Source: a virus. Taken from it: DNA of 39,540 nt. The DNA is taken from the IMG/VR virus record IMGVR_UViG_3300009081_000023, positions 1 through 39,540 of that record; one strand, written 5' to 3'. The first letter of the stretch is position 1. Each line of letters starts with the position of its first letter. The notes below the pieces were generated by a model that was not told where the DNA came from, ran no database searches, and worked only from the letters and a program-made list of their open reading frames with translations. This document shows positions 1 to 39,540 of this stretch, piece after piece. Both the position numbers and the translations under genes were made by a program.

Positions 1-123
1 ACCGGGTTTTCTATTCCGGCTGACTCTGACCTGTGGCTTTTTGATTCTCTGTCTTGGTACGCCGAGCAGGTTCAAACAACAACGACAACAGTAGAACCGT
101 CAACGACAACCCAAGCACCATCC
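1..123. repeat. terminal direct repeat, left copy
   Basis: These 123 bases are identical to 39418-39540. The reading frame of the surviving C-terminal part of a gene here continues exactly from the frame that runs off the right end of the window, so the two ends join seamlessly. This is what a circular assembly with a retained overlap, or a terminally redundant genome, looks like. A true fixed terminal repeat is less likely because the repeat lies inside a gene. Confidence 0.95.
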
Positions 124-630
124 ACAACGCAAGAATCAACCACATCATCTACCGCCACCACTTCCTCGACCGTGGCCGAAACCATACCACCAGCCCCACC
201 AGCCACAGAACCCCCAGCAGAGACGACCTCATCGACTACTTCCCCCGCCACATCAGTCGCGCCTTCCACAACTGAAACGCCAGCAACAACGCTCCCGCCA
301 CCCACATCCACCACATTGCCAATACCTCCTCCCACCACCATACCCGCGCCACCCACAACTGCCACGCAGACCACGCTCCCAGCCTCCGCACAAGACGACT
401 CCCCTGTCTTAGTACCCGATACCACCCAAGTCGAACAGCCCCCAATGGACGCATCTGAAGAGGAGAAAGCGGAGTTCGAATCCCAGGTTGACGTCTTCTC
501 GGGCGAGTACGACACCTACGTCCCTCTCGGTTCCACCATTACCGTGGCCCAACGCCGCACCGTGGTCGCCGCCACCGCAGTTTTCATCATCGCCATGCCC
601 GCCCCATCTACAATGAGACGACGCTCATGA
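1..630 (+). CDS. secreted Thr/Pro-rich stalk protein, C-terminal part (joins 39025-39540)
   Basis: This is the 3' part of a gene split by the window edge; joined through the 123-base overlap it encodes about 340 aa starting at 39025. In this part, after about 25 residues that finish a folded domain, there is a stalk of roughly 110 residues made almost only of Thr, Ser, Pro, Ala and Glu (about nt 73-405). An acidic stretch follows (EEEKAEFES), then a hydrophobic segment (VVAATAVFIIAM), and the protein ends with Arg residues (MRRRS). With the N-terminal signal peptide, this is the layout of an exported, membrane-anchored stalked protein. The stop overlaps the next start (ATGA at 627). Thr/Pro linkers like this are common in secreted proteins of Actinobacteria, especially Acidimicrobiia. 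Function unknown; surface exclusion, attachment or a lysis role are only guesses. Confidence 0.8.
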   Translation, partial: TGFSIPADSDLWLFDSLSWYAEQVQTTTTTVEPSTTTQAPSTTQESTTSSTATTSSTVAETIPPAPPATEPPAETTSSTTSPATSVAPSTTETPATTLPPPTSTTLPIPPPTTIPAPPTTATQTTLPASAQDDSPVLVPDTTQVEQPPMDASEEEKAEFESQVDVFSGEYDTYVPLGSTITVAQRRTVVAATAVFIIAMPAPSTMRRRS

Positions 631-788
631 GACGATTCTTCAACTTCCTAGCAGACAACTCCTGGACTTACGCAGGTACTGGTCTTGTCTTGATTACGTT
701 GACGGGACCTACGTTACGTCAAGCCCTATGGCTCACTGGTGTAACATTGGTCCTACATTCTGTACTGACCCTGACCCAAAAGGACTAG
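627..788 (+). CDS. small two-helix membrane protein, holin candidate
   Basis: A 53-aa protein whose ATG overlaps the stop of the stalk gene (ATGA). It starts MRRFFNFLADNSW and has two hydrophobic segments, about residues 16-31 and 34-50, separated by an Arg-Gln turn, then a short charged tail (TQKD). It is followed after two bases by another small membrane protein and then the endolysin. Size, topology and position fit a class II-type holin or an antiholin, but there is no diagnostic motif. The overlap with the upstream stop and the coherent hydrophobic pattern argue that it is real. Confidence 0.6.
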   Translation: MRRFFNFLADNSWTYAGTGLVLITLTGPTLRQALWLTGVTLVLHSVLTLTQKD

Positions 789-790
789 CA

Positions 791-1018
791 ATGGCAACCC
801 TCAAGACCCTCATCCTCCGCATCATCGCCGTGTTCGGCTCGTCCGCTCTCGCCGCTGTCGCAGGTGGCGCGGTTCTCGACGTCGAGTTGTGGAAGGCCGC
901 CGCTATCGCAGGTATCGTCGCCGCCGCCAAGGTCACCGAGGCGCTGTTGCGTGCATGGTCGAGCGATGGTGTGCTCACCAAGGAAGAGATTGCTGAGGCT
1001 TTCGGCAAGGCTAAGTAA
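791..1018 (+). CDS. holin-like membrane protein
   Basis: A 75-aa protein starting at the ATG of MATLKTLILRII; a longer in-frame version would overlap the gene before it and lose this clean N-terminus. It has two hydrophobic segments rich in Ala and Gly (about residues 6-29 and 33-50), followed by a soluble acidic/basic helix ending KEEIAEAFGKAK. It ends TAATG, sharing a base with the endolysin start. Small Ala-rich two-helix proteins directly upstream of the endolysin are typical actinophage holins, so this is the best holin candidate of the three small membrane proteins here. Confidence 0.7.
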   Translation: MATLKTLILRIIAVFGSSALAAVAGGAVLDVELWKAAAIAGIVAAAKVTEALLRAWSSDGVLTKEEIAEAFGKAK

Positions 1019-1566
1019 TGGCAAAGCCATTCCCCATTGTCAAAGTAAAACTGTGCTCACACCTCAAAGGTGTAAAGCCAGGAGAACTAACGCCTGACCT
1101 TCTCAAGAACATTGAGAAAGGCAAGTTGCACCATTGTGCCGCTGACGCATATGAGGCTATGGATGCGGCGGCGAACGAAGCAGGCATCGACCTAAGCCCC
1201 ACTTCAACCGCTGACACATACCGTTCGTTGGAGATGCAAGAGTACGGGTTCTTTCAACGGCACACCACCACCCCGAAGCCGAAGCAGATGAAGCAGAAGC
1301 CCCGCATCTACAAGGGCAAGGCGTGGTATTTGAAGAAGGGCATGGCCCCCTTGGCGGTGCCTGGAACCAGCAACCACAACCTCGGTATCGCTGTCGACAT
1401 CGCCAACGCATCAGGCAAGCGTCTTGAATGGATGCTGGCCAACGCCCACAAGTATGGGTTCTCTTGGGAACTTCAGAGCGAGCCGTGGCACATCCGCTAT
1501 GTGGCAGGCGATGATATTCCAGAGGCGGTCAAAATCTGGAAAGAGTCCAAAGTAGACGAGGCATAA
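1018..1566 (+). CDS. endolysin, M15 D-Ala-D-Ala carboxypeptidase/L,D-endopeptidase type
   Basis: A 182-aa peptidase of the VanY/M15 family, which cuts peptide bonds in peptidoglycan stems or cross-links. The zinc-site signature SNHNLGIAVD lies at residues 118-127 (His120 and Asp127 as ligands), and SEPWHIRY at 154-161 supplies the catalytic Glu and the third ligand His158. The N-terminal 60 residues do not look like a known wall-binding repeat. It lies between small membrane proteins, the expected lysis cassette. There is no signal peptide, so release needs a holin. Confidence 0.9.
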   Translation: MAKPFPIVKVKLCSHLKGVKPGELTPDLLKNIEKGKLHHCAADAYEAMDAAANEAGIDLSPTSTADTYRSLEMQEYGFFQRHTTTPKPKQMKQKPRIYKGKAWYLKKGMAPLAVPGTSNHNLGIAVDIANASGKRLEWMLANAHKYGFSWELQSEPWHIRYVAGDDIPEAVKIWKESKVDEA

Positions 1567-1567
1567 C

Positions 1568-1801
1568 ATGGATGGGGGTTGGGCGATAGTTGTTGCCGCG
1601 GTCGTGTCGGCTGTCGGCGGAATCATCGTCACCCTCTTACAGAAAGCACGCAAGGAAAACTCCAGGGACCATGAGGTTGTTCAGGGGATTCTTCGCATGG
1701 TGCATCGTTCGCAACAGCGCACTGAAGACAAGGTCGACAAGGTCGCTGACCGTCTGGCCGAACACATCATTGACCACCACAAGGATTCGCAAGACAGTTA
1801 G
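1568..1801 (+). CDS. membrane-anchored coiled-coil protein of the lysis cassette
   Basis: A 77-aa protein one base after the endolysin stop. It has one N-terminal transmembrane segment (about residues 4-25, WAIVVAAVVSAVGGIIVTLL) and a charged helical tail with His and Lys (DKVDKVADRLAEHIIDHHKD). One-helix proteins with a coiled-coil tail next to an endolysin are often a second holin or an antiholin that tunes lysis timing. This is inferred from position and topology only. Confidence 0.65.
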   Translation: MDGGWAIVVAAVVSAVGGIIVTLLQKARKENSRDHEVVQGILRMVHRSQQRTEDKVDKVADRLAEHIIDHHKDSQDS

Positions 1802-1826
1802 ATAACTTGCTATCGTTCCCTGCCTT

Positions 1827-1982
1827 ATGACAAGGGAATCGTTATACACAATCCGCAAGTATTTAGTCAGGGCCAGGGTCGCCAACCATACCGAAGAGGA
1901 AGAATTCTTCCGAGCCTTACAGGCATTGGACCGCATGATTCTCGCCGACGCCCAACGTCGCGCCGAACAGAAGGTCGCCTAG
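1827..1982 (+). CDS. small helical protein, unknown function
   Basis: A 51-aa protein, MTRESLYTIRKYLVRARVA at the N-terminus, then an acidic run (TEEEEFFRALQALDRM) and a basic end (AQRRAEQKVA). It looks like a helical hairpin that could dimerise. No Shine-Dalgarno sequence is visible; instead the ATG sits in the loop of a possible RNA hairpin (TTCCCT 1816-1821 pairing with AGGGAA 1833-1838). Coding status rests on the plausible protein composition and its place between tightly packed genes. Confidence 0.5.
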   Translation: MTRESLYTIRKYLVRARVANHTEEEEFFRALQALDRMILADAQRRAEQKVA

Positions 1983-1996
1983 TAAGATTGGCTCCC

Positions 1997-2116
1997 GTGT
2001 CCACCCACGAATGGTTGACTTGCCCGACGTGCGGTGAAACATGGCCTATCTCGGAAGGAAAATACTGTGGTTCATGTAGGGACATCGGCAACGACACCAA
2101 CGGAGAAGACGACTAG
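1997..2116 (+). CDS. tiny zinc-ribbon protein
   Basis: A 39-aa protein from a GTG start, with Cys9-x2-Cys12 and Cys24-x2-Cys27 (CPTC and CGSC) around a short beta-hairpin, the classic four-Cys zinc ribbon, followed by an acidic tail (NGEDD). It begins 15 bases after the preceding gene and its 3' half overlaps the next gene in another frame. Function unknown; such miniature ribbons often bind nucleic acid or a host protein. Confidence 0.55.
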   Translation: MSTHEWLTCPTCGETWPISEGKYCGSCRDIGNDTNGEDD

Positions 2117-2360
2117 ACACTCGTTCGTTCTTGTCCGCTGGGCAGACACACACATGAGCGAAGGCGGATGGCTCGACCTCGACAACTACGAAGACGACGG
2201 AGAGTGCATCGTCGAAACCGCAGGGTTCCTCGTACCACTCGGCGAACCTGGCGCCAAAGACGGCCACGTATCCATCTGGCAATCCCTTTGCAGGAACGAA
2301 GGAATCCACGGAACCCATATCCCAGTGGCGATGGTGAGAGACCTGAAAATAATCTCTTGA
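2067..2360 (+). CDS. conserved phage protein of unknown function
   Basis: A 97-aa protein starting at GTG 2067, chosen because GGAAGGAAA lies 5-13 bases upstream; an in-frame GTG at 2034 lacks this and ATG 2154 would cut off a conserved-looking strand (HSFVLVRWADTHMSEGGW). The body alternates beta-strands with acidic loops (DLDNYEDDGECIVETAGFL). It resembles small phage proteins with a Trp-rich N-terminus that precede recombination or replication genes. It overlaps the zinc-ribbon gene by 50 bases. Confidence 0.6.
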   Translation: MVHVGTSATTPTEKTTRHSFVLVRWADTHMSEGGWLDLDNYEDDGECIVETAGFLVPLGEPGAKDGHVSIWQSLCRNEGIHGTHIPVAMVRDLKIIS

Positions 2361-2364
2361 ACTC

Positions 2365-2393
2365 TTGACATACGGTATGACGCCCTGTAACCT
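2365..2393 (+). promoter_or_regulatory. predicted sigma-70-like promoter of the early operon
   Basis: TTGACA at 2365-2370, a 17-base spacer, then TAACCT at 2388-2393. The -35 is a perfect consensus and the -10 keeps TA...T. It lies just after the 2360 stop and 27 bases before the exonuclease start, which has a strong AAGGAAGGGG ribosome site. Confidence 0.55.
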
Positions 2394-2419
2394 GACCCCC
2401 GAGGGAAAGGAAGGGGTCA

Positions 2420-3379
2420 ATGAACATCACCCGTTACAGAATCAGCAAGCCCACGCACGGAGAACAAGAATGGTTATCCGTCCGCTTTTGGGACGAGAAG
2501 AAACGCAAGCGCGTGTCGGCCTCACCAGCCGCCGCAATCTACGGACTACACCCGTTCGTACCACAAGACCAATACGCCGCCGAACTACTTGGTGACACAC
2601 CCCCCGCACCAATCCCGCCGACGTGGGCAATGACCCGAGGCAACGACCTCGAACCATTGTGTATCAAATGGGCCAACGACAGGCTCGGCATCGAGTTCGA
2701 AACACCAGACGAGATGTTCGCCGCCGACACCGACCACGGTGCCCGCATGATATGCACCCTCGACGGGTTCTACGAGAACGGTGACGACCGTCGCATCCTC
2801 GAAATCAAAACGTCAAGCCGCGAATGGACAGGCGAACTGCCCGATTACTGGCGCATCCAGGGAATCCAGCAGGCCATCTGTGCAGACGTAGACCTGGTCA
2901 CCTGGGGCGTGTTCGACTCGACCATGAGCCTGTACATCCACGAACAGAAAGTCACGGACGAAGAAAAGCAGGAGCACATGGACGCGGTCGCAAAGTGGTT
3001 GACCGCTATCGACTTGGGCATGACACCAGAGGGCGTGACTTGGTCATACGAAACCATCAGCGCCCGCTATCAAAAGCCAGTTCATGAGTCCATCGAGGTT
3101 GCCCCATCCGTGAAGGAGAAGGTTGCCCAGTTGAAACACATCAAGCGCAACATCAAGGACTACACCGAGATGGAAGACAAACTGAAAGCAGAAATCTGTG
3201 AAGAGATTGGACCGTATGAAGCGGCCACTGTTGAAGGTGAGGTCATTGCCACATGGAAGGGCCGCACCTGGCAGTCGCTTGACATCAAAGCACTCAAGGC
3301 AAACGAGCCAGACCTTGCCGCCAAGTACAGCAAGCCAGTAACAAACCGAACACTACTCCTGAAAGGGGAGCGAGCATGA
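2420..3379 (+). CDS. YqaJ-type recombination exonuclease
   Basis: A 319-aa nuclease of the lambda-exonuclease/YqaJ branch of the PD-(D/E)XK superfamily; it would resect double-strand ends to give 3' single strands. Visible catalytic motifs are Glu78 in RGNDLEP, Asp115 in CTLDGF, Glu128-x-Lys130 in ILEIKTSS, and the conserved helix YWRIQGIQQAI (residues 143-153) typical of this family. The C-terminal third is helical (EKVAQLKHIKRNIKDYTEME). A strong ribosome site precedes the ATG, and the gene overlaps the annealing-protein gene at ATGA, so the two are translationally coupled as a recombination pair. Confidence 0.88.
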   Translation: MNITRYRISKPTHGEQEWLSVRFWDEKKRKRVSASPAAAIYGLHPFVPQDQYAAELLGDTPPAPIPPTWAMTRGNDLEPLCIKWANDRLGIEFETPDEMFAADTDHGARMICTLDGFYENGDDRRILEIKTSSREWTGELPDYWRIQGIQQAICADVDLVTWGVFDSTMSLYIHEQKVTDEEKQEHMDAVAKWLTAIDLGMTPEGVTWSYETISARYQKPVHESIEVAPSVKEKVAQLKHIKRNIKDYTEMEDKLKAEICEEIGPYEAATVEGEVIATWKGRTWQSLDIKALKANEPDLAAKYSKPVTNRTLLLKGERA

Positions 3380-4047
3380 ATAACACAGAACAATTACGCA
3401 AAGTCTTAGATGACTACAAGACACCAGACCCATCCATCGTGGGCAAACTCCCACGCGGCGGGGCACAACTCGACTTCGTCGGCCACGCAGACATCACCAA
3501 ACTGTTGATTGAGATTGACCCACTGTGGTCATGGGAACCGCTCGACATTGTCGACGGACGCCCAGCCATCCACGTCAACAACGGTATGGCTGTCATGTGG
3601 GGCAGGCTCACAGTTCTCGGCAAGTCCATGCTCGGCGTAGGAACCGTCAAGCATGACAAACCAGACCTCGATAAAGAACTCATCGGGGATTTCTTGCGCA
3701 ACGCATCCATGCGATTCGGCATCTGCCTGTCGCTGTGGACGAAGCAGGAATGGGAAGAGCCGAACAAGGTAGCGGGGAAGGTGCAGGGAATGAAAGGTAA
3801 TGGCGGGACGCACACAACTGGGCCAAGCCGAGTACCTGCACCTTCACCCGTGACCGCCAGCGAAGATGACCCCATCACCGACGAGCAACGAGCACAGTTC
3901 GTGGCCGCATGCGAGAAGGCAGGCATCGACCCAGCAGTAGTGGCGGCCAACGCGAAGGTCAAGTGGGATGAACAGATTATGGTTCGCCACCTGCCGCATT
4001 TGCGTAGCGCATTCAATGAACTCAAAGCATTTCAGGCAGGTGAGTGA
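3376..4047 (+). CDS. single-strand annealing recombinase (Rad52/Erf-like)
   Basis: A 223-aa protein overlapping the exonuclease stop by 4 bases. The core LPRGGAQLDFVGHADI, DPLWSWEP and GDFLRNASMRFGICLSLW matches a widespread actinophage family annotated as a Rad52/Erf-like annealing protein. A flexible linker (about residues 130-160, Pro/Ser/Thr) leads to a small helical C-terminal domain. It probably anneals the 3' strands made by the exonuclease and partners with the SSB at 6018. The family assignment is from memory of similar sequences; neighbour logic is strong. Confidence 0.75.
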   Translation: MNNTEQLRKVLDDYKTPDPSIVGKLPRGGAQLDFVGHADITKLLIEIDPLWSWEPLDIVDGRPAIHVNNGMAVMWGRLTVLGKSMLGVGTVKHDKPDLDKELIGDFLRNASMRFGICLSLWTKQEWEEPNKVAGKVQGMKGNGGTHTTGPSRVPAPSPVTASEDDPITDEQRAQFVAACEKAGIDPAVVAANAKVKWDEQIMVRHLPHLRSAFNELKAFQAGE

Positions 4048-4214
4048 TGGCCGCGCACAGAACTGTAGACCCGCAGGGCAAAGAGCGTTCGATTGCGATG
4101 GTGTCATTGCGGTTGACGCATGAGCAGATTGACTTGGCTCGGGACTTGGCACGCCAGCGTGGATGTTCACGAAGCGAACTGTTCCGCCGCCTACTCATGG
4201 ATGCAATCAAGTGA
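4047..4214 (+). CDS. ribbon-helix-helix DNA-binding protein
   Basis: A 55-aa protein starting with ATG overlapped by the previous stop (TGATG). Residues 20-55 show the ribbon-helix-helix pattern: a strand SIAMVSLRL, helix THEQIDLARDLARQRG, then CSRSELFRRLLMDAI. Such proteins act as dimers of the Arc/CopG type and usually repress transcription. It may be the regulator of an early promoter or of the tandem operator-like repeats in the switch region, but no site is shown. Confidence 0.7.
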   Translation: MAAHRTVDPQGKERSIAMVSLRLTHEQIDLARDLARQRGCSRSELFRRLLMDAIK

Positions 4215-4333
4215 TGAAAGACGCGCTCGTAGTCATGACTGAAGGCTTGAAAGAGTTACGCCTTGAGAACGAATGGCTACGAGCCGAGGTTCAGCGCTTA
4301 CAAACAGAACTAAAGGCGGTGCGAGGTGAGTAA
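4214..4333 (+). CDS. short leucine-zipper-like protein
   Basis: A 39-aa protein in an ATGA overlap with the gene before it and overlapping the next gene by 8 bases. Nearly all of it is one amphipathic helix with heptad-spaced Leu/Val (LKELRLENEWLRAEVQRL), so it should form a coiled coil. It is real if the dense overlapping packing is trusted; function unknown, possibly a dimerisation partner. Confidence 0.5.
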   Translation: MKDALVVMTEGLKELRLENEWLRAEVQRLQTELKAVRGE

Positions 4334-4667
4334 AGAAAAAGCAAAAGGCACATCGTTCGAAACATCGGTGGTCAACTACCTGAAAACTTGGTGGCCCCAC
4401 GCCGAACGTCGCACCCTCCACGGAACGCTCGACAAGGGCGACATCGCAGGCACAGACCCACGTCTCGCATGGGAATGCAAGAACCAAAAGAAACTGGAAC
4501 TATCCCAATGGTTGTTAGAGACAGAGCAGGAGCGCATCAACGCTAACGCCGAGGTTGGGATACTGGTGGTGAAGCGTCGCATGTACGGCACAGCCTCCGA
4601 CCAGTATGCGGTCGTAAGACTGGAAGACATGATTCAACTACTCAAGAAGGCAGGATACTGTGGCTAA
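4326..4667 (+). CDS. Holliday-junction-resolvase-like PD-(D/E)XK nuclease
   Basis: A 113-aa protein from a GTG start. Active-site residues of the PD-(D/E)XK fold are visible: Glu12 in the first helix, Asp39 (KGDIAG), and Glu50-x-Lys52 in LAWECKNQ. Size and motif order match archaeal Hjc-like and phage junction resolvases, enzymes that cut branched recombination intermediates. Its place behind the exonuclease and annealing protein supports a role in recombination or in resolving DNA before packaging. It overlaps its neighbours at both ends. Confidence 0.75.
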   Translation: MSKEKAKGTSFETSVVNYLKTWWPHAERRTLHGTLDKGDIAGTDPRLAWECKNQKKLELSQWLLETEQERINANAEVGILVVKRRMYGTASDQYAVVRLEDMIQLLKKAGYCG

Positions 4668-4875
4668 CTTCAACAGCGATTACCTCATCGACAAGATGGA
4701 GGAACAAGAGGACATGTTCCGCACCAAACTTGCGGACGTAAGACAGAAGAACGAATATCTAATGCAAGCAACTAAAGAACTTTACGAGTGTTTGCTTGAC
4801 CGCATAGGCACAAGCGAACCAACCGAGCGTGAACGCCAAGCACTTGAAGCGTTTACCAGCCGTGACAACGCCTGA
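4660..4875 (+). CDS. coiled-coil protein, unknown function
   Basis: A 71-aa protein from a GTG start that overlaps the resolvase gene by 8 bases. It is acidic and helical (DKMEEQEDMFRTKLADVR) with a central YLMQATKELYECLLDRI helix. Its coding sequence contains one copy of the dispersed 13-base motif (4734-4746). No family recognised. Confidence 0.6.
   Translation: MANFNSDYLIDKMEEQEDMFRTKLADVRQKNEYLMQATKELYECLLDRIGTSEPTERERQALEAFTSRDNA
4734..4746 (+). repeat. dispersed 13-base motif GGACGTAAGACAG, copy on + strand
   Basis: Exact copy of an asymmetric motif found three times perfectly in the window (also 7839-7851 and 9899-9911, both on the - strand) with shortened or one-mismatch versions elsewhere. 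Here it codes for D-V-R-Q. Confidence 0.6.
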
Positions 4876-5308
4876 CATTCAGCGCGTCGAAGGATACGAA
4901 CCCACTCACGACATCAAACGATTCGACTTCTCAACCGACCTAGCGTTCGGCCATGAAGGAGAAGAGATTGTACGATTGTTCCTAGAGAAGTTCGCATCTG
5001 GCGACGTCGAAGTGAAATACGACAGGTACCGCAACGGACGCATCTTCGTAGAGTTCGAACAGAACCCACGTAATACAGGATGGAAACCATCAGGTATCGC
5101 CGTCACTACCTCAGCATGGTGGGCGTATGTGTTCTCGCCAGGGGCATTGGTTATAATTGAAGTCACACGACTCAAGCGATACCTCAAACAGAACTGGCCA
5201 AACTTGCGCCAACTGGTAGCCGCTCCTGACTCCGACAACCCAGCGAAAGGAATACTTCTATACCCCGACCAAGTCAGGGACGTGATGACATTATCCACCT
5301 ACGATTGA
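4862..5308 (+). CDS. PD-(D/E)XK nuclease-like phage protein
   Basis: A 148-aa protein, start placed at GTG 4862 to limit overlap with the previous gene (an in-frame ATG at 4829 is possible). The pattern is that of a phage nuclease-fold family: FGHEGEE helix, EVKYDR (Glu50, Lys52, Asp54), VEFEQ (Glu64-Glu66), then PSGIAVTTSAWWAYVF and a final VTRLKRYL. Expected role is DNA cleavage in replication, recombination or host-DNA breakdown, not defined from sequence. The next gene starts 8 bases after its stop. Confidence 0.65.
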   Translation: MTTPDIQRVEGYEPTHDIKRFDFSTDLAFGHEGEEIVRLFLEKFASGDVEVKYDRYRNGRIFVEFEQNPRNTGWKPSGIAVTTSAWWAYVFSPGALVIIEVTRLKRYLKQNWPNLRQLVAAPDSDNPAKGILLYPDQVRDVMTLSTYD

Positions 5309-5316
5309 GAGACCAA

Positions 5317-5826
5317 ATGTTGAAACGTATTGTGTGCGTACTTTTCACGGGGCTAGTGGTAGCCGTTCCCCCCGCGGCGGCAAGTACAGACGAAAGCAAA
5401 ATGTCCGAAGGGAAGAAGGGAAGCCAAGTGTTCAGCCCAATCAGGGCCACCCCAAAGCGGGCTATCCCCGACGACCCAGAGATGCGATGCCCCCAATGGC
5501 ATCCCCTGTTCCGCAAGTACGGGCTCCCCGTCCAGGTGTTCTCGTACATTGCTTGGCGTGAGTCAAGGTGTCGGGCCCATGCAGTCAACGCCACATGGAA
5601 CAAGCACGGAGTCATGACTTACTACCTGAACCGCAACAAGTCATGGGACAGTGGCATCCTCCAGGTCAACTCCAGTTGGGTCAAGAGTGTCCGAGCGGTA
5701 TGCAAGGTAGACACTGGGGACATGCGCCAAGACCTTGAAGTGTTGCTCGACCCAGAGTGCAACGTCAGGTTTGCTCGCTGGATTATGGACAACACCAAGG
5801 GCGGACTGGGGAACTGGAGCCTTTGA
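5317..5826 (+). CDS. secreted lysozyme-like lytic transglycosylase
   Basis: A 169-aa protein starting at ATG 5317 (an upstream in-frame TTG would spoil the signal peptide). Residues 1-23 are a Sec signal peptide: MLKR, a hydrophobic core, then PPAAAS. After a 35-residue linker comes a soluble transglycosylase domain: the catalytic-type Glu82 in IAWRESRC, then DSGILQVNSSW (residues 111-121) and a terminal GNWSL. Paired Cys residues fit an exported protein. Such enzymes cleave glycan strands. Unusually it sits with recombination genes, not with the lysis cassette, so it may remodel the wall early in infection or serve entry. Confidence 0.8.
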   Translation: MLKRIVCVLFTGLVVAVPPAAASTDESKMSEGKKGSQVFSPIRATPKRAIPDDPEMRCPQWHPLFRKYGLPVQVFSYIAWRESRCRAHAVNATWNKHGVMTYYLNRNKSWDSGILQVNSSWVKSVRAVCKVDTGDMRQDLEVLLDPECNVRFARWIMDNTKGGLGNWSL

Positions 5827-5862
5827 CATGTGCGACACCCCCACGATAAAGTAAGGAGTCCT

Positions 5863-6021
5863 ATGAAGGGGCCAGTAACAAAATGGGTCTGTCGACATTG
5901 CGACCAGACACTCATGACTTACGTAAAGGTTTCTGAACCACCAACGCATCGTTGCGCGGGACAGGATAACACCACAAGAACAGGGGGCTTGTACCCCATG
6001 ACTCCGAAAGGGAGAAAATGA
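5863..6021 (+). CDS. small zinc-finger-like protein
   Basis: A 52-aa protein with an excellent ribosome site (TAAGGAG, 5852-5858) before its ATG, which decides the start. It has Cys10-x2-Cys13 (WVCRHC) and His29-x-Cys31 (THRCAG), a likely zinc site, and a basic Gly/Pro-rich tail (MTPKGRK). It overlaps the SSB start at ATGA. Function unknown. Confidence 0.65.
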   Translation: MKGPVTKWVCRHCDQTLMTYVKVSEPPTHRCAGQDNTTRTGGLYPMTPKGRK

Positions 6022-6413
6022 ATACCATCACTATCACAGGCAACGCGGGTAAGCCCGTCGAACTTACGTTCTCTAAAAGTGGCATGGCTGTCGGCAACTT
6101 CACCGTCGCTACCACCTCAGGCAAGGACGATAAGAAGGTAACAACCTGGCATAACGTCACCGTGTTCGGCACATACGCCGAGCATGCGGCCTCGACCATC
6201 GAGAAAGGTTCTAACGTCATCGTTGTCGGCAAGTTAGACATCTCTTCATATGAGAAGGACGGACAGAAGAAGTACGTCACCAAGATTCTCGCCGACGAGG
6301 TAGGTCTCTTGTGCCGTTGGAACCCTGTCCTTGCAGACAAGACGGTGCAGACTTTGAACAAGGTAACCGAAGCGTTCGGCGCACCGAAATTCCTTGACGA
6401 AGAACCGTTCTAA
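6018..6413 (+). CDS. ssb: single-stranded DNA-binding protein
   Basis: A 131-aa OB-fold protein. The core reads TITGNAGKPVELTFSKSG, then WHNVTVFGTYAEHAA and KGSNVIVVGKLDISSYEKDG, the standard SSB order of strands. It ends in the acidic hydrophobic tail DEEPF, the tip by which SSB recruits replication and recombination partners. It coats single strands made by the exonuclease. Coupled to the upstream zinc-finger gene by a 4-base overlap. Confidence 0.93.
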   Translation: MNTITITGNAGKPVELTFSKSGMAVGNFTVATTSGKDDKKVTTWHNVTVFGTYAEHAASTIEKGSNVIVVGKLDISSYEKDGQKKYVTKILADEVGLLCRWNPVLADKTVQTLNKVTEAFGAPKFLDEEPF

Positions 6414-6424
6414 CCGTGGACATA

Positions 6425-6664
6425 ATGACCATCTCGTTCGACCAGTGGATAGAGATTGGTCTACGTAGTGGCTGGGTGTCGCCACCTATATGCGAATCCC
6501 ATGACGGGCCAGCCCTAACAATCAGCGAAGAAGCAGAGTTCTTCGACGGGTCAGACCCTTGCGTGTTCTTCATGCGGGTCTACCATTCCGACGAACACCG
6601 ACAAGCGGTAGAGGAGAACTGCCCTGCCGCCGTATGGAGGAACCCATTCCGTGAAGACAACTGA
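6425..6664 (+). CDS. conserved actinophage protein, unknown function
   Basis: A 79-aa acidic protein; ATG 6425 is used, with GTG 6416 as an alternative. It begins MTISFDQWIEIGLRSGWVS and has DGSDPCVFFMRVY near the end. Small proteins with this 'SFDQW...GWVS...HDG' layout occur near replication genes of actinophages. A similar start (ITFDQWEE) appears in the leftward gene 8149-8448. It overlaps the next gene by 14 bases. Confidence 0.65.
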   Translation: MTISFDQWIEIGLRSGWVSPPICESHDGPALTISEEAEFFDGSDPCVFFMRVYHSDEHRQAVEENCPAAVWRNPFREDN

Positions 6665-6950
6665 AGGAGCAGACGTACTCTCTGATGCTTACAGTCTTAT
6701 TACAGGAGACCGACACAAGGAGTACGCCCACCCTCTCGATGATTACACCCAGACCAGGGACATCTTCGAAGCATTGACAGGCATTCACCTGACCGTAGAG
6801 CAGGCCATTCTGTTCATGGTCTCGGTCAAACTGTCACGTCTTAGGACAGCAATCGGCGAGAACAGGTGGCACAGGGACAACGTGGTCGACGCCGCTGGTT
6901 ACCTCGGTTGCCTGTCGATGGTGGTACACGCCAAGGCAGAGGGCTACTGA
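6651..6950 (+). CDS. DUF6378-like phage protein
   Basis: A 99-aa all-helical protein from a GTG start. ITGDRHKEYAHPLDDYTQTRDIFEALTG, ILFMVSVKLSRL and DNVVDAAGYLGCL match the pattern of DUF6378, a family common in actinophages that resembles MazG-like all-alpha nucleotide pyrophosphohydrolases; the acidic motifs could bind metal. A nucleotide-pool role is inferred. It overlaps both neighbours by a few bases, inside one operon. Confidence 0.7.
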   Translation: MKTTEGADVLSDAYSLITGDRHKEYAHPLDDYTQTRDIFEALTGIHLTVEQAILFMVSVKLSRLRTAIGENRWHRDNVVDAAGYLGCLSMVVHAKAEGY

Positions 6951-7189
6951 TGTCTTGGGTGTTATCGCTGGTAGGTATCACGGGGCTGGTTGCGGTCGGA
7001 CGCCACAAGTGGTGGGGTTTCGCAATCGGTCTCGGCAATGAGGTGCTGTGGGTGTACTTCGCTATTACACGCCAGGAGTACGGTCTCATCTTGGGTGCCG
7101 CCATGTATGGTGCAGTGAACCTAATGAACATGATTCGGTGGAGGCGTTATGGTATTGGCGGGACTTCGGCAACCGTGCCCGTGCGATAG
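6950..7189 (+). CDS. small multi-helix membrane protein
   Basis: A 79-aa protein whose ATG overlaps the previous stop. Three hydrophobic segments are visible (about residues 2-17, 22-40, 44-60), with Trp and aromatic residues at the borders and a basic end (MIRWRRYG). The pattern recalls a fragment of PnuC-like transporters and the small membrane proteins often found beside DUF6378 genes. Function unknown. Confidence 0.65.
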   Translation: MSWVLSLVGITGLVAVGRHKWWGFAIGLGNEVLWVYFAITRQEYGLILGAAMYGAVNLMNMIRWRRYGIGGTSATVPVR

Positions 7190-7215
7190 GTTGCCCCGAC
7201 CAACGGAGACCTATT

Positions 7216-7377
7216 GTGGCAAGTACGAAGAAGACGACGACTGACCATCGCATTGTTGTCGAACGTACCGACTACGTGAATCAGTTTGACAGGCACACAT
7301 CGGAACCTGTACGTTCATGTCCTTGTCAAGCATGCAGTGAAGAAGGGGAAGATGAAAGAACTAAACATGACCAGTAG
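7216..7377 (+). CDS. small Cys-containing protein, unknown function
   Basis: A 53-aa hydrophilic protein starting at GTG 7216 with GGAG 8 bases upstream. After a Thr/Lys-rich N-terminus it carries a cluster CPCQAC near residues 35-40 and an acidic/basic tail. The 3' end overlaps the WhiB gene in a different frame. The Cys cluster could bind metal, but no family is recognised. Confidence 0.5.
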   Translation: MASTKKTTTDHRIVVERTDYVNQFDRHTSEPVRSCPCQACSEEGEDERTKHDQ

Positions 7378-7639
7378 AGAGATGGCATGGTGGGACGACA
7401 CACCTTGCAAGGGGATGGATACCCGTATCTTTTTCCCTGAAGTGAAGCAGGGGCACTCATCGAAGGGTGTCTACGATGATGCGCTTGCAGTGTGTGAAGG
7501 TTGCATGTTCCGCAAGCAGTGCCTCGACTTCGCTATCGACGCGGAGATGAATGACATCCGCAGGTACGGGGTTTTCGGTGGGCTCACGCCTCGGGAACGG
7601 GAAGAGTATTTCGCGGGGCGTCTTCACCCGTACAAATGA
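7352..7639 (+). CDS. WhiB-family Fe-S transcription factor
   Basis: A 95-aa protein. The WhiB cluster-binding cysteines are Cys19, Cys48, Cys51 and Cys57 (DTPCKGMD, then CEGCMFRKQC), and the turn motif GVFGGLTPRERE follows at 73-84; the usual Trp of GVWGG is Phe. WhiB proteins bind a [4Fe-4S] cluster and the host sigma factor, and are confined to Actinobacteria and their phages. ATG 7352 is chosen for AGAAGG 5 bases upstream; ATG 7367 is an alternative. It is the last gene of the rightward early run, before a hairpin. It could redirect host transcription. Confidence 0.92.
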   Translation: MKELNMTSREMAWWDDTPCKGMDTRIFFPEVKQGHSSKGVYDDALAVCEGCMFRKQCLDFAIDAEMNDIRRYGVFGGLTPREREEYFAGRLHPYK

Positions 7640-7643
7640 GTAA

Positions 7644-7684
7644 CCCCGCTCGACCAACGGGAAGGGGAAACCGTGGGAGCGGGG
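7644..7684. terminator. hairpin between convergent operons
   Basis: CCCCGCTC (7644-7651) pairs perfectly with GAGCGGGG (7677-7684) across a 25-base loop. It lies 4 bases after the WhiB stop and 26 bases beyond the end of the leftward block, so it could end both transcripts. There is no T-run on either side, so strong intrinsic termination is not assured. Confidence 0.5.
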
Positions 7685-7710
7685 CTAATCAACCTGTAAC
7701 TATAGCGTAT

Positions 7711-8013
7711 TCAATCTAGTTTGCGTGCCTCGTATCGTGCTTTCATGTGGCGTTGGCTCATTTGCTGGGCATCGTAAAGAGCGACCGACTCGCACGCGTA
7801 ATGGCACGCACGTTCGGGGTCAGCAACCCACACACTCCCTGTCTTACGTCCCGAGCCACGCCAATACTTCACCGCGTGCGGGCCTGCCATCTGGGCTATC
7901 ACCCACCGTTCGGTCATCTCCATCCGCGGCTGTGGTTCGCGACGCATCTTGCCCACCAAAGTGCAGGCGATGTTGATGGTCGGGCGTTCAATCAGCCAGT
8001 GCTTGACGCTCAT
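7711..8013 (-). CDS. unknown protein, last gene of leftward block
   Basis: A 100-aa basic protein, MSVKHWLIERPTINIACTL at the start, with a central beta-like part (ERWVIAQMAGPHAVKYWRG) and a helical end (DAQQMSQRHMKARYEARKL). It overlaps the upstream gene by 26 bases. One exact copy of the dispersed 13-base motif lies inside it, coding here for R-K-T-G in a different frame from the other copies. No family recognised. Confidence 0.65.
   Translation of the reverse strand: MSVKHWLIERPTINIACTLVGKMRREPQPRMEMTERWVIAQMAGPHAVKYWRGSGRKTGSVWVADPERACHYACESVALYDAQQMSQRHMKARYEARKLD
7839..7851 (-). repeat. dispersed 13-base motif, copy on - strand
   Basis: Reads CTGTCTTACGTCC on the + strand, the exact reverse complement of the copy at 4734-4746. 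It is translated in another frame than the other two exact copies, which argues that the DNA and not the protein is conserved. Confidence 0.6.
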
Positions 8014-8146
8014 AACCCTCCATGTTTTCGATGCAGATAGTCCAGCCCCAACGGTTCACCAGCATGGCCACGACGTTGCGGGCTAGGCGTTCACTGGTTA
8101 CGTGGCTATGGATGAAGTCCTCGAACTCTGACTGTGCGTCCCTCAC
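7988..8146 (-). CDS. small helical protein, unknown function
   Basis: A 52-aa protein from a GTG start two bases after the upstream stop. It is mostly one helix (DAQSEFEDFIHSHVTSERLA) followed by a Trp-rich turn (NRWGWTICIENMEG). It overlaps the next leftward gene by 26 bases. No family recognised; packing supports coding. Confidence 0.5.
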   Translation of the reverse strand: MRDAQSEFEDFIHSHVTSERLARNVVAMLVNRWGWTICIENMEGYERQALAD

Positions 8147-8148
8147 GG

Positions 8149-8448
8149 TCAAGCCACCCGAACGTCGATGTCTGTGCCACTAGGCCAAGCGTTCTCGGTG
8201 ACGAAGTATCCGACACGGTTCACCTGATGGTATCCGTTGATGATTACCTGCCCCTCGTCACAATCCACCAGCGTCCACACTCGACGTGGTTCCCGTGTCG
8301 CCACCGATATGACTGCTTCGTGTTCCTTGCCGAACGTCTCAAACATCAGGCCACCAGTGCCATCGTTGAACGATGCCTCGCTGTCCAGCGTGTTGGTTGT
8401 TGGTTTGTATTGTTCTTCCCATTGGTCGAACGTGATTCGTGTAGTCAC
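8149..8448 (-). CDS. conserved actinophage protein, unknown function
   Basis: A 99-aa protein from GTG 8448, which overlaps the upstream stop (GTGA). It begins MTTRITFDQWEEQYKP and has a beta-rich C-terminal half with LVDCDEGQVIINGYHQVNRVGYFVTE, a pattern seen in small actinophage proteins of unknown role. Its ribosome leader GGAAGGGGAAGCA is a variant of the repeated leader of this block. Confidence 0.65.
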   Translation of the reverse strand: MTTRITFDQWEEQYKPTTNTLDSEASFNDGTGGLMFETFGKEHEAVISVATREPRRVWTLVDCDEGQVIINGYHQVNRVGYFVTENAWPSGTDIDVRVA

Positions 8449-8627
8449 TGCTTCCCCTTCCTTGTCTCTTCAATATGGTTATCGCGTGCCGTGGTTGTCT
8501 CACCTGTCGTAAGACCGATGAGATACTCGACACCGTCCTTGTCTGCTACCCCGCCGATGATGACACCCTGCCGACCGTAGTCCTTGTGCCATGTTGCGAT
8601 GATGGTTACCTTGATGCCGCGCTTCAC
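8445..8627 (-). CDS. small KOW/SH3-like beta-barrel protein
   Basis: A 60-aa protein starting at GTG 8627, chosen because GTG overlaps the upstream stop (GTGA) and GCGAGG lies 6 bases before it. The sequence KRGIKVTIIATW, GRQGVIIGGV and YLIGLTTGETTTAR has the strand-turn-strand pattern of KOW or SH3-like barrels. Such small barrels often bind RNA, DNA or a protein partner. The specific role is unknown. Confidence 0.55.
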   Translation of the reverse strand: MKRGIKVTIIATWHKDYGRQGVIIGGVADKDGVEYLIGLTTGETTTARDNHIEETRKGKQ

Positions 8628-8794
8628 TTGTCGCCTCGCTCCTTCATGAGTGCCCACTTGTAACGGTCACGGATAGCCCGCTCCCTGTCCATCTTTTTCT
8701 GCCAGCGTTCCGAGGCGAGCATCCAGCCCATGCTAAAGGTCAGCGCTCCCATGATAAACACTTCGCCGAGTGTAAAGATTTCGTCGGGATACAT
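8624..8794 (-). CDS. small single-helix membrane protein
   Basis: A 56-aa protein with AAGGAG before its ATG. Residues 9-27 form one hydrophobic segment with many Met and Phe (GEVFIMGALTFSMGWMLA), followed by a strongly charged cytoplasmic-type tail (RWQKKMDRERAIRDRYKW). It shares bases with both neighbours (TAATG upstream, GTGA downstream). Function unknown; membrane placement is clear. Confidence 0.6.
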   Translation of the reverse strand: MYPDEIFTLGEVFIMGALTFSMGWMLASERWQKKMDRERAIRDRYKWALMKERGDK

Positions 8795-8976
8795 TAGTTG
8801 TTCTCCTTTGTTGATTGAATGACCCGCTCGATGGCGTACATCGTGGCGTGTAATTGGTCTAACGCTGCGAGTGTTTGCATTGGTGGCAACACTCCGCGCC
8901 TTACTCCTTCGACAAGTAGTTGTCTCAGGTTCTCATAGTTGTGGGTTATCTGGTCTTGTATAACTTGCGTAGTCAT
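8794..8976 (-). CDS. small helical protein, unknown function
   Basis: A 60-aa all-helical protein (NYENLRQLLVEGVRRG, then LAALDQLHATMYAIERVI). The leader before its ATG is GGAGGGAAACAGCA, one of two closely similar leaders (the other precedes the 8973-9107 gene). The upstream gene ends inside its start codon. No family recognised. Confidence 0.6.
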   Translation of the reverse strand: MTTQVIQDQITHNYENLRQLLVEGVRRGVLPPMQTLAALDQLHATMYAIERVIQSTKENN

Positions 8977-9107
8977 TGCTGTTTCCCTCCTGTTATTTGT
9001 ATAACCTCGTACGGTTCATCTATCACTAGCGTTTCGCCTAGACACCAGTCTCTCGGGTCGGTATCGGATTCGATTTCTATAGTTATTTGGTACTTGCTTT
9101 TTCTCAT
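8973..9107 (-). CDS. small acidic protein, unknown function
   Basis: A 44-aa protein, MRKSKYQITIEIESDTDPRD at the start, then a beta-like stretch (GETLVIDEPYEVIQITGG). Its stop overlaps the next start at ATGA, and the leader AAAGGGAAACGGCA precedes its ATG. Coding is supported by the overlap and ribosome site; function unknown. Confidence 0.5.
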   Translation of the reverse strand: MRKSKYQITIEIESDTDPRDWCLGETLVIDEPYEVIQITGGKQQ

Positions 9108-9143
9108 TGCCGTTTCCCTTTCCTTGTTGGTTTTGTTTGTCGC

Positions 9144-9287
9144 TTACATTTCCCAGCAGTAACATTCCAATTCGCCCCACTGGTTGAGGTCGTTCTCATC
9201 CCAGTAGGCGAGGATGCGTCCGCACTCTGGACACCTTGCGACTGTCTGCCCCGTGATATGTGCCCGATACTTTTCCATCAGTGCCAT
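9144..9287 (-). CDS. tiny zinc-ribbon protein of the leftward block
   Basis: A 47-aa protein with Cys19-x2-Cys22 (RCPECG) and Cys42-x-Cys44 (ECYCWEM), likely a zinc site, around an acidic middle (YWDENDLNQWGEL). The leader GAAAGGGGCAAGCA directly precedes its ATG. A predicted promoter lies 25 to 53 bases upstream (9312-9340). Function unknown. Confidence 0.6.
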   Translation of the reverse strand: MALMEKYRAHITGQTVARCPECGRILAYWDENDLNQWGELECYCWEM

Positions 9288-9311
9288 TGCTTGCCCCTTT
9301 CGTTGTTGCTT

Positions 9312-9340
9312 ATCGTATGTCGGTTAGTTGGTTGAGTCAA
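9312..9340 (-). promoter_or_regulatory. predicted leftward promoter
   Basis: On the - strand: TTGACT (complement of 9335-9340), a 17-base spacer and TACGAT (complement of 9312-9317). It lies between the 9370 gene and the zinc-ribbon gene at 9287, in an 82-base gap. The expected transcript start is about 15 bases before the repeated leader. Confidence 0.5.
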
Positions 9341-9369
9341 GGACTCTCGCCCGATTTCTTTTGCCTGTC

Positions 9370-9705
9370 TTACGACTGGCATCGCACGTACTTCTCACGT
9401 ATTGCGATGCTGTCATGATGCCGCGCCCTGCACTGTCTGCGTGTCCGCCCCTGCCAGTGGCGTTGCGTCATCGTGTCATAGTTCAAGCGGTAGCGGTGTC
9501 GTGCCTTCGCCCACTCCATAGCCTCCTCGTAGTAGCCCTCCGCTTTTGCAATTCGTAGCGCCGCTCCTGTCTTATACCTGAGGTATGGGTTTCGTATGTC
9601 TTCGGCGATGTTTTCTACGATGAATCGGTACTGTATTTGTTCGGCCTCGGTATGTACTTTCGGGTCGAGGAATTGCCCGCCCAGAATTGTTTGCCATGTC
9701 TTCAC
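9370..9705 (-). CDS. basic unknown protein of leftward block
   Basis: A 111-aa protein starting at GTG 9705 (GTGA overlap with the upstream stop; GGAGACCAAGCG before it). The first 70 residues are acidic/helical (TEAEQIQYRFIVENIAEDIR, then YYEEAMEWAKARHRYRL); the last 40 are Arg- and His-rich (RHWQGRTRRQCRARHHD), suggesting nucleic-acid contact. No family recognised. An ATAAGACAG variant of the dispersed motif lies inside at 9567-9575, and a GTAAGACAG copy overlaps the stop. Confidence 0.6.
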   Translation of the reverse strand: MKTWQTILGGQFLDPKVHTEAEQIQYRFIVENIAEDIRNPYLRYKTGAALRIAKAEGYYEEAMEWAKARHRYRLNYDTMTQRHWQGRTRRQCRARHHDSIAIREKYVRCQS

Positions 9706-9887
9706 CGCTTGGTCTCCTTCATCTCGTTGATGTCTTGAATGTCTGCGCGTCCGTGGTAGATACTGCCGCCCGCCTTTGTTCGGTAGGTGATAGCCCACAC
9801 TCCGCCGCCCATGTCTTCGGGCGTGCTCATTAGTTGCACTGGTTGCCCGTCAATGTTCACGATGTCCCCGTGTCCTAGCGTTATCAC
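9702..9887 (-). CDS. small beta-rich protein, unknown function
   Basis: A 61-aa protein from GTG 9887, with AGGAGG upstream and GTGA overlaps at both ends. It starts MITLGHGDIVNIDGQPVQLM and continues with short strands (VWAITYRTKAGGSIYHGRAD), resembling small SH3-like folds, then a charged tail (INEMKETKR). No family recognised. Confidence 0.55.
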   Translation of the reverse strand: MITLGHGDIVNIDGQPVQLMSTPEDMGGGVWAITYRTKAGGSIYHGRADIQDINEMKETKR

Positions 9888-10195
9888 TTGCCTGCCTCCT
9901 GTCTTACGTCCTCGGCGTAGCCTGCCCACACTGCAACCGCTCCATCGGTGATGGTGCTCGTAATCCATACGCCCGCCCAGTCGGCGCGCTCTACGTACTG
10001 GCGGACGGCCTCGCGGTAGTTCTCGCCAGTGTTCAGGCTGTAATCCCATGACACGACGATTCGGTTCGGGTCTTTGCCCCAAGTGTTCGACTCGTAGCGT
10101 GACACGGTGATTCGTCCGCCGTTGGCGCTGTACTTGCATCGGATGGTAGCCCGATTCGATTCGCGTACTACCTTTTCCCGTTCTTGCGTTTCCAT
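9884..10195 (-). CDS. unknown protein of leftward block
   Basis: A 103-aa protein with the leader AAAAGGGGCAAGCA directly before its ATG, which fixes the start. The central part (TIRCKYSANGGRITVSRYESNTW, cut here into strands) is beta-rich, followed by a helix with SLNTGENYREAVRQYVER and a Trp/Ala-rich C-terminus. The last codons contain an exact copy of the 13-base motif (9899-9911). A predicted promoter lies just upstream. Confidence 0.65.
   Translation of the reverse strand: METQEREKVVRESNRATIRCKYSANGGRITVSRYESNTWGKDPNRIVVSWDYSLNTGENYREAVRQYVERADWAGVWITSTITDGAVAVWAGYAEDVRQEAGK
9899..9911 (-). repeat. dispersed 13-base motif, copy on - strand
   Basis: Third exact copy (CTGTCTTACGTCC on the + strand), near the 3' end of the 9884-10195 gene and 12 bases upstream of the GTG of the next gene, beside its AGGAGG ribosome site. 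Confidence 0.6.
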
Positions 10196-10236
10196 TGCTT
10201 GCCCCTTTTGTTTGTTGTTGTTTGTCTTACTGTATG

Positions 10237-10266
10237 ACGGTACTCTATCGGGTGTCACCGTGTCAA
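10237..10266 (-). promoter_or_regulatory. predicted leftward promoter
   Basis: On the - strand: TTGACA (complement of 10261-10266), an 18-base spacer and TACCGT (complement of 10237-10242). It lies in the 133-base gap after the metalloprotease gene, about 40 bases before the ATG at 10195. The -35 is a perfect consensus; the -10 is weaker. Confidence 0.45.
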
Positions 10267-10328
10267 GTACCCTCGCGGGCGGGTAGGGTCTCGCTCCCCG
10301 TGGCGCCTACGCGCTCCCGCCCCGCCTC

Positions 10329-11117
10329 CTAGCGTCCTGTCAGGATGAACGGCTCCCCGCACCCGCCGCACGTTATGCCCTTGTCCAGTGCCTTGATGCT
10401 CGTCCTAATGATTGACCCGCACCCGCATACCGCGCGCACCCCGTTCTTGTTGCGGCCTGTCGATGTCTCGCCGCCGCCCGTGAAGAAACCTCCGCCGCCC
10501 GTTGGTGCGTCCGTTCCTGTCTTATGTCCTGACGCTACGCGGATAGCCTCGTCGATGCGGGCTATCTGTCGCGCCCACTTGGTAGCACACTCACGGCCTA
10601 CCGTCGTCTTCGTCCATCCTGCCCAATGATTAGGGGCGTACTCTTCGATAGTCAGGCCGAAGAAATATTCGGCGGTGTCCTTGAATTTCTTGTTGTGGCG
10701 CCCGTTCTGGTCTACGTCTTGCACGCCCCGCACAATGTTCACCGCATGGGCTATCTCATGGGCAACCGTGCCGAAGACGTCACGCCCGCCGCGCGCTAGG
10801 TTTTCCGCCGATACCATGATTTCATAGAAACCTTGGTACTTGGTGACCGTTCCGAGGCCGATTGATAGCGCCCAAGGTGTATAGGCGTAGTCTTCGTCGG
10901 GCGCATCGTATGGGGTAGCCCATGTCGGGCGGGTAGTTATGTGTCCCCAAGCGCGGGAGTCGCGTTGCACCACGAAGACCACGGGCGGCAGTGTGACGGT
11001 ACCGTGAGACAGTGCCGAGACGTGCTCGCCTAGTTCGCGGTAGGTGTCATGGAGTGCGGCAACGATGGGCGCGATAGTCGCATCATCGAGGCCGTGCCCC
11101 TTGGTGAGTGTTTGCAT
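10329..11117 (-). CDS. SprT-like zinc metalloprotease
   Basis: A 262-aa protein starting at ATG 11117, fixed by the leader GAAAGGGGCAAGAA. Residues 118-124 contain the zinc-protease motif VAHEIAH (His120, Glu121, His124), and His141 in NGRHNKKFKD is the likely third ligand, the order seen in SprT/Spartan proteins. A Gly-rich linker (205-220) leads to a C-terminal zinc ribbon: Cys231-x-Cys233 and Cys250-x2-Cys253. Cellular relatives digest proteins cross-linked to DNA. In a phage it might clear DNA-bound proteins or attack a host factor; this is inference. Confidence 0.8.
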   Translation of the reverse strand: MQTLTKGHGLDDATIAPIVAALHDTYRELGEHVSALSHGTVTLPPVVFVVQRDSRAWGHITTRPTWATPYDAPDEDYAYTPWALSIGLGTVTKYQGFYEIMVSAENLARGGRDVFGTVAHEIAHAVNIVRGVQDVDQNGRHNKKFKDTAEYFFGLTIEEYAPNHWAGWTKTTVGRECATKWARQIARIDEAIRVASGHKTGTDAPTGGGGFFTGGGETSTGRNKNGVRAVCGCGSIIRTSIKALDKGITCGGCGEPFILTGR

Positions 11118-11146
11118 TTCTTGCCCCTTTCGATTTCTGGTATTCA

Positions 11147-11162
11147 CCAAGCGATTGCTTGG
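11147..11162. promoter_or_regulatory. inverted repeat upstream of the metalloprotease gene
   Basis: CCAAGC-GATT-GCTTGG, a perfect 6-base stem with a 4-base loop, 29 bases before the metalloprotease start and 61 bases past the previous stop. It could be an operator or a weak hairpin terminator without a T-run. Confidence 0.4.
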
Positions 11163-11223
11163 CTAGTGTCTCGCTCGGTCATGAACCGTCGCCACCTACG
11201 TGGGGCGAGACTGTCGAGCCCTG

Positions 11224-11445
11224 CTACCCTTTCGCTGTCTCGGCCTCGACGAGGTTAGCCATGTTCCAACAGTCGCGCGCCCATTTTCTGAGTAGATGTT
11301 CTTCGACCGTGTTGCCGATTTCCTTGGCCTCGTCTGCTCGACGTTCGTATTCGACAGACGAGCCACGTAGCCCACACTCAACACGTAGGGCCTCGAGCCC
11401 ATCGAGGGTAAGTGTCACCTTGTCGCCTTTCTTGGTTGCTTTCAA
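11224..11445 (-). CDS. small unknown protein with TTG start
   Basis: A 73-aa protein. The start is the TTG at 11445, because the block's leader GAAAGGGGCAAGCA stands directly before it; an upstream in-frame ATG would put this leader inside the gene. A short beta-hairpin (KGDKVTLTLDGLEALRVECG) is followed by a charged helix (YERRADEAKEIGNTVEEHLL) and another (RDCWNMANLVEAE). No family recognised. Confidence 0.6.
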   Translation of the reverse strand: MKATKKGDKVTLTLDGLEALRVECGLRGSSVEYERRADEAKEIGNTVEEHLLRKWARDCWNMANLVEAETAKG

Positions 11446-11458
11446 TGCTTGCCCCTTT

Positions 11459-11632
11459 CTAGTTTCCCCGAACAAGTGTTCGGTAGTCGTGTTCGATAGT
11501 CCTAACAATTGCTTGGTAGTGCCACTTGCTGTCTGGCTCGCCCATCATGAATGCCACCGCCGCTTGCATCGATGCGCTCGCGGCACGGTCAAGGCGGTAG
11601 GCCTTGAGTCTGAGTCGGTCCCTTTCGGTCAT
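11459..11632 (-). CDS. first gene of the leftward block, unknown function
   Basis: A 57-aa helical protein with the leader GAAAGGGGCAAGC directly before ATG 11632 (an in-frame ATG at 11647 would overlap the leader). It starts MTERDRLRLKAYRLDRAASA and ends with a Trp/His-containing helix (SKWHYQAIVRTIEHDYR). It opens the 14-gene leftward block. No family recognised. Confidence 0.6.
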   Translation of the reverse strand: MTERDRLRLKAYRLDRAASASMQAAVAFMMGEPDSKWHYQAIVRTIEHDYRTLVRGN

Positions 11633-11651
11633 GCTTGCCCCTTTCATCAGT

Positions 11652-11668
11652 GAGGGGCGGCGCCCCTC
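11652..11668. promoter_or_regulatory. GC-rich palindrome in the 5' leader of the leftward block
   Basis: GAGGGGCG-G-CGCCCCTC, 17 bases, perfectly self-complementary. It lies 20 bases upstream of the first leftward start. In RNA it would form a tight hairpin next to the ribosome site; as DNA it could be an operator. A TATACT-like -10 (complement of 11678-11683) lies just upstream, without a convincing -35. Confidence 0.45.
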
Positions 11669-11841
11669 GATGTCTCAAGTATACGGCCAAGCGTATCACG
11701 GTCTGGCATCCTCGCCCCTGCCCTACGTCAGGAAACCCAAGCACCACAAGGCCTAGAAATTGTAATCAAAATGTCATACAAAAAACGGGGGCAACCTCTC
11801 AGAAATCGACAACCCCGAAACCGAACACACGTTCGCCGAGA

Positions 11842-11882
11842 TAGTAAGCACGCTTAGCATTATTAGTAAGCACGCTTAGCAT
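11842..11882. repeat. two tandem 19-base operator-like repeats
   Basis: TAGTAAGCACGCTTAGCAT occurs twice (11842-11860 and 11864-11882), centre to centre 22 bases, about two helical turns. Each copy holds the inverted repeat TAAGC-AC-GCTTA. This is the pattern of paired repressor sites or of origin iterons. No other copies were noticed in the window. Confidence 0.75.
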
Positions 11883-11970
11883 CACCCCGCCCATCGACCA
11901 CGACCACGCCGCACCCGTCCCCCGACTCTCTAGGCGTCCTTAGGTGTCGGGTACTCTCTCAGGGTTTTTC

Positions 11971-12003
11971 GGGTACCCGTGGGGGTATGTGGGGTGAGTT
12001 GGG
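11971..12003 (+). other. possible G-quadruplex motif
   Basis: G-runs at 11971-11973, 11981-11985, 11991-11994 and 12001-12003, with loops of 7, 5 and 6 bases, fit the G-quadruplex rule. It is followed at once by a run of eight T's. Confidence 0.45.
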
Positions 12004-12140
12004 TTTTTTTTCTGGTGGCCGAACAGGTGTTTGGTTACCGTCGGGTAGGTTACTCGCGGGTAACATAGACGACTGGGGGTATGCCGTGGCACGTGGGGGG
12101 GAATACCTTGTATATGCGCGCGTGATGTTGTCACTCTTTT

Positions 12141-12167
12141 GGGGTTGCGGGGAGGGGGGTTTGGGGG
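12141..12167 (+). other. strong G-quadruplex motif
   Basis: Runs of 4, 4, 6 and 5 G's (12141-12144, 12149-12152, 12154-12159, 12163-12167) with loops of 4, 1 and 3 bases, a very favourable quadruplex pattern on the + strand. Confidence 0.65.
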
Positions 12168-12286
12168 TGCGTTTTGTTGGCGTGGGTGTCAACTTTTTGT
12201 GGTGTTAGTTGTGTGGTGAGCGTGATACGTTTGGGGTGGGACTTGGACTTGTGGGCCGACTCAGGTCCTCCTTCTTTGCCAACAAC

Positions 12287-12329
12287 CGAGCGTAGTGAGG
12301 GCGTTAGCCCAACGAGCGTAGCGAGGCGG
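12287..12329 (+). repeat. short near-direct repeat
   Basis: CGAGCGTAGTGAGG (12287-12300) recurs as CGAGCGTAGCGAGG (12313-12326), 26 bases apart with one change. The hairpin GGGC-GTTA-GCCC at 12299-12310 starts in the last bases of the first copy and lies largely between the two. Function unknown. Confidence 0.4.
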
Positions 12330-12411
12330 GAGTTGACGCTATTCAAACAACAAAGCCAACAAGCGTAATGGTGCCTCCCCCACAGTTCCCGCCCCCGCGG
12401 AAGGTCGCCGT

Positions 12412-12425
12412 GGCTAATTTTAGCC
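12412..12425. promoter_or_regulatory. inverted repeat GGCTAA-TT-TTAGCC
   Basis: A perfect 14-base inverted repeat, 8 bases before a possible small gene at 12433. It could be an operator; nothing more can be read from it. Confidence 0.35.
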
Positions 12426-12432
12426 GACACCT

Positions 12433-12579
12433 TTGTTTGAGATTACCGTTCCTCACGTCGCTCCCCCATGTCAACGCATGGAGGTCTACCCGCGTTCCCG
12501 CGTGTTCTTGGCCCGCACCGTGCGACTGGTGTACGCCCCTGGTTGCCCTGTGTCTCCCGACATGAGGGACTTGCTCTGA
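12433..12579 (+). CDS. possible small protein, unknown
   Basis: A 48-aa frame from TTG 12433, with an internal ATG at 12478 that would give 34 aa. The composition (EVYPRSRVFLARTVRLVYAP, then a Cys and DMRDLL) looks protein-like, unlike the low-complexity frames around it. There is no good ribosome site and the predicted late promoter overlaps its end. It could easily be a chance frame. Confidence 0.25.
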   Translation: MFEITVPHVAPPCQRMEVYPRSRVFLARTVRLVYAPGCPVSPDMRDLL

Positions 12580-12610
12580 GATGTGAAGACACTATACACG
12601 GTTGGTGTAT
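12571..12610 (+). promoter_or_regulatory. predicted late promoter overlapped by an inverted repeat
   Basis: TTGCTC (12571-12576), a 16-base spacer and TATACA (12593-12598). The -10 overlaps an inverted repeat ATACAC-GGTTG-GTGTAT (12594-12610), a probable operator. The following ATG is at 12622, so the leader would be very short and without a Shine-Dalgarno sequence. This is the only good promoter candidate ahead of the morphogenesis genes. Confidence 0.5.
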
Positions 12611-12621
12611 CATTTCAAATC

Positions 12622-13005
12622 ATGGCCGCAAAAAAAAGAGCAAAGAATAACGAACCAAAGTTTGATGCGTTCGGTCCAGCGAAAGCGGTCGTAAACAACG
12701 CCCGCGCTGTAGCCAACATGATTACCAACAGTTCGGGTCCTTCGATGAAAGCAGGACAGAAGCCAACCACTCCGAAGCCGAAGTCTTCGATGATGGCCGC
12801 CGCACCCAAGCCATACGTTGCTCCGTTCAAGAAGGCTGAGGCCCCACGCCCCGCCCCGAAGAAACCGTATGTTGCCCCGTACAAGTCGGAAACCCCGCAA
12901 GGTCCGCGCTCTGGTGGCAAGCCTTTGAACACGACACCTGTCCCGAAGCCGAAGAAGAACAAGCCAAAGGGCGGAGGTAAGAACGTCCCTGTTTGGAAGT
13001 TCTGA
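12622..13005 (+). CDS. basic Pro/Lys-rich protein upstream of terminase
   Basis: A 127-aa protein, very rich in Lys, Pro and Ala, from ATG 12622. It has a near-repeat PYVAPFKKAEAPRPAPKK / PYVAPYKSETPQ and a tail of KPKKNKPKGGGKN. It is likely disordered and would bind nucleic acid, like histone H1-type tails. It sits where a small terminase subunit is often found but shows no small-terminase fold. It might be a DNA-condensing or packaging accessory protein. No ribosome site is visible, so translation may be from a near-leaderless mRNA. Confidence 0.65.
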   Translation: MAAKKRAKNNEPKFDAFGPAKAVVNNARAVANMITNSSGPSMKAGQKPTTPKPKSSMMAAAPKPYVAPFKKAEAPRPAPKKPYVAPYKSETPQGPRSGGKPLNTTPVPKPKKNKPKGGGKNVPVWKF

Positions 13006-13019
13006 TATACGCTTCATAA

Positions 13020-14999
13020 ATGGGTACAAAACGAAGGGTTCCAGCGGAAGACAAGGCTAGGTTCTTCGCCGCCATAGCCGCAGGCTCCAACATCCGCGAA
13101 GCCTCCCGTATCGCAGGCATCCACTACAACACGGGCACGAACTGGATGGCCAAATCCAAAGAGGCAAAAGCCAAACTGGAAGTAGCGAAACTAGAAACCT
13201 CGAAAGCCAGGGGGTCTAGCGGTGGGAAACAGTACGAACAGTATGAACAGGACCTGGATGAGGCAGTCAATTTGCCGCCAGCCATCCCGCTAACACGGCT
13301 TTCCCCTAACGCCCAGCGTGGTTTAGAAGACTTCGACTTCTTCAGACGGTACTACTTGGGTCGTATGCCGTCCCCGTGGCAGGTAGAAGCCGCCGTTCGA
13401 CTGGTAGAAATGCTGGAATCAGAGGAAAAAGAGTTCGTTGTACTCAATGTTCCCCCTGGTGCAGGCAAATCTACGCTCTTTCACGACGTAGCGGTGTGGG
13501 CAATCGTAAGAAACAGGGCTATTCGTGTGATGATTGGCTCTATTTCGCAGGCAATGGCCAAGCAGTACAGCCGCCGCATCCGTGAAACCCTAGAAAGACC
13601 AGCACCGATACAGCCAGACGCCGAACTTGTACGCAAAGGTTTAGCACTAAATGCCGAAGGGTGTCTTTCTATCGACTATGGAAGGTTCAAGCCGTCCGAC
13701 AAGGGTGCTCTGTGGCGTGCAGAAGAGTTTGTGGTCGAACAGTTGGACGGCAACGGACTCGATAACAAAGAACCGACGGTACGAGCCTACGGTATCGACT
13801 CCGAGTACATCGGTCACCGCGCCGACTTGTGTCTCTTCGACGACGTGGCCTCCGTTGACAACGCCCGAGAGGGAGCAACGCGAGACAAACTGTTGGAACG
13901 CTGGGACCAGGTTGCTGAAGCCCGTGTCGACCCGTCAGGTCTACTGGCTGTAGTAGGCCAGCGCCTCAGTTCAGGCGACCTTTACGCCCACTGCCTCAAC
14001 AAAATCACCTATGACTTCGACGACGAAGAATACGACGGGGCTGACATCGAAAACCCCGAGGACATTCAGAAAAACGAACCTTTGAAACGCCACAAGTACA
14101 AGCACATCATCTACAAGGCGTACTACGAGGACCTGGATACTGGCCCCAAGTCACGTCGTTTCGACGCCGAACCATACCCCAACGGGCCACTCCTTGACCC
14201 CAAACGGCTTTCCTGGAAAGACCTGTCTTACATCAGGTACTCAAACCCCCGCACGTTCAAGGTGGTATATCAGCAGGAAGATGACGCAGATGACACCAAT
14301 CTCATCTCCCGAACCTGGATAACAGGCGGCCTCGGCCAAGACGGAGTGAACTACCAGGGCTGTATCGACAACGACCGTCAACCTGGATATATTCCCGAGG
14401 GCCTAACTCCACCCGTTATATCCATCATCTCGGTCGACCCGTCCCCCTCCCAGTTCTGGGGAATCCAATGGTGGCTATACCAACCCAAAACCAACCTGCG
14501 TTACCTCATCGACGTCGAGCGAATCAAACTCACCGCCGAAGAACTCCTCGGATACGACACCACTAGCGGGGAATATTCGGGTCTGTTGGAGGAATGGACT
14601 GACCGTGCGTTCGCATTCGGATACCCCGTATCACACATCATTGTTGAGGTCAACGCCGCCCAACGCTTCCTCCTCGCACACGACTTCGTCCGCAAGTGGC
14701 AAACCCGCAAAATGGTAAACATCATCCCCCACACCACACACCGAAACAAGTTCGACGAAAAACTCGGCATCGAAGCCCTACTCCCACCCCTCTACCGCTC
14801 AGGCGCAGTACGACTCCCATCTATGCGCGGAAACTGGAAAACCCTCGCACTCGTAGACGAACTCGTCAAATGGCATCCCGACAAAAAGAACGGCACCGAC
14901 CTAGTGATGGCCAACTGGTTCGCCGAACTTCACTTCCCGAACGTCGGAGGGTTCAAAGCACCACCGCGCCAATGGAGACCAACCTGGCTATTAGCATGA
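13020..14999 (+). CDS. terminase large subunit with N-terminal helix-turn-helix
   Basis: A 659-aa packaging motor. Residues 8-45 look like a helix-turn-helix (FFAAIAAGSNIREASRIAGI, then NTGTNWMAKSKEAK), of the kind normally carried by the small subunit. The ATPase has Walker A PPGAGKS (145-151), Walker B LCLFDD (270-275) and the coupling stretch VVGQRLSSGD (311-320). The nuclease half shows Asp473 (ISVDPS), Glu543 (IIVEVNAAQ) and acidic Asp residues near 621-627 (KNGTDLVMA). It cuts concatemers and drives DNA through the portal encoded next. No separate small subunit was recognised. Confidence 0.9.
   Translation: MGTKRRVPAEDKARFFAAIAAGSNIREASRIAGIHYNTGTNWMAKSKEAKAKLEVAKLETSKARGSSGGKQYEQYEQDLDEAVNLPPAIPLTRLSPNAQRGLEDFDFFRRYYLGRMPSPWQVEAAVRLVEMLESEEKEFVVLNVPPGAGKSTLFHDVAVWAIVRNRAIRVMIGSISQAMAKQYSRRIRETLERPAPIQPDAELVRKGLALNAEGCLSIDYGRFKPSDKGALWRAEEFVVEQLDGNGLDNKEPTVRAYGIDSEYIGHRADLCLFDDVASVDNAREGATRDKLLERWDQVAEARVDPSGLLAVVGQRLSSGDLYAHCLNKITYDFDDEEYDGADIENPEDIQKNEPLKRHKYKHIIYKAYYEDLDTGPKSRRFDAEPYPNGPLLDPKRLSWKDLSYIRYSNPRTFKVVYQQEDDADDTNLISRTWITGGLGQDGVNYQGCIDNDRQPGYIPEGLTPPVISIISVDPSPSQFWGIQWWLYQPKTNLRYLIDVERIKLTAEELLGYDTTSGEYSGLLEEWTDRAFAFGYPVSHIIVEVNAAQRFLLAHDFVRKWQTRKMVNIIPHTTHRNKFDEKLGIEALLPPLYRSGAVRLPSMRGNWKTLALVDELVKWHPDKKNGTDLVMANWFAELHFPNVGGFKAPPRQWRPTWLLA
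14223..14231 (-). repeat. short form of the dispersed motif
   Basis: CTGTCTTAC on the + strand, i.e. GTAAGACAG on the - strand, inside the terminase gene. It shares the 9-base core of the dispersed motif. Confidence 0.4.
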
Positions 15000-15041
15000 T
15001 ACTCTTGACCGCGGCTGTCTAAGACTAGGAGTTTCTGCTAA

Positions 15042-16865
15042 GTGCGAACCGTTGAAGAAATAGTTGCCCTCTACAACGAACGTGTAGAAGCACAAGGACC
15101 CGTACTATCCCGCATGCGCGAAGTACGCGACCTTGCCAACGGAGAAGTGGTCATCCCGCTGTCCGAACTGGACCGCAACGCCCGCACAAACGTAGCCAAC
15201 CTGCTCGTACAAGGCTTGGACCAAACCTCGATGCGTATCGCATCCACCATGCCAGCCCCATACTTCCCGCCACTCAAACCAGGCAACGGAGACAGCCAAG
15301 AACTTGCACGTCTCCGCAAGAAAGTTGTTCTGTCCTACTGGGACCACAACAAACTCAACATGAAGATGCGCCGCCGCGCACGCCACTTCCTCGCCTACTC
15401 GTCCAGCCCAGTAATTCTGCGCCCAGACTTCCAAAAACTCCAGCCCACCTGGTCAGTACGCAACCCACTTGACACTTTCGTGTCCCCTATGGAAGACCCA
15501 GACGCTCTCGTCCCAGACGATGTCATCTTTTCGTACCGCAAAACCTACAAGTGGCTGATGCGCAACTACGGAGAAATGGTCGTAGGACGTCTCCGTGTCG
15601 GCAAAGTCAAAGACGACACCATGTTCACCCTGCTCGAATACGCATGCGCCAACGAAATTGTTGTCTGCGTCATGGGAGCAGAATCACAGCCTTACTTCAA
15701 CAACATCGAACGCTCAGGCATGGAAGTCGTCGAACTCATGCGACTCCCTAACCGCACAGGCATGCCCCTCGCCGTCGTTCCCCAACGCATCTCGCTCGAC
15801 CAGCCACGCGGCCAATACGACGGAGTGCTCGGCATGTACTTCACCCGTGCACGCTTGCAGGCTTTGACAGAAATTGCTATCGAACGCGGCATCTTCCCCG
15901 ACGAATACCTGATTGCACGCCCAGGTGAGAACCCAGAAATCCTTCAGTTGGCGGACGGCAAGACAGGCCAGTTGGGTGTGGTCAAAGGCGGAGACATCCA
16001 ACAGTTGCAAACCAACCCTGGATACAAAACCGACACAGCCCTCGACCGTTTGGAGCGCCAGGAACGTCTTGAGGGTGCTATCCCCGCAGAGTTCGGTGGC
16101 GAATCCGCATCAAACATTCGCACTGGTCGCCGCGGCGAAAACGTGTTGGCCGCAACCGTCGACTTTCGAATCCAAGAAGCACAAGCAATTTTTGAGCAAG
16201 CATTGTTCGAAGAAGATAAGATTGCTATCGCAATCGAAAAAGCGTACTGGGGTTCAAGCAAAAAGTCGTTCTTCATCCCAGGTCGCGTGACAGGGGGAAT
16301 GACTCACTATGTCCCGAACAAAGCGTTCGAAACAGACTTCCACTACGTCACGTATCCTTCTAGCGGCGCTGACGTCAACGGCCTTATCGTTGGTTTGGGT
16401 CAGCGTCTCGGCACTGGTCTCATGTCGAAAGAATCTGCACGCGAAGCAGACCCGCTCATCACAGACCCAGAGTTCGAGAAGGACCGAATTACTGCGGAGT
16501 CAATGGAGGCCGCTCTTCTGTCCAGCATCCAAGCGCAAGCCGCGGACCCCAACGGCCCTTACCAGCCAGACGACCTTGCTTATCTTACGATGCTCACCGT
16601 TGAAAAAAACATTCCTATCTACAAGGCTGTGGAAATGACGCAGAAACGTGCACAGGAACGACAGGCCGCACAAGCACCGCAGGGTGCGCCAGAAACAATG
16701 CCTGGTTTGGCAATGCCTGGTATGGGGGCAGAAATGCAGGCCGCACCCGCGGGCCCTCCTGGGATTGAAGGACTGCTCGCCCAGTTGGAAGGCGGACCAG
16801 AAGCCGCCGTCACCCGTCAACCCAACACACCAGGAGCGGTCCTCAGCCTACAAGGGAGACTGTAA
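15042..16865 (+). CDS. portal protein
   Basis: A 607-aa protein from GTG 15042 with AGGAG 10 bases upstream. It follows the terminase. The N-terminal helical part and the stem region show portal-type patterns: DQTSMRIASTMPAPYFPPL, RRRARHFLAYSSSPVILRPDF, NPLDTFVSPMEDPDALVPDD, and a C-terminal helical region ending in Pro/Met/Gly-rich low complexity (from about residue 545). It forms the dodecameric DNA gate at the head vertex. The long C-terminus is typical of podovirus-like portals, where it may extend into a barrel. Confidence 0.85.
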   Translation: MRTVEEIVALYNERVEAQGPVLSRMREVRDLANGEVVIPLSELDRNARTNVANLLVQGLDQTSMRIASTMPAPYFPPLKPGNGDSQELARLRKKVVLSYWDHNKLNMKMRRRARHFLAYSSSPVILRPDFQKLQPTWSVRNPLDTFVSPMEDPDALVPDDVIFSYRKTYKWLMRNYGEMVVGRLRVGKVKDDTMFTLLEYACANEIVVCVMGAESQPYFNNIERSGMEVVELMRLPNRTGMPLAVVPQRISLDQPRGQYDGVLGMYFTRARLQALTEIAIERGIFPDEYLIARPGENPEILQLADGKTGQLGVVKGGDIQQLQTNPGYKTDTALDRLERQERLEGAIPAEFGGESASNIRTGRRGENVLAATVDFRIQEAQAIFEQALFEEDKIAIAIEKAYWGSSKKSFFIPGRVTGGMTHYVPNKAFETDFHYVTYPSSGADVNGLIVGLGQRLGTGLMSKESAREADPLITDPEFEKDRITAESMEAALLSSIQAQAADPNGPYQPDDLAYLTMLTVEKNIPIYKAVEMTQKRAQERQAAQAPQGAPETMPGLAMPGMGAEMQAAPAGPPGIEGLLAQLEGGPEAAVTRQPNTPGAVLSLQGRL

Positions 16866-17240
16866 ATGTCCGACGCAGGATACGCACAACGCACAGACCT
16901 ACTCGCACCGAAAGCCGCACCAGGCCAAACCTACGGTGAGGCTGGACAGCAGATTGCCGCACAGAAAGCGGTACCGATGGGCAACCCCACGCCTTCCGTA
17001 CAGCAGACACCGCGCCCACGCCCAGGCCAGTTCGGTCCACTAGACCGCCCGACCGAACGCCCCGACGAACCGCTCACCGCAGGAGCCCCGTTCGGTTCAG
17101 GGCCAATGCCGCAAGCCAACGCATACATGGGACGCCGCAACGCCGACCCAGTGCTCGACGAACTTCGTGCTCTGTACGCCTCCTATCCGTCAGACGAACT
17201 TGCTGACATGCTGGACTCTTATCTTCGCGAAGGATACTGA
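16866..17240 (+). CDS. Pro-rich protein after portal
   Basis: A 124-aa protein whose ATG follows the portal stop with no gap. The first 90 residues are Pro/Gly/Ala/Gln-rich and likely disordered (GQTYGEAGQQIAAQKAVPMG); the last 30 form a helix-turn-helix-like acidic segment (PVLDELRALYASYPSDELAD). Short Pro-rich proteins just after the portal are common in actinophages and of unknown role, perhaps a portal or ejection-protein adaptor. It overlaps the next start. Confidence 0.7.
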   Translation: MSDAGYAQRTDLLAPKAAPGQTYGEAGQQIAAQKAVPMGNPTPSVQQTPRPRPGQFGPLDRPTERPDEPLTAGAPFGSGPMPQANAYMGRRNADPVLDELRALYASYPSDELADMLDSYLREGY

Positions 17241-20200
17241 TGGCCGTATTTGGCGCATTTGACCCTACAGACGAAGACAATCTTGATAAAGAAGCACAAG
17301 ACGCAATCTCGACTGTAAGCAATCTCGGCAAAAACACCACCCCACAACAGGCGCAAATGCTCGCGGACCTGTACAAAAAGATGCCTTGGGTTGCACCGAA
17401 GGTGCTGTTGGACGCATCAAAGAACCCGAACTTGTCACCACAGGCACAGCAAGTTATTGCTAACGCGGGCGCCACCCAGTACATCAAACAGAACGACCCT
17501 AATAATCCAGAGAAAAAGAAGGGTTGGTGGGACCGCAACGTATACGACAAGGTGAAGTCTGTGTCCCGTTGGACGTTCGCTGGCCTTCAGTTCGCACCCG
17601 ACGTAGCACAGAACGTAGCGTCACAAATTTTCTCTGGCAACGACCCCGACGGTATTGACGGATGGTTCAAGTCCACCCAGTTGGGCACCATGGTCGGCGG
17701 CGATGACGCTGGAGAAGGATTCTTTTTCGGTGGCAAAGCCGCAGACGAACAGGCCCGCCGTGCCCGCGAGTTCCGTGGCACCATCAACGGCCATGCCTGG
17801 ACCATCGGACGTGGCGCCGCAGACCTTGTCTTCACCCCAGGAAGCAAGCCATACTCCCTGCTGTCAGGGTTCCTTGATGCCTCCGTACAAATTTTTGCCG
17901 ACCCAACCCTGTACGCGGGGCAGGCACTAAAAGCCGCCAAGACAGGTGAGGCCGCCAAAGGCGTGTGGGGCACCCGCAAAATTTCTCAAGTCATCGCCGA
18001 CGCCGCAGTAGAAAAAGGCATCGTTCAAACCGACAAGATTCCTCAACTCACCAAGGAAGCCGCTGAGGCCGCCGCACGAATCAGCCGAGGCGAAATCGGA
18101 ATCAACTCCGCCGAAGCCATCTCATTTGTCGACTCCGACTACTTCCGTTGGTTTGACAAGAACAACAAAGCAGTCCGCCTCTCCGAACGATTCGCAGGGT
18201 ACGCCTCTGAAGCAACAGCAAAAGCAGTTGGCCTTTCCGACGAAGCAACAGAAATCGAACGTGGCAAAGCCGCACTCAAAATCATGCAGGACTTCCGTGG
18301 ACGCATCGACGGAGAAACAGCCATGCGCCTTGCCGCCGCAGACAGCCCACTCAAAGTCAAGGCTGTACTTGCAGAAGCCGCAAGCCAACTTGGGCGAGAA
18401 ACAAACAGCGTTATCATCCCACGCCAAATCGGAAACATCCGAGGTGCAGGCGCAACCTATGCGGCCCGCGAACTTGCCCGCGAACGTGTACCGCTATGGC
18501 GCAACATCCGACACAGTTCTTGGTGGGAACAAATCCCAACCGAAGGCGCAATCGTCAACGGCTCCAGCCTCGACCGCGCCAAGTCCATTCGCACCATGGA
18601 CCAGTGGATGCGAGGCATCGGATACCACACCGCCAAAACCGCAGACTACGAAAACTTCATGGGTAAAACTGTCGCCTACCTATCAGACACCGACGGCGCG
18701 AAGCGCAACATTCGGTTCGAAAAACTGTACGACGAGTTCGTAGAAAAGATTACAGAGTTTGCTGGCGGAGACAAGGCCATCGCCACCGAAACCACACGCC
18801 GTCTCCGCGACGAACTTGCAAAAGTGCGAACCTACGCAATCGACAACGCTGGCCTGCCCGACGACGGTGGGCTTGTCCAGATGCTCCGCCAGTACATTCC
18901 CGACAAGGTTCTAGAAAAGTTCAGTCCAGATGAACTAGACAACCTGAAAACAAACGGACCAGGCGCACTCATCGAACTTGTCGACAAGACCCTTGTCCTT
19001 CCCGACTTCCGCAAGTATCGCGCCATCGTCGGCAACCCCGTCACCCGTAACGCCCTTCGCACCCGCGCTGGAGACGAGCGTGTTTTGGTGGCTGTTACCA
19101 ACCAACTTCAGCAAGAAGTCTGGAAACCACTTGTGCTTGCCACTGGTGGATACGTGGTCCGCAACATGATTGACAGCCACATCCGTATCGCCGCCCGCGG
19201 ATACCAAAGTTTCTTCACCCATCCCTTCCAATTTATCCAGACAGTCATCGGTTCACGCTACGTCGGACCACTAAACAGGCCAACCGACAAGTTCGGTCGT
19301 GTGCTCGCCCGCACCTTCGAAGAAATGGACAGCGACGAAATCTCAGAAAGCCTCGCAGGAATCTGGGACGACTACTCCAGGGCTACAAACAAGACTGTTT
19401 ACAACCACCTCAAAGACCCGTTGTTGGCCAACGAACGCCAGTTCCGTGGAGAAAACTTCGCCATTGTCACCCGCCAAGGTGACCGTGCCGCCCACACCAC
19501 TGGGTATATCGACAGCATTGGACAGGTCGCTACCGACCCTATCCTCCAGCAAATGTCCCGATACTGGCGTCTTCCGCGCGATGAGCGAAACGCCAAACTT
19601 ATCGAATGGATGGAAAACACCGCCGAAGGCAAACGGGCCAAGGCTGACGTTCTGGACTTCTTCTCCTCTGGGGTGCGTCTTCCCCACCACCGCACAGGCA
19701 AAAACTTTTACGTCACTTTTGACCAGGCCAGTGACAACGAAAAAATCATGGCATGGCTTGAAGGACCAACCACCGCACGAATCCAAACCCTCATCAACGG
19801 TGACGAGGACATGCGCTTCATCGTCCAGCACGACCGCGTCCCCCTCATCGAAACAGTTGAACTTCCCAACGGGACCAAGCAGACCCAAGTTGCCCCTCTC
19901 GTAAACAACCAGCGCTTAGACACCCTGACGCCAATAGAACCAGGCAAACCGCTCGACGTCGGAAGTGTTATCAACATGGGCAACGGCAACGAGGGCGTCA
20001 TCACTGACATTCGCACCATCCAAATCAAAGACCCATTCAACCCAGGTGTAGTCGTCGACGAGCAGATTGCTGACGTTCAGCCAGTCTTCAAGGGTGCCGC
20101 GTTTACCCGCCGCAAGAACGACCCGACCCTGTTCGGGACAGAAGAACTCCGTCGCATGGTCGACATCAAAGGCGATGAAGGAATCTTGCCTCAGTTTGTA

Positions 20201-22048
20201 AAGCGCGCAGAACGAATCGAAAAAGGAAAAACCGTTGGCCTCGATAAACTCAGTGGCGCCCTCGACACAGGGGTGCGCTGGTTTTTCGGTGGCATTGTAG
20301 GTACCGCACAAAAGAACCTGGAACGCTCCCCGTTCTTTCGTCAAGCCTTCTACAAAGAAGTCGCCGACAGCGCAATGATGCTGTCCCGAGACGAACAACT
20401 CAAGTTGCAAAAGCAGATAACCGACTATGTGGCCGACCTCAACCAGGACCTTTCCCGCAAGGGTTTTGCCAACCTGACTGAAGAACGCTACGTCGGCGGC
20501 AAAGACATCTACAACAAAATCTTCGGCACAGCCGCCACGGGTGACGCAACCATCGACGACCTCCAGAACTTTGCGTCCGCCGTAGCCCTCTACGACGTCG
20601 AACGAACCCTGTACAACGCGGCAGAAAAGTCCAACTTCGAAGACATGTTCCGCATCGTCGCCCCATTCGCAACCGCTTTCCGCGAGACTTTAGGAAAGTA
20701 CAGCCAGTTCCTCATCGAAGACCCGAGCCGCATCCGCAAGACCCAACTCGCTGTCAACGCCATGACCTACGACAACGATGACCCAGACGACTTCATCTCT
20801 GGGTTCTTCGACAAAGACCCTGTCGACGGCAAAAGCGTGTTCAATGTTCCTATCGGCGGCTGGGTTGGTGGCATCCTCGCGTTCCCGACCAAGGGCCCAT
20901 TCCAGGTGTCGAACCTTCCTGGGTTCGGGCCAGTCGTACAAATCGCCGCGTCCAGCCTCCTTCCAGACACACCGAAACTCGATGACTTCCGTAAGTTTGT
21001 TTTGCCATACGGTGAACAGAACCTCAGCGCCATTCTCCCCGCCTGGGCGCGCCGCGGTTTCGAAGCCGTCAAAGCCGACACCACCAACGCCGCTTCAATG
21101 TTCGGCCAAACCTACGTGGACACCATCAAGTATCTGATGACCACAGGCAAATACGACACCAGTAACCCAGACGAGATGGCGCAACTCTACGCTGACGCTA
21201 AGGGCAAAGCCCGCAACCTGACCATCCTCAGGTCGTTCTTTCAGTTCATGGGCCCAACCTCACCGCGCCTCGACTTCCGTGTCGACCTCGAAAACGGTGA
21301 CGTCCTGGCGTCCAGCATCGCTGAAGCCTGGTACGACATGCGAAGCGAAAACCCAGACACAGCAGTCGAACGGTTCATCGAAACCTTCGGCGAAGAAGCA
21401 TTCTCCTACATGGGTTCCAAGACCCGTGCGGTAGCAGGTGGTGTCGAAAACACCGAAGCATTCCGCGAATGGCAAATCGAAAACGGTGACCTGTTCGAAC
21501 AGTATTCCAACGTGGCTGGCTACCTTGCCCCAGGCGGAGACATATTCTCGTTCCAGGCTTACAACCGCGCGTTGCAGGCTGGCCTCACCAGGAGACTTAG
21601 CCCAGTAGAAGTGAAAGAAGCCGCAGACTATGTCATCGGCAATTTCTACTACCGTCGCAAACGCGACGCTATGGGAGACACGTTGAGCGATGAACAGCGT
21701 GCATGGTTGGGCAGGTACCGAGAAGTAATCAACAAGAAGTTCCCTGGGTTCCCTGTGTCGGCCCAGTTCAATCCGAACCAGTTGGATGATGACATTTCTG
21801 ACTTGCGTCGCCTCACCTCGGATGCCCGTGTGGCCGACAACCCGACCGCCGCCAGTATCGCCAAGTACATCAACTACCGTGACCAAGCGCTTGCCGAGGC
21901 CGAGAAGGTCGGTCTTACGACCTTGGATTCCAAGCAGGCGGCCCCGTTGCGGGACTGGTTGAGTAGTATTGCTCGCGTACTCATCGACGAAAACCCTGAG
22001 TTTGCAAGAATCTATACTGACAAGTTCTCCCCAGAGGTAGACAAATGA
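17240..22048 (+). CDS. giant internal virion/ejection protein candidate
   Basis: At 1602 aa this is the largest protein of the phage. It is mostly helical with many charged residues and no long transmembrane segment. Landmarks are WWDRNVYDKVKSVSRWTF near residue 95, AARELARERVPLWRNIRH near 415, LATGGYVVRNMIDSHIRIA near 635, and a C-terminal region with YVIGNFYYRRKRD. It lies between portal and scaffold, where podoviruses place large core or ejection proteins that leave the capsid with the DNA. No lysozyme or polymerase motif was seen. The C-terminal regions of the next genes share its helical style. Confidence 0.6.
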   Translation: MAVFGAFDPTDEDNLDKEAQDAISTVSNLGKNTTPQQAQMLADLYKKMPWVAPKVLLDASKNPNLSPQAQQVIANAGATQYIKQNDPNNPEKKKGWWDRNVYDKVKSVSRWTFAGLQFAPDVAQNVASQIFSGNDPDGIDGWFKSTQLGTMVGGDDAGEGFFFGGKAADEQARRAREFRGTINGHAWTIGRGAADLVFTPGSKPYSLLSGFLDASVQIFADPTLYAGQALKAAKTGEAAKGVWGTRKISQVIADAAVEKGIVQTDKIPQLTKEAAEAAARISRGEIGINSAEAISFVDSDYFRWFDKNNKAVRLSERFAGYASEATAKAVGLSDEATEIERGKAALKIMQDFRGRIDGETAMRLAAADSPLKVKAVLAEAASQLGRETNSVIIPRQIGNIRGAGATYAARELARERVPLWRNIRHSSWWEQIPTEGAIVNGSSLDRAKSIRTMDQWMRGIGYHTAKTADYENFMGKTVAYLSDTDGAKRNIRFEKLYDEFVEKITEFAGGDKAIATETTRRLRDELAKVRTYAIDNAGLPDDGGLVQMLRQYIPDKVLEKFSPDELDNLKTNGPGALIELVDKTLVLPDFRKYRAIVGNPVTRNALRTRAGDERVLVAVTNQLQQEVWKPLVLATGGYVVRNMIDSHIRIAARGYQSFFTHPFQFIQTVIGSRYVGPLNRPTDKFGRVLARTFEEMDSDEISESLAGIWDDYSRATNKTVYNHLKDPLLANERQFRGENFAIVTRQGDRAAHTTGYIDSIGQVATDPILQQMSRYWRLPRDERNAKLIEWMENTAEGKRAKADVLDFFSSGVRLPHHRTGKNFYVTFDQASDNEKIMAWLEGPTTARIQTLINGDEDMRFIVQHDRVPLIETVELPNGTKQTQVAPLVNNQRLDTLTPIEPGKPLDVGSVINMGNGNEGVITDIRTIQIKDPFNPGVVVDEQIADVQPVFKGAAFTRRKNDPTLFGTEELRRMVDIKGDEGILPQFVKRAERIEKGKTVGLDKLSGALDTGVRWFFGGIVGTAQKNLERSPFFRQAFYKEVADSAMMLSRDEQLKLQKQITDYVADLNQDLSRKGFANLTEERYVGGKDIYNKIFGTAATGDATIDDLQNFASAVALYDVERTLYNAAEKSNFEDMFRIVAPFATAFRETLGKYSQFLIEDPSRIRKTQLAVNAMTYDNDDPDDFISGFFDKDPVDGKSVFNVPIGGWVGGILAFPTKGPFQVSNLPGFGPVVQIAASSLLPDTPKLDDFRKFVLPYGEQNLSAILPAWARRGFEAVKADTTNAASMFGQTYVDTIKYLMTTGKYDTSNPDEMAQLYADAKGKARNLTILRSFFQFMGPTSPRLDFRVDLENGDVLASSIAEAWYDMRSENPDTAVERFIETFGEEAFSYMGSKTRAVAGGVENTEAFREWQIENGDLFEQYSNVAGYLAPGGDIFSFQAYNRALQAGLTRRLSPVEVKEAADYVIGNFYYRRKRDAMGDTLSDEQRAWLGRYREVINKKFPGFPVSAQFNPNQLDDDISDLRRLTSDARVADNPTAASIAKYINYRDQALAEAEKVGLTTLDSKQAAPLRDWLSSIARVLIDENPEFARIYTDKFSPEVDK

Positions 22049-22884
22049 GTAACAACCCAGTAGGAACAGAATTCGAAGAAGAGGCAGAAAGCCAAATTGG
22101 CCCAGCCCCAGCCTTGACCGCGACCACATCTACCAGGGGCATCCAATCTGGCACCCTGCTCCCGCCTCGCGTTATCACGGGAATTAGCCAAGAATCTGGT
22201 GTGACCGTATCCAACGAAAATGAACTCGTTGACCCCCGCGCCTCGCAGGCTTACAATACCAATCGGTCGCTTGGTGTGGCCATCCCCAGAGATGCTTTCG
22301 GATACCGCGGAAGCGGACTCGTCGACAAGAACGGTGTAGTTACCCGCGGCCAGTACGACGTAGACAAAGAAGTAGAAAACGTCATGGCTGGCGTCGGCGA
22401 CGCAGAGGTCCGCCTGGCCTATGCGCGGGCCTTTGCTTCCCGTGGACTGTACGGCGAAAAAGGTAAGCCGTCCCAGTCTGGTCTGGATGGCAAAGACATT
22501 GCCGCGTGGAAAGACTTCATCCGATACGCCAACTTCAACGGTCTTACCGTAGACGCGGCCCTGCCGAAGTTCCTCGCCGAGTTCAAACCAACCATCCCAC
22601 AGCCCACCCGCATCCGCACCACCCCACGCGAGAACACCCGAGCCGTTTTCCAAGAGTCTGTCAGCCGCATTTTGGGTCGGGCGGTCCCAGCGTCGGCAAT
22701 CGAAAAGTTTGTTCGCGCTTACGAGCAATCAGAAATCTCTGAAGCCCGTGGCGGCGCCGCCGCCCCCAGCCTTCAAGTCGCCGCCGAACAATCCATCCAA
22801 CAGCAATTCGGCGACGTCGCGCAGGCGAACTCGACACTACAGTTGATGGACGTGCTTTCCAATAAACTCAAAGGACTTGCCTAG
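22045..22884 (+). CDS. probable internal/ejection protein, 279 aa
   Basis: It starts with ATGA overlapping the previous stop and ends overlapping the next start. The N-terminal 90 residues are low in structure. The middle has VRLAYARAFASRGLYGEKG and DGKDIAAWKDFIRYANFNGL, a repeated-looking pattern seen in actinophage structural proteins. The C-terminal 80 residues are helical (VSRILGRAVPASAIEKFVRA). Tight coupling to the 1602-aa and 701-aa genes suggests one complex. Function inferred from position. Confidence 0.6.
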   Translation: MSNNPVGTEFEEEAESQIGPAPALTATTSTRGIQSGTLLPPRVITGISQESGVTVSNENELVDPRASQAYNTNRSLGVAIPRDAFGYRGSGLVDKNGVVTRGQYDVDKEVENVMAGVGDAEVRLAYARAFASRGLYGEKGKPSQSGLDGKDIAAWKDFIRYANFNGLTVDAALPKFLAEFKPTIPQPTRIRTTPRENTRAVFQESVSRILGRAVPASAIEKFVRAYEQSEISEARGGAAAPSLQVAAEQSIQQQFGDVAQANSTLQLMDVLSNKLKGLA

Positions 22885-24989
22885 TGGCTGACAATTTCAT
22901 TCTTACTAGCGACAAGTACGACTTTGACCTGACGCTCCCAGAAAACCAGATTCCAGCGCCACCCATCAAGGCAACCAAACAGCAACTCGAAGAGCAACTG
23001 ACCCAAGCCGAAAGCCTATTCGACCAACTCCAAAAAGGTTATGTTGCCAACTCTGATAGGTACGCCTCACGTTCAGAGTTCGACAAAGCAAAGCGTGAAA
23101 CTCTGCTCATGATTCAGGAAACCATCCCAGCGGACCTGAATCGTATCGCTAAATGGGAAGAAAAATATTCGGTAAAGAGTAAGGATTCTGCGGTTGGTAA
23201 GCCTTCGGTTGCAATACCAGCAAGCCGCGTATACGAGTTACAGCAGGAATACAAAGATTACCAAAAGATTGCAAACAATCCTCCCGCTTCCGTAAAAAGA
23301 TATTTGGACGCAATCAAGGAGGTACGCAACCTTCAAGCCAAGATGGACAAAGCAGGCACCAAGGAAAGCAAGATGTCGGACGCCGACAAGTATCTTGCGT
23401 TGGCCGCCGCATGGCAAAAGGTACGCCCCGCCATTACCCCAGAAGTCGAGGAATTTGCACGAAAGTCGGTCCCAACTTCAATCAACAGATACGGCGAAGT
23501 GCTGACTATTTCCAGCACGACAAAACGAGATGACCGTTTCACTTCTGCTGAAGTTGACAGTTTCTTTGAATCAAATTTGAATAACGCAATGAAGGCCGCG
23601 GAACGCCAGTTCTCTGATGTTGTTGTTGTCAGCGAGGACCGATGGGGCAGGCCGCTGGAAAGCACCAGAATCAGGAATGAGAAGCAGTCGGCCGAGTTGG
23701 CATCTTTTGAGAACAGGTTGAACCAGGTGGTCGGTGGGACCGCTAACGCCGCAGACGTAATCCAGGTTGGTACTGGTGTGTCCGCTACGCCAGTTACCCC
23801 AGTCGGGGGCGCCCCTGGCCAAGAGAACCGTGGCGCTATGACTGGCCGTTTGGGTCAGCAGGCCCTAACCCCACAAGCCGCCGCACAAGACCGACAGTTC
23901 GCTGGAGCCCGTCCAGTCGAGACACCGCGCGTCGCTACCGAAACGGTCGGTGATTTCCGTGGCGCTATGACTGGACAACTTGAGGCAGGGCTTGGCGCTC
24001 GCGGTCCCGTCACCCCTTCAAGAAGGACTGGCGATGGCACAAGCGTGGGCTCTGCTGGCCCTAGCGGCGGAGGTGGCGGGGGAGTAGGTGGCGCTGGAGG
24101 AGCCGCAGGCGCGGCCACCATTGACGGCAAAAAGGCTGGCCTCAACTGGGAAGACAACATCCGCAAATACTTCCCCAAACAAGCGTGGCTACTCGACGAA
24201 GTTGACCGAGGCTCCAACGCAGACCTGTTCGACCTCCTCAAAGAATACTCTGTACCGCGCCCACTCACCCAAGAAGAAATTGCTATCTTCGCGGCACGTC
24301 TCGAAAACACGGGCTACTACAAGGGTCTTGCAAGTAGCGGCAAGATTCGCCAAATCAAATCAGTTGTCGGCGACATCGGCTTCGACACAACCGACTTCAC
24401 ACAGTTCGTCAACCGTGCCATCAACCTCGGCTGGGAAGGCGACCGACTCGCCCAAGAAACATACCGAGAAGTATTCAGCACCAACCCAGACGGTTCATAC
24501 ATCAACCCTGTTGCCGCCCAACGCGCCCTCAAATCCAACGACTACCTGGGACTCGCTAAGGTGTCGCGCGAATACTTCAACCCTGTCGGCACTGACGCGG
24601 CCAACACCCGCATCGTGCGTGTACTCACTGGTGAACAAAACTCAGAAGACTTCGTAAGACAGGAACGCGAACTAGCCAAGCAACGCTACGCCCACCTTGC
24701 CCCTCTCATCGACCAGGGTCTTTCTCTCGAAGACATCGCATCCAACTACAAACGCACCGCCGCAGAAATCTTGGAGCGCGACATCAACAGTATCGACATG
24801 AGCCAAGCCGACTACGAGGTAGCCCTCAAGTTCGGCGAGGAAGGCAAACAGCGTGTCATGACCAACGGCGAATGGGAACGACTGCTCCGCACTGACGCCA
24901 AGTATGGTTGGGACAAAACAGAAAACGCTAAGGCTGAAGCCAGGTCTTTGGCCAACACGGTGGTTCAAGCGTTCGGGAGGATTATCTAA
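22884..24989 (+). CDS. probable internal/ejection protein, 701 aa
   Basis: It starts at a GTG overlapping the previous stop (TAGTG). The first 250 residues are coiled-coil-like (QQLEEQLTQAESLFDQLQKG). A linker at about 275-410 is Gly/Ala/Gln/Thr-rich and contains two short repeats RGAMTGRLGQ and RGAMTGQLEA, then a poly-Gly stretch. The C-terminal 290 residues form a second helical domain beginning GLNWEDNIRKYFPKQAWLLD. Such two-part helical proteins near the portal are typical ejection proteins. No enzyme motif seen. Confidence 0.6.
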   Translation: MADNFILTSDKYDFDLTLPENQIPAPPIKATKQQLEEQLTQAESLFDQLQKGYVANSDRYASRSEFDKAKRETLLMIQETIPADLNRIAKWEEKYSVKSKDSAVGKPSVAIPASRVYELQQEYKDYQKIANNPPASVKRYLDAIKEVRNLQAKMDKAGTKESKMSDADKYLALAAAWQKVRPAITPEVEEFARKSVPTSINRYGEVLTISSTTKRDDRFTSAEVDSFFESNLNNAMKAAERQFSDVVVVSEDRWGRPLESTRIRNEKQSAELASFENRLNQVVGGTANAADVIQVGTGVSATPVTPVGGAPGQENRGAMTGRLGQQALTPQAAAQDRQFAGARPVETPRVATETVGDFRGAMTGQLEAGLGARGPVTPSRRTGDGTSVGSAGPSGGGGGGVGGAGGAAGAATIDGKKAGLNWEDNIRKYFPKQAWLLDEVDRGSNADLFDLLKEYSVPRPLTQEEIAIFAARLENTGYYKGLASSGKIRQIKSVVGDIGFDTTDFTQFVNRAINLGWEGDRLAQETYREVFSTNPDGSYINPVAAQRALKSNDYLGLAKVSREYFNPVGTDAANTRIVRVLTGEQNSEDFVRQERELAKQRYAHLAPLIDQGLSLEDIASNYKRTAAEILERDINSIDMSQADYEVALKFGEEGKQRVMTNGEWERLLRTDAKYGWDKTENAKAEARSLANTVVQAFGRII

Positions 24990-25966
24990 TGAGTATGCCA
25001 AACGTGATGTCGCCAGATGATTTCATGGCGCAAAATTTTCCGACTACCGAAACAACTTTTATTGACGAAAGAATGGAAAGCGACGAGGAAAGACTGACTC
25101 GCTCAGACATCGACAAAGCAATCTCAGACTTCTACAACCGTCAAACCGCACAAGACACAGAAACCGCAACCTCAATTATTGCGAACGTCTTTTCCTATTT
25201 CGGCATGTCCGACCCCGAACTGGTCGACGCCCTACGCACCGCCCTTGCCGAACGTCGCATCACAGGCTCGTCCACGGTTGATGATGTCGGTATCCAGTTG
25301 CGGGAAAACCCAGCATTCCAGCGCAGGTTCTCAGCCAACGAGGCTCGCCGCCGCGCAGGCAAACCGCAATACACAATCAGCGAGTACCTTCAACTCGAAA
25401 ACTCCTACCGCTCCGTCCTCCTTGCGGGCGGCATGGACCCAGGGTTCTATGACAGTCCAGAAGATTTCCAGCGTTTTATCGAACGGGACATTTCCCCAGA
25501 AGAACTTAGAACAAGGGTGCAACAGGGTTACCAAGCGGTAAGGGAAGCCGACCCCGCTGTAGTCGAAGAACTCAAAACCCTTTACGGGCTCAATGACAAC
25601 CAGTTGGCCTCTTTCTTTATCGACCCAGAACGGACCCGCGAAAGCGTTGTCCGTGCCGCACGCGCCGCCGAGATTGCCACCCAGGCCCGCCAACAGGCCA
25701 ACATGCCTCTCGCCGCAGGAGAAGCCGAACTGTTAGCACGCCAGGGAATCACCCAGGAAGAAGCCCGCGCGGGATTCGGACAAATCCAACTCGGCCAAGA
25801 GTTACTCCAAACCCAGTTACAAGGCGAAGAAGCACTCACCCGCGAAGACATCCTGGGCGCAACCTTCGGAACCAACGCCGCCGCCACACAACGTGTCGCA
25901 ACCCGTGCTCGTAAGCGTCGAGCAACCTTCGAACAAGGCGGACAGGTCGCCCTCGGCGAAGCCTAA
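24989..25966 (+). CDS. probable internal/ejection protein, 325 aa
   Basis: Its ATG overlaps the previous stop. It is helical and shows a pattern known in actinophage structural proteins: FQRRFSANEARRRAGK, YTISEYLQLENSYRSVLL, GGMDPGFYDSPEDFQRFI, DISPEELRTRVQQGYQAVRE, LASFFIDPERTRESVVRAAR. The C-terminus is basic (TRARKRRATFEQGG). The three genes 22045-25966 probably form a set of core proteins. A predicted promoter begins just past its stop. Confidence 0.65.
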   Translation: MSMPNVMSPDDFMAQNFPTTETTFIDERMESDEERLTRSDIDKAISDFYNRQTAQDTETATSIIANVFSYFGMSDPELVDALRTALAERRITGSSTVDDVGIQLRENPAFQRRFSANEARRRAGKPQYTISEYLQLENSYRSVLLAGGMDPGFYDSPEDFQRFIERDISPEELRTRVQQGYQAVREADPAVVEELKTLYGLNDNQLASFFIDPERTRESVVRAARAAEIATQARQQANMPLAAGEAELLARQGITQEEARAGFGQIQLGQELLQTQLQGEEALTREDILGATFGTNAAATQRVATRARKRRATFEQGGQVALGEA

Positions 25967-25969
25967 TAG

Positions 25970-25998
25970 TTGATTCTGTCGTAAGACAGCACTACAGT
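25970..25998 (+). promoter_or_regulatory. predicted promoter for scaffold and capsid with internal inverted repeat
   Basis: TTGATT (25970-25975), a 17-base spacer and TACAGT (25993-25998), in the 159-base gap before the scaffold gene. The spacer holds the inverted repeat CTGTC-GTAA-GACAG (25976-25989), which includes the 9-base core of the dispersed motif, so a protein bound there would block the promoter. Downstream is a possible hairpin with arms CCGTGC and GCACGG (about 26028-26056). Confidence 0.5.
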
Positions 25999-26125
25999 TC
26001 GTAACGATACTTCTTCAAGTAGGAACCCGTGCGGGCGCCCCCCGACCTGCACGGTGCATACGGGGTGACCAATCAAACAGCCGCCACGGTCCTCCGCTGT
26101 GGTGTGGGTAAAAGGAGAGTGCCAT

Positions 26126-26569
26126 ATGTCAGACATTGACAACTACGACAGCGACATGGAAGAGTCCAACAACCGAAATCCCGTAAGGGCTCGGATGAAG
26201 GAACTGGAAAAGGAAGCCGCGGAACTTCGCAAGAAGGTAGCGGACGCCGAAACAGCCAAACGTGAACTTGCTTTCGTGAAAGCGGGCATCGACCCGAATT
26301 CACCGATGAGCAAATACTTCATGAAAGGCTACGACGGTGAACTGGACCCAGACGCAATCCGACAGGCCGCTGTAGAGGCACAGTTGATTAGTCCCCCAGA
26401 CGCCACGCCAACCCAGGTGGAAGCGGCAGGGTGGCAGAAAGTCGCAAAGATTGCGGCAGGAAGCCACACCGCCCAGCCACCCGTTGACTGGAGCCAAAGA
26501 CTACAGAACGCTGAGTCTCAGAAAGAAGTAGAAGCAATCCTGGCAGAGTATGCACGAGCAAACCAATAA
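26126..26569 (+). CDS. scaffolding protein
   Basis: A 147-aa acidic helical protein with AAAGGAGAG before its ATG. It has a coiled-coil core (RARMKELEKEAAELRKKVAD, then ETAKRELAFVKAGI), the motif DPNSPMSKYFMKGYDG typical of actinophage scaffolds, and a C-terminal helix (SQKEVEAILAEYARANQ). Scaffolds guide prohead assembly and are lost before DNA entry. It directly precedes the capsid gene. Confidence 0.85.
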   Translation: MSDIDNYDSDMEESNNRNPVRARMKELEKEAAELRKKVADAETAKRELAFVKAGIDPNSPMSKYFMKGYDGELDPDAIRQAAVEAQLISPPDATPTQVEAAGWQKVAKIAAGSHTAQPPVDWSQRLQNAESQKEVEAILAEYARANQ

Positions 26570-26596
26570 CCATCTCTAGCAAAGGAAACAAAAATC

Positions 26597-27565
26597 ATGG
26601 CAGGAGAGACCACTACCTCTTCGCTGTCTGTTGACCAGGTTGCATTTGACCGCCTCGCGTACTTCGCGTTGCGTTCGGAACTCCTGTTCGACCAGGCCGC
26701 AGACGTCCAGCCAACCCAGCAGGCAATGCCTGGAACTGGCGTCACGTTCACCATCTTCGCCGACATCGCCGCGGCGACAGCCACCCTCAACGAGGTAACG
26801 GATGTCACCCCAACGGCACTGTCAGACAGCCAGGTGACCGTCACCCTCAACGAGTACGGTAACGCAGTTGTCACCACAGCCAAGTTGCGCGGCACCGCGT
26901 TCCTTGACGTGGACAGCGCCGCCGCAAACATCATCGGCTACAACGCAGGTGATTCCATCGACCAGGTTGTCCGTGAAGTGCTTGCTGGTGGAACCAACGT
27001 GGTATACGGCACGGGCGGCTCAACCGACCCATCAAGCCGCACCACCATCCAGGCTGAAGACATCATCGACGCCGACGACGTCCGTCGTGTTGTAGCCCAG
27101 TTGCGTGCCGCGAACGTCGCTACGTTCGAAGGCTCGTACATGGGATTCATCCACCCAGACGTGTCGTACGACTTCCGTTCAGCAACCGACGCCGCCGCAT
27201 GGCGAACCCCGGCCAACTATGTTGACCCGACGGGTATCTACAACGGTGAAATCGGCAAGTTCGAATCGGTCCGCTTCATCGAGACCCCACGCGCCAAGGT
27301 GTTCACGAACGCCTCGAACGGTTCGGGTTCGACGGGCACGGTAGACGTGTACTGCACGCACATCATGGGCCGTCAGGCACTTGCTAAGGCGTTCAGCACC
27401 TCGGACGGAAACGGCGCTGTGCCGAAGATTGTCCGCGGCAACGTCACCGACTTGCTGATGCGTCTCCAGCCGCTCGGCTGGTATTGGCTGGGTGGCTACG
27501 GTCGCTTCCGTGAGGCAAGCCTCCGTCGCATCGAGTCCTCGTCAAGCATTGGCGTGAACGCTTAA
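26597..27565 (+). CDS. major capsid protein, N4-gp56-like
   Basis: A 322-aa protein with AAAGGAAA before ATG. The pattern fits the N4-gp56 family of HK97-fold coat proteins: TVTLNEYGNAVVTTAKLRGT, SAAANIIGYNAGDSIDQVVRE, VLAGGTNVVYGTGG, and a peripheral domain with GSYMGFIHPDVSYDFRS and the C-terminal RGNVTDLLMRLQPLGWYWLG. Its codons are strongly C/G-ended, as expected for a highly expressed gene. A strong terminator follows. It is the most secure structural assignment after the terminase. Confidence 0.88.
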   Translation: MAGETTTSSLSVDQVAFDRLAYFALRSELLFDQAADVQPTQQAMPGTGVTFTIFADIAAATATLNEVTDVTPTALSDSQVTVTLNEYGNAVVTTAKLRGTAFLDVDSAAANIIGYNAGDSIDQVVREVLAGGTNVVYGTGGSTDPSSRTTIQAEDIIDADDVRRVVAQLRAANVATFEGSYMGFIHPDVSYDFRSATDAAAWRTPANYVDPTGIYNGEIGKFESVRFIETPRAKVFTNASNGSGSTGTVDVYCTHIMGRQALAKAFSTSDGNGAVPKIVRGNVTDLLMRLQPLGWYWLGGYGRFREASLRRIESSSSIGVNA

Positions 27566-27584
27566 CCAGTAAACGGTTGCACTA

Positions 27585-27610
27585 GGGCCACCCTTCGGGG
27601 TGGCCCTTTT
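27585..27610 (+). terminator. strong intrinsic terminator after capsid gene
   Basis: GGGCCACCC-TTCG-GGGTGGCCC (27585-27606), a 9-base GC stem with a stable UUCG loop, followed by TTTT. It separates the scaffold-capsid unit from the tail genes, probably to keep capsid expression high. Confidence 0.9.
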
Positions 27611-27640
27611 GCTATTATCAAACAAGTCGAAAGGCCCTGA

Positions 27641-28003
27641 ATGTCCATCAGCAATTACGCGGAAAACAAACTGCTTGATACGTTGCGTAACCAGTCGTTC
27701 GCTGTTACTACTGCTTATGTGAAGTTGCATTTGGGGGACTCTGGCGAGGATGGAACCTCTAACGCCGCCACCGAAACAACCCGTAAGGCTGTGTCATGGA
27801 ACGCGGCTTCGTCTGGGTCTATGTCGTCTAGCGCGACTTTGGAGTGGACGAATGTGGCGGCTACGGAGACGTATACGCATTGGTCGATGTGGGATAACGC
27901 TACGGCTGGTAACTGTTTGTGGACGGGTTCGTTGTCGGCTTCTGCGTCTGTGACGGCTGGGGACACTTTCCAAATTACGTCGCTTACGTTGACGTTGGAC
28001 TAG
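27641..28003 (+). CDS. tail-fibre-like beta-sandwich protein
   Basis: A 120-aa protein with GAAAGG before the start. MSISNYAENKLLDTLRNQSF, then TTAYVKLHLGDSGEDG, KAVSWNAASSGSMSSSATLEW, YTHWSMWDNATAGNCLW and SVTAGDTFQITSLTLTL form a family of small phage tail proteins that start with a short helix and continue as a jelly-roll. From here codons shift to G/T-ended (acg, gcg, ttg), unlike the capsid gene just before. Confidence 0.7.
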   Translation: MSISNYAENKLLDTLRNQSFAVTTAYVKLHLGDSGEDGTSNAATETTRKAVSWNAASSGSMSSSATLEWTNVAATETYTHWSMWDNATAGNCLWTGSLSASASVTAGDTFQITSLTLTLD

Positions 28004-28017
28004 TTGGGTGGCCCTGA

Positions 28018-28254
28018 GTGGCGACTAACTTTCCCACCTCTCTTGATGCGCTGACTAATCCGGCGGCTGGTGACAGTCTTACTAGCCCGTCTCATGCGGG
28101 GCAACATGCGGATGCGAATGATGCGATTGAGGCGTTGGAGGCGAAGGTTGGGGTGAATGGTTCGACGGTTGCGACTAGTCTAGATTTCAAGGTTAATAAT
28201 CCGCTCAACTCTGCGCAGTTGGGGGCAATTATCATTTGCGACGTAGGAGTTTGA
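28018..28254 (+). CDS. small tail-fibre N-terminal-type protein
   Basis: A 78-aa protein from a GTG start. MATNFPTSLDALTNPAAGDS, then HAGQHADANDAIEALEAKVG is a very common phage tail-fibre attachment motif that usually precedes a long fibre; here it stops after 78 residues. It may be a stand-alone adaptor, or the remnant of a fibre broken up by recombination. Neighbouring small fibre genes fit a modular receptor-binding region. Confidence 0.65.
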   Translation: MATNFPTSLDALTNPAAGDSLTSPSHAGQHADANDAIEALEAKVGVNGSTVATSLDFKVNNPLNSAQLGAIIICDVGV

Positions 28255-28255
28255 T

Positions 28256-28594
28256 ATGGCTATTGGTGACAGGAACGAGGCGCGGCTTGGTGGGCCTACC
28301 CAGTTGGGTACGACTACTACGACTATTTGTACTGCGGCTACGGGGTATGCGGAGATTTTGAAGCAGATTGTTATTTGTAACACGGACACGGTTGACCGTA
28401 CGGTGACGTTGGCTGTTGGGTCTGCTGCTACTGCGGCGAATCGTTTGATGTCGGGTTTGCCGATTGGTGCTAATGACACGGTTGTGTTTGATACGGCGAT
28501 TGTGTTGGCGGCTGGTGAGACGTTGCAGGGTTTGTCGGATACGGCTGACAAGGTGACTGTGACTGTTGTCGGCTGGGAGAAGCAGACCGCGTAA
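28256..28594 (+). CDS. small tail-associated protein
   Basis: A 112-aa protein, almost all beta-strand (TQLGTTTTTICTAATGYAEI, ILKQIVICNTDTVDRTVTL, LQGLSDTADKVTVTVVGWE). It resembles small phage proteins that cap or decorate fibres. It starts one base after the previous stop and overlaps the next start (TAATG). Codon use is strongly G/T-ended. Confidence 0.6.
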   Translation: MAIGDRNEARLGGPTQLGTTTTTICTAATGYAEILKQIVICNTDTVDRTVTLAVGSAATAANRLMSGLPIGANDTVVFDTAIVLAAGETLQGLSDTADKVTVTVVGWEKQTA

Positions 28595-29487
28595 TGGGTA
28601 TCGGTTCTACTTACGGTTCCCTTGGGTTACAGGGTTATGAGGAGTGGAAACTGAAGCAACCTTTTGATGTTGAATATCTGGTCGTGGGTGGCGGCGGTGG
28701 TGGTGGTCGAGGTACTGGTGGCGGTTCTGGAACTGGCGGCGGTGGCGGTGGAGCGGGTGGATTTCTGACTTCTACCGTCAAAGTGTCAGTTGGCGCGTCG
28801 TACACGGTCACAGTCGGTGCAGGCGGAACTGGTGGAACATCAAACACAAATGGTTCAAACTCTGTATTTTTTTCATTTACAGCAACTGGCGGAGGTCGTG
28901 GCGGTGGAACGCAGTCTGTAGGCAATGGTGGTTCAGGTGGAGGCTCCGCACGAGACACCAACGGTTCGGCGGCGGGCACTGGTATTTCTGGTCAAGGTTT
29001 TGCTGGTGGTATTAGTTCTGGTGCGGCAGGGTGGAAGGGCGCTGGCGGTGGTGGTGGTGCGTCGGCGTTGGGCGGTAACGGTGGGGGCACTGGCGCAGAG
29101 GCTGGGGAGTTTGCTGGAAGCGGTGGTGCTGGAACAGCGTCGTCAATTACTGGTTCATCGGTTACTTATGCTGGTGGCGGTGGTGGTGCGCAGGCGGGAA
29201 CTGCTAACTCTGGCGGTTTGGGCGGGGTCGGTGGCGGCGGCAACGGTGCTAGTCGTTCGCGTAATGCTTCATCTGGTGCGGCGAACACGGGCGGAGGTGG
29301 TGGTGGCACAGAAACCTCTTTTGCTAGTGGCGGCACGATGGATGGCGGTTCGGGTGTAGTAATACTTTCTTATCCAACTTCTTGGACTATCACGGCTGGC
29401 GGGACGTTGGCGTCTTCAACGACGACGGCGGGTAGCAAGAAGGTCACGACGTTTACTTCTGGCACAGGAACAATCACTTTCTCATGA
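28594..29487 (+). CDS. glycine-rich tail adhesin
   Basis: A 297-aa protein. After a 30-residue leader (EEWKLKQPFDVEYLVVGG) most of the chain is Gly runs broken by short strands (GGGGRGTGGGSGTGGGGGG and many alike). It ends with a beta domain (SGVVILSYPTSWTITAGGTL, TGTITFS). Gly-rich loops of this kind form polyglycine-II lattices in phage adhesins such as S16 gp38 and similar tip proteins. A paralogous design with the same leader idea (IAVGGG) and end (GTVTF) occurs at 38337-39023. Receptor binding is inferred. Confidence 0.7.
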   Translation: MGIGSTYGSLGLQGYEEWKLKQPFDVEYLVVGGGGGGGRGTGGGSGTGGGGGGAGGFLTSTVKVSVGASYTVTVGAGGTGGTSNTNGSNSVFFSFTATGGGRGGGTQSVGNGGSGGGSARDTNGSAAGTGISGQGFAGGISSGAAGWKGAGGGGGASALGGNGGGTGAEAGEFAGSGGAGTASSITGSSVTYAGGGGGAQAGTANSGGLGGVGGGGNGASRSRNASSGAANTGGGGGGTETSFASGGTMDGGSGVVILSYPTSWTITAGGTLASSTTTAGSKKVTTFTSGTGTITFS

Positions 29488-30113
29488 CCATTTCTGCTAC
29501 TACCCAAGGGCTACGCCCCGGTGTGTGCCTGTCTACGTCGCGTCCTGCTGTCCCGTTTGATGGGATGCTGATTTATGAGACGGACACGAACCGTGTGGCG
29601 GTGTACGACTCTAGTGCGTGGGTGTATAAAACACCTGACACGACCATTGGTTCGGTGTTGCAGGTTGTTTCAACAACTAAAACTGACACCTTTTCGTCCA
29701 GCACAATCAACGCTTGGACAGACGTAACCGGTCTTAGTGTTTCTATAACACCAAAATTTTCTAACAGCAAAATACTTGTATTTGCAACTGTCACCGGAAA
29801 CTTTTATGTTGTTGGCACCTCGGGCCGAGGACTTCGTATTGCTAGAGATTCAACCGCTCTCGCAGTTGGCGACACCGCTGGGAGCCGCGTTAGTTCAACC
29901 TCAACAGACCATCAGTCAAACACAGAAGTGCAACAGTCTGTGACTATGCAGTATCTTGATTCACCAGCATCTGCATCTTCTCTTACTTACAAAGTGCAAT
30001 TTTTTGCTCAAACCGGTGGCACTATTTATATTAACCGTAGCGCTGGAGATACCGACGCTAATTACACTCAGAGAACTTCATCTACAATTACGGTTATGGA
30101 GATTGCAGGATGA
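29484..30113 (+). CDS. receptor-binding fibre protein with shared N-terminal module
   Basis: A 209-aa protein, ATGA overlap with the adhesin gene. The first 55 residues (GLRPGVCLSTSRPAVPFDG, MLIYETDTNRVAVYDSSAWV) are a module also found at the start of the 30358 gene. The rest is beta-rich (SVSITPKFSNSKILVFATVT, QQSVTMQYLDSPASASSLTY, TQRTSSTITVMEIAG), a jelly-roll-like tip typical of phage receptor-binding proteins. It overlaps the next gene by 4 bases. Confidence 0.7.
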   Translation: MTISATTQGLRPGVCLSTSRPAVPFDGMLIYETDTNRVAVYDSSAWVYKTPDTTIGSVLQVVSTTKTDTFSSSTINAWTDVTGLSVSITPKFSNSKILVFATVTGNFYVVGTSGRGLRIARDSTALAVGDTAGSRVSSTSTDHQSNTEVQQSVTMQYLDSPASASSLTYKVQFFAQTGGTIYINRSAGDTDANYTQRTSSTITVMEIAG

Positions 30114-30358
30114 TTGACTACCCAGCCATCCTTACCCGACACTACGCAGGGTCTGAATGGACTTTGAACGGCGACGAATACACGGGCCTCACATGGCTAT
30201 CCGACACCCCTAAGCCGACACAAGAAGAACTTGACTCGTTGTGGGATACTACGGTTGCGATGATTGAACAAGAAAAAATAGATAGGCAGGCTGCTCGTCA
30301 GGCACTGCTTGACCGACTTGGTATCACTGCTGACGAAGCAAGGATGCTGTTGGGCTGA
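30110..30358 (+). CDS. small tail protein, fibre-assembly type
   Basis: An 82-aa protein between two fibre genes, sharing bases with both. MIDYPAILTRHYAGSEWTLN then GLTWLSDTPKPTQEELDSLW is a common layout of small proteins that follow fibres, with a helical C-terminus (DRQAARQALLDRLGITADEA). In other phages such proteins are called tail assembly or XkdW-like. Role inferred from neighbours. Confidence 0.65.
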   Translation: MIDYPAILTRHYAGSEWTLNGDEYTGLTWLSDTPKPTQEELDSLWDTTVAMIEQEKIDRQAARQALLDRLGITADEARMLLG

Positions 30359-30942
30359 TGCCTCTTTCGTCTGTTCTTGGTGCCCAGTCGCTGATAAAGC
30401 CGGGTGTGTGCACGTCATCTACCCGTCCCGCGTCACCGTTTGAGGGGCAAACTATCTACGAGACTGACACCGATTTGGTCAAGTCGTATGACGGTTCAAA
30501 CTGGAACACCATCGGACCAACCACTCAAGCAATTACCGCGGCAAGTGCCGCAACTGTCGCCACATCACAAACCACCACAAGCACCTCCTACACCGATTTA
30601 ACCACCGCAGGCCCATCGCTAACCCTGACCACAGGAACCACCGCCATAGTGCAAGTCCATTTCAGATACAGCAACTCAAGCGGAAACGCCAACAACGAAA
30701 CAGGCGTAGGGCACATGAGTTTTGCTGTGTCTGGTGCAACAACAATCTCGGCCGCAGACGCAACCTGCGCACAAGGCCCACAAATCCATTCCTCCCACGT
30801 TCAAACCCGTAGCGGCGTTTTCTATGTGTCAGGTTTAACGGCTGGCTCAAACGTGTTCACAGCAAAATACAGGGTTTCTGGTTCGGGTACTGTTGGCACC
30901 GGAACTTTTTCGGAACGACACATCGCCGTTTTTGCCCTGTAG
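30358..30942 (+). CDS. receptor-binding fibre protein, second copy of module
   Basis: A 194-aa protein. Residues 13-45 (KPGVCTSSTRPASPFEGQ, TIYETDTDLVKSYDGSNW) repeat the module of the 29484 gene, while the C-terminal domain (SYTDLTTAGPSLTLTTGTTA, TAIVQVHFRYSNSSGNANN, GTFSERHIAVFAL) is different. It looks like a fibre of the same attachment site with another tip. Codons are again mostly C/A-ended in the tip, unlike the module. Confidence 0.7.
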   Translation: MPLSSVLGAQSLIKPGVCTSSTRPASPFEGQTIYETDTDLVKSYDGSNWNTIGPTTQAITAASAATVATSQTTTSTSYTDLTTAGPSLTLTTGTTAIVQVHFRYSNSSGNANNETGVGHMSFAVSGATTISAADATCAQGPQIHSSHVQTRSGVFYVSGLTAGSNVFTAKYRVSGSGTVGTGTFSERHIAVFAL

Positions 30943-30949
30943 GTAGCAG

Positions 30950-31783
30950 ATGGCTACCATCTACAACGAACCCGGCAAGGTTTATAACGAAGCCACGTTC
31001 ATCTATGACCAGGCTACGGTCACCGTCACCGCTACCGCCACAGGCTCAGGTACAGGCACCCAAACCGCTGTCGGACTCGTCACCCGCATCCGCACCGCCA
31101 CCGGCTCAGGCACAGGAACCTCCAACAACTCGATTGCGTTCAAACTGCTACGCACCGCACAAGGCTCAGGTGGCGCAGGCACAGGCGACAACGCAGACCC
31201 GAACGTCATCCCCGTCCGTACTGCCACAGGTTCTGGCACTGGTGCGGCGTCAACCGCCGAGAACTTCTTTTCGGTCTTTGCCCGTACTGCGAGCGCATCA
31301 GGCACCGGAACATCCACCGCAGTACGCCTCGTCATCGACATCCGCACCGCCACCGGCTCAGGTCAAGGAACCCAGACTGCTATCAAATCCCAGTTCGTGG
31401 TTCGCACCGCAACCGCATCAGGAACATCAGCCCAGTCCGCTCTCATCCGCGAAGTCCTCCCCCGCACCGCTACCGGTTCAGGTGTCGGCGACTACGTCCC
31501 AGCAGATTGGACTAAGTCCAGAATATTTCGTGTACCCCCAGACGATGACTACCCGCTTGTCAACCGTTTGGGAACAGGTGCCGCAGACCGCCTGTTCTCT
31601 TTTGCGCCCCAAGGTGTGCGTGCCCGCAACCTTTACAAACTCACCGACGGAACCTACACGCTTACCGACCCGCGTCGCCCCGAACGAGTCGTCAAGGTCT
31701 ACTACGGTGGACACAACATTTTCCTAGAAGACTCAGAGGTAGCAGAACTGACTGCCGCCGGGTACGGAGCGTACATATCCTGA
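30950..31783 (+). CDS. repeat-rich tail protein with duplicated C-terminal domain
   Basis: A 277-aa protein. Residues about 23-185 consist of eight repeats of 19-23 residues, each built around RTATGSGTGT and a following hydrophobic stretch (for example RTATGSGQGTQTAIKSQFVV). This is a regular beta-repeat likely to make a thin shaft. The C-terminal 75 residues (ARNLYKLTDGTYTL, VKVYYGGHNIFLEDSEVAEL, TAAGYGAYIS) are shared with the next gene. It ends inside the next start (TGATGG). Confidence 0.65.
   Translation: MATIYNEPGKVYNEATFIYDQATVTVTATATGSGTGTQTAVGLVTRIRTATGSGTGTSNNSIAFKLLRTAQGSGGAGTGDNADPNVIPVRTATGSGTGAASTAENFFSVFARTASASGTGTSTAVRLVIDIRTATGSGQGTQTAIKSQFVVRTATASGTSAQSALIREVLPRTATGSGVGDYVPADWTKSRIFRVPPDDDYPLVNRLGTGAADRLFSFAPQGVRARNLYKLTDGTYTLTDPRRPERVVKVYYGGHNIFLEDSEVAELTAAGYGAYIS
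31015..31490 (+). repeat. eight tandem protein-level repeats (RTATGSGTGT type)
   Basis: The DNA for the repeats also keeps short identical blocks such as CGCACCGCCACCGGCTCAGG, so the array may have grown by slippage or unequal exchange. Repeat length varies from 19 to 23 codons. Confidence 0.65.
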
Positions 31784-32079
31784 TGGCAATTTTCACCCCA
31801 CCCACCGACGATTACGTCCACCCGGTTATCATCACCGAAATCATGGGCGGATACAGGCTGAACAAAGATAAGCGGATAGCGAACAACTGGGGACGACACC
31901 TAGCCGGTGGACCCCGAGGCCGCAACGTCTACCTACTCACTAACGGTACACTCACAGAAAACCAGCCCAGTGACGAGAACCTTATTGTGCGAACCTATTT
32001 GGGTGGGCATAATAATGAGGTAGATGCAACAGAGGTGGCGGCGCTAACAGCCGCAGGATACGGGGCGTACATAACATGA
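31783..32079 (+). CDS. small tail protein sharing the C-terminal domain of its neighbour
   Basis: A 98-aa protein from an ATG that overlaps the previous stop. The last 55 residues (RGRNVYLLTNGTLTENQPSD, then VRTYLGGHNNEVDATEVAAL and TAAGYGAYIT) match the end of the 30950 protein, a duplication. The first 40 residues are different. The shared domain may be a tail-binding or fold-locking unit. Confidence 0.65.
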   Translation: MAIFTPPTDDYVHPVIITEIMGGYRLNKDKRIANNWGRHLAGGPRGRNVYLLTNGTLTENQPSDENLIVRTYLGGHNNEVDATEVAALTAAGYGAYIT

Positions 32080-32351
32080 AGCACAAGGAAACCCATCCAG
32101 GGTTGGATGTCGAAGGATGCTTCGGCTGTCGTATAGCACAGGTCCGCATGGGTACTAACACGACCACCACCCGTGGGGCCAAGGTTGCCGAAGTTACTCA
32201 GACTGAACGTAACTGGAACAAGGACATGCCCGCATACAAGAGGTTGAGGGCTGATGGGTTACAGCCAAAACGTATAGATGGTGCGGCTGAAGTAGAGAAA
32301 AAGGCACAGGAGTCTTGGCAGGTAGAGACAGGCATTTTGCCTAACCGTTAG
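32076..32351 (+). CDS. conserved phage protein with Cys/His motif
   Basis: A 91-aa protein, ATGA overlap. The N-terminus KHKETHPGLDVEGCFGCRIA is a conserved phage motif with His and a Cys-x2-Cys pair, perhaps a metal site. The rest is charged helix (TERNWNKDMPAYKRLRADGL, AEVEKKAQESWQVETG). It lies between tail and glycosyltransferase genes; its role is unknown. Confidence 0.65.
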   Translation: MKHKETHPGLDVEGCFGCRIAQVRMGTNTTTTRGAKVAEVTQTERNWNKDMPAYKRLRADGLQPKRIDGAAEVEKKAQESWQVETGILPNR

Positions 32352-32353
32352 CC

Positions 32354-33025
32354 GTGATAACAGGATTCAAAAACCGGTACCCCGGTCAAACCATCTATGT
32401 GTTTGGCTCCGGTAAATCATTGGACTTTTATTCCAAAGAGTTCTTTGACGACAAAATTTGTGTGGCAACCAACCAAGTTGGTCATGTGTACGGCCTCAAA
32501 AACTATGTGTCGTGCGGCCACCACTATGAGGCCGGTGAAAGGTATCGGGCGCTTGGTATGGAAGCACCTATCGTGACCCCAGACAGAGACACGACACGCC
32601 TCGACATGGCACCACTTCCCGATGAGGGCAACGTGTTTAGGTATCCTGCCTCAAGACAGTATTTTCACCGGTTCGACGTGAACCTGCATTGGCCCAAAAA
32701 CCCAGACGCGCTGGTTGTCGGGTCGTCTGGGTTGCACTCCGCGATGCACTTGGCGCAGTACATGGGCGCTTCAACGATTGTGTTGGTCGGCGTGGACCTG
32801 GGAACCCTGGATGGGCACACCAACTTTGAGGCTTACCTTCATCGGGGGCAGGTTGATAAGGTGCGTGGAGCACAAACGGAACATTCGTGGGTTGCTTGGG
32901 AAAAGCACACCAGGGATGTTGCGAACAAACTGCGTGAACTTGGATGTCAGGTGATTTCATTGAACCCTTTTATTGACCCGAACCTTGAAGGACACCAGTA
33001 CAGGGGTGTTTGTGAAATCAACTAG
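32354..33025 (+). CDS. glycosyltransferase-like protein (DUF115/MptE-like fold)
   Basis: A 223-aa protein from a GTG start. The N-terminus QTIYVFGSGKSLDFYSKEFF is a Rossmann-like nucleotide loop, followed by CVATNQVGHVYGLKNYVSCG and later DALVVGSSGLHSAMHLAQYM and TIVLVGVDLGTLDGHTNF. This order resembles the DUF115/6-hydroxymethylpterin diphosphokinase-like and sialyltransferase-like proteins used in glycan or flagellin modification. With the next gene it suggests sugar modification of virion or host wall. Specific reaction unknown. Confidence 0.6.
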   Translation: MITGFKNRYPGQTIYVFGSGKSLDFYSKEFFDDKICVATNQVGHVYGLKNYVSCGHHYEAGERYRALGMEAPIVTPDRDTTRLDMAPLPDEGNVFRYPASRQYFHRFDVNLHWPKNPDALVVGSSGLHSAMHLAQYMGASTIVLVGVDLGTLDGHTNFEAYLHRGQVDKVRGAQTEHSWVAWEKHTRDVANKLRELGCQVISLNPFIDPNLEGHQYRGVCEIN

Positions 33026-34130
33026 GTACCTTTCTTTCTTTGGGCCGCACATGCCGAACATTGGGTATGGTCGCATGTTCAACTCTTTGTTGGAAGAATT
33101 GTCCAAACATGTAACCATCGATGAGCACGCTGAACATGCGGTGTGGGCGATGCAACCGAACATGGTGAAGGGCTGGTTCAAGGGACAAAAGCGAACCATC
33201 TTGACGATGTGGGAAACCGATGAATTGCCAAACTCTTTCAAAGATTATTTGCCGCAGTTCGACACCGTCATCGTCCCGTGCCTACACAACATGGAGTTAT
33301 TTGAGCCGCACCATCCGAATGTGCATGTGATTCCGTTGGGCGTTGACCGTTCCGTGTGGTACCCCCGGACGCGGGGCACTGACGGCAAGTTCCGTATTTT
33401 CGCTGGAGGTTCCGAATGGTATCGAAAAGGTTTGGATGTCGTAGTCGAGGTATTTACTAGGTTGAATTTGCCTGACTGTGAGTTGCATATCAAAATTCCT
33501 CCACCCCATTTGGGTGCCCCCGAGGTGATGGATTGGCCGAACGTGGTGATGCACACCGAATGGATGACCCTGGAGGAAGAAGTTGATTTGGTCACCTCAT
33601 GCGATTTGTTTGTGTCTGCTTCCCGAGGCGAAGGGTTCGGCTTGATGCCGTTGCAGGCCATCTCTGCTGGTGTCCCAACTGTTATTACCGACATGACTGG
33701 GCATCGAGAATTTTCCGACTTGGCAAATTATCGTGTCAGCGGCAACTTGGAGCCTTCTCGTATAACAACCTGGGAAACTATCGGGAATTGGGTTGAACCG
33801 AATCGCGATGAACTTGCTGACGCCATCAAAGATGTGTATCACAATCGGGAGAAGGCAAACAAACTGGCCTTACGAAACGCCCCACAAACAGCGGCGTTCA
33901 ACTGGGCTACCGCCGCAGAACAATTCTTGCAAATAGTCAAACCTTCAGACCGAAAGGTTGAACCATCTCAAACCCCCGCTGGAGAAATCCTGGTGCCAGT
34001 ACGGGTGAACAAGACGGTAATAGCGGACATTGGCAGGTATCATGTCCACCTGGTTCCCGGCCATGTACATCATGTATTCTTGAACGTGCGGGACGCTCTC
34101 GCTAACTCCGGTTACCTCATAGAAGATTAA
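33012..34130 (+). CDS. GT4-family glycosyltransferase (GT-B fold)
   Basis: A 372-aa protein; GTG 33012 is chosen because AGGGG stands 5 bases before it. The N-terminal lobe has FFGPHMPNIGYGRMFNSLL. The C-terminal lobe has the sugar-nucleotide site SASRGEGFGLMPLQAISAG (about residues 202-220) followed by VPTVITD. The usual E-x7-E of GT4 enzymes is E207-x7-Q215 here, so the second Glu is replaced. After about residue 310 comes an extra beta-rich tail (ILVPVRVNKTVIADIGRYHV). It probably glycosylates a phage or host surface molecule. Confidence 0.8.
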   Translation: MKSTRYLSFFGPHMPNIGYGRMFNSLLEELSKHVTIDEHAEHAVWAMQPNMVKGWFKGQKRTILTMWETDELPNSFKDYLPQFDTVIVPCLHNMELFEPHHPNVHVIPLGVDRSVWYPRTRGTDGKFRIFAGGSEWYRKGLDVVVEVFTRLNLPDCELHIKIPPPHLGAPEVMDWPNVVMHTEWMTLEEEVDLVTSCDLFVSASRGEGFGLMPLQAISAGVPTVITDMTGHREFSDLANYRVSGNLEPSRITTWETIGNWVEPNRDELADAIKDVYHNREKANKLALRNAPQTAAFNWATAAEQFLQIVKPSDRKVEPSQTPAGEILVPVRVNKTVIADIGRYHVHLVPGHVHHVFLNVRDALANSGYLIED

Positions 34131-34140
34131 AAGGAAACAT

Positions 34141-34272
34141 ATGCCCAAGGTCGGGAAAAAGGAATTCAGTTACAGTGCCGCAGGTATGAAGGCCGCTAAG
34201 GCTGAGGCCATGAAGACTGGCAAGAAGATGGTCGACGCCAAGAAAAAGAACAAGAAGAAGAGTGGCAAGTAA
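34141..34272 (+). CDS. small basic structural protein 1
   Basis: A 43-aa protein with AAAAGGAAAC before its ATG. MPKVGKKEFSYSAAGMKAAK is a common phage motif, followed by a Lys-rich tail (KKKNKKKSGK). Highly basic, probably nucleic-acid binding or virion associated. It overlaps the next gene by 11 bases. Confidence 0.65.
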   Translation: MPKVGKKEFSYSAAGMKAAKAEAMKTGKKMVDAKKKNKKKSGK

Positions 34273-34420
34273 AAAGCCTTTTTGGGAAACCAAAAACCCT
34301 AAGAAAAAGTCTATGCCGTTGACCTCTGCACAGAAGTCTGCGGCCCAGGCCCGCGCCAAGAAGTCTGGCCGCCCATACCCGAACCTTGTTGATAACGCTT
34401 GGGCTAAACGCAATGGCTAA
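34262..34420 (+). CDS. small basic structural protein 2
   Basis: A 52-aa protein from a GTG start within the end of the previous gene. It is Lys/Ala-rich (WETKNPKKKSMPLTSAQKSA, then KKSGRPYPNLVDNAWAKRNG). The ending SGRPYPNLVDN... is recurrent among small phage proteins. Role unknown. Confidence 0.6.
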   Translation: MASKKPFWETKNPKKKSMPLTSAQKSAAQARAKKSGRPYPNLVDNAWAKRNG

Positions 34421-34670
34421 ATACCAAGGCAAGAACGTCTCGCTCAACAGCCCTCGCCGCATCAGCAAAGGCGAACCCGGCTACGGGCGCAAGAAGTCTG
34501 TGGTGTATGTGTCGGCTGGCGAACAGGTGAAACGTGTCATGTTTGGCGACCCCAACATGACCATCAAAAAAGAACAACCTGGGCGGCGCGCAAACTTCCG
34601 TGCCCGACACAACTGCGACAATCCCGGACCCAAGACCAAAGCCCGCTATTGGTCTTGTAAGGCTTGGTAG
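34413..34670 (+). CDS. conserved FRARHNC phage protein
   Basis: An 85-aa protein overlapping the previous stop by 8 bases. The C-terminal stretch FRARHNCDNPGPKTKARYWS is a widespread conserved motif of uncharacterised phage proteins; in front of it VMFGDPNMTIKKEQPGRRAN. It is basic and contains two Cys. Position near the adaptor suggests a head or tail completion role, but this is not established. Confidence 0.7.
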   Translation: MAKYQGKNVSLNSPRRISKGEPGYGRKKSVVYVSAGEQVKRVMFGDPNMTIKKEQPGRRANFRARHNCDNPGPKTKARYWSCKAW

Positions 34671-34682
34671 AATCAGCCGACC

Positions 34683-35570
34683 ATGACTACCGCCGCAACC
34701 GTCATCGACAGGACGTTGCGCCAACTGCTATCGGGAACGGTTGAGCCACGCAACAAACTGCAAACATCCATCGACTCCGACGACACCTCGGTCGTCACCA
34801 CCTACGCCCTCGAAGGGTTGCGCCAAGGTCAGACGTTTGAGATTGACTCGGAACTTTTCTACATTTGGGAAGCAGACAACGGCACCAAAACACTGACGGT
34901 TGAGCGCGGATATGCGGGCACCACCCCAGCAAGCCACACCGCTGGCGCACTCATCAAACTTCAGCCGCGGTTCCCTCGCGCCCAAATACTTGAAGCCATC
35001 AACGACGAACTATCCGACCTGTCATCCCCCGTTAACGGCCTGTTCCAAGTGAAGACCGTGGACATCGACTACAACGGTTCGGACACGATGATTGACTTCA
35101 CCGGTGTTACCAACGTCATCGACCTGCTTTCGGTGTCGGTGCGTTATCTGACGGACGACTATCCGGTGGCACGCAAGGTGCGACTGGTTCGCAACGTCCC
35201 TACCGATGACTTCCCTTCCGGGTTGGCTTTACGATTTGACCAGGGTGTGTTCCCCGGTCGTCTCCGTATCGTTTACAAGGCGCCGTACACTGCCGCATCT
35301 GGCGAGTCGACGAACCTGTTGACCGCTTCCGGCGTGCAGGACTCTGTTGTTGACCTGCTGATTTTGGGTTGCCAGATTCGGTTGATGGGGCCACGCGAAA
35401 TTAAACGGAACTTCACCGAATCCCAAGGCGACACTCGTCGAGCAGAAGAAGTCGGTGCAGGCGCTATCGCCGGGTCTATCACGAACCTGTTGCGTATGCG
35501 CCGTGACCGCATCATTTCTGAAGCCGCGAAACTCAAGAGGTCATACCCCACGTTCTTGACTAAGGACTAG
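34683..35570 (+). CDS. head-tail adaptor/connector candidate
   Basis: A 295-aa protein. A helical N-terminus (VIDRTLRQLLSGTVEPRNKL) is followed by a beta unit (EIDSELFYIWEADNGTKTLT, VERGYAGTTPASHTAGALIK), a motif also found in the fibre gene at 37435. The middle has FPRAQILEAINDELSDLSSP, and the C-terminus has DSVVDLLILGCQIRLMGPRE, as in connector or tail-tube proteins of podovirus-like actinophages. It directly precedes the large tail protein and could join portal and tail. Confidence 0.65.
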   Translation: MTTAATVIDRTLRQLLSGTVEPRNKLQTSIDSDDTSVVTTYALEGLRQGQTFEIDSELFYIWEADNGTKTLTVERGYAGTTPASHTAGALIKLQPRFPRAQILEAINDELSDLSSPVNGLFQVKTVDIDYNGSDTMIDFTGVTNVIDLLSVSVRYLTDDYPVARKVRLVRNVPTDDFPSGLALRFDQGVFPGRLRIVYKAPYTAASGESTNLLTASGVQDSVVDLLILGCQIRLMGPREIKRNFTESQGDTRRAEEVGAGAIAGSITNLLRMRRDRIISEAAKLKRSYPTFLTKD

Positions 35571-35572
35571 CC

Positions 35573-37426
35573 GTGACCACGTTGATGCGGTTCACCGACC
35601 CGTTCTACCCTGCGCCGCCTTTCTTTACAGGTGGGGCCGCCACCCAGTTGGTGCCAGACATTTTCCCTGTTGCCATCAACGGACGCCCTTACCTGTTGGA
35701 CCAGCGTTCTGGACAGTTTGCCCGCGGCTTTGAAGCCCGTGTCCGCGATTCGGTAGACCAGTCCACCGCCCCTGGTGAAGCCGCTATTAACCCGCAGGGG
35801 TTGTGGCGTCGAGGTGAAGTGTCGTGGCATTTCGGTGCAGGCCAGAAATATGCGGACACCGCCGAAGCCCAGGACTACAGATTTTTGTCCTCCAAAGGCA
35901 TAAATCCGTGGCGTAAAGGTGAACTGTCTTTGCTTAATGCCACCGAGTTGTCATTGTCTTCCGCTGGGACAATTATTCCTATGGCGGTGGCGGGCACCCA
36001 CCTGTATGTCGGCGACGGGGAGACACTCAAGTACACCACCGACCCTTTTGCTTCTAGCCCGTCCTGGACTTCGGTCACTACTGGTGCTCCGGCTACGAGC
36101 GATGTGTTGTCTTTGGCAACTGATGGCACCACAGTGTTTGTTGCGTATGAAGGAAACGCCATCTATTCGACCGCCATCGGTGGCGCGTCGGTAGCCCAAT
36201 ATTACCCGTCAAGCGGCTCCACGGCCTACGACTACACGGTGATGGAATACGTCAAAGGCCGGTTGGTTGCCGGACATGACAACCACATCCACCTACCCAC
36301 ATCCGCTGGCGGCAGCCACTCTCCGTTTTTTGCCCACCCGAACACTTCGTTCCTGTTCACTGGATTCGCTTCAGGGCAGAACGCTATTTATGCCGCGGGC
36401 CACGCCAACAACACCAGCCTCATCTACAAAATCACCATCAAAACAGACGGCACGCTTGACGTCCCTGTTGTCGCTCTCGAACTTCCGCTTGGCGAAATCG
36501 TCTTCAGCATTTACGGGTACCTTGGCGGCGTCCTTATCGGCACCAACAAAGGTGTCCGCTATGCGACCACTGATACGAACAGCAACCTTGTTGCGGGTGT
36601 AATCATCCCCACCCCGAACCCAGTGCGTTCGTTCACCGCTGAAGACCGATACGTTTGGTACGGGATGTCCAACTACGACGGCACATCAAGCGGCCTGGGG
36701 CGTCTCGACCTTGGTACACCTACCGCCGCGAACACCCCCGCATACGCATCAGATTTGATGTACGAATCAACAGCGAACGTGTTGAAATGCGTCACCATGA
36801 ACGGCAAGCGCCTGTTCTCTGTGGCTGGTGTCGGTGTGGTTGCCGAAGACTCAGACAATCTTGTTTCTGTCGGCGAAATCGTTACGGGCATTTACCGTTG
36901 GGGTATCCCTGACCGCAAGTTCGTCGCCAAGTTCGATACCCGTTCCGTTCCTTTGACTGGGGAAATCACCCCCCATGTCAGTTTGGACAACGGCGAATAC
37001 GTTGCCTTGAATCCTCACGTCACACAGGGCACCACCGAACATGTGGCCACCGGACCACAAACCAAATTCATTGAAGCAAAGTTCAAACTGGAGTTGGAGC
37101 GTGCATCCGCCACAGCAGGGCCGACTCTTACCCGTTGGATGTCACGCGCTTACGCCACCCCTGCCCGCTCCCAAATTTTCCGTGTCCCAATATTGATGCA
37201 CAAACGCCTTGTGGTGCGCGGCTCCGAATACGAGATGGATGTCAACTACGAACTTAATCTTCTTCGCGACCTGGTTACCAACCCTCGGGTTATCACATAC
37301 CAGGAAAACACGGAGTCGTATTCGGTAATCTTGGAAGACCTACAATTCCAGGCCATTGACGGCTTGGAGTACGAGTGGGACCTTGAAGGCACTTGTACTG
37401 TTACAATGCGTTCGGTTCAGGACTAG
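35573..37426 (+). CDS. large tail protein, probable beta-propeller
   Basis: A 617-aa protein from a GTG start. After PFYPAPPFFTGGAATQLVPD the middle 350 residues consist of repeated strands with short signatures such as THLYVGDGETLKYTTDP, TTVFVAYEGNAIYSTAIGG, NAIYAAGHANNTSLIYKI, GVLIGTNKGVRYATTDTN and RYVWYGMSNYDG: a multi-blade propeller. A beta domain follows (GEITPHVSLDNGEYVALN). Such proteins are tail nozzle or minor tail proteins in podovirus-like phages. Confidence 0.7.
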   Translation: MTTLMRFTDPFYPAPPFFTGGAATQLVPDIFPVAINGRPYLLDQRSGQFARGFEARVRDSVDQSTAPGEAAINPQGLWRRGEVSWHFGAGQKYADTAEAQDYRFLSSKGINPWRKGELSLLNATELSLSSAGTIIPMAVAGTHLYVGDGETLKYTTDPFASSPSWTSVTTGAPATSDVLSLATDGTTVFVAYEGNAIYSTAIGGASVAQYYPSSGSTAYDYTVMEYVKGRLVAGHDNHIHLPTSAGGSHSPFFAHPNTSFLFTGFASGQNAIYAAGHANNTSLIYKITIKTDGTLDVPVVALELPLGEIVFSIYGYLGGVLIGTNKGVRYATTDTNSNLVAGVIIPTPNPVRSFTAEDRYVWYGMSNYDGTSSGLGRLDLGTPTAANTPAYASDLMYESTANVLKCVTMNGKRLFSVAGVGVVAEDSDNLVSVGEIVTGIYRWGIPDRKFVAKFDTRSVPLTGEITPHVSLDNGEYVALNPHVTQGTTEHVATGPQTKFIEAKFKLELERASATAGPTLTRWMSRAYATPARSQIFRVPILMHKRLVVRGSEYEMDVNYELNLLRDLVTNPRVITYQENTESYSVILEDLQFQAIDGLEYEWDLEGTCTVTMRSVQD

Positions 37427-37434
37427 GAGAGTAA

Positions 37435-38337
37435 ATGGCATACGCAACACGGAGGTCTTACGCTGGCGCGGCCCCTGCCTGCACCCTGACCAACAACGTC
37501 GCATCCGGCGACACCTCAATGTCCCTCACTGGGGACACGACTAACTGGCCTTCGACCGCCAACGGGCCGTTCTTCATGGTCATTGACCCAGGTTTGGCAA
37601 CCGAAGAAAAGATTCTGGTCATTACCCGTTCGACGGGTTCCCTGTCATCGGTGACCCGTGGTGCAGATGGGACGATTGCTTCTGCCCACAACGCGGGAGC
37701 CAATTGCTACCCGGTGTTCACCGCTATCGATGCGGACCAGGCGAACAAGGTTGCTTCGACGTTGACCACTAAGGGTGACTTGTTGGTGACGGATGGTTCT
37801 GCTTTGAACCGTCTTGCCGCTGGTACTAACGATTATTTGTTGGTTGCTGATTCTGGTCAGACGAATGGTGTGAAGTGGGCGCAGGTTAATGCGTCCGGTA
37901 TTGCGTCTGACGCTGTGACTACCGCAAAGATTCTTGATGCGAACGTGACCACGTCAAAGATTGCAGATAACGCCGTGACTCAAGCAAAGTTGGCTGACCG
38001 TGTTATCGGTTCCGCTGAGTACGACAGCCTCTCATTAAACGCTCAGACTGGTACTACTTACACGTTGGTGTTGGCTGACGCGCACAAAGTTTTGACTCTG
38101 AACAACGCTTCCCCTATTACGTTGACCGTGCCCCCCGAGTCGTCGGTTGCTTTTGAGATTGGTGACCAAGTGAACTTGTTGCAGTTGGGTGCAGGTCAGG
38201 TGACGGTTGCGGCTGGTTCTGGTGTGACCTTGAGGGCACAGGGCACTCGCGTGAAGTTGAACGGTCAGTACGCTCTCGCCACTCTTGTGAAGATTGGCAC
38301 CGATGAGTGGGTGCTGGTCGGCAACACGGTGGCGTAA
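37435..38337 (+). CDS. tail fibre protein
   Basis: A 300-aa protein with GGAG before its ATG. The N-terminal 105 residues contain the 'ATEEKILVITRSTGSLSSVT...AHNAGANCYP' motif that also occurs in the adaptor. A coil of DAVTTAKILDANVTTSKIAD and NAVTQAKLADRV repeats is a typical trimeric fibre neck. The C-terminal domain is TYTLVLADAHKVLTLNNASP, then LLQLGAGQVTVAAGSGVTLR. Codon use changes from C-ended to G/T-ended at about 37770, in the middle of the gene. Confidence 0.75.
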   Translation: MAYATRRSYAGAAPACTLTNNVASGDTSMSLTGDTTNWPSTANGPFFMVIDPGLATEEKILVITRSTGSLSSVTRGADGTIASAHNAGANCYPVFTAIDADQANKVASTLTTKGDLLVTDGSALNRLAAGTNDYLLVADSGQTNGVKWAQVNASGIASDAVTTAKILDANVTTSKIADNAVTQAKLADRVIGSAEYDSLSLNAQTGTTYTLVLADAHKVLTLNNASPITLTVPPESSVAFEIGDQVNLLQLGAGQVTVAAGSGVTLRAQGTRVKLNGQYALATLVKIGTDEWVLVGNTVA

Positions 38338-39023
38338 TGCAAATCATCGGGTCACCGGCGGCTCGCAACACCCCATCTTCCGTTGAATACATTGCTGTTG
38401 GTGGTGGCGCTAACGGCACTGGGGGTAACTGGACGAACAATGAGTTCGGTACGGGTGGCGGTGGTGGTGGTTTGGCTTCTGGGACTTTAACTAATCCTGT
38501 TTCTGGGACGGTGACTGTTGGCGGGGCTGGTGCTAATTCGACGTTCTTCGGTGAAACTGGTAACGGCGGTAGTCAGGGTACTTCTAGTCAACAGCCCCAG
38601 TTCAGTTCTGGCGGTGTAGGCGGTGGGCGTAGCACTGTTGGTGGTGGTAATGGTGGCAACGGTGGCACTGTCGGAGCCAATGGTGTTGCTGGTAACGCAT
38701 CAAGTATTTCTGGTACGTCCGTAACTTACGGTGGCGGCGGAGGAGGTAGCAGCCAGACGGCTCCTGGCACTGGTGGGGCTGGGGGCGGAGGTAACGGCGG
38801 TACGTCTGTTGGGAGTGCCGGTACCGTTAACACTGGCGGTGGTGGTGGCGGCGGTGCGTTCGGCGTTGGCGGCGCTGGTGGCACTGGCGTGGTAATCATG
38901 CGTTACACCGACACATTTGACGACCCTTTCTCCATTGATGTTGGTTTGACCTACGCCAAAACGACAAGCGGTGGGTACAAAGTGTTTACGTTTACTGCTG
39001 GTACCGGAACGGTGACGTTCTGA
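38337..39023 (+). CDS. second glycine-rich tail adhesin
   Basis: A 228-aa protein whose ATG overlaps the previous stop. After SVEYIAVGGG the chain is mostly Gly runs (GTGGGGGGLASGTL, GGGNGGNGGTVGANG, GTVNTGGGGGGGAFGVGG), ending in a short beta part (GVVIMRYTDTFDDPFSIDVG, GTGTVTF). Same design as the 28594 adhesin, probably a paralogue used for receptor contact. The stalk protein gene starts one base after its stop. Confidence 0.7.
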   Translation: MQIIGSPAARNTPSSVEYIAVGGGANGTGGNWTNNEFGTGGGGGGLASGTLTNPVSGTVTVGGAGANSTFFGETGNGGSQGTSSQQPQFSSGGVGGGRSTVGGGNGGNGGTVGANGVAGNASSISGTSVTYGGGGGGSSQTAPGTGGAGGGGNGGTSVGSAGTVNTGGGGGGGAFGVGGAGGTGVVIMRYTDTFDDPFSIDVGLTYAKTTSGGYKVFTFTAGTGTVTF

Positions 39024-39024
39024 G

Positions 39025-39540
39025 TTGCGGTTTTTACGCCTCATAGTTTTCGCTCCGGCGGCGATACTTGCATACGCAACCCCCGGCAACGCTGAAACAT
39101 TTGTAGAATCATTCGACAATGGAACCGCAGAACACCTGTCGATTTCCCTCGCCCCAGGTGCGCGGTATTGTAACGAGTACTCAGGAATGTACGGTACAAG
39201 CGGACCGTCTCTTTGTTTGTTCAATACAACTGATGGAACAGTTTTTGATTTTCCGTCAGATGTTTATGTACAAGGATTCCAGTTCACAGCAGGAGCCAAA
39301 AACGGAACCACCGAACTGACCGTCACTTACGACGATGAGACCACCAGCACCGCAGAAATAGACGGGACATGTTGCGTGGCAACAGTTCAAGTTGTTGCAC
39401 CTGAGGGTAGATATATCACCGGGTTTTCTATTCCGGCTGACTCTGACCTGTGGCTTTTTGATTCTCTGTCTTGGTACGCCGAGCAGGTTCAAACAACAAC
39501 GACAACAGTAGAACCGTCAACGACAACCCAAGCACCATCC
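39025..39540 (+). CDS. secreted Thr/Pro-rich stalk protein, N-terminal part (continues at 1-630)
   Basis: Starts at TTG 39025, one base after the adhesin stop; no other start fits the signal peptide. Residues 1-24 (LRFLRLIVFAPAAILAY, then ATPGNA) are a Sec signal peptide. A beta-rich domain of about 130 residues follows, with Cys residues suited to disulfides (ARYCNEYSG, SLCLFN, GTCCVATV) and GFQFTAGAKNGTTELTVTYD. It runs into the Thr/Pro stalk. The frame continues without a break into position 1; bases after 39417 repeat the window start. Signal peptide plus C-terminal anchor point to the host cell surface. Confidence 0.8.
   Translation, partial: MRFLRLIVFAPAAILAYATPGNAETFVESFDNGTAEHLSISLAPGARYCNEYSGMYGTSGPSLCLFNTTDGTVFDFPSDVYVQGFQFTAGAKNGTTELTVTYDDETTSTAEIDGTCCVATVQVVAPEGRYITGFSIPADSDLWLFDSLSWYAEQVQTTTTTVEPSTTTQAPS
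39418..39540. repeat. terminal direct repeat, right copy
   Basis: Identical to 1-123. See the left copy; the unit length without the overlap is 39,417 bases. Confidence 0.95.

Follow-up and report, generated by a model that had tools for sequence, protein, structure and literature searches.

The window, a stretch of viral DNA of 39,540 nucleotides, carries dispersed palindromic sites that are conserved at the DNA level and concentrated in the early region. Site density in related phages follows a gene for an SprT-like metalloprotease, a link newly found here, and almost only phages with this gene have the sites in abundance. Sites and gene suggest an unrecognised phage gene-control system, in which the site set probably serves as the operator of a dimeric DNA-binding regulator that is coupled to the SprT-like protein and controls the early genes and those for the capsid.

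The initial annotation described an asymmetric 13-base motif, exact at 4734 (+), 7839 (−) and 9899 (−) and with one mismatch at 10517 (−), with further copies of GTAAGACAG at 9365 (−), 14223 (−), 24654 (+) and 25981 (+) and of ATAAGACAG at 9567 (−). All of these coordinates were correct. The asymmetry did not hold, as consensus and half-site profile reveal a palindrome with one weaker arm, approximately TnMTGTC-TTAA-GACAKnA with the core GTC(T/G)TAAGAC, of which the reported 13-mer copies are half-degenerate versions. The repeated letters represent, imperfectly, a palindromic DNA site of putative repressor type, which is scattered through the early genes of this phage and its relatives. Both the GTC and the GAC arm are retained at sites 4606, 8501, 9362, 21907 and 25973. 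Nor do most copies point with transcription, as had been claimed: the 11 strong intragenic sites divide into 6 with and 5 against it.

The excess over chance is clear. GTAAGACAG occurs 7 times in the window vs. 0.21 in dinucleotide shuffles, and in the codon-preserving shuffle proposed with the initial annotation none of 1000 shuffles attained any observed motif count. The observed numbers were 3 for the 13-mer (mean 0.01), 7 for GTAAGACAG (1.33, maximum 4), 8 for TAAGACAGG (0.61, maximum 3) and 10 for CGTAAGAC (1.92, maximum 6). No 9-mer in the window is more over-represented than TAAGACAGG (z 16.3; the top 9-mer in 40 codon shuffles reached at most 12.4). An independent matrix, trained only on other phages (119 sites), gave 12 strong sites in the window (at least 12 bits) vs. 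a mean of 1.83 and a maximum of 5 in 300 codon shuffles, and 0 sites on the reversed sequence. The palindrome count of the window alone was not significant after look-elsewhere correction, with some equally extreme palindrome in 766 of 1000 shuffles. With the independent matrix the copy at 14223 scored below 8 bits, that at 24654 (site 24646) 8.4 bits, and 9567 was not listed; such low or missing scores make it probable that all three are either half-sites or a coincidence of coding.

Of the 12 strong sites, ten lie within 4.6–10.5 kb; a late gene holds another, and the last falls in a putative capsid-operon promoter. At 4606..4625 (core GTCGTAAGAC, 17.8 bits) the site is inside a nuclease gene (4326-4667), and the same position reads GTCTTAAGAC in G003. 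It is followed by a site with core GACGTAAGAC at 4730..4749 (15.7 bits), which is the 4734 copy, and by the weaker-core sites GACTTACTAC (5611..5630, 15.0 bits) and GTCTTATTAC (6689..6708, 14.5 bits). GTCTTAGGAC at 6833..6852 (19.2 bits) falls in the DUF6378 gene (6651-6950), GTCTTACGTC at 7836..7855 (the 7839 copy, 14.3 bits) in gene 7711-8013, and GTCGTAAGAC at 8501..8520 (12.4 bits) in gene 8445-8627. At 9362..9381, GTCTTACGAC (17.8 bits) overlaps the stop codon of gene 9370-9705, as had been reported for the 9365 copy, and a second GTCTTACGTC (9896..9915, the 9899 copy, 13.7 bits) is near the end of gene 9884-10195. GTCTTATGTC at 10514..10533 (the 10517 copy, 19.2 bits) is within the SprT-like gene itself; its counterpart in L006, in a 78% identical stretch, and in L078 is GTCATAAGAC. 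The late-gene site, again GTCTTACGAC, is at 21907..21926 (14.4 bits; gene 17240-22048). Strong or weaker-core sites at 4606, 5611, 6689, 6833, 8501 and 21907 were absent from the earlier list.

The best site, CTGTCGTAAGACAG (25973..25992, 19.8 bits), occupies the spacer (17 bp) of a putative promoter that precedes the capsid operon, in agreement with the promoter-spacer placement noted initially. The putative −35 box TTGATT (25970..25975, + strand) and −10 box TACAGT (25993..25998, + strand) give the arrangement TTGATT-CTGTCGTAAGACAGCAC-TACAGT, its spacer filled by this top-scoring site. The placement recurs in a second lineage: the corresponding place in G022 reads TTGACA-ACGGTCTTAAGACCGTA-TATAGT, with a perfect palindrome in the spacer. 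In G004, a phage with neither SprT nor sites, the promoter is retained (TTGACA-N17-TACTGT) and the site is missing from the spacer. An operator-like sequence at the late promoter was also seen in G023 and G024, both without an SprT match. Taken over all sites, placement inside promoters shows no enrichment (2 unique matches among 198 sites vs. approximately 4 by chance at a relaxed threshold).

Retention of the sites in relatives, together with the codon shuffles, bears out the earlier claim that the DNA itself is conserved. Across 623 site-partner pairs, which are not independent, sites were identical in 52% vs. 7.4% for neighbouring control 10-mers that share their codon phase. Of 38 aligned relatives, 63% have the DUF6378 site at 6833 unchanged, compared with 3% for control 10-mers, and the codons of this site, CGT CTT AGG ACA, are retained in 30 of 49 homologues. 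We kept 32 non-redundant contigs of the family out of 81. In their early regions, GTCTTAAGAC within 1 mismatch ranked first of 1024 palindromes (23 vs. 2.2 expected; 23 vs. 1.7), and it did so again once the clades of the window and of G003 had been removed (18 vs. 2.0; 16 vs. 1.5). In the adjoining exonuclease-annealing block of the same contigs it did not take the top rank (3 vs. 1.2), and a search of relatives for two-arm palindromes with other spacers gave nothing general. The early genes are highly mosaic between relatives, and in L198-L203 sites are located at gene junctions. The initial annotation had held that loss of the sites in close relatives with unchanged proteins would speak against its reading. 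Such loss is seen in G004 and L073, where the sites have vanished jointly and the SprT gene with them, a pattern better explained by a system that was lost than by there being none.

The SprT-like gene (10329..11117, − strand) encodes a 262-aa protein with an HExxH motif and a C-terminal four-Cys ribbon. HExxH is invariant in 18 aligned SprT-like sequences, and the C-terminal Cys ribbon is present. PF10263 is its best Pfam match (E 0.00089), at 19.5 bits and so under the Pfam cut-off of 25.6, and it matches phrog_6361 at 5.8e-28. The predicted structure was poor (pLDDT 66.5) and gave no fold match.

To compare phages over the same interval we used that from WhiB, anchored in the window by the WhiB-like protein (7352..7639, + strand), to TerL. 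Among complete intervals, 8 of 8 SprT-bearing phages (10 rows less 2 duplicates) were site-rich vs. 1 of 13 without SprT (14 rows less 1 near-copy); the other 12 had at most 0.17 sites/kb. Distant homologues found by the SprT protein alone carried 18, 12, 6, 7 and 6 sites vs. 0.2–0.6 expected, and the palindrome ranked first in 5 of these 5 contigs. Among 33 non-redundant contigs found through terminase, the 8 with SprT held 62 sites vs. 1.7 expected and the 25 without SprT 20 vs. 4.8. Four of these 8 were new, and all four were rich (6, 6, 5 and 3 sites). The exceptions are G010, SprT-free over the complete interval yet site-rich, G022, a partial record where no SprT was found, yet also site-rich, and L252, L247, L282 and L239, with 3–7 sites each and no SprT upstream of terminase. 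The TerL tree offers only 3 well-supported independent pairs (2 agree, 1 shows no difference), and a number this small cannot reach significance. The SprT loci of other phages show no such abundance (Dulem virus 37, 2 sites vs. 0.56 expected; MT836340, none), which confines the link to the SprT subfamily of the window.

Homology searches turned up no partner gene confined to the phages rich in sites. The family of gene 7711-8013, next to WhiB, was rejected as binder, since its HMM finds the family in 21 of 21 site-poor contigs too. The ribbon-helix-helix (CopG-type) protein (4047..4211, + strand), put forward initially as a binder, is universal in the family (PF01402 in 8 of 8 members); it is present in site-rich and site-poor relatives with a little-different DNA-contacting strand, which leaves it a weak candidate. 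It does not discriminate which phages carry sites; the SprT-like gene is the better predictor. The window proteins that we scanned, a subset of the ORFs, included no integrase, immunity repressor or other lysogeny gene, and no defence family matched. A search of genome_contigs for a host or prophage returned no relative of the terminase or the SprT-like protein.

The initial comparison with stoperators was partly right: the early-region distribution and the promoter spacer fit a dispersed regulatory site, and the symmetry and orientation of the sites led us to reject the asymmetric L5 type. Cluster A stoperators (L5, Trixie) are likewise short repressor-type sites, dispersed within genes and between them across the non-structural region and varying from clade to clade. 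They are described as asymmetric, mostly in one orientation and bound by the immunity repressor of temperate phages (PMC6550527, PMC9283540), whereas the window sites are palindromic, in both orientations and SprT-linked, with no integrase or repressor among the proteins scanned. The 2011 description of cluster K Start-Associated Sequences (SAS), whose function was then unknown, places them over the early half, adjoining start codons and sometimes including the upstream stop codon, with the extended form (ESAS) as inverted repeats (PMC3203893). The SAS consensus, GGGATAGGAGCCC, is not a palindrome and includes a Shine-Dalgarno core; the window-family consensus differs. Some cluster K phages also carry SprT and WhiB, but across eight phages SprT and SAS were not associated: counts on both strands were 19 in Pixie, 17 in Anaya, 14 in ZoeJ, 9 in Fionnbharth and 17 in Unicorn, all with an SprT match (that of Unicorn holds 2 TAG), and 24 in Kratio, 25 in Aminay and 0 in Boilgate, which gave none. 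Despite their similar look, the window sites belong to neither group.

Metalloproteases are coupled to repressors elsewhere, ImmA/ImmR being one such pair and IrrE/DdrO another. In Deinococcus, the repressor of the IrrE/DdrO pair comes with a DNA motif that is conserved across many promoters (PMC5552922, PMC7907104). The window likewise joins an HExxH metalloprotease to a dispersed motif; in Deinococcus a known repressor is cleaved, whereas here homology found none and the protease falls weakly on the SprT side. With SprT/Spartan it shares HExxH, the C-terminal Cys ribbon and the top Pfam match, but it is below the Pfam cut-off and hhalign with Pixie SprT covers 17 columns around HExxH. The SprT/Spartan literature searched gave no link to dispersed operator sites, and that on the 10-mer no phage-operator paper by title.

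In the reading that we favour, a dimeric DNA-binding protein would read this site of approximately 20 bp at about a dozen operators, ten of them across the early region and spanning both transcription directions. Occupancy of the spacer site would block initiation at the putative capsid-operon promoter, occupied early sites would roadblock or silence early transcription, and both effects could set early-late timing. The SprT-like protein, or a complex containing it, may bind the sites, or it may remove whatever protein sits on them. More tentatively, and with considerable doubt, an SprT/Spartan-class metalloprotease could act as a sequence-addressed switch of gene expression, it or its DNA-bound target being directed by palindromes that the phage has set across its genome, at gene junctions, within genes and in the capsid promoter.

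Chance or codon usage could account for the three weak copies (9567, 14223, 24654), but as an explanation of the set it has next to no probability given the codon shuffles, independent matrix, conservation, palindrome rank and SprT-linked counts. We consider it unlikely that the sites trap a host DNA-binding protein for destruction by the SprT-like protease, if this is DNA-activated as Spartan is, the phage retaining them only while the protease is present. SprT is indeed the only phage-coded candidate tracking the sites, it carries HExxH and the ribbon, and SPRTN is described as a DNA-dependent protease (PMC5127644); the promoter-spacer placement, however, looks regulatory rather than decoy-like. 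No more probable is a phage-wide regulator, ribbon-helix-helix or WhiB, with SprT as a passenger of the same module. Site-rich phages without SprT (G010, G022) favour this, and so does the early region, which yielded no classical DNA-binding fold other than the ribbon-helix-helix protein; but the DNA-contacting strand of that protein is the same in the window (rich) and G004 (poor), and common to L122 (rich) and G006 (poor).

The distant clade brings in an SAS-like element of translation initiation: the RNA copy of a site before the AUG would be bound or paired and so control translation of many early genes. There 35 of 72 sites directly abut ATG (chance approximately 3%) and many overlap the upstream stop codon. 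Abutting ATG is not the rule in the window, and sites of the window and G003 are intragenic, in both orientations and also in a promoter spacer; with the DUF6378 site conserved despite its mid-gene position, a translation element appears improbable. Junction sites in L198-L203 and mosaic early genes would suit a cassette boundary or recombination element spreading small early genes, a very improbable reading in view of conserved mid-gene sites such as that in DUF6378, the promoter-spacer sites and the SprT association.

If the preferred operator reading is true, a large uncultured phage family, for which we found no close annotated relative, gains a defined regulatory circuit in which both the site and the gene can be tested. 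A tractable second example of dispersed start-linked repeats would also help, although SprT does not track SAS. SprT-like proteases are known chiefly from eukaryotes, for the repair of DNA-protein crosslinks; the operator reading would suggest a regulatory role for them, and they are common in phages, with 970 records matching one.

The window carries a 123-base perfect terminal direct repeat (1-123 and 39418-39540), and the record probably represents a whole genome. Its genes encode a terminase, a portal, a P22-type capsid (PF13252), a podophage head protein and a RecE-like exonuclease, together with an annealing protein, an SSB, a WhiB protein and a ribbon-helix-helix protein; scans of a subset of its ORFs detected neither an integrase nor an immunity repressor. 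The first 24 kb have no near DNA match among 50,697 phage records. The closest annotated capsids (about 45% identity) belong to Streptomyces phages, and uncultured viral contigs (here given G and L numbers) are rich in relatives. A late protein of 1602 AA (17240-22048) lacks a Pfam or PHROG match. A near-identical ribosome-binding stretch, AAAGGGGCAAG, lies ahead of several of the minus-strand genes at 9285, 10195, 11117, 11445 and 11632.

The dispersed 13-base motif reported in the initial annotation was confirmed at all its coordinates. Its counts exceeded those of dinucleotide shuffles, and none of 1000 codon-preserving shuffles, with bases outside the gene set kept as they were, reached the observed value for any of six counts. 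TAAGACAGG is the window's most over-represented 9-mer (z 16.3; at most 12.4 for the best 9-mer in 40 codon shuffles). The motif had been described as asymmetric; we found that it represents arm-weakened copies of a palindromic site of about 20 bp, TnMTGTC-TTAA-GACAKnA. Reading of all window copies with CGTAAGAC revealed GTC-GTAA-GAC intact at five places, and three copies in the divergent relative G003 form the perfect palindrome GTCTTAAGAC.

When all 1024 palindromic 10-mers were ranked with up to one mismatch, GTCTTAAGAC came out first in G001, G002, G003, G010 and L006 and took second place in the window; 13 of the 25 sequences analysed lack it. The same palindrome took first place when the early regions of 32 family contigs, the non-redundant set from 81, were analysed, and it kept that place with the window and G003 clades removed. 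As much of this early region consists of genes without homology between the phages compared, common ancestry of coding sequence cannot account for the enrichment. For the window alone, set against codon shuffles, the palindrome ranked first but without significance after look-elsewhere correction (766/1000). In phages bearing an SprT-like metalloprotease gene (SprT; 10329-11117, minus strand, in the window), the site profile reaches beyond the core, with T at -9, A/C at -7 and T at -6, the other half being its mirror image as a result of the pooling of both strands. This extent is the size expected for a dimer operator. An independent scoring matrix, made from 119 sites at 17 loci with the window clade excluded, detected 12 sites in the window scoring at least 12 bits, vs. 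a mean of 1.83 and a maximum of 5 in codon shuffles.

Conservation was measured by aligning relatives to 13 reference phages where flank identity was 55-90%. The exact 10-mer was retained in 52% of 623 site-partner pairs, which are not independent, vs. 7.4% for control 10-mers in the same codon phase. The strongest case is in the DUF6378 gene, where Arg-Leu-Arg-Thr (at 6838-6847 in the window) is written CGT CTT AGG ACA in 30 of the 49 homologues; relatives that lack the site, G004 for example, have the same residues in other codons. Some sites count against this, retention being nil for the L170:5130 site (0/82 partners) and the window site at 8506 (0/2).

The top-scoring window site (25973-25992) lies in the 17-bp gap between TTGATT and TACAGT, a putative promoter upstream of a gene group that includes the capsid. 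The homologous position in G022 reads TTGACA-ACGGTCTTAAGACCGTA-TATAGT, and G004 retains a promoter-like TTGACA-N17-TACTGT with the site absent. Elements with one or two mismatches occur upstream of the capsid, at about equal distance, in L122/G025, G023, G024, G013, G017, L203 and L199; of these, G023 and G024 lack an SprT match. Among 198 sites from all loci examined, promoter-embedded ones were no commoner than chance, so the promoter argument is one of homologous position, not of number.

Comparison of gene content between WhiB and terminase across 33 loci identified SprT as the family most unevenly split between site-rich (7/11) and site-poor (0/14) loci, with L149 found later as an additional carrier. 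With the SprT protein as sole query, 23 loci were obtained, six of them on contigs already seen, and the palindrome ranked first in 16. Homologues new to this test (50-54% identity) came from L198, L199, L200, L202 and L203, which hold 18, 12, 6, 7 and 6 sites against 0.2-0.6 expected, with the palindrome placed first of 1024 in each; the weakest loci were L196 (1 site, rank 48), L185 (2 sites, rank 23) and L184 (2 sites, rank 7). For contigs with both WhiB and terminase (24 rows, including three duplicates or near-copies), site density was at least 0.37 per kb in 8/8 unique contigs with SprT and at most 0.17 per kb in 12/13 without it, the exception being G010. A terminase query from the distant clade (contigs like L198-L203) fetched 80 loci, of which 36 contigs had usable upstream DNA and 33 were non-redundant. 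Eight with SprT, four already known from the protein search, contained 62 sites vs. 1.7 expected, and 25 without it contained 20 vs. 4.8, with at most one site in 21. The SprT-less contigs breaking the pattern were L252, L247, L239 and L282. In the first three, sites occur only in the part distal to terminase, which looks like replacement of the terminase-proximal block, and L282 resembles the G003 lineage minus SprT. Mapped onto a terminase tree, the distribution implies several gains or losses, but the tree offers just three independent pairs with good support (two in agreement, one neutral), which leaves the link short of formal phylogenetic significance.

Stoperators (PMC6550527) and the (extended) Start-Associated Sequences, SAS/ESAS, of cluster K mycobacteriophages (PMC3203893, PMC12699233) are the nearest to the sites in appearance, and IrrE/DdrO is nearest in possible logic. 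No earlier description of the site, or of SprT with operators, appeared in the literature searched, which subscription journals mostly fall outside. Across eight phages of cluster K, SprT showed no association with SAS counts, and two phage records that are unrelated but encode SprT-like proteins lack the sites, which confines the association to this SprT subfamily. Boilgate has neither SAS nor SprT; Kratio and Aminay are rich in SAS but gave no SprT match.

The favoured reading is that the sites are transcription operators for a dimeric regulator, which would govern early and capsid genes. SprT might then be the binder, a cleaver of the binder or a companion in the module; its predicted structure was too poor a model for a fold match. 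The ribbon-helix-helix protein (4047-4211, plus strand) was rejected as the determinant of which phages have sites: it is universal, and the strand expected from the fold to contact DNA does not track them. In the distant clade, many sites lie exactly on gene junctions, the TAA of the site serving as stop codon for one gene, with the next ATG following immediately; ATG directly adjoins 35 of 72 sites. Such placement may reflect translation control, or it may merely be the cheapest spot for a TTAA-containing operator. Mid-gene sites on both strands and promoter-spacer sites favour action at the DNA level.

Other palindromes were also noted. A second dispersed one, TCACCGGTGA, occurs at eight window places vs. 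1.0 by Markov model, and also in G016; 12 of 1000 codon shuffles reach its count, so codon usage may be the cause. Gapped palindromes are over-represented in G003, G010 and G015: AACA-NN-TGTT (11 vs. 2, 6 vs. 0.75) and TGCT-NN-AGCA (9 vs. 1).

Follow-up and report, generated by a model that had tools for sequence, protein, structure and literature searches.

A predicted phage stalk protein with exchangeable heads and a membrane-anchor module in common with Acidimicrobiia surface proteins

A gene that carries a predicted signal peptide and lies between phage tail and lysis genes raises the question of where its product acts, in the virion or on the infected cell, and what it does there. The gene described here is located in the window, that is, the whole stretch of 39,540 nucleotides of IMG/VR virus record IMGVR_UViG_3300009081_000023 that was analysed.

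The joined stalk gene and its surroundings

The window has a 123-bp terminal overlap, bases 1–123 being identical to the last 123 (39418–39540); since the sequence also comes from a virus record, it is a circular phage contig. Joined across the ends (39025–39540 plus 124–630), the stalk ORF encodes 340 residues, from a TTG start placed 1 nt past the stop codon of the upstream gene to a stop codon at 628–630. The pN/pS values were 0.34 for the head, 0.22 for the C-terminal domain (CTD) and 0.19 for the two-transmembrane (two-TM) partner ORF that follows, which indicates that these three reading frames are under purifying selection. The circular overlap, the intact ORF and the purifying selection agree that the gene is real from 39025 through 630, as an earlier note on this DNA had joined it. 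That note also described a layout of signal peptide, cysteine-containing beta domain, a rod rich in Thr, Pro, Ser and Ala, and a hydrophobic anchor ending in Arg residues, and every one of these parts is present (Table 1). The signal peptide is of the Sec type (MRFLRLIVFAPAAILAYATPGNA followed by ET, with TPGNA before the cleavage site and ETF after it), the beta domain includes four cysteines that are invariant across 10 relatives, the rod of about 120 residues has the T/P/S/A composition, and the C-terminus consists of a hydrophobic stretch and then RRRS. The CTD includes the conserved motif D-x-Y-V-P-x-G-S-x-I-x-V-x-x-R-R.

Table 1. Coordinates of the stalk gene, its parts and the adjacent genes in the window
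Feature	Position	Strand	Remarks
Glycine-rich tail-tip/adhesin gene	38307..39023	+	directly upstream of stalk gene; Pfam PF21722
Stalk gene, 5' part	39025..39540	+	residues 1–172; ORF and translation
Signal peptide	about 39025–39096	+	within stalk 5' part
Beta head	about 39097–39480	+	then start of Thr/Pro rod; AF2 model all-beta
Stalk gene, 3' part	1..630	+	bases 1–123 repeat 39418–39540; new sequence from 124
Thr/Pro rod	about 64–435	+	within stalk 3' part
C-terminal domain (CTD)	about 442–627	+	within stalk 3' part
Hydrophobic segment	about 559–603	+	within stalk 3' part
Two-TM partner ORF, 53 aa	627..788	+	ATGA overlap with stalk stop (MRRFFNFLADNSWTYAGTGLVLITLTGPTLRQALWLTGVTLVLHSVLTLTQKD); phrog_29041
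Small holin-like membrane protein, 75 aa	791..1018	+	after two-TM ORF; no Pfam match
VanY/M15 D-Ala-D-Ala peptidase, probable endolysin	1018..1566	+	Pfam PF02557, 8e-16

The gene had been placed between adhesin and holin genes. The adhesin is indeed its upstream neighbour, but on the other side the two-TM ORF, which had escaped notice, precedes the holin-like gene; it encodes two hydrophobic helices and a TLSG-type motif. The holin-like product matches PHROG 26427, whose label, "nuclease", is doubtful. The tail-tip gene of the window was not found in the relatives G001 and G002, both of which are fragments. Elsewhere in the window, 5305–5826 encodes an exported protein, with a signal peptide and then an SLT transglycosylase/lysozyme-like domain (PF01464, 9e-7), that is far from the VanY lysis region and could be a signal-peptide endolysin; a 1602-residue ORF in the head-gene region (17240–22048) has no Pfam or PHROG match; and a phage glycosyltransferase upstream of the tail genes (32973–34130; GT4, PF20706/PF00534; PHROG 2170) might have the rod of the stalk, rich in Thr, or a virion protein as its substrate. 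This one phage encodes two distinct Gly_rich_2 (PF21722) proteins, at 28594–29487 and 38307–39023.

No match for the CTD was found in Pfam, PHROGs or NCBIfam, the last of these having been run, among the stalk parts, on the CTD only; the head type of the window has no match in Pfam, including its CBM families, or in PHROGs, and the two-TM segment belongs to no Pfam or NCBIfam family. Searches of the PDB gave no match for the stalk by sequence, and, despite a confident model of the CTD (pLDDT 88), its best match by fold had an E-value of 0.28. Nor did literature searches turn up a protein described with this layout. The partner ORF, on the other hand, matches PHROG 29041, a family of unknown function, over its full length (E 4e-29; the E-values from scripted searches refer to small local sets). 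As far as the stalk is concerned, Pfam, PHROGs and NCBIfam (CTD) bear out the proposal that no described phage family has this layout.

Relatives in viral contigs and exchange of heads

A search with the stalk head recovered two close relatives, and a pattern search of IMG/VR for the CTD confirmed at least 380 viral contigs. The probable endolysin VanY, encoded 0.4 kb downstream, served as bait to collect 80 loci; 74 had enough upstream sequence, and 72 of these carry at the same position a stalk gene with the same CTD. Among named phages, relatives were found only in DSL-LC01. A crude signal-peptide test was passed by 92 of the 94 distinct 5'-complete stalks and by 4 of the 35 other genes of the window.

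The N-terminal regions of these proteins fall into unrelated clusters, five from phages (37, 31, 11, 10 and 5 members) and others of host type. At least five unrelated heads are found on the same rod and anchor: one CBM-like, one PA14 (by Pfam, cut-off passed), one PPC-like (by Pfam, below the cut-off) and two unnamed. The AF2 model of the head of the window is all-beta, with a core pLDDT of about 85–96, and CBM61, CBM29, CBM35 and CBM11 were among its top Foldseek matches (E 2e-4 and weaker), although the TM-scores to CBMs are modest, at 0.4–0.5; for CBM61, at E 2e-4, a TM-score of 0.41–0.47 was obtained. A glycan-binding role of the head is moderately supported.

Among viral structures (BFVD), the same head resembles domains of tail fibres and of unnamed phage proteins. 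A virion tail component, in which the N-terminal hydrophobic stretch merely resembles a signal peptide, would fit this likeness of the beta-sandwich heads and a gene that adjoins the tail genes; nevertheless, AxA-type signals are present in nearly all homologues despite their differing heads, the protein has a C-terminal TM and a coupled two-TM partner, and fused orthologues reside on host chromosomes, all of which make a place in the virion very improbable.

Before 39420, in the region of the signal peptide and head, the window and the related locus L002 are 61–76% identical; from 39481, where the rod starts, identity rises to about 100%, which shows a single crossover at the head/rod border. 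Across the 72 loci, the tail-tip gene upstream is hypervariable and the head mostly stays; in other cases the anchor is conserved and bears a different type of head. Fourteen pairs of loci are at least 95% identical downstream; in 10 of them the tail tips are unrelated or barely related and the head DNA is 68–95% identical. Evolution of the head in lock-step with the tail-tip gene was considered and rejected, given that the tail tip is swapped in those 10 of 14 pairs. Since head and tail tip vary separately, the heads are exchangeable yet not tied to the receptor-binding tip. That heads stay when the tail-tip gene beside them is replaced weakens the earlier suggestion that the stalk holds progeny, as it does the idea of a protein dedicated to work with the tail adhesin.

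The two-TM partner and the surface proteins of the likely hosts

In 123 of 125 unique family members, a two-TM ORF of 52–61 residues with the same TLSG-type motif starts between −3 and +14 nt relative to the stop codon of the stalk gene. The exceptions are a locus where an HNH-like gene lies between the two ORFs (L089:2257–2736), and DSL-LC01, where a single fused gene encodes the stalk with the two-TM segment at its end. Proteins that are fused in one genome and encoded by coupled neighbours in another are usually the two parts of one complex. From the occurrence of both arrangements here we infer that the stalk and the two-TM protein may form one membrane anchor. The loci L048 and L096 keep the two-TM ORF and VanY and have no stalk gene, which suggests that the partner may also have a job of its own.

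A first genome scan with peptide patterns of the CTD gave no confirmed relative. When the CTD was searched as a degenerate DNA pattern, 6 loci were detected in 257 Gb of genomes: one phage-like and five host-chromosomal, from freshwater Actinomycetota MAGs. Two of the five are titled Acidimicrobiaceae or Microthrixaceae, and one Bifidobacterium with the same protein; the latter, a contig titled Bifidobacterium breve (L174), bears an Acidimicrobiia-type surface protein, and its bin is probably mislabelled. These large host proteins combine a signal peptide and various heads with a rod of poly-Thr and the CTD known from the phages. The two-TM segment is either part of the protein or encoded by the ORF that follows. 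The phage partner is homologous to the C-terminal end of these proteins: an HMM built from viral two-TM ORFs only matches the host stalk proteins or the adjacent ORF with E-values of 2e-15 to 5e-7, and DSL-LC01 with 3e-16. Of 101 genomes that belong to one host family, nine contain the CTD, in one copy each, and all nine have the two-TM segment, which occurs in 1 of the 92 genomes that lack the CTD (Fisher p 5e-12). The CTD is rarer in a sample of the class (5/296, one being a weak match to a serine-hydrolase-like protein) and in one of the phylum (1/396). The host genes are located among core chromosomal genes, not in prophages; their neighbours include what we take, from sequence, to be groES-groEL and guaB/guaA.

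In a tree of the CTD and two-TM segment, a clade with support 0.965 unites all hosts, DSL-LC01 and two viral loci, from which it follows that the module is common to phages and hosts yet rarely exchanged. The head of the window was not found in 201 host-family genomes, in a search run without a positive control, and the window stalk has no host-type head (RCC1, BspA, etc.), the heads clustering apart. Phage and Acidimicrobiia share, by sequence, one predicted membrane-anchor module (CTD plus two-TM), and this makes Acidimicrobiia the likely hosts of these uncultured lake phages. In fresh water, Acidimicrobiia are an abundant group with hardly any cultures; the anchor in common could serve as a marker to link uncultured phages to their hosts.

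These results bear on a role in lysis, in which the stalk and the two-TM protein would help to trigger or complete the process, the head gripping wall glycans, the rod spanning the wall and the two-TM protein acting as holin, pinholin or regulator. The short distance from the end of the stalk gene to the start of VanY (390–928 nt, median 424, in 72 of 74 loci), the ATGA coupling to a 53-residue two-TM protein beside a holin-like gene, and the survival of the two-TM gene without a stalk in the two loci mentioned above would all suit such a component; moreover, actinophage lysis cassettes often include several small uncharacterised TM proteins (PMC9671378). Nevertheless, the same CTD and two-TM module is part of an ordinary chromosomal host surface protein, lysis needs no exchangeable binding heads, and the fused gene of DSL-LC01 has no annotated lysis gene adjacent. 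Among relatives found by their CTD, the holin family is nearby in 44 of 71 and VanY in 16 of 71. As distant relatives are not always beside a recognisable endolysin, the purely lytic role raised earlier loses ground, and we consider a component of the lysis cassette, plausible though it is from the position of the gene, unlikely.

Proposed display on the infected cell and comparison with known systems

The explanation that we favour, with a probability of about 0.6, is that the locus encodes a non-virion module for surface display on the infected cell, acting late in infection through an exchangeable and probably glycan-binding head. Export and membrane anchoring of the stalk are strongly suggested by its predicted parts, and the earlier proposal that it is shown on the infected cell, not on the virion, is well supported: almost every homologue has a Sec signal, and the anchor also occurs in chromosomal surface proteins of hosts. 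The stalk would be made late, together with the tail and lysis genes, and exported by the host Sec system with cleavage after GNA; its C-terminal helix would lie in the cytoplasmic membrane with the coupled two-TM partner, the Thr/Pro rod, possibly O-glycosylated, would span the cell wall, and the CBM-like jelly-roll head would be presented outside. There it could bind glycans on the infected cell or on its neighbours and thereby alter adherence late in infection.

The most likely use of such a display would be to mask receptors exposed by the infected cell and by its debris, sparing progeny and rival virions from loss. Receptor masking is our first choice, with cell-to-cell or particle adhesion close behind. 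Masking of the phage's own receptor is counted against because the heads do not change together with the tail tip, and classic superinfection exclusion because a late gene would be poorly timed for it. The stalk could instead be an adhesion or conversion factor that makes infected cells attach to particles or other host cells, so that progeny are likelier to meet new hosts. The architecture, which is that of host surface proteins, the heads of CBM, PA14 and PPC type, and head exchange independent of the tail tip, expected if the ligand differs from the phage receptor, are consistent with this; however, late timing leaves little time to act, and no tyrosine integrase (PF00589) was found, which makes a benefit to lysogens unlikely. 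This alternative seems possible, if rather doubtful.

Late display on the infected cell may also be stated more broadly, as a modular surface-display system of freshwater actinophages that would give the infected cell a new outer dress late in infection. Its anchor, common to phage and host and split into stalk and two-TM protein, would accept at least five unrelated heads of lectin-like kind; this wider proposal is tentative. If true, it would be a prokaryotic parallel to the envelope glycoproteins on infected cells, in phages that have no enveloped virion. A phage-borne host surface anchor with exchangeable heads would give a testable handle on phage effects outside infected cells, and the analysis names a two-protein membrane module whose stalk has no family in Pfam, PHROGs or NCBIfam.

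Among known systems, LPXTG-type sortase substrates consist of a head, a rod, a conserved short motif, a hydrophobic segment and an Arg tail, and the stalk resembles them in this overall layout. However, no LPXTG-like motif precedes its C-terminal TM; the conserved motif is YVPxGS, which is not a terminal sorting signal, since the host versions run on into two more TM helices. The Ltp-type superinfection-exclusion lipoproteins (phage TP-J34, PMC3952083) are phage-encoded and exported and, like the predicted stalk, are meant to act on the surface of the infected cell; they are lipid-anchored and belong to the lysogeny module of temperate phages (PMC3952083), whereas the stalk is predicted to be TM-anchored, has no Cys near the cleavage site that could serve as a lipobox, lies between tail and lysis genes, among late genes, and carries exchangeable beta heads. 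For PHROG 29041, the library output records no link to a stalk.

Further likenesses are found in a named phage and on bacterial chromosomes. WJZ48438.1, a hypothetical protein of Actinomycetia phage DSL-LC01, has a head-type domain 35% identical to that of the window and the same CTD and two-TM segment; it differs in its length of 945 residues, its several heads linked by poly-Thr, a two-TM part that is fused as in hosts, and the lack of an annotated lysis gene next to it. The undescribed stalk proteins of Acidimicrobiia MAGs (e.g., L174, L177, L184–L186) have, like the phage stalk, a signal peptide and a Thr-rich rod, and the same CTD (YVPxGSxIxVxxRR) and two-TM segment, the latter either within the protein or encoded by the following ORF. 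In contrast with the phage module, they are much larger, carry RCC1-like, BspA-like or other heads, have a two-TM part preceded by a long Gly/Ser linker, and are encoded in one copy per genome among housekeeping genes.
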